Positions 1-64,000 of a stretch of 64,000 nt of DNA are shown here, one piece after another; the stretch's first letter is position 1, and each line of letters starts with the position of its first letter. Both the position numbers and the translations under genes were made by a program. The stretch is taken from the NCBI GenBank assembly GCA_963920705.1, contig OY987225.1:35007458-35071457 (forward strand). The letters run 5' to 3'. The DNA comes from Odiellus spinosus. Taxonomy: Eukaryota > Arthropoda > Arachnida > Opiliones > Phalangiidae. The notes beneath the pieces are model-generated. The model was not told the origin of the DNA. It did not search any database and saw only the letters and a program-made list of their open reading frames with translations.

Positions 1-2891
1 GATTACGGCTTCTAGTTACATCGCCATTCATTATATTTATTTGAATGTGAGTTTGAATTCAATTCTTTAGATAATCATTACTGTATCACGTGTTCTGGAA
101 GAAAAAATGAATATGAGGGATTAAAATTGATTGATTCTGGGGTTGAAATCAAACTGATTTAGAAGAACCAAAACCGTGTGAATAGAATTGACTTTGGGGT
201 GTCCAATTCACTCGCATAAAGATTAGAATCGTTGAAGAACATTCTTTGACACTCTCTCTCATGTATGTTTTTCCACGGAACTAATTAACTAATTAGTTTA
301 ATTACAGTTACATTGTTTTCCTTAAATTAGTTTCTGGAAATCAAATCATAATGATTTTTGGGGATTAAAATGTATCTTTGAAGCGGTGAAATTGGTCTCG
401 ATCCTCTGAAACAGTTTAGTCAGCTCATTTGACCCCCATTCTTAAATGATTGGCTGTTTTAATCCGCTGGTACGTCAACCTAAAACTATTTCTTTTTACC
501 CCCTTCGATTCAGTATACGTAATAAAAGATTTAATTAATTATCAAATCCAATTTACCATATCCGTAAAATTTTGGAGAAAAAAAATATTGTCATAATATC
601 GATCAAACAAAATACTGTCATAATATTGATCAAACAAAATTAAATTTAGTTTATATCACGCTGGTAACAAAATTTAGTTATTACGGAATTTTTGACGCGA
701 AATCCGTACATTTTTCTATCGGATAGCGACTTTTTTCCCCGCTTTAAATCTGGATGATTAATCAAGCGTAAATTTTTATACAAAATTCTAACTATCCTCT
801 TTTCGATTTAAATAATTTTTTTTCGCCAGTGACGGAACATTTTATCGCCCATCAAACTCGACTTCTCGGGAAGAACGGTTCCAAGTTTTAGGCTTTGAAA
901 TTTAAAATACAAAAGAACTATTCGCTCCGTAATAATAAGAGACGTAAAAATAAATAAAACTGTTTTTCGTAATCGGTTCCGGATCAACGCGTGCGGAAGG
1001 TGCTACAGCTTTAATTTTCTTCTTCTCCAAGTTCTTGTAGAGAGATGAGAGAGAGAAGCCGCGTTCACACTAGGACTTGGAATCGAATCGATTTAAACCA
1101 TTTCATTAGAGTCGCGTGAACAAGAAACCATCTTTTCTCAGTATCAATTTGATTATAATATTGAAATCGGTTTGAAAATGATTTGAAAGTGTCTAGCGTG
1201 AACGTATCTAGAGAGCCAGCTAGCGTACTACTTCATGAATAAAAGAATAAGGTGCTTGTATTATTTGAGAAATAATGAGCCAACTCATTTTGATTTAAGC
1301 AGCGGGGAGGGGGATACTTTATTTTGGTATTTTTTTTTTTAGGTTGGGATAGAGTTCCGTAAAGTTGATAGGTTTTTATAAATTTAGTTTCTGATGGGAA
1401 TATTTATTTTCATAACTGTATATTATTAAAGGGAGAATGAAGCTGACTTTTGTTATCATTTGAATAGCCCTAATCCACCCGTAAAAAGTTACGAACAAAT
1501 ATTAAACTATAAATCCATTTAAAACTTAACCCGTAACAATCTTCTATCTGAAAATGTAGATTATCTTCCTTGGTTTACACTCGCCCTTTAATTAGAGGCG
1601 GTGCTAGACCTTAACAAGGTCAAAATCTCAGGTAGCTTATCTATCTAGTTCGTGGTTTAAACTTCTCACAACCGCAGTGACTGTAATTTTTCAATATTGG
1701 CCTAATAGTTTCATTTTATGTTGAATTTAGTTTATTAACTTTGCGACTAATCTAGCTCTTAGCCATGGTTATATAAATTCTTTAATAAAAAAATACCTAC
1801 CAAAGAAGATTATAATTCATACTCAATCCGCAACATTGTTTAATAATCGTAAAATAACCTTTGTTATAACGTAATTATGATAACCGATAAAAAATCTTAA
1901 CAATCGTCTTCTTTATCCCTTTAAGCCTTGTTTTGATGAAATGAACGGAGCATTGACTATTAATCCATTAATTTTTGATTTGCGGAAGTTTAGTTTTATA
2001 TCGAATTAAATTTAGATTACGCTGTTAAGGAGTTATTTACTACCGTTGTTAAAAACTTGTTCCCGAAGTTGTATTCTTTCGTAAAGAAAAACATCTTCCT
2101 ATCATTTATTAAAATGAAATATTTTAGCGTGGTCAAATCTTAATAAAAGTATAATAAAAGAACGCTAAACAAAGCCCCGTTACTCGTATTTTTGTACTCC
2201 TACACGAGCCTAGACCTCTATATAGCCACTCGCGCAGCGTGGGCAGAAACGTGCTACGTAAAAGCGGGATATCCTTCCTTTTACTATTTAATACGAAGCT
2301 TTATTTTCATTACAATTACGCAGACCTACATTTTTTTTTTTTAATCCCATTTCCCCCATTTTGATGTAGCCTCGATTTTGAGTGGGTTACTGTAATATTG
2401 AAGCCTCGCTTCCCCCGTAGTTTTAACTCTTCTTAAAATCTATAAACTTTTAATTTGTCAAATAATTAAAGAGAGAATGCAGCCTGACATGACAAGGGTT
2501 TTTCTTTCGATTTCTTGTTGTTTAAATAGGTATTACGAAGATCTAGGGATTTTAATATCTCGCCACTGACAATCTCGCGTGATTCGCCAAAGATTCGTTT
2601 CAATTAGGGCAACTTGTCCAAGCTCGACAATTTAATTGTGAGAAATTAAAAAAAAAAAAGCCAAAAACTTGAGGCTGCAGGTTTTACAGTTTCAACCCGA
2701 TCTCGTACAAAATATATTGAAATTAGCTTTTCCTATATTCAACTAAATGTATTAAAAATGGTCTGTCGGAAAATTTCAACATTAAAGTGGACTCAAAGCG
2801 TTTTAAAATTTTATCCACTTAGGATTGAATTTGGATTAATTTATTATTATTATTTTTTTTTTGTACTATATCTCGATCTTTTTATTTTTAG
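1..2891. other. Non-coding region upstream of or within the first intron of the GCK-III kinase gene
   Basis: No convincing coding exon was found here on either strand. The first recognisable kinase exon starts at 2892 in frame at a 3' splice site, so the start codon and N-terminal exon lie either upstream of the window or in a short exon I could not identify here. The stretch is AT-rich. It holds one MITE-like inverted repeat (1057-1209) and two copies of the dispersed AAAGGGAGAATG motif (near 1425 and 2466). Confidence 0.6.
1057..1209. repeat. MITE-like element of the GTTCACACT-ended family
   Basis: The left end reads agccgcgttcacactagg and the right end gtgtctagcgtgaacgtatc, which are imperfect inverted repeats. 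The interior has rearranged ATCGATT/AATCGATTT blocks seen in other copies at 54712-54904, 55505-55975 and 61801-61990. There is no coding capacity. Flanking GA repeats make any target duplication unreadable. Confidence 0.6.
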
Positions 2892-6061
<3,170 letters not shown>

Positions 6062-9000
6062 ATAGACGCACGCCCAATTAAAACCTTCCGGATAAATAAA
6101 AAAAAACTCTACATCCTCCCCCGCTCCGTGAGTTTTCATTTTATCATTTTATTATTTCCTTATCGTTTCTCCTTCACTAGATTATTTTGAAGCATTACCT
6201 TCACTCTGTTGAAATTATTTATTTAATCGCTGTTAACCAATGACAATTATAAACAATTTAATTAAATTTTATTTTAGGAATGGACCTTAAAAAAAATACG
6301 TCATCATTTAAAAAATAATCTTTGCCCCGTCACATGATATACCCAAATGGTTCTCTTCTCGCTCTATCGATTATCACCTATCGATTATCCAAAACTACCG
6401 TAGCCTCTTCGATCCCCATTTGTCTCTCGTGACCCGACCCAAATAAAAGAAATATTTCAACGAAACTTTTATCAAAATGTCAGAAACTAACGACGAACGT
6501 TGGCCAATTTCTCCCAAATTCTTTCCCAATAATATTTTAATTCCAATCTTAAATCGCCGTACCCGGGTTCCTTCCTGTAAATTAGACGCCGATAAACGTG
6601 GGTATTGGTTTGAAATGAAGCCAAATGACTGAAATTGCGCGCTTTGAGGAAAAGATAACTTTACCGAGAACAATTTTGGTGCGAAGGAATGATAACAAAA
6701 AATAAACGGTGCCTACGTTAGTCAAAGAGTCGATGGAGAATGAAATATAAAATAGTTTGTAACGGATTAACTCGAATTAACTGAATTAAAGGCATTCTGT
6801 ATTTGAATATCAAATGATCATCAGCGACAAATTAATTTTGAATATATTCAAATTTATTTTAGTCAATGATTGATGCCCCCCCCCCCCCCCCTGTGTCTTG
6901 GGAAAGGAAACAGACACCCCCAAAAGATTTACGCGTTAAAATACTGACTTCATCTCGAGTTATGACTTAGTTTTTCTGAAATTATAACCCAAACGATGGC
7001 TACTCGTATACCTAGTAAGTTTGGAACCAAAATTGGCCAATTTTTATCTAAAATTAGCTTCGAGTTGAGAATCTATGTATTTTTCTCAATTTTTTTTTTT
7101 AATTTGAAACCAAAATTGACCTATTTTTGGTCTAGTCTTAGTCTCAAGATCAAAATTAAATCATTTTTGGTCTAATCTTTAATTTTCAATCTAAAGTTGA
7201 CCTATTTTTGGTCTAATCTTAGTCTCTAATCAAAATTAACTTATTTTTGGTCTAATTTTTAATTTTCAATCTAAAGTTGACCAATTTTTGGTCTAATCTT
7301 AGTCTCAAGATCAAAAATAACCAATTTTTGGTCTAATCTTTAATTTTCAATCTAAAGTTGACCAATTTTTGGTTTAATCTTAGTCTCAAGATCAAAAATA
7401 ACCAATTTTTGGTCTAATCTTTAATTTTCAGTCTAAAGTTGGCCTATTTTTAGTCTAATCTTAGTCTCTTATCAAAATTAACCCTTTTCTGGTCTAATCT
7501 TTATTTGCAATCTAAAATTGGCGTATTTTTGGTTTAATCTTGGTCTCGACATCAAAATTTGAGTTTCAATCTAAAGGGACCATATTTTTGGTCTAAATCA
7601 TCAATTTTGAAACCAAAATTGAGCTCTTCTTGATTTTATCTAGTTTTAAATTGAGTAGCCACGATGGGGTGTGTCATTTTTCAATACTTGTTTATTGAAT
7701 TGCGGTTTGTCCAAAAAATTGGGCAAAAAACTAAGATATTTTTGCAAAAATAAAAAATGGTTACTCGAGTTTATTTTTAAAAGATATATAAATTTAACGG
7801 AGGCGTAAAATTAAACTGGAGGCGTAAAATTAAACTAAAAAAATGGGAGAATTGGTTTAGTTTCTCAGTGATAAAATAAATTGAAATTGTTGAAAGTTCT
7901 TTTAACACCAGTTAAAGTAGTTACGGAAAAGAATATGACGTATTTAAATAAAAGGAACTTTTGGATAAAACAACTCACCGGTGTAATTTTCATTCCGTAT
8001 TTAATTTTTTAATTCTAAAATTTATTTAAAATTATCTGGTGTTTTTATCGAATGTTAATTATTAAAAAAAAACTCGCGTCTTTTTCTTCGTTAAATAACT
8101 TAATCCTAAAGAAAGAAAAAGGATTACTTAAAAACAAATAGTCTAATGCCAAATTTCGTTGTTTAAAGATAATTTGTCGCGTTAATTTAAAGATTAACGC
8201 CAAAAATAACTTTGATAAAAGTTTTACAAAGTTAAAAAACGTAGTAATTCGTTACGCGTATTCCCAAGCTCACTATTTAAGTTAAGAAACAAACTTTAAA
8301 AGATTAAAAATGAGCCATAATTTTTGTTAATTTTTTAAAAAAATTCCTTCCCTCATTTTTTATTAAAGGAAGAATGCAGCGTCAGCGACAAAAATATGTT
8401 TTCTACGATAATTGTTGTTTAAATAAGCCTATATAATTCTAGAAGTTAATTTCCACCCAATCACGCGCCTTATTTGGACAGAAATATATTCAGAGTTGCC
8501 CACGTGCTCTCGGGTGATTCGTCAGGAACTCTTTATCAAACCATTAATCCTAGGATCCCTGTTAAGCCTACTTTTCAGACTAGGGCTATTTTAACAATAT
8601 TTTTAAATCATTTTTTTGTTGGACGTTACATTCTCCCTTTAATATCGCATCCCCTTCCCTTAAATAATTAATTTTATTCGGATTTATTTAATCTATTTAG
8701 CCGTTAGATTTGCGGGTTATCAGATATTTGAATGAAAGATTCTAAAACATTTTTACGCGCTTATTTCCAAAATTATTTTGGACTTTTAGTAGATATTTTG
8801 GAGAATAGATAGAATTTTTTGGTTTAATCGCGAATTGAGAGTTAAAAATTTAAATAGGGTACAAAAAAAAATGTTAATATATATTATTTAAACAAACTTA
8901 ATCCGTTTAAATAATACAGGTATTATTATTCAAATTAACAAAAGTGTAATACCATAAACTGCGCGTGCCGTTGTTTTACTTTTTTTTTCTTCAAATTTCT

Positions 9001-10052
9001 TAGAAAATTAGCGATAAGAGTAAGAAACCCTTGTTAATAGATATTTAATTGTATTTTTAAGAAAAAATGTTTTTAAATGGTATTTGTTTTGTAGAAGAAA
9101 AAAAGTGGGCAGAATTTATTCGTTTTTTTTTTTTTTTTTTTAACTAAATTAGATTTCAAATAATTTATTACGTTAAAATTAATAAATTGTAATTGTGGAA
9201 ATTTAAATTTAGCCTTTTCCATTTTTTTTCTTTAACAAAATCTGTTTTTCTCCCATTTTTCTCTTCGTAAACGTGTAAAAAAAAAACAAAATATATATTT
9301 TTGTTCTCGTTAAAAGTACTTAAAACGTAAATAGATCAATAATAATGAGGTTGTGTTCGATAGGTCGCTCAAATGATTATAGAAACGTAAAAAGATGGCT
9401 AAAAAAATAAAATTTACGACAGTCCTATGGCTGGCCAAAATCTACGGTAAAAAAACATGTGTAAATAAAAATGAAAAAAAAAAACAAAGGAATTTGACCA
9501 ATAAAAAAATCTTATTTCAGGTTTAATATTATTCAAATTTACGTAATTATGATACAGTATGAGCTACCAAATATTTTAAAACCCTTTCGAAATTAAATGC
9601 CTTCTCATACAAGCCTTTGAGCACTTTGATTAGTTATTTTTTCAGATTAATAACTAGAATTTATGTAAAAACAAAGAATATTTGTTTTACTACCTTCATT
9701 GTTCTCCTCCCATAAAAGGGAGTCGTGGACTATGGCGCGCACTCATTAAAGCCAGGCAAATATTATGAATTCCTGGTAGTAATATAAGCAGAGGTATATA
9801 ATAGCAAATAAAATAACTTTGTACAGACATATACGCAATATATTGTAAGCCACCCTAATTACTGGTTTGTTTAGTGCTTGCCCCAAACTACCCGAGGTTA
9901 CAACTAGTTTTAACTTCCGGTTGATTTTAGTTGGCAGTGGAAATAGGTGAAGTTGCTTTTCCCATGTTAATTTAACATGAGAAATAAAGAATGGCCTTTT
10001 TTTTACGGCCAACTCTCTTTTCCGGTCTGTGAATTTAGTGCACCTTCTGAAC
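6062..10052. other. Gene-free stretch between the kinase and the THAP transposon
   Basis: No supported gene was found; the short open frames have no family resemblance and sit in low-complexity DNA. Contents: an AATAAA-rich tail after the kinase stop, a 16-base poly-C run (6876-6891), the tandem repeat at 7015-7640, copies of the dispersed AAAGGGAGAATG motif near 8362 (+) and 8626 (-), and many A/T homopolymers. Confidence 0.6.
7015..7640. repeat. Degenerate tandem repeat, about 40-bp half-unit, 80-bp unit
   Basis: The phrase tttttggtctaatctt recurs every 40 to 45 bp. It alternates between two versions, one followed by agtctcaagatcaaaa and one by taattttcaatctaaagt, so the higher-order unit is about 80 to 85 bp and repeats about six times. 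The edges are diverged. Confidence 0.85.
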
Positions 10053-10060
10053 GCACCAGT
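10053..10060. repeat. Target-site duplication, left copy (gcaccagt)
   Basis: The eight bases gcaccagt immediately precede the left terminal inverted repeat. They recur exactly at 12514-12521 immediately after the right one. This fixes the element borders at 10061 and 12513. Confidence 0.9.
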
Positions 10061-10618
10061 CAGCGTTGCCAGACGTACTATAATTATAGTACATTTCGAT
10101 CAAGGTTGCTAGAGATGTTTCTTATACAGGTGTGCCAACGCTACCGGTTTTCGATGTGGAAAAATACGCGGCGAAGAGAGAAAATTTCGTGACGTCATAT
10201 TCCGACCTCCCGCTCAAACTCGCTTATCGTGTTTACTTTCGCGGGTTTCTCGCCAGTTCCTAATCGGCAGTGTAGCCTCGTAGGCTTGCTTGGCTTTTTT
10301 GATCTGGAGATTAATTTTAATGGTACGTATAATTTTCTAATTTTTACTTGTAATATTCCCTATTCATGTTTTACACGATTATCACTAAGTTTATTTAGAT
10401 TAAGGGAGTAAATTCAAAAAGCCTCAAGGGTTGAGGTTTCTTTAGTCTTTCGCCGTTAAGCCCGTTACCTAGTGTCCCCCCAATAGGTCAATACTCAATA
10501 GTATTGTGAAGCCTTGTTTAATAAGTTTATTTTGATTTAGTATCCACCCTAACTCTACATTTTATTGAATTATTTACAATTCTACTATTTACATTTAGAG
10601 GGTTCATAAAACTACACA

Positions 10619-10993
10619 ATGCCAGGAATGAGATGTGCAGTAGCTCTTTGCAACAATAGTTTGTTTGAAACAAAAAAGGATCCTCAAAAATGCCACATAA
10701 TTTATCATGCCTTTCCTAAAGACGAAAGACGTAGTATTTGGATCAACAAATGTAGAAGAAAAGATGTTTTTAATCGGTCTACAAGTGTTATTTGTTCCGT
10801 TCATTTTAATGCTGAAGATTACGAGCGTAACCTCAAAGCAGAATTGTTAAACTATCCACCAAAAAAACACGCCAAGCCATTAAAGAAAACTGCGATTCCC
10901 ACACAAAACCTAGGTATTGAGGTTTTAATCTGTGATACTTCGAAAAATGAAAGGCAAGCACGAGCCCGAAAACGAGAAAGACATTCCTTCTAG
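10619..10993 (+). CDS. THAP zinc-finger protein, transposon-borne, truncated
   Basis: The reading frame encodes 124 residues. The first 70 or so fit a C2CH THAP DNA-binding domain: MRCAVALC near the N-terminus, then HAFPKDERRSIW, a Cys in NKC, and ICSVHF. A lysine-rich tail follows. A possible tiny intron (10914-10953, donor ag|gtattg, acceptor aaag|gcaagc) would switch to a frame continuing to a stop at 11106-11108 and give about 149 residues; that is inference only. A 5' untranslated intron with donor after 10321 and acceptor at about 10600 is plausible. No RNase-H-fold catalytic region follows. In P-like transposons the THAP domain binds element ends, and gtactataat copies lie at both ends here. 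It could also be a co-opted host gene. Confidence 0.75.
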   Translation: MPGMRCAVALCNNSLFETKKDPQKCHIIYHAFPKDERRSIWINKCRRKDVFNRSTSVICSVHFNAEDYERNLKAELLNYPPKKHAKPLKKTAIPTQNLGIEVLICDTSKNERQARARKRERHSF

Positions 10994-11322
10994 TGCTTTT
11001 ATGCAAATAATCAAAATTTATGAGGAGACCTTTAAAAAAATATTACCGAACATTTCTTTGTCTAACGAAGAGAATGTTGTTAAAAATATTAGTCAAAAAA
11101 ATATTTGAAATTGAAAATAAATACCCTTTAAACATTATTAAAACCTTTGTGAAACTTAGAATTTTCATTCGAATTAAACGTTTGAATTCAATTAAAATCA
11201 CAAATGCTGAAGACAATGATGGAAAAAGAAAAGGTGCCAAAAAAATGGCTAAAATAATTAATTAAAAATTTAAAATCACTATCATACTCTCGGGAACCAA
11301 TCAAATTTATTGAACGCCAGGG

Positions 11323-11766
11323 TTTAGAATTTTGTGATATAGCCAAATATTCTCATAATTTTGTTAAAAAAATTTGAATAAGTGATAATTATAAGTATTA
11401 ATCCTAAACATATTGTGATTTTTACAAAATATTTTAATGTATTTCTGTTCTTACACTAATAAGTACAAAAGAAAACTCTTAAATTGTATAGTGCTAGACA
11501 AAAAAAATGTCAATGCTTTCATTTTTGAAGAAGTTTGTAAAATGTTTAGAATTTTGTAATATAGCCAAATATTCTCATAATTTTGTAAAAAAAATTTGAA
11601 TAAGTGATAATTATAAGTATTAATCCTAAACATATTGTGATTTTTACAAAATATTTTAATGTATTTCTGTTCTTACACTAATAAGTACAAAAGAAAACTC
11701 TTAAATTGTGTAGTGCTAGACAAAAAAATGTCAATGCTTTCATTTTTGAAGAAGTTGGTAAAATGT
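11323..11766. repeat. Tandem duplication of a 222-bp segment inside the THAP transposon
   Basis: Positions 11323-11544 and 11545-11766 are nearly identical, starting tttagaattttgt and ending gtaaaatgtt, with a handful of substitutions and single-base length changes. It is AT-rich and non-coding, so it is a recent internal duplication in the element. Confidence 0.9.
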
Positions 11767-12521
11767 TCCTTTTAGAAATTATCTTATATCACTTCATTAA
11801 AAGTTTTAAATTCATTAATAACTTTATTTGTAATTTTAATAAACAAATAATTTCAATTTAAAAACCCTATAAAGGGCGCGCTTTTTTATCTGTCACACTC
11901 GCGGAGCAGCTCCCGTAGGTCGGATTCTGACGTCACGCGAGAGAGAGAAAAAAATCGAAAATTCGGAATTGAGCGTTGGCACCCGTTGCATTTCGATAAT
12001 TTCAAGAAAAACATCTGGGCGTACTATAATTTCAACGGCGTACTATATAGTACGCTTTTTGCGATAATCTGTGCATTTCTCCGATAATTGTGCGATAATT
12101 TTTAAATGGTATATTTTATATCGAAAACTTTAATTTTAGTCAACTTTGTACTTCGTCACATGGCCCACTCTTAGTATTACTCCGCTCTTAGGGATCCACA
12201 GCCTACTGCTTTTGTATTTCCGTAGAGGCAAAGCGTGTGATAGGCTAGCCCGAGAGCTCCGAGTTGCCTTGGCAATAGGGATATAAGTTGTGTTTTAACT
12301 GCCGCTAGGTTCCCCGCGTGCCACTACCAGTGAAGTTTAGGCTGCTCAAGAGTTTGTTCATAACAAAATAACATTTTCGTGGGCGACGTCATATATATTT
12401 GCATTTGAATTTAAAATTCGCGCCAAAAATATAGCGTACTATAATTTTCTAGAAAAATCGATAATTTTTGGAACCAGGTACTATAATTTTAGACTTTTGA
12501 TCTGGCAACGCTGGCACCAGT

Positions 12522-12757
12522 ACACAGTACAGACTACAGACAGATTCTGGAGAGGGAATCTAATTCGGCGAGTGACGTGTTAGTTTCGCGACGTAATTAG
12601 GTTATTTTTAACGATGAAAACCCAGTTTTAAGTAAATTTAAAGGTGAATAAGGTCTATTTTGAAACAATTACGTGAAAATTTAACAAATATTTTGTATTT
12701 TAAGACGTTTGTCTTGATAAAATTCAGGTTGTTTCGTTACGCCTTGGCTGAATCGCG
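12522..12757 (+). promoter_or_regulatory. Presumed 5' UTR/promoter of GCC2
   Basis: Between the transposon's right target duplication and the GCC2 start codon there are only 236 bp, so core promoter and 5' UTR must lie here or inside the element's right arm. The segment is less AT-rich than its surroundings and contains gagtgacgtg. No clear TATA box was seen. The assignment is positional inference. Confidence 0.35.
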
Positions 12758-15700
12758 ATGGAAGGGAATTCTTCAGTTAAAATGTCGAATACTCCAGAAA
12801 CGAAAATAAAAGTTCCGGTAAGTTAAAATTTAAAAATTAATTACTAAATTAAGTTCTTATTATTATTGTTAATTTATTGAAAGCTGGAGGAAATGACACG
12901 CGAGGATTTAATCGCCCAAGTGAAACGACAGCTAGTCTTTCTACAAAAAGCTAAAGCTAAGTGCGATGGTCTAACTAGTCGAATTACTTTATTACAAACG
13001 CGTGAAGAAGAGAATGAATCTTTGAAAAAAAAGTGCTTAGAATTGGAGTCCGTAATGGAGAAAAATGCCCAGGAAAAAGTGACGGAACTGGATAAGCTAC
13101 GGGATGATTATATCAAAGTTCAGAAAGATAAACTGGCTCTGGAAGAGCAAATTCAGTGCCTGACCATGAAAAACACCACCTTATCTGAAATGTGCCAGAG
13201 TTTTCAGGTAGAAATTTCCGATTTAAATAAATCTAAGAAAGAAGATAAAGATCAAATGAACATTTTAAAAGAAGCTCGAGATGCTGCCTTAAATTCAATA
13301 AGAGACTTGAAAAGTATGCTAAAAGAGAAAGACGCCCGAAACCTTAGTTTGGAGAGCGAGCTAGAATCCAGCAAAGAAAGGGGCGTGAAACTTTTAGAGA
13401 AATTTGAAACGTTAATCCAAGAAATGGATAGTTTAACTAGTCAAAACATTTCCCTGCAAGACGATTATAACGAAATTAAGAGGCAATTGAAAATGTCCAT
13501 CGACGAATGTGATAACTGGAAAGCTAAGGTTGAGGAATTGGAAAATGAGAAAGAAGATTACGTGGGTCCAACAGTCGACATTTCGGAACTTCAATATAAA
13601 GTAGAAGAGTTGGAACAAGAATTAGAAGTCATTTCCCAAGAAAAAATACAGTTATCCGAAGAAAACTCTATCTTAGCTTCTCGTCTTGAAGAAATGGAAC
13701 GAAATTCGACCTTAATCGAAGAAAGCAATCGCAAAATTGACGAGTACGATAGTCAGAGCTTGAGGCAAATAGCCATTTATTTGGACCAGATTCGTAGCTT
13801 GGAAGAAGATTTATTGAAAACCACGAATCAAAAGGAGGATTTATCCGAGGAATTGGAACAAGTTCGAGATTTACAACGTTTCTTGGAAGATGAGACCAAA
13901 GAATTGAGGGAGGAATGTCGCTATATCAGAGACTCTTTCGAGGAACGATTGAAGGAATATTCTGGACGCGTCTCTAGCCTGGATAAAAAACTATCGGAAT
14001 CGGAAGAGAAGGAGAAAGAATATCATCGCGATATCCAGTTAATGGAAACGCAATTCCAAGAATTATCCCGAGAATACGAAGGCAAAATTGAGTCCCTTCA
14101 AAATGAGTTAGACCGCTTGAAGAAAGACCTTGAGGAGGCCAAGAAAGAGACTGATGACCAAAACCAGACTGATCCATCTTGCCTGGTTGCTGTAGAAGGA
14201 GAAGTTCGTACTAAAAGCTTTAAAGAGTTTAAAATGGATGAATTTGAAACTTTGACAGAGTCCTCGGATCAAAATAGAGAAGATACCTCAAAGATTAACG
14301 AGTTAAACGAAACTCTGAATGAAAAAACAGCGCTGGTTGAAAGCATTCATCAAAAGATGGATGACCTAATTAACCAGATTGATGAATTGAACTCGATTAT
14401 CAGTGAAAAAGAAGCGGATATCGATAGTTTGGCCGATAAATTGAGAAAGTATAGGCAGGAAATAGACGAAAAAGATGACAGAATAAAGATTTTGACTGAA
14501 TTGTTGCACCAGAAAGAGCTAGAGGAGTCGCGAGGGGAGATAGAGGGAATGAAGAAAGATCCCGAGGAATCTGAGAAAATGATTGACCAATCCAACCAAG
14601 AGCTCCAAGAATCCAAGAAAGGGATTGAGGTTGAGCTAAAGGAATTGAAAAAGTTGTTTGAGGAATCCAAGGAAGAGTTTGAGCAATCCAAGAAGGAACT
14701 TGAAGAAGAGAAAGAGAGATTGAAAAAAGAATTTGAGCAATCCAAGAAAGAACTCGTAGAAGAACGAGAGGGATTGAAAAAAGAACTTGGGGAATCCAAG
14801 ACAGAATTTGAGCAATCAAAGAAGGAGCTTGAAGAAGAGCGAGAGGGATTGAAAAAAGAACTTGGGGAATCCAAGACAGAATTTGAGCAATCAAAGAAGG
14901 AGCTTGAAGAAGAGCGAGAGGGATTGAAAAAAGAACTTGGGGAATCCAAGACAGAATTTGAGCAATCAAAGAAGGAGCTTGAAGAAGAGCGAGAGGGATT
15001 GAAAAAAGAACTTGGGGAATCCAAGACAGAATTTGAGCAATCAAAGAAGGAGCTTGAAGAAGAGCGAGAGGGATTGAAAAGAGAACTTGGGGAATCAACG
15101 AAAAGGTTTGAGGAAACAAAGAAAGAGTTTGAACAATCCAATAAGAAGCTTGAAGATTCTAAGAAAGAGATTGAGGTAGAACTAGAAGGTTTAAAGAAAG
15201 ATTTTGAGAAATCAGAGAAAAGGTTAGAGGAAACCCAGAAAGAGTTAGAGGAATCCAAAAAGGAGCTAGAAGGGTTAAAGAAAGAGCTAGAAGAATCCAA
15301 GAAAAAGATGGAAGAGCGAGAGGAAATGAAGAAAGAGCTGGATGAGCTACGAGAAGTCTTCAAAGACAGACAACGCTTATCAGTATTGTACGACAATTTA
15401 TTAAAAACATACAACGATTTATTTCATCATTCAAGGAGCTTGGAAGAGAAACAGAGTTGTTTGATCAGGAGACTAGAATTGGAGGAATCTTTGAGAGAGT
15501 TTTGCGCCGAATTGGAATTCAGATTGAATCAAGTAATCTCCGAAAGAGACAACTTAGTTGGTCATAAAATTGTCCAGGAGGATGGTCGAGCAATGGAAGG
15601 GCAAGCCACTCTAGGATGCGAAGAATTAACCCAGAAATTGGAAGAAAACGCGCTAGAAATCACGAAGGAACGAGAAATAGATTCGCGGAAAAATTTATCA

Positions 15701-18700
15701 GATCTTGAATCAAAGGTATCCGAAATGAGAAACGAAATAGACAGCCTAATTAAAGAAAGAGCCGAACTCTTTGATGAACTGGAACGTTATAAAACAGCCT
15801 TAACTGATGCTTCTGATCGCGATTTAAAAAACGAATCCTTAGTGAAGGGATTGACTCTAGAAAATAAAAAATTGAAAACAGAATTCTCTAATCTCGAATC
15901 CAAACTGGAGCAATTTGAGGAATTGCGCGAGAACCTTGCCATAGCTCGAAAAGAAAATGACAAACTGGTTACTGCGATTGATGAGAATGAATCCAAATTA
16001 GATCTACTTAAAAAAGAATGTTCGAACGCGGGGAAAAAAATTGAAGAATTATCCGAAACATTATCCTTAGCTCAAAATGAAAATTCTACGCTGAAAGAAC
16101 GGTTGAGGGAAAATTTAGTCAAAGAAGAAGATAAACTGAAAAGCGCCAGCGTGGTAGAAGATTCTGCCAATAAAGAATTAACTGGCAGTAAAGAAAAAAT
16201 TGAAAAATTGAAGAAAGTTGTCTTTAGATTAAAGAAAGAGCTGGCAGACACTCAAAAACACGTAAGAAAATTAGAAAATTATACTTTAGGACTATTTTTA
16301 TTCATTAAAGGATAGAAGATTCACTGGGAATTCTTAAGGGTCGCTTCAGATTGAGGGACTTTTAGCCATTCAGCTCCGTAATTGGCCAAATCCTGTGATA
16401 AATTGTTAAAAACTTCGTACAAGTGGTTTTGTAGGAAATTTATTTACAATGGTTAATATGATAGGCAATTATGCAAAATCTATCTTTTCTTGATACGCTT
16501 CTAACATTTCTAGTTAACGGAAGCGAAATCTGTCAAAGAAGAATTGTCTAACTTATCTCTTTGTCATTTGCAAAACTTCCAGGTAAAAATATTTTAGTAA
16601 AATTTCAAATTTTCCATCGAGAATAATTAATTATCCTTTATCTTTACAAGAGTTTGCAAGCCGAGTACGATAAACTACAAGACGACTACGAAGCCATCAA
16701 GGATGAAAATAAAAAATTAAATCAAGATATTCGCTCCAAAGTCAGCGAAGTTGTCAGTCTGAAGGAAGAATTGGAACGAGAGAAATCCGAAAAGGATAAA
16801 CTTCGAGCGTCTTTAGAGAATGAAAAACGCGAGAAGAAAAAAATGGAAGAAGCTAAAGCCGAACGAGAAAGTTTAGTCATCATTTTAAAATCTGAGAAAG
16901 AGGCGGAAAAGAAAAAGTGGATGTTGGCTCAGAATGATATTAAGAAATTAGAAAATCAAATTTCGAGTTTGGAAGGAAAGTTGAAAAGCGAGAAAGACGC
17001 CCACAATCAAACCGTCCAAAAGATGGAGGAATTAACTAAAGCGGCGAAGAAACACGACGTTCTCAATCTGGAAATTAATGACTACGAAACAACAATCTAC
17101 AACATGGAGGAAAAGATTAATGAAAAGGATCAACGGATTAACGAGCTACAAAAAGAAATTGACAGCAATAAAGAGAAAGAACTCTTCCTCAAAGATGAAA
17201 TTGGTAAAAAAAAAAAATGACCTTTTAGCTCTCTCCAAGAAGAACTAGAGAAATCTTACCCCTTTTTACTTATACACATATCATTTATGATTAGGCCTAG
17301 TTTTATATGCCGAACTCTGGAAATCTTCCTTTTTTCTTATATCATTTATTATTAGGCCTATTTCTGGCCTAATTTTAACAGACTAACTCAATCTTACCTT
17401 CATTTTCCTTGTATCATTTAATTAGATGTCCAGAGATCGTCTGCTAAAACTAGGCCTAATTATAAATGATATAAGAAAAGGGAAGATTTCCTGAGTTTGT
17501 CCGCTAAAACTAGGCCTAATCATAATTGGGAGACTTAAAAACAAGTTTTTTCACAACCAATTTCAGAACGTTTAAATTCTCAAAGATTAACCGAAGAATA
17601 TCGACTGGAAAACTTAAAAGATATTTTAGAGAAAACTAAAAATGAGCTGGCTGAAAAATGTTCCACCGAAAAAGAGCTTTCCTCCAAACTGGAAGATTCT
17701 CGCCTGGAATTAGAAAAGATGAAAAGCGACCGAGAGGAACGGCAGATACGGCTTTCGGAAATGACCAACAAGATCTCTTTCCTAGAACGAGCTCTGAAAA
17801 ACTCGAAAGAAAATTATTCCAAATCGTTCAAAAGTTACGAAGCTCAAGTGGCTCATTTAGAACAAGAATTATCAGCCAGTCGAGCCCAAGTTGAGATGGC
17901 GGGGAAAGAATTTGAAAGCTACAAGGTCAGAGTTCACAGCGTCCTCAAACAGAAACAAACTCCACTAGCCGCTTCGCCCTCCCAAATAGAAGATAAAGAA
18001 AGAATGGAAAAAACTCTGGAAAATTATAGAGAAAAGCTGGAATCTTTGAGTGACGAATTGAACGTGAAAAATGTCGAACTGGAAACTTCGCAACGAGAAC
18101 ATTCCCTCCTAATATCCAAAATTGATAAACTGACTGCGGAAATAAAACTGAAAGACGAATATTGGACCCAAAAATACGAGGAATTAGTCAAAGAACGAGA
18201 ATCTAGTCGAGCGGCTTGGGAATCGGAAAGGAATAGGATCGCCCAACAAAAGGAACTTTTGATCACCAGCTTTAAGGTAAAATATTATAATTTTAGAATC
18301 ATTTAACGCCAAAGATTCCACCGTGAAAAAGGTTTAATATCTATTTCAGAGTCAAATTGAATCTTTGAAAGAAGAAGGTCAATTATCGATGGATTCTTTG
18401 CAACGACAGTTAGACGCTTACGAAAGAGAAATAATTACACTACGGCAAAAAGAACAACAACAAGCGCAACAACAGAAGACAATCGCGCATGATGAAACTA
18501 GTTTCGACGTTTCGAGTTTGGAGAGACAAGAAGGAGAAGTAAGGAGTAGGACTGAACAACCTGTAAAAATGATCAATTTTTGATCAAGCATTTTTATTTT
18601 TCAGGGTTCAGAATGTACGGAATCTTTAGATTTGAATTCTTCAGCTTTTAAGGTACTCTTCGCGAATATATCCTGGAATCTTTATAAAAAGGCTTAATTT

Positions 18701-19813
18701 ACTCGACACTTTTTGGTTTTTCCTTCAGCCGTTGTCACTGAATATGATCCCATCGTCCGGTTTCACTCCTCTAGAACAATTATTGCGATCGAATCCAGAG
18801 ACCTCTCGTAAGTTTTGGTTCTTTTTATCAATAATTTCACCGTCAATTTATTAATGAGTGAAATATTAGCAGCTCCCTCTTCGCCGCTGGATATCACCAC
18901 CCTTTCCAACGATATAAGCGTTGCTCGTAGAAAAATAGACCATTTGGTTGAGCTTTTAAACGAAAGCGAAGCTAACAACATGAAACTCTCCGAACAAGTT
19001 CGTTTATTGAAGGACGAAATTCGCAGACTCGAAAGAAATAAGGAACGAGAAGAAATCATCTCCAATTTGGAATATCTCAAGAACGTCGTCATTAAAGTAT
19101 AAATAGTTTATAATCAATTATCTCGGAACTTACGGATTGGAGAAGCAGTCCAAAAATGTCTGGGATGGTTATAAGTAGGCCAAAAATATCTGGGGTGTTT
19201 GAAAATAGCCCAAAAATGTCTGGGGTGTTTGAAAGTAGGCCAAAAACGTCTAGGGTGTTTGAAAATAGGCCAAAAATGTCTAGGGTGATTGAAAGAAGTC
19301 CAATAATATCTGGGGTGTTTGATAATAGCCCAAAAATGTCTGGGGTGTTTGAAAGTAGGCCAAAAATGTCTAGGGTGTTTGAAAATAGGCCAAAAATGTG
19401 AGGGATGTTTGAAAGTAGGTGAAAATGACTAAAATTTTAAAAAGTAGGCCCACAATGCATGGGAATGTGAGAACTTAGTCTGCAAAGCTGAAAAGTAGAC
19501 CAAATATATTTGGGAAGAAGGAAAAATGATACAGTATTATAATATGATATTCTTCTTCTAGTTTATAACTTTGCAAGAAGGTAGCGAAAGGGAAAGATTA
19601 GTTCCAGTCCTAACAACCATGCTGAAATTGAGTTCCGAAGAGCACAATCATATTCAGCAAGTTGCTTCCGGTAATAATTGTTTATTTTGATAAATTTAGG
19701 CCTAAAGTGGTTTTGTATTTTTTTTTTTATGCCTTCTTATTTTAGGTCAATACTTGAATGCGGCTAATAATGCTGGATGGAGCAGTTATCTCCAATGGTC
19801 AGGGTTGGTTTAA
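12758..19813 (+). CDS. GCC2: GRIP and coiled-coil golgin GCC2/GCC185
   Basis: This is a trans-Golgi tether whose GRIP domain binds Arl1/Rab GTPases and whose long coiled coil captures endosome-derived vesicles. Eleven exons join in phase: 12758-12817, 12884-16261, 16514-16582, 16651-17203, 17567-18276, 18350-18538, 18605-18652, 18729-18807, 18870-19096, 19562-19670, 19746-19813; 1829 residues, against about 1,680 in human. The N-terminus (MTREDLIAQVKRQ, LQKAKAKCDGL) matches the conserved GCC2 start region. Nearly everything after it is predicted coiled coil rich in Glu, Lys, Leu and Ser. The C-terminus is a clear GRIP domain: NLEYLKNVVIKFITL, then GSERERLVPVLTTML, ending GWSSYLQWSGLV. The long exon contains a recent 25-residue repeat expansion (14810-15080). 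Introns hold a palindrome and a minisatellite. The start is the first in-frame ATG before a phase-0 donor. Confidence 0.95.
14810..15080 (+). repeat. In-frame 75-bp repeat in GCC2 (25-residue coiled-coil unit)
   Basis: Three consecutive copies starting at 14810, 14885 and 14960 look identical, and a fourth, partial copy starts at 15035. Each encodes FEQSKKELEEEREGLKKELG plus ESKTE. Older diverged copies precede it from about 14690. Twenty-five residues equal two heptads plus one hendecad, so whole-unit expansion keeps the coiled coil in register. Confidence 0.95.
17287..17523. repeat. Imperfect long palindrome in GCC2 intron 4
   Basis: The left arm (17287-17360) and right arm (17451-17523) are inverted copies of about 73 bp, both bounded by taggcctaat and containing aaatcttcc...cttatatcattta. 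A spacer of about 90 bp separates them. Related pieces (cgtccgctaaaaataggcct) occur in the NUFIP1 intron near 32141, so the arms are two opposed copies of one dispersed repeat. Confidence 0.8.
19140..19425. repeat. Intronic minisatellite in GCC2, about 30-bp unit
   Basis: Around nine copies of a unit like ggccaaaaatgtctggggtg plus tttgaaagta lie in the last-but-one GCC2 intron (19097-19561). Variation between copies is moderate (tgt/tat, gggg/aggg). The open frame through it is spurious: the GRIP-domain exons join cleanly across the intron. Confidence 0.9.
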
Positions 19814-20496
19814 ACTTGGAATATTTCCAAAAAGCGCGTTACTTGTTCTCTAGTTTATCCAAGCTTCAAAAATGAACTTGTTTAAAGCTTAACATCCCCC
19901 AAAAAATAGAATTTATTTTTCAATTTGTATAAAGTATTGTTATGTTATAAAATTATAGTTTATTTATTAAGCCTTTGTCTCTAACAAGTTTGTTTTTTAC
20001 GCGCCAAAAATTCGAAAATCCGATCATTTCGGCCAATCTCGAAAAGGGGCGGAAATAAGAATATTTTTTTATTGGATAAATTCTCCAGTAGTCCCTCTTC
20101 ACAATTTCAAAGTTACGCAAGATTTTAAAAATTAAATATCTGACATTATATTCTACTTATCTACTAGTAAGTACTTTTTCTTATTGGACGAAAAATAATA
20201 GTTATTAGTTAGGCACATTTGAAATAATTGGGCAATGCGTGTCCCCTGCTTATTTCCGTTCCTTATTTTCAAGTGACGTCACAATCCAGGAAAAAATGAC
20301 AACTCGTTAGAGCTTAGGCTAGTTAGTTAATTTGTCATTGACCCACTTTTAACCCACTGTTGCTAAATTAATATATCTACGGGTAAGAAAAATACATTAT
20401 TTTAACTATAAACTATAACTAAAAGTGCCTTAATATTTAAACAGCAGTCTAATTACGGATTTATCTAGAAATAATAGTTTTAAGTTAAGCCTCGCG
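19814..20496. other. Intergenic spacer between GCC2 and MCPH1
   Basis: This holds the GCC2 3' end and the presumed MCPH1 promoter. AT-rich DNA with a TGACGTCA element at about 20274 (agtgacgtcacaatcc), a plausible CREB/ATF site about 220 bp upstream of the MCPH1 start. No coding exon was recognised. Confidence 0.5.
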
Positions 20497-22493
20497 ATGA
20501 GTCCCAATGCCCCAAAATCTACTAGTTCTATGAAGAAGGCCATTACGATTGAACCTAAATCTCCTTTAGCCCAATTAGAAAATATTGCCAAGTCTTCCGC
20601 GAGTATTATTAAAGAAACTACGCCTTCCGCTTACCAATCATCTCTAAGTACTTTAAACAACCGCTTATCGAGTAAAAAACGATCTAGTTTCGTCTACCAA
20701 GATGTATTACGAGATGTTGTCGCTTACGTTGAAGTTAGATCCGAACTGGAGGATTTATCTTTACTATTCGGTGAACATTTACTTTTTTTGGGCGCAACTG
20801 TTTCGAGAACATTCAATAAAAAAGTCACGCTCGTGGTTTTCAAACGAGGAAAGGAGAGTACCTTCAAAAAAGCCAAGGAGTGGAATATACCAGTTGTATC
20901 CGTAGTTTGGGTCGATCAGTAAGTGTTCAAATACATTTTACTTTAAACGTAAAACCTAACTTCATTTTTATTCAAATTTCTAATTAAATAGATGTAAAAA
21001 GCAAAACTGTCACGTACCTGAAGAATCGTACTTAATTAAAGAATATAAAACTTACGGCAAAAGACTAGTAAGTTTTCAAACTTAATTAAAATCTAATAGT
21101 TACTAATTACCAAAATTAAATTATCGTAGAAACTTCTTTACAATGACAAACATACTCAAATGATCGAAGATAAAGAGAAAAGCTTTGAGGAAACCAAAAA
21201 AATTGTAGAAAATATTAAAATGACGAAGAATCAAAATGGAGTATCCTCTACTATAGACACTCCTCGAAATGTTATTGTAGAATCTGTTTCCCCGCTTGAT
21301 TGTTCAAGTCCCAAAGTAACTCCTCAAGTAGCCTTCACCCAAAATTCAAGCGACGAAAAGACAATTTTCACTCCCAAAAGAAGCGACTCCATCAAAAGGA
21401 AACTATTTTTGGGAAATCCTAATTCGGAATCGACTCCTTTAGGCAATAATAAAAAAAGAAAACAACGATCTCCTTCGATCGAGCAAAATGAAAAGAAGTT
21501 TAAATTGAACGAAAAAGATGGAAAAGAAAATGAAGACGTACTACTTATCGAGACAGAGAACAACGTGCCCCAAACGACTGAGAATAATCAGTTTAATCAC
21601 CAACAGAAATTTTTGAACAATAGGAGGCGGAGTTTAGACATCTTTGAAGTAACGAAACCTCACAAATCCGTCTTTCAAAACCAACCAAAAATAGCGAATA
21701 AATCCAAAACTATCGTCTTTACGTCTTGCAATGAATCGTAAGTTCAGTTTTTAAGTATAATTTATCTTTATACGTCTAATTTATTTTCCTACAGGATGAT
21801 TATCACAGCCACAGCTGTCGTTGAATGTTTGGGAGGTTTTGAAATTGAGAATAATGTAACGGAAAATACGACGCACGTTATTTGCGGAGAATACAAAAGA
21901 ACTTTAAACCTTTTATACGGATTGATGCGAGGTTGTTTTATACTCGACGGAGAATACTTGATGAGCTCCTTTGAAAATAAAGAATGGTTGGACGAAAGAC
22001 ACTTTGAATTGATCGAATACTTCCCTTCGGCTCAGGTTAATAGTAAATTAGCCAAACTAATTCGTTAACCAATTAATTAAAAATGAATTCATTTTAGGTT
22101 CGCCAGCCAGAGATTATTAATATTTTCAAGGGGTGTGGAACTTTTTTCATTTCCCCAAATACCTCACCACCCGCTCAAGATTTAGTCAATTTAATTACTT
22201 TAGGAGGAGGAGAAGTCAGTATTTTAATTGTTAATAATTAAATAATTACTAATTGTAATTTTTTCAAATTTAAGGTCACAACTTGTTATCGAAGATGTAG
22301 CGTCATTGTTGGAAATTTCAGAAGCCAAACTACTGATGAAAATCCCTATTTTATACGAGTGAATGAAAAGATTATTATGGGTAAGTTTTAAATTTAAATT
22401 TTTATTTAATTTGTATTTAATATTAAATATGAATTATTTTTTCTTTTGTACTTTAAAGATTGCATTTCAGGGTTCAAAAAGTTCAAAGTTTGA
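20497..22493 (+). CDS. MCPH1: Microcephalin, three-BRCT DNA-damage/chromosome-condensation protein
   Basis: Microcephalin binds phosphorylated H2AX and condensin II and controls mitotic entry. Exons: 20497-20918, 20992-21067, 21130-21737, 21795-22035, 22098-22214, 22275-22380, 22459-22493; 534 residues in phase, shorter than human (about 835). BRCT1 (residues about 67-160) shows DVVAYVEVRSE, GATVSRTFNKKVT and VVSVVWVDQC. A charged, disordered middle follows. BRCT2 (about 362-448) shows ENTTHVICGEYKRTLNLL and a RGCFILDGEYL helix. BRCT3 (about 450-534) shows TFFISPNTSP and RRCSVIVGNF. An N-terminal extension of about 65 residues before BRCT1 is absent in human. The last exon ends very soon after BRCT3; a second in-frame acceptor at 22470 could drop four residues. 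A decayed copy of the terminal exon lies 187 bp downstream. Confidence 0.93.
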
Positions 22494-22790
22494 TTTAAGA
22501 TTATATTTACCAGATTTTAAACATTTTATACAATGAGAAATATTTTAACCATCTCTTTTTTAATCTTAATTATATTTAAATGAAATTGAAGTTACTATAA
22601 AGTAATTATTTTATACCATTATATGTTTTATTCCATTGTGCGTTGATTGCATTTCATGCTTCAAAAAGTTCAAAGTTCCAGGCTTTAAATATTTTATATT
22701 AAATATTTTTAAGCATTTTTTCTTAATTTTAATCGTATTTAAATCAAAATAGTTACTATAAACTAATTATTTTATACAGTTGTTCCCCCT
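22458..22790. repeat. Tandem duplication of the MCPH1 terminal exon and 3' flank
   Basis: The segment from 22458 (gattgcatttcagggttc, terminal exon) recurs from 22645 (gattgcatttcatgcttc), offset 187 bp, and similarity continues through agttactataaa and taattattttata. The second copy lacks an AG before gattgc and the internal cag has become cat, so it is not a usable exon. Confidence 0.75.
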
Positions 22791-23184
22791 TTCCTAAATG
22801 CATTAGGCATAGTTTGGATTTAGGCCTAAAATGACTTTAGGAAATTCAAATAATATCAATTGGATTATTGGAAAATAATCATAATAAATTAGGCTTTAAT
22901 TCTCTAAAATTTGTGTTTAATTATAATCTAGTTTCATCTGTTTTCAATTAGTTCTTAAAAATAATATCCAATTTACTCATTAAGCCTTGGTTTCTCTCCT
23001 ATGAATTTGAAATTAGCGCGTAAATTTTATTTATGTTCAGTCTGTTTGGGTATTTGAAATCGACCAATCAGGGCTCAGGCTAAACTAGGGTTTAGATCGT
23101 CTGCTCTTCTCGCTAAAGTTGCAACTTTTTTGTCGACGACAGGTGTTTTTCGCTCCGTTTAAAGATATATAATTAATTTTAATT
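22791..23184. other. Intergenic spacer, presumed CSN6 promoter
   Basis: AT-rich and without coding signal. The last 150 bp before the CSN6 start become less AT-rich and include the likely 5' UTR. No named motif is convincing. Confidence 0.4.
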
Positions 23185-24895
23185 ATGGAAGTTGACGAAG
23201 CTCCGGGTAAAAATGTTATGGCCGCGTCTGGAACGACAGGTAGTGTTTCCGTATCTTTACATCCGTTAGTTATAATGAACGTTTCGGAACATTGGACAAG
23301 AATTAAAGCCCAAGAAGGAGCTCCTCAACAAGGTAAACAATAGCTAAGCCTTGGTCGAGAAAAAAAAAAGTTTAATAATTTTTTTAAAATTTAGTTATTG
23401 GGGCTCTGATTGGAAAACAAAAGGGGCGAAATCTCGAAATAATGAACTCTTTCGAGTTGGTATTCGATAAAATCGAAGAAGATATTATCATTGATCGTGA
23501 TTATTACAACGGAAAAGAACAGCAATGCAAGTGTCTTACTTTCTTACTTTTTGAGTTGGATTTTTAATTACAGTATTGGTTTTGTAGTCAAACAAGTATT
23601 CAGTGATTTAGACTTTTTGGGTTGGTACACGACTGGCGATGCTCCTAATGAATCTGATATCAAAATTCACAAACAAGTTAAGAGTCCAATTAATTTAATA
23701 ATTGTTATCGGTTAATCTGAAATATTACTTTCAAATAGGTTTGCGAAATTAATGAAAGCCCCGTATTCCTTAAACTTAGTCCTCTAGCTCGACACACCGA
23801 GGTAAAAACCTTTTAATTTAGCCCTCTCTAGTCTCTAGAAATACAGTTAAGGGTAATCTCTTTTTTTCTCGTTACCAAAAGCTTCCCGTAGCCATGTACG
23901 AATCCGTGATTGATTTAGTACAAGGCCAAGCTACCATGTTATTTGTGGAATTGCCTTACACTTTGGCTACTGAAGAAGCCGAACGAATTGGGCTAGATCA
24001 CATGGCTAGAATGTCAGCTAGCGAGACGGGAGAAAGTTCTTTAGTGGCTGAGCATCTTCAGGCTCAACATAGCGCCATCAAAATGTTGCACAGTCGTGTC
24101 AGGTTGATTTTGGACTACGTTCGAGCCGCCCAAATGGGACAGGTTCCTCAGAATCACGAGATTTTGAGGGAAGCTTACAGTTTATGTCATCGTTTGCCCG
24201 TTCTTAGTTCTAATACTTTCAAAGAGGAGTTTTACAACGTAAGTTTTGAAGCCAAGAATTCCTACTTTATCAATATTTTAATTGGGTTTTTTTCGCAATT
24301 CTTATTTAAGCAATGTAATGATGTTGGTTTGATGACGTATTTGGGAACTTTGACCAAGAGCTGCAATACAATTAATCAGGTAAGCCTTTTTTTTTAAGAA
24401 GCCGGAAGATTTTGATGAAAAATCCTTATTAGAAACTTCGATTCAATCTTAGAAGGTGGTTAGAGTTTGAATGAAAATAATACTTTTTGAGGAAGGTTTA
24501 GGTCCTTTCTTGGACTTAAAAATATAACTTTAGGGCAATTAGAAACACGCTCGGTGGGGAATTATTATCAAATCTGTAAAATATTTGTACCAGTTAGTTT
24601 TAGAGTTTGGAAGCTAATCAAAGTAGTGATATTTCTAATAATTAGATTAGAATTAAATGAATTAAAGTTCATTATACGAACTCTAAGATGGTTTATTCAC
24701 TTCAGCTGATTTTTAAAAGGTTCCAATCAATTAAACCCCAAAATATTCAGCCCCCCCCTTTCCTCCGTCTCTGAAACTAAAACCCCAAAATGTCTAAAAA
24801 AGAATCAAATTTGGTGATTTTAGTTTGTGAACAAATTTAACATTCTGAATGATCGGCAAGGAATGGGTCGCAGAATGAGAGGCCTTTTCTTTTAA
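23185..24895 (+). CDS. CSN6: COP9 signalosome subunit 6
   Basis: This is the MPN-domain scaffold subunit that pairs with CSN5 in the complex removing NEDD8 from cullins. Exons: 23185-23332, 23395-23526, 23588-23676, 23739-23801, 23882-24238, 24311-24379, 24824-24895; 309 residues (human 327). The MPN domain starts at [14 protein letters not shown] and contains [20 protein letters not shown]. The JAMM metal-binding HxH is replaced by GWYTTG, as expected for the catalytically dead CSN6. The C-terminal part shows [48 protein letters not shown] and ends [13 protein letters not shown]-like. The intron 23527-23587 is best read as GC-AG (t|gcaagt), which keeps the exact family length; a GT-AG alternative inserts extra residues. 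AATAAA follows at about 24957. Confidence 0.95.
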
Positions 24896-25954
24896 AGCCC
24901 TACGAGTGTCGAATCAACTTTATTCGCTTCTCAAACTGTTCTTTGTCAAATCTTACAATAAAAAAATGGCCATTTTTAGAAGTTGTAAAATTTGAATTTT
25001 TATTTCCAATAAGCGGATTTTTTCTTATACAAAGTTTACAAAGAGATTAAGAACATTTCACGTTTAAAAATTTCAATGTTTTTGTTCAATAAGTGACGAT
25101 TAATATCTTATTTCGGAATATTTCGCCAAGGAAGATTTAAGATTCGATTAATACATTTTTATATTTCAATATTTGCGTCAACATTTAGAAAAATAAGTAC
25201 AAAAATACCCAGATATTACAAAGATACGATTTTTTTAAATAGGAGTCAAAATTTTAGCATTTTTTTCGTAAAATTCCACTAAAACTACGTTAATTTTAAT
25301 ATTTGCACGCTTAAAGCGCGCTTACATTTGCGGTCTTAGTAAAGTAATTTTAATCTTTGCCTCGCAACCTTGAAGAACTACTTTTCAAGACTGTAACTCT
25401 TAAATTTAATAGAAATCTTTAAGCGGCTTATTTTTTTAACTTTGTTAATTTGAATATTTTCAAAATTACTTCATAAAGCCACTTATTTTTTAAGAAACTA
25501 GAATGGATTTAATGTGAAGTTAAATTTTTTAGTATTTGTTTCTTTTTAAGACCGCAAAACGCAATAACATCCTAAATTTAAAAACCTGTTCGCGACTAAC
25601 AATATTCAAAGTACTATGAGCCCAATTCTCGTTCGTAATTAAGCAACAATGCCAAAATAATATTAGAAAAATATACTCTCTACCGCGAGGGGATTGTTTA
25701 ATACCTAGAACAACTGAGAAAAGATTTAAAAAAAATATATAATATCACAAAGAAAATTCTATCCCTTGCTGGGAACGATGGGGGAAATATAAAAATATTC
25801 AAAATAAGTAAAAACACGCTATGCTTTTCGTAATAAAATAAATATATTTTTAAGTACCGGTACAATTAACTAAAAAGTAACGAAGATAGTGAGTGAGGGG
25901 GATGTTGGACGTGTTTATACGAGATTCTAGGTGGGGGTGTCAATATATAGAGCA

Positions 25955-26480
25955 TCCGCTCTTATAGTATCAATAATGCCAACTTAGCCAAGTAGGAGGA
26001 GTTCAAATGAGCTAATTAACGCCTTAACCACTCCCCCAGGTTTAATTTGATTGGGATTTAAAGCCAAAGACATTCTAAACTATGGTCTAAGCTCTTATAA
26101 TTTCATTAATGCAACTTAGCGAAGTAGGAGGTGTTTAAATGAGCTAATTAACGCCTTAACCCGACCCCCAGGTTTAATTTGATTGGGATATAAAGCAAAG
26201 GACATCCTAAGCTAAGGTCTAAGCTCTTATAATTGCGTTAATGCCAACTTAGCGAAGTAGGAGGTGTTCAAATGAGCTAATTAACGTCTTAACCCGACCC
26301 CCAGGTTTAATTTGATTGGGACTTAAAGCCAAGGACATCCTAAGCTAAGGTCTAAGCTCTTATAATTTCATTAATGCCAACTTAGCCAAGTAGGAGGAGT
26401 TTAAATGAGCTAATTAACGCCCAGGTTTAATTTGATTGGGACTTAAAGCCAAGGGCATCCTAGGCTACAGTTTTAGCTCT
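25955..26480. repeat. Tandem repeat, about 130-bp unit, four copies
   Basis: The marker aggtttaatttgattggga recurs near 26039, 26170, 26302 and 26422, with aacttagc.aagtaggagg and gagctaattaacg in each unit. The last spacing is shorter because the ttaacccgacccc part is missing. Confidence 0.9.
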
Positions 26481-27099
26481 TATAATTTCGTTAACTAAAC
26501 AAACTCAACCTTGAGCTTTCGGAAAAAAGGGGGTGAATGCAGCCCTCTAAACTTGAACATAAGCTTTGGGGAGGGTGTTAACTCAAGTCGGCAACTTGAT
26601 TAAGTTCGAGCTTAATGAATCAATTCAAGCGGACAATCGGGTTGAAAACTTCGTAAAAAAATATTACACTTGCTATTAATCGAGTCTCGAATATTACTGC
26701 TATAAAAAAATAGCCACGATATATAAAATAAAATTTGTGTTAAAACAGTTCAATGAGGCACTCCCGAACTCCAAACTAAAAAAAACTAAAGCTCCTTAGT
26801 TTAGTATTATCGCGCCTTTTAGGAAATTACTATATGGCAACTAATGCAGGGGGCAAAATGAAAATACTCCAAGCTACGCTTGTTTTAAATATCCTTCGAA
26901 ATTAGTTTAAATATAAAAATTAGCATTGGCTGATATCGTAATTTAACCGATATCAATATGACAATATTTGCGGTGAAAAAATGAAAAACAAATATTAAAA
27001 TGATATTTTGGGTTTCAACGCAACTTTTTCGTACGTTTTGGTGAGAAAATTAAATTTGTGGTGCGAAATTTTAATTTTCCCACCAAAATATGAAATTTC

Positions 27100-27260
27100 T
27101 ACGGCCACACTAGACACTTTGAATCCGTTTTAAGAGCATTCAACTTGGATTTTTAAGTTAATATCATTTTTGGACAAAAGAATCTCTTCCATTGACTCCA
27201 AAATTTTCTATTTTGACCTTTCTAAAAACGGTTAGAAAGGCTCTGGCGCGATTACGGCTT
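27100..27260. repeat. Diverged MITE-like segment of the GTTCACACT-ended family
   Basis: It starts acggccacactagacacttt and contains ttttgacctttctaaaaacgg, which parallels gacactttgaaaccg and ttgacctttccaaaacgg of the copy at 55755-55916. The right end (gcgcgattacggctt) is badly eroded. Confidence 0.55.
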
Positions 27261-27289
27261 AAAACCTCTGTATTGGTTAGAACCCGTCA

Positions 27290-29677
27290 CTAGAGGTCTT
27301 CCTCTTTCTTGTTAGGTTTGAATTGAATCTCGGCGTATTCAATTTTCTCGCTAGATTTGCTTAATTTTGGTTTTTCCGATTTCAAAGCCGGTAAATCTAA
27401 ATCGGCGTAGACAATCCCATCCGGGCTTCTTTTAAGCGCTTCTGGGTTTTCGTAATGGCGAATGGCTTGCACGTCCGTGTAAAGAGCGTCCGGAGGAATG
27501 GCTCGATCTTTAGAGGACCCCCGACCATTTTGCAATTCGTCGGACAATCTTTGACTGCTGTTTTCGCTTTCCGGGTGGAAGCCGTGACGGCGAACGAGAC
27601 ATCTTTCCTTCTACGAGAGAAAAATATTGGAGTTATTTAAAGGAGGAGGAGATAGAAACTATTTTAAAGGGGGAAGATAAAACTTTTCTATTACCTTCAA
27701 GAGATAAATCACAACCAGGAAGACAATGACCACTACGACTATACATCCGACTACTATCCCAATCACGGCTGACATGGTAACGGGTTCCTTAACTCTCAAG
27801 GATACGTCAAAATTGGTTTCACCATTAACGTTACTGACGTGTAAAGTGTATTTTCGGGCATCACTGCTCTCCGTGTTGTGGATTATCAATCGAGCTTCGA
27901 AACAATCCTTGGGAAGTTCTTCCCGGATTAAAGGAGGCGCGACGTAACGAGCTAAAGTTGATCCTAAATCGATTTTGACGCTGCCCTAAAATAAAGGAAG
28001 GAATGGATAAAGAAATTAACGAATGAATGGATTAAAGAAGGAATGAAGAAATAAATTATTAACCCATTCCCAGTAGATTTTCTGCGGATCTGGAGGAGGA
28101 TCTGCGCAAAAGATGACAGCCACGATAGCGTCTTCGTCTCGTTCCACAACAATCTCAGCATTTTTGATGGCGTTTTCTCTCAAGTATTGAGGCGGTCCGA
28201 CTATATTGAGTTCGACTTCTTTCGATTGGGCTTTTAGTTCCTTTCCATTGATCACGTTGCTAACTTCGCAAATGTACTTTCCCTTGTAAGAGTAGGTAGC
28301 GTTCTGAATGATCAGGGTAGCGTTACCGCCTCTGTGTTGCCAAGTGTTGCCTTTTTCCTCCAAACTTTGAAGCCAAGTATATCGAGGAGGCGGATTTCCC
28401 TCAGCTTCGCATTGCAAACGTACGGGACTGTACAGCTTGGAGGTTAAAAAAGGAGGCGATACTTGAAGAACGTTCGGTTTAAACTTAACATCCAAGTGCA
28501 AGCTGATTTCTGCGCTTTCTCCCACAGAATTTGTCGCTACGCAACTATAATATCCGGCGTCAGATCGCGATATTTTATTGAATTTGATGGTTTCCTGATT
28601 GCTGTATTTAAGAACCCCAGATTTCTTCCAGACAATCCAAGCTGGCGGATTAGCATTGGCAACGCATTTCACCGTCAGTTCGTCTCCTTCGGCTAAATCA
28701 GCGGTTGGTTTTCCCTCCAACTTGACCACAGGAGCGTAAGAGATGTTTAAATTGACCACCACTTCTTTAGATCCAGTTGCGTATGTTGCGTGTATAGCTT
28801 TGATTAAAAGAAAGCTATATTATACAGGGGGATCCCAATAAGAAAAATAGGTAATTTTCCGTAGATTTCTAGAGCTTTATAGCGTTAATTTTTATAAATC
28901 TAGAAAAATACGCTCACCTTGTATAATATAGACTATTATTAAACAAGGTAATTTCTTTAGATTCTTACCTACGCATTTAAGCATCTTATTATGATCATCT
29001 TTTTGGAACGCGTACGTTAAAGAGCTAGAGGCTCTGAAAGTTCCATTTTGGCTGACACTGGTCAAATTGGTTTGATCAGAATTTGAAGTAATTTCCTTGG
29101 AATCGATAAACCACTTTAAAACTGCGGGAGGATTCCCATCCTTGGATACGCAAATAAATTTACTCTCTTTATCAGCTTCAGCCACAAAATTATCCCCCGT
29201 ATTATATCTGATATTTTTATGTTCCATAAACGGAGGTTCCGGTTGGTTCCTTACTGTCAGTTTCACTATGTTCGATTTCAGAGATTTTCTGTTTAGAGAA
29301 ACTACACCAACCTGGCACTGCCAATATCCATCGTCGTGCTCCAAGGAAGTGTTTATGACGCTAATGCTACAATCTCCATCCAACGGGGAGCTATTATATT
29401 TGTATTTATCCGTAATTTCTTGAACTACTTGAAAACCTTCCTGAGTGGCTTGGGTCTTTTTTAGCCAGTGGCACTGACCTTCCCTGTTTCTTATTCGGCA
29501 GGTTAATTTTATCGTTTGTTGGGGGTTCACTTCGCTTTCAACGGGAGTCGCTTCGAATTCTTGTTGGGCAGAGCCGTGACAAGTAATTAACGCGAAAGCG
29601 AGGAAGAACAACGTTGTCGTAACGCGTTTTGAATAGTTTAAATCCTGGATATTCCAGTTTTGACGTTTGTGTGCCAT
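27290..29677 (-). CDS. Five-Ig transmembrane adhesion protein, fasciclin-3-like, ITIM-like tail
   Basis: Predicted type I cell-surface adhesion or receptor protein. Exons (minus): 29677-28969, 28797-28064, 27985-27695, 27610-27290; 684 residues in phase. An N-terminal hydrophobic signal (TTTLFFLAFALITCHGSA) follows a basic leader. Five Ig-like units: Ig1 has an extra Cys pair (LTCRIRNREGQCHWLKK...DGDCSISV...YWQCQVG), Ig2 FICVSKDGNPPAVLKWFID, Ig3 CVANANPPAWIVWKK...YYSCVATN, Ig4 CEAEGNPPPRYTWL...YICEVSN, Ig5 lacks the second Cys (KYTLHVSN). One membrane helix (SAVIGIVVGCIVVVVIVFLV) precedes a tail of about 110 residues with IVYADL and IEYAEI. The cysteine-rich first Ig, the cysteine-poor membrane-proximal Ig and the helix sequence resemble insect fasciclin-3, which has three Ig domains. 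A Kirre/nephrin-type relative is the alternative. It is head to head with MED11. Confidence 0.85.
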
Positions 29678-30383
29678 GTTATTTCGAAATTCGATGATAT
29701 CATAACAACAAAGGCTTACGTAAATTAGGACAAGTAGAAGATTAACATAATTTTGGAGGTTTTATCCTTTTCTTTGGACCTTGGCTTCTGTCAAAAGTAA
29801 AAATCCGCGCGCGTATGTAGATGTACTCGATTCAAATTTTCGCTTCTTTGTAATTCCATGGCAATATTTTTGGCACTTTTTCCCGTTGCGGGTCAAAACG
29901 TTTTTTTACAGAAGAATGGGCAATTTTTCCTCTACAAAATTATATTTCCGCTTTAAAAAAACCACTACCTTCAATCCCATGACCGAAAACAATCGAATTC
30001 TATGTCAGCCTCATCCGGAGATGACGTCATTTGGCCTACTTCGTACAATTAGCTTCCGGTTTCCGTTTTCTTTCAACTCGGCCGGGTTGTTGAATAGGCG
30101 TTTATTTTAGGATGTAAAGAACGCGAGATGGCATGAAATTCGTAAAAAAAACATTCAAATCTTGTTACCGCAACGAAAACTAGACAGTATACGCGTAATT
30201 TAACTCAATTTTTTTCGTTTCGAACCACGATTAATTATTTTAGAGTTAATTTTTTAAGGGAAACAGTAGAAATAGTACCGAAGCGCTAAGCCTAATATTA
30301 GGCCTAGCTAATCCTGGGATATCCCAAAATCAAAATAGGCAATTTTGCTTTTAAGTCACTTTTTAAGTGAAAGTTTACGCAAA
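29678..30383. promoter_or_regulatory. Shared divergent promoter region, Ig-domain gene (-) and MED11 (+)
   Basis: These 706 bp separate two start codons pointing away from each other, so both promoters must lie here unless there are further upstream exons. It includes a TGACGTCA-like site (gatgacgtcatttgg, about 30020) and an aggcctagc pair near 30300. No TATA box is convincing for either side. Confidence 0.5.
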
Positions 30384-30952
30384 ATGGATAAATTAGAAAC
30401 TCTGGAAGCGATTGAAAAAGATGTAGGCAACGCTTTACAAAGCGCAGGTATTATTCTAGCGAAAAGAACAAAACTCAATCGAATTTGCTTAAGATTTCCA
30501 TTGTAATAAAAGAAAACCTCTTTTCAGGACAAGCTATCTTGGAGCTCAGCAAGGAAAAACCGAGTATGAAGCAAGTGGAAGCCAACACAACGGCCTTCTT
30601 GACGACTCTGGTAAACGTGGAAACCTGTCTACAAAAGCAGATTAACTATCTGACTCAAGTATCCACCGGTATGGCGCTAGCGTTTAAGGGTGTATAGGGA
30701 AGTAAGAGAAACGTATTTAGATCTGGGTAAGAAATTAGTGTACGTTGAAACTTAGGCCAACCTCACGAAGGGTCAAGTTACGCGGCCCAAAAAATCCTCC
30801 ATATGGCTTGGCATCGATTGGAACACGCACGTTCTAGGGTGAATGAATTGGAAAGAGTGGGCACCCAACACAGACAACAACAATCGGCTAGAAATCAAGC
30901 CAGTTTAATGCGTCAATCCCAAATCCCTCAACCACCACCTTCCACTCAATAA
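30384..30952 (+). CDS. MED11: Mediator complex subunit 11
   Basis: MED11 is a head-module subunit of Mediator that pairs with MED22 and helps recruit TFIIH and RNA polymerase II. Exons: 30384-30447, 30528-30668, 30756-30952; 133 residues (human 117). The helix ETLEAIEKDVGNALQSAGQ and the AILELSKEKPS segment match the family start. NYLTQVSTGQPHEGSSYAAQK is the most conserved core, followed by a final helix with a Gln-rich tail. The stop codon taa is embedded in AATAAA (30948-30953), so the 3' UTR must be tiny. It converges on NUFIP1. Confidence 0.95.
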
Positions 30953-30998
30953 ATATGGACGCATTTTTTTGACATTATTTCAATTGAGAATCTTTATT
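30948..30998. terminator. Interleaved poly(A) signals of convergent MED11 and NUFIP1
   Basis: On the plus strand AATAAA (30948-30953) overlaps the MED11 stop codon. On the minus strand AATAAA (30993-30998) lies inside the last NUFIP1 codons, about 16 nt before its stop (30975-30977). Cleavage 10 to 30 nt downstream on each strand would make the two mRNAs overlap tail to tail. Confidence 0.65.
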
Positions 30999-33249
30999 TT
31001 CCACATTTACATTTTCAAAAAAGTTATTTCTTACAATGTGGTGTACGCATTGAAGTATAACGTTCCTTTCGTGCCGAATTTCGTTTGCCAGTAACTAAAA
31101 TTAATTGAAAGAGAAAATATTAACCTCGTAACATTGAAGGTTTATATAATTATTTTACCTTTTCGAGCAAACTAGTTTGTCTTTTGCGCATCGGATATAG
31201 ATTAGGTGCCGCAACTTTCTTAGCTTCTATATTTGGTTTCGGAGGAAACTGCTGGATTATTTTGCTAGAAATTTCTACCGGTTCATTTTCGCTGTCAGAA
31301 TCTGATCCGTAATTTGCCATTAACGAACCCAAAGCTCCTCCCGCCACTTTTATTTCTTCCTTGATTATTATTTCTGATTCTAAATTAGTTAAGAGAAGCT
31401 TTTAACTTCTACAAATGAAGATAAACTCAACAATAGTTAATACAAATGATTTTTTTACCTATTTCTTTCATTTTAATTACGTTAGAAGTCTCAATATTAT
31501 TGTTTCGTTGGTTCTTTTCATTTTCCTCCTTTGATTGCGACGTTTCTTTCGGTTCATGATGATTTTTCTCTTCAAAATAGTTTAATTCTCGCGTTAATTT
31601 GTTTTCTATCGATATTTTTGTGTCCAATTTATTTTGTTTAGGGCTGGAAATTATCTCGGAGTTTATTTCTTTGTCAGAATCGCTGTCCAACTCTCCTTCT
31701 GATTTTTCTTCAGTTAGTTTAGAGTCCTTTTTTACTTCAATCTCTTTTAATACGGATTTCATTAGTTCATCGTAGTTTTTCACAATATCGCTTCCCTTTA
31801 AATGGTCGCGATCTGATTGAGTTCTTTGATTCCCTCGGAATCTTCCTCCTCCTCGAAATCCTCGACCTCTAAATCTTCCCCTTCCATTTTGATTCTTATC
31901 TTGATTTGTTTGGTCAAAATTTCTTCTAGTCTGGTTGTTGTTGAATTTATTTCCCCTCCCTCTGCCTCGTCCACGCATTTTTCCGAAGAATTTATTCCCC
32001 AAAATTTCCCCTCTCGCTTTCTTTTCTTTCAATTCTTGTTTACGTTTTTCAATATTTTCAGCAGTTGGAAAATTTCTGTAAATTTGTAAACAAATGTACT
32101 TTTTAGGAGTTTTAGGGAAAATTTCCATATTATTAGAGTTCGTCCGCTAAAAATAGGCCTAATTCTAACTGGATATTAAAGGAAAATTTCTTTATAATTA
32201 AGAGTTGGAGCCGGCTTAAAATATATTTAAATTTTGTTTAGTTTATATAAAGCTAAGGCTATTTTTATTATAACCAGAGTTTCGTCTGCTAAAAATAGGC
32301 CTAAAGTTAATTGGATTTAAAGTAAATGAAAATTTTGTAGGCCAAAAATAGGTATATTTGTAATTGGAGATGAAGTGAAGGATTTTTCTTCTGTTAAAAA
32401 TATGCCTAATTTTACGCTCTAGAATTTGCCCCTTGAAATTCTCCTTTCTCTACACATAAAGCCTAGCTCTGACTGTACAATCTCTTATATATAAACAAGA
32501 AAAAAAGAAAACTTCATTGGGAGGTTACTTGGAAGTCTTACCGTTTTCTGTCTTCTCGCCATTTATCAATGTCTTCTGGCGTATCTAAGGACATGATTAT
32601 TTTGGCCAATCCTGTTTGATGTTGCTAAGAAGTTTTAAATTAATTTACGGAGATTATTTTAGGCATAAATTATATTAGGGTATACCATTTTCTTGTGAAG
32701 CGCAACAATTTTAGGATGAGCTCGGAATTTACATCCTTCAATGTTACACTAAAAAAAAACCAGCAAATTATTTCCAACTGTATTTTTAAGGCCATTTGGT
32801 AAATAAGGTCTTTTTTCCTTACGTTTATATGTTCGGCTTGATGTTTTAGATAGGACATTTCGTCGCGAAAAGACTTATCGCAAGTGTCGCAATATAAATC
32901 TGTATTTCTTAGGAAATTGGCTTGTTTTTGGAAAGGTTTTGGCGTTAAAATCGTTCTTGCTGGAGGGGTGTTGTCCCATTTAGGCTTCTATAATTATATT
33001 TATAGAATATTGTATTTATTTTGCAAACAGGCCTACGTGTATTTATACGCTAACCTTTATCGTAGGATCTTCAATTTTAGCGGAATTAAAATTATCGGAG
33101 GCGTTGTACCAAGGTAGAAAGGTGGATCCATCGTGATTAACGTTGAAAGGCGATAAAAAGCTACTCGTTATCGTTTGATTCGAGTTGATTTTCCCGGAGT
33201 TAAAAGGATTAGGAAGTAATCCGGGACTCTGGGCGCTAATTTCACTCAT
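30975..33249 (-). CDS. NUFIP1: NUFIP1, FMRP-interacting zinc-finger RNA-binding protein
   Basis: NUFIP1 works with the R2TP/ZNHIT3 machinery in box C/D snoRNP assembly and binds RNA. Exons (minus): 33249-33055, 32987-32823, 32748-32686, 32624-32542, 32075-31459, 31379-31159, 31094-30975; 487 residues in phase (human 495). A C2H2-type pair is visible: YCDTCDKSF...KHQAEHIN, then CNIEGCKFRAHPKIVALHKK. The family signature follows (LDTPEDIDKWREDRKRNFPT, then AENIEKRKQELKEKKARGEI). Next comes an RGG/RG-rich stretch (MRGRGRGRGNKF, GRFRGRGFRGGGRFRGN), an acidic linker, and a conserved C-terminus (SLLEKLLANEIRHERNVILQ, CVHHIVRNNFF). A repeat-rich intron separates exons 4 and 5. It is tail to tail with MED11. 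Confidence 0.94.
32136..32420. repeat. Fragments of the AGGCCTAA dispersed repeat in NUFIP1 intron 4
   Basis: Two copies start near 32136 and 32276, each reading about agagttcgtccgctaaaaat and then aggcctaa. The same phrase forms the arms of the palindrome in GCC2 intron 4. A weaker piece lies near 32339. Confidence 0.7.
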
Positions 33250-34010
33250 TTTTAGCTTTAAATTCGGTTAATTAACCTCCAAATTAACTCTAAACTTTAA
33301 ACTAAGCGAGTGGTAAACATTACAGAAACCACGTGCTTTTTTTACTTGTCGTCTGCGCTAATATACGGGTCAAAGTTCAATATTTTTGCCGCCAGATCGC
33401 ACCACTAAAATATGGGAAAATAATTTATCTATTTTAACATAGGTGGCGCTAGGGGTTTTATTGAACTCTTCACCTTTTAGGTTGTTTCAAATTTCAATTA
33501 GGCTTAAAATTGGCTCGCTTTTTCAGATGGATGTTTTCGCTATTTCCTAGTTTTGGATATTGGATTTCATCAATAATTCTGAAGAAATAAGTGTTGAGTA
33601 CTATTTTCTTATTTTTTTGTTGCGGGTTTTAATGTTTGTTTTAAAAATTAGGCTTATAAATAAGAGTAGGAACAAAAAACAAATTGAAAAAGCTAATCGT
33701 CCCCTTGTGGCTAAACTTAAGCCTTGGCTAGATAAATCACCCCAAAGGATTCAATCATGATTGCATCGCGAATAACGCGTATTACACACGTATAATTAAG
33801 TTAATTAAGTTTATTAAGGTGTTTAATATCTGAATTAACGCGATTTCACTGAGATTAACAACGCGTAATTTGCCAATCGTGTTTAAGCGCTGAAACCAGT
33901 ATAGAATTAACGCGGCTATTTTAAATACGATAATTATTAAATAAGTCCCTTAATATCGTAATCAAAGTGAATGTTTAAAGGTCGATGACAAGATAGTAAT
34001 TAGTTTAAGT
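33250..34010. other. Intergenic spacer between NUFIP1 start and lipase A end
   Basis: The NUFIP1 promoter side (33250-33480) is followed by AT-rich DNA. The frame at 33560-33760 has no recognisable domain. Nothing else is supported. Confidence 0.45.
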
Positions 34011-36613
34011 CTAAAAGGTTTCTAGGAGTTGAATAAGATGATCGTGGACGTATTTCTTGGCGTCGATGGCGTAGACGAAGTCTAAATGAGACCACTTTAA
34101 GTAAGGTACTTGATACCAATCTATCACGTTATGAATCTTCGCTTTTAATAATTGGGTGTCCACTGGATCGGCCAGTTGGTCATTGGCGCCCCAGAAAACG
34201 GCAACAGGGGCCGTCATCTTCTCAATATCGTACAAAGGGGGTGTGGCCTAAAATATAAACATAATTAGGCTTCTTCGACTATTATCGAGGGTTAATTAAT
34301 TTATTCAAATGGCGACTCATGAAACGAAATTTTACTTGTCCGTATTTTTTGAGGTTTTCTTTTTTCCCGAAGTCGAATTTTTGAAAAGGTTTCCCTTTCC
34401 CAATCGCCTGTAAATTATCCCAAAAAAATATATATATAATTATAGTTGATCTCGAGCAGTCTTAGAAAGGATCCAATATCCGTAATGATAATAGCGTTTT
34501 CACGCGAGGCTTGCGTATTAGTTTAAACAATAATTATTCGATTCCTTCCAAGATGGTTACGGAGTATTAGGATTTTAATTAGTCGTCTTTTGAGACAAGG
34601 TGTTATTAAGAAAATTTGCTAATTGTCATACTTATAGAAGATTAGTTATAAACTTAAGGTAAAACCGATGTCACGCATTAATGTAAAACGGTAAAAATGT
34701 ATTCAAATTTGTCGTGAGAGGAAGGGGAGAGTTATTGTAAGAGACGCCAGGCGCCTCTTCCGAGCTATCCAGGGATTACCGGTAATTATAATCAAAGTAA
34801 TTGTAATTACTTGTCCGTATTGGGCGATGGTGTAGGTTGAAGTCCCAGCAGGCGCGTGTTGAGTTAAAACCTCCAGCCTGGTCTGATAATTAATTAAGAA
34901 GGAACTAATTATCATTGTTACTAATTAGTAATTAAGCCTTATTATTAATTACTCTATTAAATTGGTCGCTTTCGGGTCCCGCGATCAGGAAAATAACGTT
35001 TTCGCATAATAATTTGAAAGGTTTACGAGCGCACAGAAGCGACGACGCGAATTTCATCAAACGACTGTTGGGTAGAAATTCGTATTCTCCGAATAATTTC
35101 AGGAAAAACTGAAAATAGTATTAAATCTTATTATAAGTTTATAACTTATAAGATGAGTTATAGACTTATGATCTTATTAAAACTTTTTCAAAGTGAGGCT
35201 GTCACGCATTTTTCACGAACTCCGAATGGAAATTGAGTTGTATTTGTTATAAAAACAATTCAAAAAATATATATACATACGTCATAAAAAATGGTGACAA
35301 CTGCTCACTTTAGAACGAGCCAAGATGATTGGTTTTTACCTGAACTTCCGTGGTGAATGGTGCCAAATATTTGACTGGGCTTTTAGTGTGGGTGGGGTTA
35401 GCCACTGGGGCGTACGCCATAACTGATTCAATCTACGTAATATTAAAAACATCCCAATTGTTAGTTTATAACTAAAATCAGTTAATTTAATTATAATTAA
35501 ATAATTAAACCCGCGAAATTAAGTAAACGTAGACCTACTTTTTCGTTGTATTCGACCTTTTCTGAGAGTAGGGCGAATATGACGGTAGTTCCCATGGAAT
35601 GTCCGACGTAATGGAGTTTCTCCTGTCCAGTTACGTCCAGAATGTAGTCGATGGTAGCCGGGACGTCGTACAAAGCGATCTCGTCCCATCTAATCGACGA
35701 ATCGCGATTAGTTTAATGACCAGTAATTAATTATAATTAATTTACGAGAATTTCCAAAACTCTTTGCTCTCGGGGCTCAAAGTTCGATGTTTTCTGGAAT
35801 AAGTATTCCCTCTGGCGTTGGCCAACCATACGTCATAGCCCGCGTCCGCCAAGATGTACCCTAACGTATAATCGCCTCTCGTTGACACATTTGGGAACTT
35901 AACCATTAGGATTTAATTTCGAATCTTACCTAAACTTTGATTTTCGAAGTTGATGACCCAATCAGCCGCCGAGTTCAATAGACCGTGGTGCAATAGGACC
36001 ACTTTGTTCTTTTTGGGGGGTGTGGTTCTCGTCTCTATGTCTTCTAGTTTTTGTCGTCCGGGATACTGGACGAATTCCAACCTCGTTTGGACCTTTCCCC
36101 CGGGAATCCTTTGAATACCCAAGACGTAACCGTCCGACGTCACCACCTCGTGTTCTTCGACCGGATATCCCTTACTAATTATCAGCTGCGACTTGTATTA
36201 TCCAAACGTAAACGAGTCAATTGAATTAGAAACATATATTGATATAAGCGAGATACGATAGGTATGGTACTTGGGGACTATTTTTTAAACAAAAAACTTA
36301 ACCCAATCGAGAGTCAGCGGCAGTTAAAGCTAGAACTTTAATAAGGGAACCAAAACAGACTGTGTAGAAGGTTTACGTAGGCGTTTCCCATCAAGTACTC
36401 TTCAGTTTGGCGCTCCTCGATCTAAGAATAGGAGTCGTACTCGTAGGCGGTACTTACGACGTTTCTGGGGCTGTCAGGGTCGTGTGTCCGTAACCCCGCT
36501 CGAATATCTTCGGCGGTGTACTTGTAGTAGTCTAATTCTTCTCGAACCGAGTTGTTACTTCCGAAAACTATCCAGAAAACTTTTAGGAAACTTAGAATAG
36601 TTAGGAAAGACAT
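34011..36613 (-). CDS. Secreted acid lipase A (LIPA/gastric lipase family)
   Basis: An alpha/beta-hydrolase predicted to hydrolyse triacylglycerols or cholesteryl esters in the gut lumen or lysosome. Nine exons (minus): 36613-36458, 36191-35930, 35860-35746, 35689-35539, 35432-35340, 35108-34953, 34882-34811, 34407-34336, 34247-34011; 437 residues in phase. A hydrophobic signal ([19 protein letters not shown]) starts the protein. The family N-terminus is [20 protein letters not shown], with oxyanion motif [14 protein letters not shown] and [14 protein letters not shown]. The nucleophile elbow is GHSMG, the Asp lies in GANDQLADP and the His in KWSHLDF, so the triad is complete. The cap region lies in exons 5 to 8. 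Its central exons and introns are almost identical to lipase B. A 144-bp MITE lies 107 bp upstream of the start. Confidence 0.95.
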
Positions 36614-37176
36614 GTTTCCACTCTTCCTCCTCTTAATAGATTGACACGAAGTAAACTAAACACTCGAATCGAGGCACTCTCCCTCGTTCCAGAGATATAT
36701 CGTACGCGAAAGATTAATATCAGGAGCTAATCAACTAGGAGTTTCCACCCAAGGAGGGCTGAACGAACTCCGGACCCGCCACGAAAAACGATTTTTGGCG
36801 TGGCTGGAATGGAGCTGTCCATTCAACGCGGCATAGGATGAAAACTCCTAGTTATTCGCTCCTGTTAATATTAAAATAATCAAGATCTAAGCCAAATATC
36901 TTTTTATTCGATACAAACACTTATTAATAGTTCTTCGAATGTCTGAAGATTTTTCCCTCATTACGAAAGCGGGACTACTTTCTTCTCAGTTCGGGTTTAA
37001 TATCGCGTATCAATCCGCGTTAGCTTTAACAACATTACGTCGATAAATATCGGAGAATACAATTTTAAATCAATCGAGGCGTATATAGGTTTATTGATGA
37101 ACTAAAAAAATCGTACATTATCTTCAATTTAGGAAAGTTATTTCCGGATTATCTAATCGATCATTGGCTGTTGTTA
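36614..37176. other. Spacer between lipase B stop and lipase A start
   Basis: It contains the lipase A promoter, the 144-bp MITE (36721-36864) and the short 3' flank of lipase B. No exon was recognised. Confidence 0.5.
36721..36864. mobile_element. 144-bp MITE with 7-bp target duplication
   Basis: The left end caggagctaatcaactagga is inverted at the right end (tcctagttattcgctcctg) over about 24 bp with few mismatches. It is flanked by perfect 7-bp direct repeats ttaatat (36714-36720 and 36865-36871). There is no coding capacity. The CAG terminus and 7-bp duplication are shared with the 337-bp family. Confidence 0.85.
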
Positions 37177-40081
37177 TTACGGTAATGTTTTTAATAGTTG
37201 TATTAGATGGTCGTGGACGTATTTCTTACCATCCACGCCGTAGACGTAGTCCAGATGAGACCATTTTAGATAAGGTACTCGGTACCAGTCGATCAGATTC
37301 TTAATCCTTGGTTTTAATAAATGGGCGTCCGTTGGATCGGACATAGCGTCACTTTCGCTCCAAAATACGGCTATAGGGGCTGTTACGTTCTCAATTTCGT
37401 ACAAAGGGGGTGTGGCCTTTAAATAAATTGAAATAATAATGGGTATATACTTACGCTCAAACAGAAATATAATTATTAGTTTATGATAATACCTGACCAT
37501 ATTTCTTCAGGTTTTCTATCTCCCCGTAATTGAATTTTTGAAATTGTTTCGATCGCACCATCTGTAAGTGAAGCCAGAAGCCGATGAAACCCTCCTTTGA
37601 AGTCTACTACTCCAATGTTCCATATGGCGCTCCTCTCTGTATGGGTAAAATTCCCAATTTTACGAGTTAGAAGGGGTCCTACTTCGTCCCCCCTGTCTAC
37701 GGAAAATTGGAAATTCTCTCTCTCCACAAACGACGACGTTTTTTTGACGAACTCCGAGGCTGCTAGAGATATTCGCTCGACGAACTCCCCCTCCGAAAAT
37801 ATCTACCGTTAGGAGGCGTACAAATCGCGCCTTTTGACAATTACCCATACAGAGAGGGGTAGACAAGACCCGGGAGTAATAGACTTCAAAGGAGGGTTTC
37901 ATCGGCTTCTGGTGAAGCTATATATTATACCAAAGGTTTATGACTGTATTCAATAAAAGTAAACAACACCCCGTAGCCTCAAAGGCCTGTCTATTTTTAA
38001 GTGATGGCGGCTATGACGTCTGCCCGGCCCTTTGCTACGGGGCGTTGTTAACTTTTATGGAATGAAGTAATGGACTTTTGATTATAGTTTATTCTTCTCA
38101 ACCTTAGAAGGGATCAAATATCGCGGATGAAATTAATTAGTTTGGATTCGTGAGCGGTAAATTTAGGGAATCATTCGTTAAATCAAAGCTTAAAAGTAGG
38201 TAGAAGTAATTAAGTTGGCGTTAAGTAATTGTAATTACTTGGGCATAGTGCGTTACGGTGTAGGTTGAAGTCCCTGCTGGGGCGTGGTGAGTTAGAACTT
38301 CCAATCTGGTCTAATAATTAAAGATCATTAATTGATCTAATTAATTAATAACGAAGTTATTGGGTTTTATATTACTTGGTTGAATTGTTGACTTTCGGGT
38401 CCCGCTATCAGAAACATGACATTTTCGCATAATTTTTGGAAAGGTTTATCAGCGCACAGTAAAGTTGATAGGAATTTCATGAGGCGATTGTTCGGTAGAA
38501 AATCGTATTCTCCGAAAAGGTTCAAGACAAACTGACAAAATTATGTTGAATTAAAGGGAGAATGAAGTACTTACATTCACAAAATATTATTTAGTACAAA
38601 AAGTATTAAAAATTTAGTTAAATTTCAAAGCTATAGCTCGACCACCATTTTGAATCTCGCTCCTAGAGAAGGGGGATACGAGCCAATCAAATCTGTTTTT
38701 TTTTTTTTTATTATTAAAAAATATAGTTTTCGTTAAAGGGGCGAAAGAAAATGCTACCACTCTTTCCCAAGCTTTACTTTCAGGAGCTTGTTCAAAACAG
38801 ATCAGTTCCAAAACTGAACTGTTAGCCTTTCTCTCCGCTTCAGTTTGCACTCGCAAATGGCTGGCAACACTGGGACATTTACCACCTTTAGTGAAAACTA
38901 TGTATATTATACGCAAGCCGCGAGCCCCAAAAAGTGGTTCCACATTTCACTTAAAAATTCGAGCAAGAAGATTAAAATGGGTTTCCTATTTTAGCTTCTT
39001 TACTTCAATATCCCCGTAAGTACTCTATGCCCATAAGTGTCCTTACCTCCAGTTCGGAGGAGAATGGTGCCAAAAATCTGACGGGTGTCGTCATGTAAGC
39101 CACGGTAGCCACGGGAGCGTACGCGAAGACGCATTCAACCTAAACCTTGATAGTTTAATTCATTTTCGAGATCATTTTCGCGCCAATTTCTCCTACTTTT
39201 TCGTTGTATTCGACCTTTTCTGAGAGTAGGGCGAATATGACGGTAGTTCCCATGGAATGTCCGACGTAATGGAGTTTCTCCTGTCCAGTTACGTCCAGAA
39301 TGTAGTCGATGGTAGCCGGGACGTCGTACAAAGCGATCTCGTCCCATCTAATCGACGAATCGCGATTAGTTTAATGACCAGTAATTAATTATAATTAATT
39401 TACGAGAATTTCCAAAACTCTTTGCTCTCGGGGCTCAAAGTTCGATGTTTTCGGGAATAAGTGTTCCCTCTGGCGTTGGCCAACCATACGTCATAGCCCG
39501 CGTCCGCCAAGATGTACCCTAAGGTATAATCACCTCTCGTTGACATTTTGGGAACTTAACCATTAGGATTTAATTTTGAATCTTACCTAAACTTTGATTT
39601 TCGAAGTTGATGACCCAATCAGCCGCCGAGTTCAATAGACCGTGGTGCAATAGGACCACTTTGTTCTTTTTGGGGGGTGCGGTTGGCTGTTCGTCTTCTA
39701 GTTTTTGTCGTCCGGGGTACTGGACGAATTCCACTCTCGTTTGGACCTTTCCCCCGGGAATCCTTTGAATACCCAAGACGTATCCGTCTGACGTCACCAC
39801 CTCGTGTTCTTCCACCGGATATCCTTTACTACTTATCAATTCCGACTTGTATAGAACAATATTTAATTTATATATTCGAGTTAAAGCTTTGTTAATTCCT
39901 CGTTACTCACGACGTTTCTCCGGATGTCGGGGTCATGGGAGCGTGACCCCTCTGGAATATCATGTCCCGTGTATTTGTAGTAATCCTCCACATCCGGTTT
40001 AGCGTCTAGAAGAAAGTGGTTAATGTTACCCAACCCGAAAACTACGGGCAAAATGGTTAAGATAGTTAAGAAGGGCGACAT
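37177..40081 (-). CDS. Secreted acid lipase B (LIPA/gastric lipase family)
   Basis: Tandem paralogue of lipase A with the same nine-exon plan (minus): 40081-39911, 39845-39587, 39518-39404, 39347-39197, 39139-39047, 38531-38376, 38310-38239, 37561-37493, 37416-37177; 441 residues in phase. I chose the ATG at 40081 because the signal peptide ([18 protein letters not shown]) starts there; an in-frame ATG at 40111 would add ten polar residues. Triad: GHSMG, Asp within [11 protein letters not shown], His in KWSHLDY. Exons 2 to 4 and their introns nearly match lipase A, while exons 5 to 9 are clearly diverged. A 337-bp MITE lies in intron 7, ending only 11 nt before the exon 8 acceptor AG. Confidence 0.94.
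37575..37911. mobile_element. 337-bp MITE, copy 1 (in lipase B intron)
   Basis: Terminal inverted repeats of about 39 bp begin cagaagccgatgaaaccctc and end gagggtttcatcggcttctg. Flanking 7-bp repeats gtgaagc are exact (37568-37574 and 37912-37918). Inner arms also pair (ctctctgtatgggtaa with ttacccatacagagag). Three copies in this window have exactly the same length. Confidence 0.93.
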
Positions 40082-40111
40082 ATCTCCGTCTCTCTTTCCT
40101 TTCGTCGTCAC

Positions 40112-41213
40112 TAAGCGGGAATGACTTTATAAGACTTACGTAATCATCGTACAAACAATCGGCGCTCGACTCGAATTATAGATAATTATTGTAATCATGA
40201 TTTCCCTCTGTAGCTTAGATACAAAATAAGCTTACGCCCCTCATTCGAGCGCCCGTCTTGAAATAACGCTACTATAATAATGAGCGAATAAGCGGGGAAT
40301 AAAATTAATGTATTGAAAAATATCCAAGTAATGTAATATATAATTGAATAGTTTCACCTTCACTTTATCCAAAATATTTTTTGGTCGTTTCACCCTCCCT
40401 TTATTTAAAATACGCTTTATTTCCATCGTTTTATCGTCTATTTTATTCAAAATATATTTATTTACATCATTTCACCTTCCCTTTTATTTATAAAAATACC
40501 AAATTTTAACGTAGTGTAAAATAATATCATTTTATTCGAACTAAAACCTGAGAAGAAAAAATTTGGAAGGACGTGTTGAGTTGGCAAAATGGCGGAAAGC
40601 TACGGCGGATTGATACGCGATGCTAAATCCGCGAAGGAATCTATTTTAAAATAGATTTCGCGAGTGTCGCGCGCCAAAATGAAAAAAATCAGAAATCGAA
40701 AATAGCGCGGGAGATTTTTCGCGCGCTTTCGTAAAAATTAATGTAATTGAGATTGGCGCGTGCGCGGAAATTCGCGCGCTTTTGTCGAAAGAAAGATCTA
40801 CAATTTTGGCGCGAGATAAAAATGGCGCAAAAATTTGGCCACTCCCTTTTTTCTCTCGTTCGAAACGGGTTGTCTCGACTCAATTTTCAAATCCTCTTTA
40901 CGAAAAAACGGTTGAATATTTTAATATTGAATTTTGTATAGACGCGTATTAGACCGTAATAGACGTATTTCAATATATTTGAATGTAATTTCTTTTGGCA
41001 GCTCGCGTTCCTTTAAGGTCGCTTATCAATTCCATATATTGACGCAATCCGATCAGCTCTCGAATATAGTTTTAAGAGTTTATATAGATATCGCGTCTGT
41101 CGATAACTTTCCCGCCACTCGATAATCGCGCGCGATAAAGGGGAAGAGCTCCGATAAAATTATCAAATTTGTTTTCGAGTCTTAATGATCGTCCTTTTAT
41201 AGAAGCGTATCCG
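40112..41213. other. Spacer between lipase C stop and lipase B start
   Basis: No exon was recognised. Three minus-strand copies of the dispersed 18-nt motif cluster near 40351, 40387 and 40468. A local block rich in gcgcgc (40580-40830) stands out from the AT-rich background. Short open frames here have no family signature. Confidence 0.5.
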
Positions 41214-44200
41214 TTAGGGTTTTTGTAATAATTTAAGTAGATGTTGGTAAACGTATGTCTTGGCGTCGATCCCGATGGCGAAATCGATATGGGTCCATTC
41301 GGGAAAGGGGACCAAGTAATAATCCAATAGGTTCTTGAGGCGACGGGCCAAAAGAGCCACGTCAGTCGGGTCACCTAGTTGGTCGTTCAAACTCCAAAAT
41401 AAGGCGATCGGAGTCGTGATGTTCTCCACGCGAAATTCCGGAGGAGTAGCCTGCGAATTAAAATTAATATTATTATATATCAATGGAACGTGTACGGGAA
41501 ACGGGTACGGCGAGCTAACCGAACGAGGATTAAGGGGGGAAAGAACGGGGGACATCGAAGTTAGGATAAACTATAGTTACCTGTCCGTATCTTTTGAGGT
41601 TTTCCACTTTACCATAGTCGAATCTTTGAAACTTGCCCGCTACTTGACACTACGTTCATTAAGGTTAATTATTATTAAAACTGTCGACTTAATTTGACTT
41701 AATTTGTAATTAAACGCGCGGGTCTTACTTGAGCGTAATGAACGACGGTTGGTGTCGAGGTTCCGGCTGGAAAATGATGCAAATACACCGGAATCCTTGT
41801 CTATTTAAATTCAAAATCAAAATTAATTGATTGAACTTGTAGCAGACTCGATTGGGAGCCTGGCAACTTGCCAAATTTAACTCGAGCGCGCCAATTTAAA
41901 CAACAGAAATTGAAAATTTCCCGAGGGTGACGTCAGTTTTACTTTAAATTCCATAGAATATCAGCAAAAAATAAAACGGGTTTCCCAATGAAGAAAATCA
42001 ACTAATTTTTTGAAAAATGGTCCAAATTTCGAAATTTCAACGTAATTCAACCCGCAAATAGGCACAATGAAAGAAGCCGCGAATTCAAACCGAAATGTAA
42101 TTTTAATTCGCTTTTGGTTGAATTTGGGTTATTTCATTTGGTGGGGGTCTATTTACGGGTCAACTTAGTGTTGCCATTTTTCAATTTGAATAAATTTTGA
42201 TCAAAATAATTGATTTTTCCCTGATTGGGTTATTTCTATGGTTATTTTATGGGAGCTTATTGAAATGAAAAGTAAAACCGACGTCACGCGATAGGAAAAA
42301 ACAGCCCCAGGAATTTTTTTTGTTTCAATTTCCCTTGGTTAAATTTACGAGATCAATTTGAAATCAAGTCAGGTCAGCAGTCGCGCGCGGCTACTTTAAA
42401 ATAAAACATTTTGGGTGTTTAAAGGCTGATGCGCGCGAATCTATTTTCACGCGCTTCACGCTCGCGCGCTCATTGAAGTAACATTAGCGCGCGCTCGTTG
42501 AAGTAACATTAGCGCGCGCTCGTTCTTGAAGTAACATTAGCGCGCGCTCGTTGAAGTAACATTAGCGCGCTCGTTGAAGCAACATTAGCGCGCGCTCGTT
42601 GAAGTAACATTAGCGCGCGCCCGTTGAAGTAACATTAGCGCGCGCCCGTTGAAGTAACATTAGCGCGCGAGCGTCAAACGCGCGAAAATAGGTCCGCGCG
42701 CGTCCGCCTTTAATCCCTTTATTTACTTCGTTGAGTTGCTTGGTTTCAACTCCTCCCATGAAGACGAGCGCTTCGCAGATGGGAAAGAGATTCTTATGGC
42801 CGCAAAATAAATCGCCCAGAAATTTAACGATAAAGTTATTCGGTAGGAAATCGTATTCCCCGAATAAATGCAGCAATAGCTGTACGAGTAAAAATAAATT
42901 GGGGTTAAAGAGCGTTATTAGAGGCATTAATTGAAAGGGTATTAACTTCTAAGTCGTGGGCGAAAGGCGAGAGCAATCTAATGGCGCTGGTGATGTAGGT
43001 GACGGTAGCCACGGGGGCCAGGGCCATGACCTTCTTGACCTTTTGGTTGTATTCGGGAATGGTGGAGAGGAGGGCAAAGGCAATCGTCGTCCCCATAGAG
43101 TGACCCACGTAGTCCAGTTGTTTCTCGCCAGTCACGTTTAGAATGTAATCGATAGTGGCCGGTAAATCGTTCAGGGCGATATCGTCCCATCTAATTAATA
43201 TTCAACTATTATAATTACAAGTATTCGGGAGATCTTGACCTCCTTAAAAACTAACGTTTTAATTAAGTTAGAATTAAATAAGGTTTTATCATGTGGGAAT
43301 GATAAAAACTTAAATTAATTCGACTAATTAATTTTAATTAGCCTCCCCCCCCCCTTCTAATTTAATTAGAATCGGGTTGGTTAGCGTTAGATGTCGTTAA
43401 TTAAGGAAGGTTTTATCATGTGGGAATGATAAAAACTTTAATTAATTCGATATATTAATTTTAATTAGCTTCCCCCTCTAATTTAATTAGAATCGGGTTG
43501 GTTAGCTTTAGATGTCGTTAATTAAGGAAGGTTTTATCATGTGGGAATGATAAAAACTTTAATTAATTCGACATATTAATTTTAATTAGCTTCCCCCTCT
43601 AATTTAATTAGAATCGGGTTGGTTAGCTTTAGATGTCGTTAATTAAGGAAGGTTTTATCATGTGGGAATGATAAAAACTTTAATTAATTCGATATATTAA
43701 TTTTAATTAGCTTCCCCCTCTAATTTAATTAGAATCGGGTTGGTTAGCTTTAGATGTCGTTAATTAAGGAAGGTTTTATCATGTGGGAATGATAAAAACT
43801 TTAATTAATTCGACATATTAATTTTAATTAGCATCCCCATTTAGTTTAATTAGCTTTCCCCTCTAGTTTAATTAGAATCGGGTTGGTTAAATTTAATTAG
43901 GGTAATTAATATTCTATAGTTACGAGAATTTCCAGAATTTCTTGTCTGTGGGTTTGAGTGTGACGTGTCTCCTAGAGTAGGTATTTCCTCTAGCGTTGCC
44001 CAACCAGACGTCATATCCGGCGTCCGCTAGAATGAATCCCAAACTTTCGTTTTTGAAGTTCATGACCCAATCGTTGGAGGCGCTAAATAACCCGTGATGC
44101 AATAGAATTGCTTTCCTGCCCTCGTTAGTTTTGGGACCCGGGATTCTTTGCACCCCTAAGATATAACCGTCCGACGTCACCACGCTATGCTCTTCGACCG

Positions 44201-44655
44201 GATATCCTTTACTTAGAATCAGTTCCGACTTAATTGATAAAAGAAAAAAAAATATATTCGAGTTAATTACCGGTAATTTGGAATATTTCAAAAAATTAAA
44301 ATACGGAAAATAAGTTTTTAAAAATTCGAGGAAAGTCGATTAATCTTAAAAGAAATAATTAAAAAGACGCGATTAACCCTTTAAAATATTTATCAACTTA
44401 ATTTTTAGTATAGTCAAAGGTACATTCGGTTATAACCCCTCGGGTGATACGCGTTCAGAGTTAAATCATAGGCGAATTGAAGTAATTGTGATACGGAGCC
44501 GCTACTGGTATACTTACGACATTCTTATTGAGATCAGGGTCATCTACGGGACCTCGGACTCGTACGACGTCATTATCGGACTGGTAGGCGTTCGATAAAT
44601 ACAATTGAAGCCATAGATAGAAAAGAGACAGAGTGAAAATAACTTTCCTCGTCAT
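41214..44655 (-). CDS. Secreted acid lipase C (LIPA/gastric lipase family), intron-reduced
   Basis: Third tandem acid lipase. Seven exons (minus): 44655-44518, 44228-43924, 43190-42947, 42879-42727, 41800-41729, 41649-41581, 41450-41214; 405 residues in phase. Exon 2 corresponds to fused exons 2+3 of lipases A and B, and exon 3 to fused exons 4+5. Signal peptide MTRKVIFTLSLFYLWLQLYL. Motifs: [53 protein letters not shown], Asp in WSLNDQLGDP, His in EWTHIDF. It is more diverged from A and B than they are from each other. Introns carry two minisatellites (42461-42675 and 43282-43880). Confidence 0.94.
42461..42675. repeat. 25-bp minisatellite with alternating GC, lipase C intron
   Basis: Eight copies of about gttgaagtaacattagcgcg plus cgctc follow each other, with acattagcgcg near 42481, 42507, 42535, 42560, 42583, 42608, 42633 and 42658. 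The gcgcgc core is a potential Z-DNA former. Confidence 0.9.
43282..43880. repeat. 120-bp tandem repeat, five copies, lipase C intron
   Basis: The marker ggttttatcatgtgggaatg recurs about every 120 bp from 43282. Each unit contains a short perfect hairpin (ttttatcat, loop gtggga, atgataaaa), an aattaattcga block and atcgggttggttagc. Middle copies are nearly identical; the first has an extra poly-C run. Confidence 0.92.
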
Positions 44656-46206
44656 GTTTGGTAATCGTTCGCGTCAAGACTGAGTTGGTCGCGTAGTCGT
44701 GTCGAGGATGTGGTGGTTTGACTCGTACGTAATTGGTTGACAGCCTATTTATAAGGAAGACCCGAGAATAGGAGACATTCCGAGTAAGAGTTAGATAAGA
44801 GTTGTTGGATGGACGGACAGACGCATCTACGCGCGGATTATCCAATTGAGATTTGTCGATCACGCCACGAAATCAGTTCGAGTGGATTATATGTTTATTG
44901 TTTAAAGGTTAAATGTTTTCCTTCGATAACGTTACAACAATATTCAATCAATTTCACCCTAGGTTTGCGGCGCGGATAAACCTAGGCTGCCCGCCAATTT
45001 CTATCATTCCTTCAAGGGAGAATGAAATAAATGTATTCAGTCATTTTCTATCGTTTCTTTTCGTTTAATTAAATAGGCGCGCGTTTGTTAGAGCTAGAAA
45101 TTAATTGCAGGGTGACCAGGAAAAAAATTGAAATTTTATAGGAAAAATAGGAAAAAATTCGAATTATTACGAGAAAATAGGATTGAAAATTTGAAAATTA
45201 TAGGAAATATAGGATAAATAATAACGAAAATATAGGAAAAATAACAGCGAATTTATAGGAAAGGCGTTGTTTGAAAAAAGATTATCACGGATTTTTTACG
45301 AGCTTTGAAAGAAAATTAAGTTAACAGTAAAAATAATTATTTTATAATAAAATAAAAAAAAATTCGACGCTCTATGGTCACGTGATTTCGCGGTTTACCC
45401 CCATTTCGCCCAAAACATTTGACCCAATTCCCATTTCGCCCAATCTCAAATAATCTAACCTAACCCTACCTAACCTAACAATTGGGCGAAATGGGAATAG
45501 ATAATTTTGGGCAAAATATTTGGGCGAAATCGGAACACACCTTTGGCTATTGTAGAGCTTACAATTCTCGCGCGGTCTTTTTCTTGTAAGTACTTAATCC
45601 ATATTGTCAACTAGCTTTCGCAAATCGTTAATTTCCTTCTAGAAATAAAGTACGTCAAATATTAGTCAAGAAACGCTCATTTATCCAGGGATTTCATTCT
45701 CCCTTTAAATCATTTATTTTTAAGCTCGTTCGAATATATTACGATAGATAAATCATTGTAGGCAATTTTATTTTTCGATTTTCCTCAATTATCTTTAATT
45801 ATCTTCGGGAGATAATTAGGAATGTCGACTACTTCAAACGCAATCTTTATTTATTTTTTGTTTGCAAGGAAAACGTGACAATATTTGGCCCTCATGGTCC
45901 TCGATTTTTAGTTTGTTTTGATAGCGGGTACGAAGCCAGGGACTATTAACTACCTTTGTATATTTTATAGTGTCGTATAGCTTGACACCCGGTGTCAATT
46001 TAAATGGAGAAATTTAACCTATTGTTTGTATTATCGTAATTGTTATTGGCCTAATTACGATAACGAATTAAATTTCAAAAGCATTTAGTTTCGATTTTCC
46101 CTTAGCGACCCGTTAATTTAACGATTATTGATATCATAAGTCACGCGATATAAATAAGTAATTATACTTGGTTTATTAAAAAGAAACGTACAATAGGGGC
46201 TTGTTT
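44656..46206. other. Spacer between lipase D stop and lipase C start
   Basis: No coding exon was recognised. It holds a stretch of ataggaaaaat repeats (45110-45260), the palindrome with CCTAA units (45397-45532), and dispersed 18-nt motifs near 45011 (+) and 45691 (-). Confidence 0.55.
45397..45532. repeat. Palindrome with telomere-like CCTAA core
   Basis: The 18-bp arms attcccatttcgcccaat (45427-45444) and attgggcgaaatgggaat (45481-45498) are exact inverses. Outer arms (catttcgcccaaaac...; ...tttgggcgaaat) extend it imperfectly. The loop contains ctaacctaaccctacctaac (from 45455), about five degenerate CCTAA units, the arthropod telomere type. Confidence 0.8.
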
Positions 46207-49200
46207 TTAAATAGTAGAGCATATTCCCAAACTTTTCATTAAAGATCTAAATCGGAATTTCCCGAAACTTCGGCTCCAAGTAAAACGGAAGTAGGGGCGT
46301 GGCGGAAGACGCTGATTAGTCGCTTCGTTGTTAATGTCCTTATGTTTTTGGAGTTCTTTTAAGAGGGCTTCGTACACCATTTCGTTGGCGTCCAAACCGA
46401 TAACGAAATCGACGTGGCTAAATTCTGGGTCTGATACTTCGTAGTCCAAGGATAGATGGTTAATCTGGCTGATTAGTAACTGTACATCCGGGTAATCCGC
46501 CAATTCATCGCCCTTACTGTAGAATAAAGCCACCGGAACTTGGATGTTTTCTATTCGATATTGAATAGGAGTCGCCTGCGTAACGGGAGTCTCTGTCAAT
46601 TTTTTTTTAAAAAGAATAGGGCTGGACAAGGTTATTAAAATATTATCAGAAGCCGATGAAACCCACCTTTGAAGTCTACTACTCCAATGTTCGATATAGC
46701 GCTCCTCTGTGTATGGGTAAAATTACCAATTTTACGAGATCGGAGGGGTCCTACTTCATACCCCCTGTCTACGGAAAATTGGAAATTCTCTCTCTCCACA
46801 AACGACGACGTTTTTTGGACGAACTCCGAGGCTGCTAGAGATATTCGCTCGACGAACTCCCCCTCCGAAAACATCTACCGTTAGGAGGCGTACGAATCGC
46901 GCCTTTTGAGAATAACCCATACAGAGAGGGGTAGACAAGACCCGGGAGTAATAGACTTCAAAGGAGGGTTTCATCGGCTTCTGATATTATTAATTAAACA
47001 ATTAGGACCTGTCCGTATCTTCGAATATTTTCGACTTTTCCCCAATCGTACGTTTCGAACTTTCCTTCGTTATAATACTGAATATATATAATTGAGATAG
47101 GACAATTAATAATTAAACATTAATTAAACTTAAACGAGGAACCAAGAACGCGTACGTCAATTGGTAAACGAGCGATCATGGAGAAAAGAATACGAAGGGA
47201 GATCCAGCCAGATGGGGAGGGGGGGCCTTCGTTTGGAAACTTCTGGACCCTCTTCCGTCTCCGACCACTCGTTATTAAATTTAGCTGACCTATAAAGTCC
47301 AGATGGTAACGCGGAGCTCCGTGTTAAAATCTCATAGGTTGGGTTAGATTATTTAAAATTTAAATACATTTTTCTAAAATTTACCCTGGTCGAAGATTTT
47401 TTAGCACTTTTTTCCGAACTCCCTGGCCCTAATTGGTTGAGTTTAGTCCATAGTCACGGTCACTCGCGACACGATTTTCATGACGTACAAGTTCTTGGTT
47501 CTATAGACTGGTTGAGGATCGAATGGCTTGATCAATTACCGCTCGCCATTGTCTCAAGTTCTCAACCAGTCTAGAATTATTTCAAGAGGAGAATCAATCG
47601 GGCAGGAACCCCGCCACGGATTTTACAAGAGTAGGCGCAGCCAGATTTAGAGGCCCCTTCCCATTTCTTACTATACTAATCACGTGATTATATTAGTTTA
47701 TTTCTTAGCCTCATTCTTCGAGCCCTGCCGCGAGCGGGAAAAAGGGGGTTGGGAGGGAGAAATAAAATAAATTTTTTAATTTTGGTTGCTTATTTTCAAT
47801 CCGATTTAACGCGGGTCTACTGCAATCGGGACCATATGCCCGACTCTTCTTGAACGGACAATCGCGTCTATGTACTTGGGCGTATTGAAGGACTGTGGGA
47901 GAAGAACCTCCGGCCGGGAAATGACGCGTATAAACTGGCATTCGGGTCTGAAAAAGAAGCAAACATAAATAAACTTCCGACACCCTTGAACGAGTGTTGG
48001 GTTGGCGCGCGTACCATGTTGAGTCGTTTGACATTGACTCCGCCTAAAAGAAAATATATATTTTGACAGAGTTCATTCCCGGGGTGTTTGCAAGTCAGAT
48101 CGGACAATATTTTGATGGCGTTGGTGTCCGGTGAAAAGGAATAGTCTCCTAGTTTGTTCAACGCGCTCTGCCAAAACACAACATTTAATCCAGGTTTACG
48201 TTAATAAGTAGTACCAAAAGTCTATAATATAAAAGTAAACAACACGCAGTAGCGTACGAAGTTGCTCCGAATACCGCGTTAATCCACCCATTATATACGT
48301 ACGTACTTCGATTGGTACTCCAGCGTGGATTAAATATTTGACTGGACTAGTTGTACGAGTTAGGTAGGCTACGGGAGCCATGGCCATGAAAGACTTGACC
48401 TGTAGGCGAGTAGTACCGTGTCCTATCAATTATTAATCTTAAAGGATCGAATTACCGACAAGACTGCCGTAATTACTCTTACTTTCCGATTATATTCGCG
48501 TTTCGTGGATAATAGCTGGAAAAAGAGAGTTGTCCCCATGGAATTGCCGACGCAGTGTAGTCGCCTCCGACCAGTCAACTCCAGAATGTAGTCGATGATG
48601 GCCGGCAAGTCCTTCAGGGCGATGTCGTCTTGACTGCGTAAGGGACGATGAAATATCTTCAACGTTTATTTATAACGGCTTAAGGTAGATATTAACGTAT
48701 TTAACTAGCTTAGAAAATAGGCTTAACGGGGATCAAGGGAAAGTTTCGAATCACGCCGTTAAACACGCGCCCCCTTCATTCCCTAAATTAGATATCTTTA
48801 AAGGGAGGGTGAAGTGGAAAATAAATAGTTTAAAGGTACCTTTAAAGGGATGGTGAAATGGAAATTAAAGAGTTTAAAGGTCAACCTCTGGCGGTCGCTT
48901 TGACGTTTAGGATACGTACGAAAACATCCAGAATTCTTTTTGATGGGGTTTAAGCGTGACGTGTTTTCGCGAGTAAATGTTTCCTCTGGCGTTGCTCAAC
49001 CAGACGTCGTATCCGGCGTCCGCTAGAATGAAGCCCAACGATTGACCGGGAAAGTTGATAACGAAACCGTCCGCCGAAGTTAAGAGCCCGTGTTGACACA
49101 GCGCCACTTGGGTCTCGCTGGTGAAACGAGTGGCCGGGATTCGGACCAATAGGAGAACGTATCCGTCGCTAGTCGTTACCCAGTGTTCTTCCACCGGATA

Positions 49201-49486
49201 ACCTTTACCGCGGATAAGTTCCGACTAATTCGTAGCAATTATGGAATGAAAACTTCAATGGGTTTAGGCTTAGCAAATTCCGAAGTTTACTTACGACATT
49301 TCTGTTTAAGTCAGGGTCCGAATTAGGTCCGCGCGAGTCTAGTTTGCTTCTTTCCCCAATATTCCCTCTGGCGTTAGTATCATTATTGGCATTATCTTCG
49401 CTCGTCTCCGAGGTTTCTTTTACTCTAATTAAGATAATTAGGCTTAAGACGATATCCAAGAACATCACGACGCGCCTTGAAGCCAT
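46207..49486 (-). CDS. Secreted acid lipase D, C-terminally extended, GNSMG elbow
   Basis: Fourth tandem acid lipase. Eight exons (minus): 49486-49295, 49224-48920, 48633-48483, 48399-48307, 48167-48015, 47947-47876, 47077-47009, 46575-46207; 467 residues in phase. The ATG at 49486 begins a hydrophobic segment (VVMFLDIVLSLIILI); another in-frame ATG at 49540 is possible. Exon 2 is the fused 2+3 form. Motifs: [48 protein letters not shown], elbow GNSMG instead of GHSMG, Asp in YSKGDELADY, His in EFSHVDF. Cap exon 5 (LGDYSFSPDTNAIK) is the most diverged in the cluster. About 45 extra residues, rich in Arg and Phe, follow the usual end. Intron 7 carries MITE copy 2 near its 5' splice site, where the donor is weak (gtccta). 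Confidence 0.92.
46647..46983. mobile_element. 337-bp MITE, copy 2 (in lipase D intron)
   Basis: Same terminal repeats and length as copy 1. Flanking 7-bp repeats atattat are exact (46640-46646 and 46984-46990). The right border is about 25 nt from the end of lipase D exon 7. Confidence 0.93.
47504..47573. repeat. Short inverted repeat in lipase D intron
   Basis: tagactggttgag (47504-47516) is exactly inverted as ctcaaccagtcta (47561-47573) with a 44-nt spacer. It may be the remnant of a small element; no target duplication was seen. Confidence 0.6.
48797..48860 (+). repeat. Two tandem copies of the dispersed 18-nt motif
   Basis: tttaaagggagggtgaagtg (from 48797) and tttaaagggatggtgaaatg (from 48841) lie 44 bp apart in lipase D intron 2. 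They represent the motif that recurs at least 16 times in the window. Confidence 0.75.
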
Positions 49487-49540
49487 AGGGTTGTTTTTTA
49501 GAGCCAATAATATTCTATCAACTAGGTAATAGAGTGTCAT

Positions 49541-49925
49541 TGTCGGGTAGCGAGGGGGGGGGGGGAAACTATGGACTATAGGCTGACGACGCGTAAATTT
49601 GTTAATTACGGTACTTATGGCGTCTTAATTACTAACGATAATGATTTTAATTAGCCCTATATACTTTGAAGCTTCATTCGAAATGTTTTTAAAAGCGTTG
49701 ATCTTTAAAGTTTGGACTCTTTATTTACCAGATATTTGAATTAATTTGCAATAGGAGGAGGACTCAATTAATTTTCTTTTAATTCGGAGAACCCGGTATG
49801 GGCTGATCATCATTTGTAATGCTATTTTGATTTCCTAAAAAATTCAGTCTCTAGCCAATCAAAACGCTCCTTTTTACCATAGAAATAACATTAAAATCGA
49901 CTTTTTCGAGGACATGTCTGTTCCG
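49541..49925. other. Lipase D upstream region
   Basis: Presumed promoter of lipase D, then a short non-coding stretch. It contains the left copy (49756-49783) of a 28-bp direct repeat that also ends the 12-bp array. Confidence 0.5.
49756..49783 (+). repeat. 28-bp direct repeat, left copy, flanking the 12-bp array
   Basis: aggaggactcaattaatttt and the following cttttaat match 53906-53933 with one substitution (c to t). The array and 143 bp of unique DNA lie between them. Confidence 0.85.
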
Positions 49926-52900
49926 GGACTGAAACGAGGACCGAAACGAGGACCGAATCGAGGACCGAATCGAGGACCGAATCGAGGACCGAATCGAGGA
50001 CCGAATCGAGGACCGAATCGAGGACCGAATCGAGGACCGAATCGAGGACCGAATCGAGGACCGAATCGAGGACCGAATCGAGGACCGAATCGAGGACCGA
50101 ATCGAGGACCGAATCGAGGACCGAATCGAGGACCGAATCGAGGACCGAATCGAGGACCGAATCGAGGACCGAATCGAGGACCGAATCGAGGACCGAATCG
50201 AGGACCGAATCGAGGACCGAATCGAGGACCGAATCGAGGACCGAATCGAGGACCGAATCGAGGACCGAATCGAGGACCGAATCGAGGACCGAATCGAGGA
50301 CCGAATCGAGGACCGAATCGAGGACCGAATCGAGGACCGAATCGAGGACCGAATCGAGGACCGAATCGAGGACCGAATCGAGGACCGAATCGAGGACCGA
50401 ATCGAGGACCGAATCGAGGACCGAATCGAGGACCGAATCGAGGACCGAATCGAGGACCGAATCGAGGACCGAATCGAGGACCGAATCGAGGACCGAATCG
50501 AGGACCGAATCGAGGACCGAATCGAGGACCGAATCGAGGACCGAATCGAGGACCGAATCGAGGACCGAATCGAGGACCGAATCGAGGACCGAATCGAGGA
50601 CCGAATCGAGGACCGAATCGAGGACCGAATCGAGGACCGAATCGAGGACCGAATCGAGGACCGAATCGAGGACCGAATCGAGGACCGAATCGAGGACCGA
50701 ATCGAGGACCGAATCGAGGACCGAATCGAGGACCGAATCGAGGACCGAATCGAGGACCGAATCGAGGACCGAATCGAGGACCGAATCGAGGACCGAATCG
50801 AGGACCGAATCGAGGACCGAAACGAGGACCGAATCGAGGACCGAATCGAGGACCGAATCGAGGACCGAAACGAGGACCGAATCGAGGACCGAATCGAGGA
50901 CCGAAACGAGGACCGAATCGAGGACCGAATCGAGGACCGAATCGAGGACCGAATCGAGGACCGAATCGAGGACCGAATCGAGGACCGAATCGAGGACCGA
51001 ATCGAGGACCGAATCGAGGACCGAAACGAGGACCGAATCGAGGACCGAATCGAGGACCGAATCGAGGACCGAATCGAGGACCGAATCGAGGACCGAATCG
51101 AGGACCGAATCGAGGACCGAAACGAGGACCGAAACGAGGACCGAATCGAGGACCGAATCGAGGACCGAATCGAGGACCGAATCGAGGACCGAATCGAGGA
51201 CCGAAACGAGGACCGAATCGAGGACCGAATCGAGGACCGAATCGAGGACCGAATCGAGGACCGAATCGAGGACCGAATCGAGGACCGAATCGAGGACCGA
51301 ATCGAGGACCGAATCGAGGACCGAATCGAGGACCGAATCGAGGACCGAATCGAGGACCGAATCGAGGACCGAATCGAGGACCGAATCGAGGACCGAATCG
51401 AGGACCGAATCGAGGACCGAATCGAGGACCGAATCGAGGACCGAATCGAGGACCGAATCGAGGACCGAATCGAGGACCGAATCGAGGACCGAATCGAGGA
51501 CCGAATCGAGGACCGAATCGAGGACCGAATCGAGGACCGAATCGAGGACCGAATCGAGGACCGAATCGAGGACCGAATCGAGGACCGAATCGAGGACCGA
51601 ATCGAGGACCGAATCGAGGACCGAATCGAGGACCGAATCGAGGACCGAATCGAGGACCGAATCGAGGACCGAATCGAGGACCGAATCGAGGACCGAATCG
51701 AGGACCGAATCGAGGACCGAATCGAGGACCGAATCGAGGACCGAATCGAGGACCGAATCGAGGACCGAATCGAGGACCGAATCGAGGACCGAATCGAGGA
51801 CCGAATCGAGGACCGAATCGAGGACCGAATCGAGGACCGAATCGAGGACCGAATCGAGGACCGAATCGAGGACCGAATCGAGGACCGAATCGAGGACCGA
51901 ATCGAGGACCGAATCGAGGACCGAATCGAGGACCGAATCGAGGACCGAATCGAGGACCGAATCGAGGACCGAATCGAGGACCGAATCGAGGACCGAATCG
52001 AGGACCGAATCGAGGACCGAATCGAGGACCGAATCGAGGACCGAATCGAGGACCGAATCGAGGACCGAATCGAGGACCGAATCGAGGACCGAATCGAGGA
52101 CCGAATCGAGGACCGAATCGAGGACCGAATCGAGGACCGAATCGAGGACCGAATCGAGGACCGAATCGAGGACCGAATCGAGGACCGAATCGAGGACCGA
52201 ATCGAGGACCGAATCGAGGACCGAATCGAGGACCGAATCGAGGACCGAATCGAGGACCGAATCGAGGACCGAATCGAGGACCGAATCGAGGACCGAATCG
52301 AGGACCGAATCGAGGACCGAATCGAGGACCGAATCGAGGACCGAATCGAGGACCGAATCGAGGACCGAATCGAGGACCGAATCGAGGACCGAATCGAGGA
52401 CCGAATCGAGGACCGAATCGAGGACCGAATCGAGGACCGAATCGAGGACCGAATCGAGGACCGAATCGAGGACCGAATCGAGGACCGAATCGAGGACCGA
52501 ATCGAGGACCGAATCGAGGACCGAATCGAGGACCGAATCGAGGACCGAATCGAGGACCGAATCGAGGACCGAATCGAGGACCGAATCGAGGACCGAATCG
52601 AGGACCGAATCGAGGACCGAATCGAGGACCGAATCGAGGACCGAATCGAGGACCGAATCGAGGACCGAATCGAGGACCGAATCGAGGACCGAATCGAGGA
52701 CCGAATCGAGGACCGAATCGAGGACCGAATCGAGGACCGAATCGAGGACCGAATCGAGGACCGAATCGAGGACCGAATCGAGGACCGAATCGAGGACCGA
52801 ATCGAGGACCGAATCGAGGACCGAATCGAGGACCGAATCGAGGACCGAATCGAGGACCGAATCGAGGACCGAATCGAGGACCGAATCGAGGACCGAATCG

Positions 52901-53911
52901 AGGACCGAATCGAGGACCGAATCGAGGACCGAATCGAGGACCGAATCGAGGACCGAATCGAGGACCGAATCGAGGACCGAATCGAGGACCGAATCGAGGA
53001 CCGAATCGAGGACCGAAACGAGGACCGAATCGAGGACCGAATCGAGGACCGAAACGAGGACCGAATCGAGGACCGAATCGAGGACCGAAACGAGGACCGA
53101 ATCGAGGACCGAATCGAGGACCGAATCGAGGACCGAATCGAGGACCGAATCGAGGACCGAATCGAGGACCGAATCGAGGACCGAATCGAGGACCGAATCG
53201 AGGACCGAAACGAGGACCGAATCGAGGACCGAATCGAGGACCGAATCGAGGACCGAATCGAGGACCGAATCGAGGACCGAATCGAGGACCGAAACGAGGA
53301 CCGAAACGAGGACCGAAACGAGGACCGAATCGAGGACCGAATCGAGGACCGAATCGAGGACCGAATCGAGGACCGAATCGAGGACCGAAACGAGGACCGA
53401 ATCGAGGACCGAATCGAGGACCGAATCGAGGACCGAATCGAGGACCGAATCGAGGACCGAATCGAGGACCGAATCGAGGACCGAATCGAGGACCGAATCG
53501 AGGACCGAATCGAGGACCGAATCGAGGACCGAATCGAGGACCGAATCGAGGACCGAATCGAGGACCGAATCGAGGACCGAATCGAGGACCGAATCGAGGA
53601 CCGAATCGAGGACCGAATCGAGGACCGAATCGAGGACCGAATCGAGGACCGAATCGAGGACCGAATCGAGGACCGAATCGAGGACCGAATCGAGGACCGA
53701 ATCGAGGACCGAATCGAGGACCGAATCGAGGACCGAATCGAGGACCGAATCGAGGACCGAATCGAGGACCGAATCGAGGACCGAATCGAGGACCGAATCG
53801 AGGACCGAATCGAGGACCGAATCGAGGACCGAATCGAGGACCGAATCGAGGACCGAATCGAGGACCGAAAGGAGGACCGAATCGAGGACCGAATCGAGGA
53901 CCGAAAGGAGG
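49926..53911. repeat. Giant 12-bp minisatellite (GGACCGAATCGA), about 330 units
   Basis: Nearly 4 kb is built from ggaccgaatcga with almost no divergence. The main variant is ggaccgaaacga, found near both ends and in two internal blocks (50822-51206 and 53018-53390); ggaccgaaagga occurs at the right end. Twelve is a multiple of three and several frames of the unit lack a stop codon, so frames of over 1,300 codons exist in one plus frame (RGPN repeats) and two minus frames (RSSI, GPRF). That is a consequence of the unit, not evidence for a protein. Confidence 0.97.
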
Positions 53912-53933
53912 ATTCAATTAATTTTCTTTTAAT
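53906..53933 (+). repeat. 28-bp direct repeat, right copy, flanking the 12-bp array
   Basis: The array runs directly into aggaggattcaattaatttt, the same sequence that lies at 49756 before the array. See the left copy. Confidence 0.85.
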
Positions 53934-54711
53934 CTTCAACTAGAAGCTAGAAGGGCGAATCTTCGCATCTGGGACGTTTCACCCTCCCTTTATTGAAAAT
54001 ATCAAACTTACCGGAAGAATAGGCTTAGCTGGATTTATGGAGAATTTAGACTTCTTGGCGTAGAAGCGTCAACGACCAATGAGCGAAGGCTCGTAGTTAA
54101 GGCGAGATCTCCGCGAGACTTCCAATAATATTCGATTGATCCTTCAACGCAATTATTTAAATGAATCCTATTTTGGGGTGTAAGTTTTAAATTTATTTCT
54201 AGTTTAATATTTGTTCGTAAATTTATCTTTTGTTGGATTCGATTAATCGAAACGATAAGGAATAGTTATGTTTCATTCTCCCTTTAAAAAAACGATTCAA
54301 AATATGTATACGAATGTCATATGGAAAAGGATACGTATTTTATAATATCAATTTTGGAAGTAGAAATTGTCCCGGGGCGTAGTATCGCCCGTTGTGCAAA
54401 GTAAGGGTGCTTCTTGTCCTCGGATTGGCGTAGGTGGATTTGGGATTTCGGGTCACGATGATAAAAATAAGTTTAGATTAAAATCTGGCGTTGAAACGAT
54501 TAGTCGATTGAACTCGATTCTACCTTACGATCATTTTCTAAAAATGTGGGATTGCCGACGTAATTAGCCTCCCCCTCTCTAGTGGCGTATAGTTAATACT
54601 ATTATAGACCAACCTTAGTTCATTTTTTCCCACGATACCTAATATCAATAATGACCCATTCTTAAAGGGATGATGAAATCGTCCGATTATTATTAGCTCA
54701 TTATTATTGAT

Positions 54712-54904
54712 AGCTACGTTCGTACTAGGACTTCGCGATCGAGCGAATGGAAAAACATTTTTCTCGTGCCTGCTTCGGGAACCAGTTTCGTACCGATTCC
54801 ATTACAACAACCGACAGATCGAAGCTACGATAAATCGATTTTAAAGATCACGATCGAACGAATACTGTTTCAAATCGATTTAGGAACGCTAGTGTGACCG
54901 TAAC
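54712..54904. repeat. MITE-like element of the GTTCACACT-ended family
   Basis: Ends agctacgttcgtactagg and cgctagtgtgaccgtaact are imperfect inverted repeats. The interior (gggaaccagtttcgtaccga, tcgaagctacgataaatcga) is the reverse complement of blocks in the copies at 55505-55975 and 61801-61990. Confidence 0.7.
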
Positions 54905-55504
54905 TATTATTATGACTTCATGGTATTATTAAACTAATTTGAGTAGATTATTTTAAATAAATATTTGAAAAAGAGTAAGGCAACATTATATAGCGTTGTT
55001 TAAATCTTGCTGGGTTCGCCTGTCAAGCATTGTTGTCCGTAAACCACGCTCTCAATGGTCGCGGCCGCGAATTATGATTTAAGACAGCTCGAGGACATTG
55101 TTCACTAGACAAACAAAGTGGTCACGATGAACGCGCTCCGTGTAAAGGGGGCGGGGCGTCGTGTTTTAAATTTTCAGACCGTGATGATGGAACTCGACAG
55201 TTATTTAAATAAAACGACGGCTTTATTTTTGGTTTTAACGCGTTGTAAACATCCGCCCGGGTCTCGACCTGGTTCCGAACCAATTAACGGGAAAAAATAT
55301 CGCTTCAGTCGTCCAGAATATTATTTCAGATATTTTCCAATGTCATCTTTTTTTGGGATTAAATGTCTTGGCCACCAGAAAAATATTAACGTTGACGAGA
55401 CAATAGAATTCGTGCCTATATATTATTCTATAGACTTACTGACCGACATTTTTCCGGTTGGCTTCGATCAAAATTTATTTGGCCAAGAATCGAGCTTATT
55501 GAGC

Positions 55505-55975
55505 TACCGTTACGCTAGTATTTCGCGATCGATTTGAAACGATAAAATCAAATCGATCGATTCAAATCGCCCGCCACGAATCGTTTTAAACGTCACGCGT
55601 TGTTTTTATAAATCGATTTAAAGTAGCTTCGTCTATCGGTTGTTGAAACCAGCCGAATCGGTACCAAACTGGTTCCCGAAGCAGTTTCGAGAAATCGAAT
55701 CAAATCGATTGGAGACAAGACGGTTTCCCGTTCACACGACTCTAGGGAAACGTTAGCTACGTTCACACTTGACACTTTGAAACCGTTTCGAGTTGTCAAA
55801 TCGACTTTTATAGATATTAATTTTGTTTCTCGATCAAAGGTCTACACGGGTGACCCCAAAATTTTATTATTTGACCTTTCCAAAACGGTTTCAAAGTCTG
55901 TAGCGTGAACGTAGCTGTTTTGAAACAGTTACAAATCGATTCCAAGCTGCCTAGTACGAACGCGGCTTAAGAAAC
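55505..55975. repeat. Nested MITE-like elements of the GTTCACACT-ended family
   Basis: An inner 162-bp unit (55755-55916) has perfect 12-bp ends, agctacgttcac and gtgaacgtagct. It sits inside an outer, more degenerate relative that ends ctagtacgaacgcggctt near 55972 and contains gaatcggtaccaaactggtt. Possible 3-bp duplication gtt around the inner unit. Confidence 0.7.
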
Positions 55976-58824
55976 CAAAATAAACCGCGGAATTTATTCG
56001 GAAATAAATTGTAGGTAAAAATAAACGGAACCGTGGAGCGTAAATTCACCTTCAATTGGCAATTTGACACGGACCCTCCTTAGCGCCCGCTGTCAATTCG
56101 TGGTAGAATTTCGACTTTATAATAGTGACTATAAGTGACTTAGAATGATTGGAAACGATTAAGATGTAGATCAGAAAGAGAGAGAGTCATTAGACGACGC
56201 GGCCCATTAAACCCATGCAGGCTATCATTATCGAAAACAAGCGTTTTCGCTGTTTTATTAAAGGGATATCGAAGCTATCCTCTATGTTTATTAAAGGGAA
56301 TATGTATCAAAATGGATACGAAGTGACTATAAAGCTTGAATTTCAGGCAATCAGGTGTTTAGGTATAATATTTACGGGTCCTACGATGCCTAGAAATAAT
56401 AATACAAATAAAAATTTGACTACAAAAATTAGGTTTAAATAATTATAATATTGTAAATATTGTCGATTTAAAGTGTCGCGAATTTTTCACGAACTCCAAA
56501 TAATAATGGTGCTAGGTTTTCGGGAAAATATTTTCAGGCTATAGGTATGTTTCTACTATTAACTATAGTTAGAGAATAGGTTCATTTTTTTGAAAAAAAA
56601 TATTAATTTCAACATAATGGCGTCGTTCCATTTCAATTAAATAATTTTTTTGTCAATTTTTTTGTGAGGCCCGCATCCTAAAGTCACTCTCGCGTGAAAA
56701 CGCCCCTTAATTTCGCGTTTTTAAAAACGTGAAACTTCCGGAACCGCGCCTTTGTCATCCAATCACAATTTTATTGATACATAATTGCAGCCAAGTTTCT
56801 TTAATTAATACCTAGTGATATGTTCCTAATTCAGATTGATATTATTTGTTAAATTAAATTAAATATTAAAATATATTTAATTTCGAATTCTAGTCAGTAA
56901 ACCTTTAAAGCGTTTTATAAGGTTCACGCTCCTCGTTTTCCAACCGCGCGCTGCGGGTCGCGGTCACGAAAGAGCGCGCATCTTCGTGTAATCCAATTCA
57001 TTCGTAGTTAGCCCTACAAGTGATACCTTTAAAAGCATTATAATTGACGAAGCTACCCTTCGTGGTAATTACACTCGGGTTTCTATCGGTATTCGTTGAA
57101 TGTGGATCTGTAAAACCGTAACTCGGTCCTAGTTCCGTTAGTGGGTCATTGTGTAAATTGTATTCTACGCGGTGGAAACTTGGCCCCGATTCGGAACGAG
57201 CTTTATTGGCCTCCCCCCCCCCTCCTGGTTGTTCCCCCGTTCGTTAGTTTATTGTCCGTTTTTAAGTTGGAAAGGGATGAGCGCGAATAATGTCGCTGTC
57301 ACTTAACAGTGGTTCCAGCAGGACCTTTCATCACTTCGGCTCTAGTGATCATAGCGGACAACAGTTGAGTTTTTAAGAACGTCGTTTTGGATATTAATAT
57401 TAAGCCTAACTTGATTTTTTGGTGAGTTATAATCTAATCTTTTACGTTATTTTCTTTAAGCATTGCTCTAAGATTCTTATCCAACTTAAGCAGAAGTTCG
57501 CGAAGAACTTTTAGTCCGTATAATTTGTTGGCGCGGGAGGTAAAAGTTTTTAATTCGGTGGTTCGTAATTAAAGTCGAGAGTGCTTAAATAGGTTTTTGA
57601 AAAAGGGTTCGAGCCCCCTCCTCCCCCCGGTCGGTTTACTTAGAGGGGGTGGAGTTTGCGGATCGGGGGACCGGAAGTTGATGGTTAGATCTTCTTCGAC
57701 GAAATGCAAATTAGTTCGTGAGAACTTCCAACTTTGGTCGCTCAGATACCAATACTCTATAAGTAAATGAAAAAAGCCCGAAGTAACCAAATTTGAGTGT
57801 CACTCGATTAATTTTAATTTAATTAATGGGATATTATTTGTCGCGTTTAACGTTCTATAAATATTTAAGTATAATTATATTAATTATTTTCTTGATCATC
57901 ACGGGGAAAAAGGAAATGTAAAAATGGTATAGACCTTATAATCTTCTATTTCTCCGCGCGTGTGAAGGAACAACATTTATTTTTCTTTAATTATTGTTAT
58001 TCCTAACTGGTTCCTCGACCTATAATTTCAACAAATAATATTTAAAGGGAAGGTGACACTAATCCCAATTTAATTTCTACCCCTTTAACTGATAGACACT
58101 TTTATAAAATAACCTTAGAACCAACTTAAAGAGGCGTTAAAAAGCACCCGTTTCTATCGAAGATGTTGCCTTTTTTCAAGGCTGGAACCTAGTCAGACTT
58201 TATTGAATTGTCCGTTGTCTGTTGGCGAGTGGAGTTAAACCCCGCTTTCAATCAAGATGTTTTAATTATAAAGAAATAGTTTTTGACAAGAAATCTTAAT
58301 GAAAACGCGCCTTTACGTAATGCTGGTAAAGCCGAGGCGGATGGATACATAATTTTAAAATCGAATATCACTGAACTTATTATTATTATTATTATTATTA
58401 AATAGATAATGAAGAGCATCATTAAAATCCAGGGCAAATATTTTTAATTATAATTTACAATCAACGAGAAAATTTTAAAGAATTTCAATGGCGCTGTTTT
58501 AAATTCATTCATTATCCCTTTGAAAACTTGTAAGATGCTCGCTTTCGATGTGCCTGTTATGTTGACCTCGAAATGACCTCCGTATCGTGGGGATATTTTT
58601 ATTTCTGCCATTATTTGTTTTCCCTCTTTTTTATTTCAAGAAAAATAATGGAGTTTTTATTCTTTAGTTACAATTTAATAATGGACCTAAAATCCCGTTG
58701 AAAAACATGTTTTTAAACGTGAATTTAAGTGCTTTCTAGGTTCGAACTCGGGTATATTTTTTTATATTATTTTACTCCGTTTTTATCCTATTTGATTCGC
58801 CAACGTAAGAAAACTTTAAATCCT

Positions 58825-58826
<2 letters not shown>

Positions 58827-58867
<41 letters not shown>
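58827..58867 (+). repeat. Poly-T tract, 41 bases
   Basis: An uninterrupted run of T. It could be a poly(A) tail of a minus-strand retroposed sequence, but no recognisable retroposon body or target duplication was seen beside it. Confidence 0.8.
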
Positions 58868-58868
<1 letters not shown>

Positions 58869-60475
58869 TTCCTTGGCTTATCTATAGGGTGAAAGGATTT
58901 TGAAAATAGTGGATGACGTCACCCATAATCATCCCACTACCAGACCGAATAATAAAAATGAAATCTTTATATATCCTCCAAATTTTAATAATACCAACTC
59001 CGGGTTCTTTAAAAAGCGACTATTATGGTAAAAGGACCAGCGTTGGGGACCGCTTTGAGTATTTATTCGGGTTTATAAGAGGATTCTCTTCGGGTGATAT
59101 CGAAGCAGAGGTCCTGAAAAAATTTGATTCTATGATAATTTCTCTTAAAATCGCTAAGCCTAAATCAGGCCTAAAAATTCAGTTCCATTCAATTTAATGT
59201 TTGTAATATAAACTATATAGTAGCTTTTTTAGGGTTTAGTAAAATCAGAAAAAAAATTGACTGAGAAATTTTTAATTCGTTTCAAAGCCTAATATTTCGA
59301 GTCGGGTGGCGTTTAGAACCATTTGTTCCTCCACTTTACGACTAGTTCTTCCTAATTCTAGTTTTTGCATAAATAATATAAATTTGAAGAGGGCTAAAAC
59401 CAGTCCGGGAGTCACGACCCACCGATTTTCCATACGTTTCCAGTCGAGGAATTAAAAATTAAATTTCAAAAATAAAAAAAAGGAGGGATGGAGGTTTGAA
59501 TTCTCTTATCGATGCTCGAGCTTAAAACTGGTTTGATTTTGATTTTACGACTCATCCCAAATCCTTTTGATAGAGCATCCCCATCGCGTCCAAGGTAAAC
59601 CCGCTATACCTGTCTAGACATACCAATTGATTCTAAGGAGAAAACATAGGGCGAAGTGATACTTAATATTAAATTCAAATAGTTCCCCTTACTACAACTT
59701 TCCCATTGAACAATAACTCACGATTCAAGCCTCTTTCAAACTATTCAAATTTGTAAAAATGGGCGATTAGAAATTTTACTTTCGCGGTATTTTTTTTTTT
59801 TTTTTTTTTTTCCCAAAAAATCCTACTTAATTTCTATTTGGAGTACGTGAAATATTCGTGAAAACTTCTCACGTTTGAATTCATTTGTTATAACGTGAAA
59901 ATATCACGGAAAATTCTTTATTCACTGGTTAAACCTAGAAATACGAGGCTTTGTATTTGAACTTGAATTCAAAACGGCTATTCAAAGTTTCTAGTGTGAA
60001 CGAAACTTATACTTAATGTAAATTTTATAGTGAATTTATTATATTGAGTAGCGTCCTCTGCAAATATATATATATATATTTTTTTAATATTTTTTGATGC
60101 CGTTGGTGTCTAGGCATAGAAAACGGGCGGGAAAGTGGTTTTGGTAAATTGGCCGAAAGGCGTTGAGATGTCCTAGATACAGCGACTGTTGTAGCATCCT
60201 CCTATCCCAATTTCCATCGGACGCGTTGAGTAGTTTTACAATAGAACCCGCTCGTCATTTCATTCGTTCTCGCTTCCCGTTTTAACTTCGACAATTTCCG
60301 GAATTTTTAATTTTATTCATCGACTCGAAATCTAAATAGAAAACGTTTCTTTTTTCCGCTCATTAACGGACTTTCGAGACAGTGGATTGCTGTGGACGCG
60401 AACAGTGAGATCACTCGGATAAAGAGAGAGAGAGAAAGTATTTTTGGTATCGAAACAAATGGAATATAATTAAAA

Positions 60476-63400
60476 ATGGTTCGAGTTCCAATCTCGAGGG
60501 ATTTCCGGTTGGTCATCATCTTTGGATCGATCTTAATCGCTACTTTAGCGCCCCCGTCTTCGAGCCACGGCATGATATTTTCGTCCACCAATCATCTCAG
60601 ACAATTGAACGTGTTGGAACTTCAATTGGGGTCCATTCTCGGACAGTACGTCCGAAAAACCGAGGACGCTCTCGACCAGGTCAAAAGGTCAGAGAAATTT
60701 AACATCTTACTATTATGTTCGGTTACCTCGCGAACTTGGGAACATTTAACGAAACTTGGGATTGAACAGGGGATAGTATAATATGTCCTAAAAACGGGGC
60801 AAGGTCAAAAGGTCATGGGAATTAAAATGATAAAAAGCAATCGTACTTAATTAATGAAAGATTACCTATTGAAATGGGTTAGTTTTTTGTATCTAGTTAT
60901 GTTAGGTTAGTTATTAGTTTGAAAATATATTTTTTTACTTTTTGAACGCGTACGCGTACTTGAAGCTATTTTATTCGCGACTGTAATAAATGGAAGCCTT
61001 AATCCCGTCAGAGTTAAATCTTATTTTATTTCACAGTTATCTTCGAGAAATTTCCGAAACTGATTTGAAACTTAACGCTCAAAACGAAGGAAGTAGTTTG
61101 GAAGGAGTCACCGCTAGCCAACAAATTAAAAATAAAATTTTTCCCGAGCCAGACGACGATTCCGCTTTCAATCCAATCAAAGCTTTTCACGTCATCAGAC
61201 GTTTAGCCATCGATATAAAACCCATTTACGAAATATTTAAAGCCCACGTCGAAATACCAAGTTAGTTTATCGCCACGATTGTCTGTCAATGTTTTTTCGC
61301 GACAAACTTACAATTGCAATTTGAGAAGTAGCTTTGAAGCGAAAATCAGAAGCCGATGAAACCATCCTTTGAAGTCTACTACTCCAATGTTCGATATAGC
61401 GCTCCTCTCTGTATGGGTAAAATTCCCAATTTTACGAGATCGGAGGGGTCCTACTTCATCCCCCCTGTCTACGGAAAATTGGAAATTCTCTCTCTCCACA
61501 AACGACGACGTTTTTTGGACGAACTCCGAGGCTGCTAGAGATATTCGCTCGACGAACTCCCGCTCCGAAAACACCTACCGTTAGGAGGCGTACGAATCGC
61601 GCCTTTTGAGAATAACCCATACAGAGAGGGGTAGACAAGACCCGGGAGTAATAGACTTCAAAGGAGGGTTTCATCGGCTTCTGCTAAAATCGATAATAAA
61701 ACGATTTAATCCTGTCAAAAATTAATAAATTATCCGAAATTCCGGAGGAGAAATAGGACAAGACAGACCTTCGCGTCTCTGCGGGTGGGAAAAATATCTT
61801 AGCTACGTTCACACTATCATTTCTTAATCGATTTGAAACGGTGAAATCAAACCGATCGATTGAAATCGCGTGCCAGAAAGCATTTTAAGCCTCACGATTT
61901 ATCGTAGCTTCGTCTATCGGTTGTGAAGATCGAATCGGTACGAAACTGGTTCCCGAAGCAGTTTTAAGAATCAAATCGATTCGATTTTAACAAACGAGTA
62001 TTTTTAGACTAAATGTATTTGAATAATTCGTGTTACGCTGAATTGAATTGTGAAAAACCAAAAATGGAAATATGATCGAACCATATCTGTTTATTGTTGG
62101 AAAAAATGTTGACAGGCGTCGCTTTAGTTCTCCACCCCGGCCTTCTAATATTCGTGTATAAATTGGGTTAAAGGCGTCTTAAGTTTGGTGGAAAGTCAGG
62201 CCCATTTGTTACCCTTGGAACGAGACCTTCACTCGGCCGCCCTGACTCTGGTACGATTGCAGGACACCTATAATCTCAATGTCAGTCAATTGGCGCGGGG
62301 AAACGTCTTAGGAATCAAGAAAAACACCAAATTTAGCGGTATAACGACTTTGGTAAAACAATTAAGTTTTAAGCTAATTATTAATGGAATCCGTAGCCAG
62401 GGATTGTTTGTATTTGGGTAAACACTCCTTCAATAATGGCTTCTACGGACACGCCTTGTCCTGGTTCGACGAGGCGCTCAAGTTGGCCGACTTGCCGGGG
62501 ACAAGTACTTCTTCCGGTTCAGCCACCGTCGACGAGGTCATGACTTTTAGAAAGACCGCCCTACAAGTTGTAAGTCTTAACCCAACACTAGCTAAGCCTA
62601 ATCAAATTTAATCTAACGCGGGTTCCAACGCGAAATTAATCAAACCCAACCTTAACTAATCTAAACCCACGTTATCGTAATCCAACTCACCTTGGCGTAA
62701 TCCAAATTTAACCCTAAACTAATCCCAACAGCGCGTCTTAGCTAAACTCACTTAACTATTTCCTCGTAGCACGACGAAGCTCTGAAACGAAAACTAGCCG
62801 ATGAAGGTTAGTTCATTTCTATTAAGCGGGTCGACATCAATTATAATTAGTCGATTATTAATAGAAGACCCGGAAGTGAACGACCCGCCCCAATTTCGAC
62901 TCAGAGAAGTCGGCTCCGATAAGTTCGACCATAACAAATTTAACCGTCTTTGCAAAGGCGAAAAACTTCTGGTAAGCTTCGAAATGAATGCCCAGTTAAG
63001 TACCATCGATGACGTCTTGTTTCATTCGCTAAGCCTTTGCGCGAAGAATCGGCTTTACGTTGTTACTACTCCCACCGTAACGAAGCGTTCTTGCTTTTGC
63101 AACCAATCAAAGTCGAGGAACATCACAAGAATCCCGCCGTCCTTCAGTTCCACGACCTGATCTCCGAGGACGAGGCCCGAGCTGTCCGAGATCTGGCCGC
63201 GCCCAAGGTAACTACCGTTGGTCAATTCCATTGGCTATTCGCTGTAGAACGAATTAAAACGAGCTGACAATTAATTCGTTGTTGGGTCGGGGTTCGGTTG
63301 ATCGTTCTAGTTGATTCGGGCCATGGTGCAAGGGTTGGGCGAGGTCAAACGCCTCGAGAGCAGCGAGCGGGTCAGTCAAACCGCTTGGTTGCATCCTGAC

Positions 63401-64000
63401 CACTCGGCCGTCGTTCATCGACTCAATCGAAGGGTTCAAATGGTCTCCGGACTCTCCACCGACGTCAATAGAGATCATAGCGAAGTCATGCAGGTAATTT
63501 TAACCTTAATTACAACTCGCGATCAATAATTGTTGTTCTTATCATCGATTGGACAAGGAATCTAGTACTTATCGTCGAAGAGGTTAAGATTTTTAGTACT
63601 TGTCATTGATAGGACAAGAGTTTTAGTACTTGTCATCGTTAGGACAAGAGTTTCAGTACTTGTCATCGTTAGGACAAGAGTTTTAGTACTTGTCATCGTT
63701 AGGACAAGAGTTTTAGTACTTGTCATCGTTAGGACAAGAGTTTTAGTACTTGTCATCGTTAGGACAAGAGTTTTAGTACTTATCATCGTTAGGACAAGAG
63801 TTTTAGTACTTGTCATCGTTAGGACAAGAGTTTTAGCAATAATCAGAGAGTAATGAAAGTTGTTTTGATACTTCGAGCAATTATTTTTGATTAAACCTTA
63901 CTTAGGTGGCGAACTACGGTATTGGTGGCTTTTACCAACCGCATTTTGACTATTTAATAGTCGATAAACCTGAGAGCGAGGTCAGTCCATCGACTATTTT
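60476..64000 (+). CDS. P4HA: Prolyl 4-hydroxylase alpha subunit, 3' end beyond the window
   Basis: The enzyme hydroxylates proline in collagen-like chains in the ER, using Fe(II), 2-oxoglutarate and ascorbate, in a tetramer with protein disulfide isomerase. Exons: 60476-60687, 61037-61260, 62174-62338, 62397-62569, 62770-62806, 62865-62971, 63034-63207, 63311-63493, 63906 to at least 63980; about 450 residues of an expected 530 to 550. A signal peptide (LVIIFGSILIATLA) is followed by the N-terminal dimerisation helices and the peptide-binding region (LVRLQDTYNLNVSQLARGNV; ARDCLYLGKHSFNNGFYGHA). The linker LCKGE and RCYYSHRNEAFLLLQPIKVE precede the double-stranded beta-helix. The HxD iron ligands are in PHFDY (63942-63950). 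The distal His and the 2-oxoglutarate Lys lie beyond the window. The last exon may stop at a gag|gtcagt donor (63980). The large intron 2 holds two repeats. Confidence 0.94.
61347..61683. mobile_element. 337-bp MITE, copy 3 (in P4HA intron 2)
   Basis: Same ends and the same 337-bp length as the two copies in lipase introns. Flanking 7-mers are cgaaaat (61340-61346) and ctaaaat (61684-61690), one mismatch. Confidence 0.9.
61801..61990. repeat. MITE-like element of the GTTCACACT-ended family (P4HA intron 2)
   Basis: It starts agctacgttcacactatc and contains atcgatttgaaacgg, gcttcgtctatcggttgt and gaatcggtacgaaactggtt, shared with 55505-55750. The right end is not recognisable. Confidence 0.6.
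63590..63836. repeat. Intronic minisatellite in P4HA, 30-bp unit with hairpin
   Basis: About eight copies of agtacttgtcatcgttagga plus caagagtttt follow each other in the P4HA intron 63494-63905. Each unit contains cttgtc and gacaag around an 8-nt loop. Most copies differ by one or two bases. Confidence 0.92.

Follow-up and report, generated by a model that had tools for sequence, protein, structure and literature searches.

A homogeneous 337-bp MITE family with 7-bp target duplications in Odiellus spinosus, probably of the P superfamily

The window, a stretch of 64,000 nucleotides of contig OY987225.1 from the Odiellus spinosus assembly GCA_963920705.1, carries three copies of a MITE that has been amplified to roughly 12,000–13,000 copies and is probably a non-autonomous, cut-and-paste member of the P superfamily. 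The element was most probably moved by a P-element-type transposase. The superfamily assignment rests on the duplication length, the target preference and the layout of the ends, because no P element with the terminal inverted repeat (TIR) of the MITE was found.

The three copies (Table 1) are each 337 bp long and differ from one another at 15, 14 and 7 of 337 positions, with identities of 95.5–97.9%. The 39-bp TIRs agree at 38/39 positions in copy 1 and at 37/39 in copies 2 and 3. The flanking 7-mers are exact duplications in copies 1 and 2, and 6/7 bases match in copy 3. The first-pass annotation had described highly similar copies of this length at these positions, with inverted ends of about 39 bp and 7-bp flank duplications, and all of this held on re-examination. 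When copy 1 was compared with the window by blastn (E up to 1), the three copies, their own inverted ends and two other matches of 13–17 bases were returned and nothing else.

Table 1. Positions of the three MITE copies and their parts in the window.
Feature	Position	Strand	Basis
MITE copy 1, 337 bp	37575..37911	+	window sequence, blastn; query for genome search
Copy 1 target duplication, left, GTGAAGC	37568..37574	.	flank comparison
Copy 1 target duplication, right, GTGAAGC	37912..37918	.	flank comparison
Copy 1 left TIR, 39 bp, 38/39 to right TIR	37575..37613	+	end comparison
Copy 1 right TIR	37873..37911	-	end comparison
Copy 1 subterminal inverted motif CCTCTCTGTATGGGT, left, element position 58	37632..37646	+	
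Copy 1 subterminal inverted motif, right, position 55 from right end	37843..37857	-	
MITE copy 2, 337 bp	46647..46983	+	
Copy 2 target duplication, left, ATATTAT	46640..46646	.	flank comparison
Copy 2 target duplication, right, ATATTAT	46984..46990	.	flank comparison
Copy 2 left TIR, 37/39	46647..46685	+	end comparison
Copy 2 right TIR	46945..46983	-	end comparison
Copy 2 right subterminal motif; left counterpart without exact match	46915..46929	-	
MITE copy 3, 337 bp	61347..61683	+	
Copy 3 target duplication, left, CGAAAAT	61340..61346	.	flank comparison
Copy 3 target duplication, right, CTAAAAT, one mismatch	61684..61690	.	flank comparison
Copy 3 left TIR, 37/39	61347..61385	+	end comparison
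Copy 3 right TIR	61645..61683	-	end comparison
Copy 3 left subterminal motif	61404..61418	+	
Copy 3 right subterminal motif	61615..61629	-	

The host genome (443 Mb) contains 26,500 TIR tips with up to 3/28 mismatches and 11,715 MITE interiors. The family thus has roughly 12,000–13,000 copies and makes up about 1% of the genome. Unit length is 337 bp in 30 of 42 aligned copies and 336–339 bp in the remaining 12. Read in six frames, the consensus has a longest stop-free run of 76 codons and no evident coding capacity. The ends begin CAGAAGCCGATGAAAC... and the termini are CAG...CTG; a literature search for the TIR sequence gave no match. An inverted 15-bp motif, CCTCTCTGTATGGGT, lies 58 and 55 from the two ends of the consensus, an unequal spacing. 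The family is short, non-coding, TIR-flanked, homogeneous in length and present in high copy number, and its initial description as a MITE family of near-equal length is borne out by the genome sample and the counts.

An exact 7-bp duplication flanks 34 of the 42 copies; one copy has 8 bp, one has 6 bp, and in six the duplication is degenerate or absent. Given the base composition of the flanks, an exact 7/7 match arises by chance at a given boundary with a probability of ~1.3e-4, and therefore ~0.006 would be expected among 42 copies, against the 34 observed. The 7-bp length first read from the window copies thus persists in the genome sample and does not give way to another or an inconsistent length. 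In a search for uninterrupted sites, 34 joined flank pairs were compared with retrieved sequence; four copies matched across the junction, and one pair was aligned for each. L039/L007 (95%) has a single identical 7-mer and L032/L008 (87%) a single 7-mer with one mismatch, both with no gap at the junction, and the remaining two comparisons were partial or ambiguous. Insertion is therefore precise and duplicates the target (34/42 exact; two of the four compared junctions clean). The target itself is an AT-rich, weak palindrome, about RTWWWAY. Among the 34 sites, position 1 is G or A in 31, position 2 is T in 24, position 6 is A in 27, and T stands at −3 in 26. Its palindromy is above that of shuffled sequences (reached by 11/2000 for the 7-mer and 15/2000 for 15 bp), and G at position 7 in 10/34 sites counts against a strict palindrome.

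A 7–8 bp duplication in an AT-rich palindromic target is a feature of the P superfamily, and the MITE has it. Subterminal inverted repeats inside the TIRs are a second, only loosely diagnostic feature, seen here as the inner motif. A third, ends common to an element with a P transposase, was absent from the loci read. The closest parallel is Galileo, a P-superfamily element of Drosophila for which 7-bp duplications with the consensus GTATTAC, rare 8-bp cases and mostly non-autonomous copies are described (PMC4168063). The MITE resembles it in the 7-bp duplications with a rare 8-bp case (one here), the palindromic target and the presence of TIRs. However, Galileo TIRs are reported as long and internally repetitive (PMC3573991), whereas those of the MITE are 39 bp in a unit of nearly fixed length, and 191 copies are given for D. 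willistoni (PMC4168063) against >11,000 here. The Drosophila P element, as described in PMC7776569, also has a short TIR (31 bp), inner inverted repeats and unequal spacing of the transposase sites at its ends, but its duplication is 8 bp and its spacings are 9 and 21 bp, compared with 58 and 55 for the inner motif here. Anopheles gambiae also has P-derived MITEs (PMC1562414). They are likewise short, with a non-coding centre and P-type ends, but according to the same source they make 8-bp duplications, number 5 to 310 copies per family and have ends common to P subfamilies of the same genome; in our case the duplication is 7 bp, the copies number roughly 12,000–13,000, and no partner was found.

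P-type transposases are present in the host genome. The transposase core PF21787 gave 386 candidates, and all 150 that were scored lie above the cut-off, so there are at least 150 matches. In five P ORFs scanned, the core was found in 5/5, the GTP-binding insertion domain in 4/5 and the THAP domain in 3/5. Twenty P loci were read: TIRs with exact 7-bp duplications occur in 9, TIRs with 8-bp duplications in 2, and neither in 9. Several of the duplications resemble the MITE target (GTTTATA, GTTAAAC, GTTGAAA, GTAGAAT, GTACCTA).

We looked for the MITE ends at 38 of the 386 first-look candidates. Across 20 P loci read at 10 kb each, a TIR search at up to 8/28 mismatches found only a truncated MITE relative outside the P element of locus L061, and two further 16-mers at 3 mismatches lay away from element ends. 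At 12 shorter P loci (3.4 kb; 8 of them overlap the 10-kb loci) no TIR match was better than 3/16 mismatches, and in another 14 windows, each of 600 bp and placed where the P 5' end was expected, none was better than 4/16. Three genome-wide exclusion scans were also run: the TIR tip followed by non-MITE letters gave 262 matches (100 of the 262 listed), a stricter form gave 39 and the inner motif followed by non-MITE letters gave 21 (both listed in full). None of the listed places is <10 kb from the 150 scored P matches. The scans pass a random interior with a probability of ~0.42 per end (TIR-tip and inner-motif scans) or ~0.24 (stricter form), and they miss any driver that shares more of the MITE ends. 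The relative at position 7507 of L061 was rejected as an autonomous element: it is 118 bp of the MITE right end at 88%, the second end is absent within 6.5 kb, 20 P ORFs gave no match there (E 0.01), and the 681 bases that follow match only themselves and six short pieces. The autonomous element with the same ends that the first-pass annotation had suggested seeking was thus not found at these 38 candidates or in the three scans. Because of this we can only infer the driver.

The same negative result speaks for membership in some other transposase class that makes 7-bp duplications, one as yet undescribed or, for instance, a MuDR or foldback type. We consider this unlikely; the MuDR/foldback family Tm1 is reported to make duplications of 8–10, mostly 9 bp, with no clear target consensus (PMC3169594), compared with 7 bp and a preference here. 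Derivation from a hAT element, with a transposase that duplicates 7 bp of target rather than 8 bp, appears quite improbable. Ends of the form CAG...CTG, as the MITE has, are hAT-like. An example query in the Repbase paper (PMC4455052) does ask for hAT families with a 7-bp duplication in their annotation, but the target preference of the MITE resembles the GTATTAC of Galileo, and the P elements of this genome, where their ends are defined, mostly have 7-bp duplications. A Dada-type element shares the 6–7 bp duplication and is hardly credible: TIRs are reported to be absent from Dada-U6 and Dada-U1, and the insertion sites reported for Dada lie in specific small-RNA genes (PMC3706591), whereas the MITE has 39-bp TIRs and neither the 20/20 insertion loci (33,145 bases) nor the window gave an Rfam match above the gathering score. 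Between the Dada and P candidates first proposed, the evidence therefore favours P.

Under the preferred P-superfamily reading, another element would express a P-type transposase that binds the TIR and inner motif, pairs the MITE ends, excises the unit and inserts it with a 7-bp stagger. P transposase is described as GTP-dependent, with 17-nt staggered cleavage (PMC7776569). One or a few waves of multiplication may have produced the several sub-lineages. The P element that drives it may no longer exist, may be missing from the assembly or may lie outside the loci read. More tentatively, this could be an orphan P-type MITE of >11,000 copies, with no element bearing its ends remaining in the assembly. 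In that case it would be mobilised in trans by the transposase of a P element whose TIRs differ, reading the TIR and inner motif loosely, or the driver would have been lost after the burst.

Genome-wide divergence in the TIR tip is about 1.4% per site. Mean divergence to the consensus is 1.7%, a value biased low because the scored sample (40 of 623 candidates) consists of the copies most similar to copy 1. The family had been called young, which is reasonable on these figures; it contains several sub-lineages, and its activity was therefore not a single instant. We do not take the conservation of the TIR to prove selection for mobility, since the raw contrast (0.58% vs 2.0%) is largely due to shared variants. 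These are fewer in the TIR (2/78 columns vs 21/259 elsewhere), but not significantly so (p=0.12), and private variants do not differ (15 in the TIR vs 60; p=0.58).

Copies 1 and 2 are flanked by exon-like ORFs that belong to a lipase array on the minus strand. Abhydro_lipase (PF04083) is present in two N-terminal exons of the array, and Pfam scans of the four lipase-like ORFs closest to these copies gave no match. Copy 3 has an exon-like ORF on each side; both match P4Ha_N, one above and one below the Pfam cut-off. A paralogous lipase intron near 34.3 kb gave no clean alignment across insertion 1. Exon homology, rather than a full gene model, supports a predicted intron position for all three copies. 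That placement had been taken as a sign of recent activity; the conclusion of recency does not follow from it.

In Drosophila and Anopheles, P elements are described with 8-bp duplications (PMC7776569, PMC1562414), with Galileo as a 7-bp exception (PMC4168063). If our assignment is true, P-driven amplification can reach five-figure copy numbers, here in a genome with many 7-bp P-type elements, where the MITE is ~1% of the DNA. An orphan P-type MITE, if that is what it is, would far outnumber any other P-derived MITE in the literature compared, where the largest family has 310 copies (PMC1562414). Its thousands of insertions make the family useful material for studies of target choice and cross-mobilisation.

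The three copies of the 337-bp MITE in the window were compared directly, and this bore out the placement and the 39-bp inverted ends claimed for them in the first-pass annotation. Pairwise differences number 15, 14, and 7, and the inverted ends match at 38/39, 37/39, and 37/39 positions in copies 1, 2, and 3, respectively. Copies 1 and 2 each carry the same 7-mer on both sides, and the two flanks of copy 3 differ by one base, exactly as annotated. The MITE ends comprise the TIR and an inner inverted motif, CCTCTCTGTATGGGT, located 58 and 55 bases in from the ends. When the consensus is read in six frames, stop-free runs reach 76 codons at most. Copy 2, folded as single-stranded DNA, is much more stable than its shuffles (z = −10.5; 0/100 shuffles fold as well).

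Features of the window and of contig C1 of the host assembly (G000); positions are window positions unless a contig is given
Feature	Position	Strand	Description
MITE copy 1	37575-37911		337 bp
MITE copy 2	46647-46983		337 bp
MITE copy 3	61347-61683		337 bp
THAP-domain ORF	10610-10993		PF05485, E 1.2e-14
ORF	12881-16315		1144 codons; coiled-coil-like appearance, no Pfam match
75-bp tandem repeat	14728-15133		inside the 1144-codon ORF
Lipase-like genes	34000-49620	minus	tandem array; Abhydro_lipase PF04083 in two scanned ORFs
Block pair in lipase array	~35534-36198, ~39192-39852		665 bp, 96% identity; suggests recent duplication or conversion
12-bp tandem repeat	49926-53905		GGACCGAATCGA; ~332 copies, 99% match, 4 kb, several frames open
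Another repeat family	55528-55672, 61820-61949		related to flanks of the MITE insertion at locus L032; also in loci L004 and L008
Inverted arms	near 54770, 55660, 61913
Dense MITE cluster	G000:C1:3067571-3267366		within 200 kb, ten pairs of exact TIRs 317-343 bp long, plus four solitary exact ends
Full-length MITE near P hits	C1:8480775-8481112

The target-site duplication was determined on 42 copies, namely the three in the window and 39 further best matches (two of the 42, L015 and L026, belong to the same segmental duplication). An exact 7-bp duplication is present in 34, against approximately 0.006 exact 7/7 matches expected by chance per 42 copies. One copy has an exact 8-bp and one an exact 6-bp duplication; the other six are imperfect or lack one (two at 6/7, one at 5/7, two at 3–4/7, and one at 1/7). 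When 34 joined flank pairs were compared with the other sequence read, junction-spanning matches to related DNA were found for four copies. Locus L007 carries a single target 7-mer identical to that of L039, and L008 one with a single mismatch to that of L032; both junctions are gapless. L036 shows a one-base gap at the junction against related uninterrupted DNA, and the comparison for L038 is ambiguous. The insertion of the MITE is precise and duplicates 7 bp. With 34/42 duplications of exactly 7 bp and two of the four compared junctions clean, the duplication length first proposed holds in this genome sample and is neither different nor inconsistent there.

The 34 duplications have the consensus R-T-W-W-W-A, followed by T (15/34), G (10/34), or C (7/34) at position 7. 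A T is preferred three bases upstream (26/34), and an A three bases downstream (20/34). The palindromy of these targets exceeds that of shuffles; the target is a weak palindrome. Galileo, of the P superfamily, is described as making 7-bp and rarely 8-bp duplications, with the consensus GTATTAC (PMC4168063).

The family is real and abundant. In the assembly containing the window (443,074,358 bases, 286 contigs), the 28-bp TIR tip occurs 8,770 + 8,886 times exactly and 13,241 + 13,259 times at ≤3 mismatches, and 43 bp of the interior were matched 5,866 + 5,849 times at the same tolerance of ≤3 mismatches; reversed-pattern controls gave 0. This corresponds to approximately 11,700–13,250 copies, or 3.9–4.5 Mb (0.9–1.0% of the assembly), where the tip-based estimate halves the tips and ignores solitary ends. 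The share of exact tips gives a per-site divergence of approximately 1.4%, provided that few copies exceed 3 mismatches. The mean distance of the 42 aligned copies to their own consensus is 1.7%, 39 of them having been picked by similarity to copy 1. The family, annotated as young, is thus fairly young, and it contains several sub-lineages defined by shared variants.

The genome is rich in P-type transposases, some with a THAP domain. There are 386 candidates for the transposase core (PF21787), and all of the 150 that were scored lie above the curated cut-off (36 on contig C1, 26 on C2, 12 on C8, and 10 on C45). In several, a long open frame is accompanied by TIRs and a 7-bp duplication. In five ORFs scanned with Pfam, the core was found in all, the GTP-binding insertion in four, and the THAP domain in three. 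Among 20 P loci of 10 kb each, a TIR pair was accompanied by an exact 7-bp duplication in nine and by an 8-bp duplication in two; the method used found no TIR pair with a duplication in the other nine.

An autonomous element with the same ends, which the first-pass annotation asked for, was not found at the 38 P hits examined or at the places listed by exclusion scans. The MITE TIR was absent from all TIR pairs defined in the 20 loci of 10 kb, from twelve loci of 3.4 kb (eight at the same places), and, at 14 further hits, from 600-bp windows placed where the 5′ end would be expected. Ends shared with a P element, a defining feature of the P superfamily, were absent among these 38. Genome-wide, 262 TIR tips continue into letters that depart from the MITE at three positions; among the 100 listed, 16 lack a MITE 7-mer, and some of these still look MITE-like. 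A stricter exclusion gave 39 places, and a scan for inner motifs that run on into non-MITE letters gave 21, all listed. None of these listed places lies within 10 kb of any of the 150 scored hits, which narrows the room for a driver without closing it. Of 100 listed TIR tips at ≤3 mismatches, 45 were checked, and two of the sites have a P hit within 10 kb. The first is a truncated relative, a right-end piece in P locus L061 outside the P element. The second is the full-length MITE on C1, with a P fragment approximately 80 bases away and another at 8 kb.

P-MITEs described from Anopheles make 8-bp duplications, and each of their families numbers 5 to 310 copies (PMC1562414). The present family duplicates 7 bp and has more than an order of magnitude more copies, and it is therefore distinct from those described there in both duplication length and number. 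It behaves like a P-MITE and may be one by descent, and it most likely belongs to the P superfamily. The ends of P elements offer an analogy for the layout of TIR and inner motif (PMC7776569). By analogy with these ends and with the Anopheles P-MITEs, a P-type transposase would mobilise the MITE in trans.
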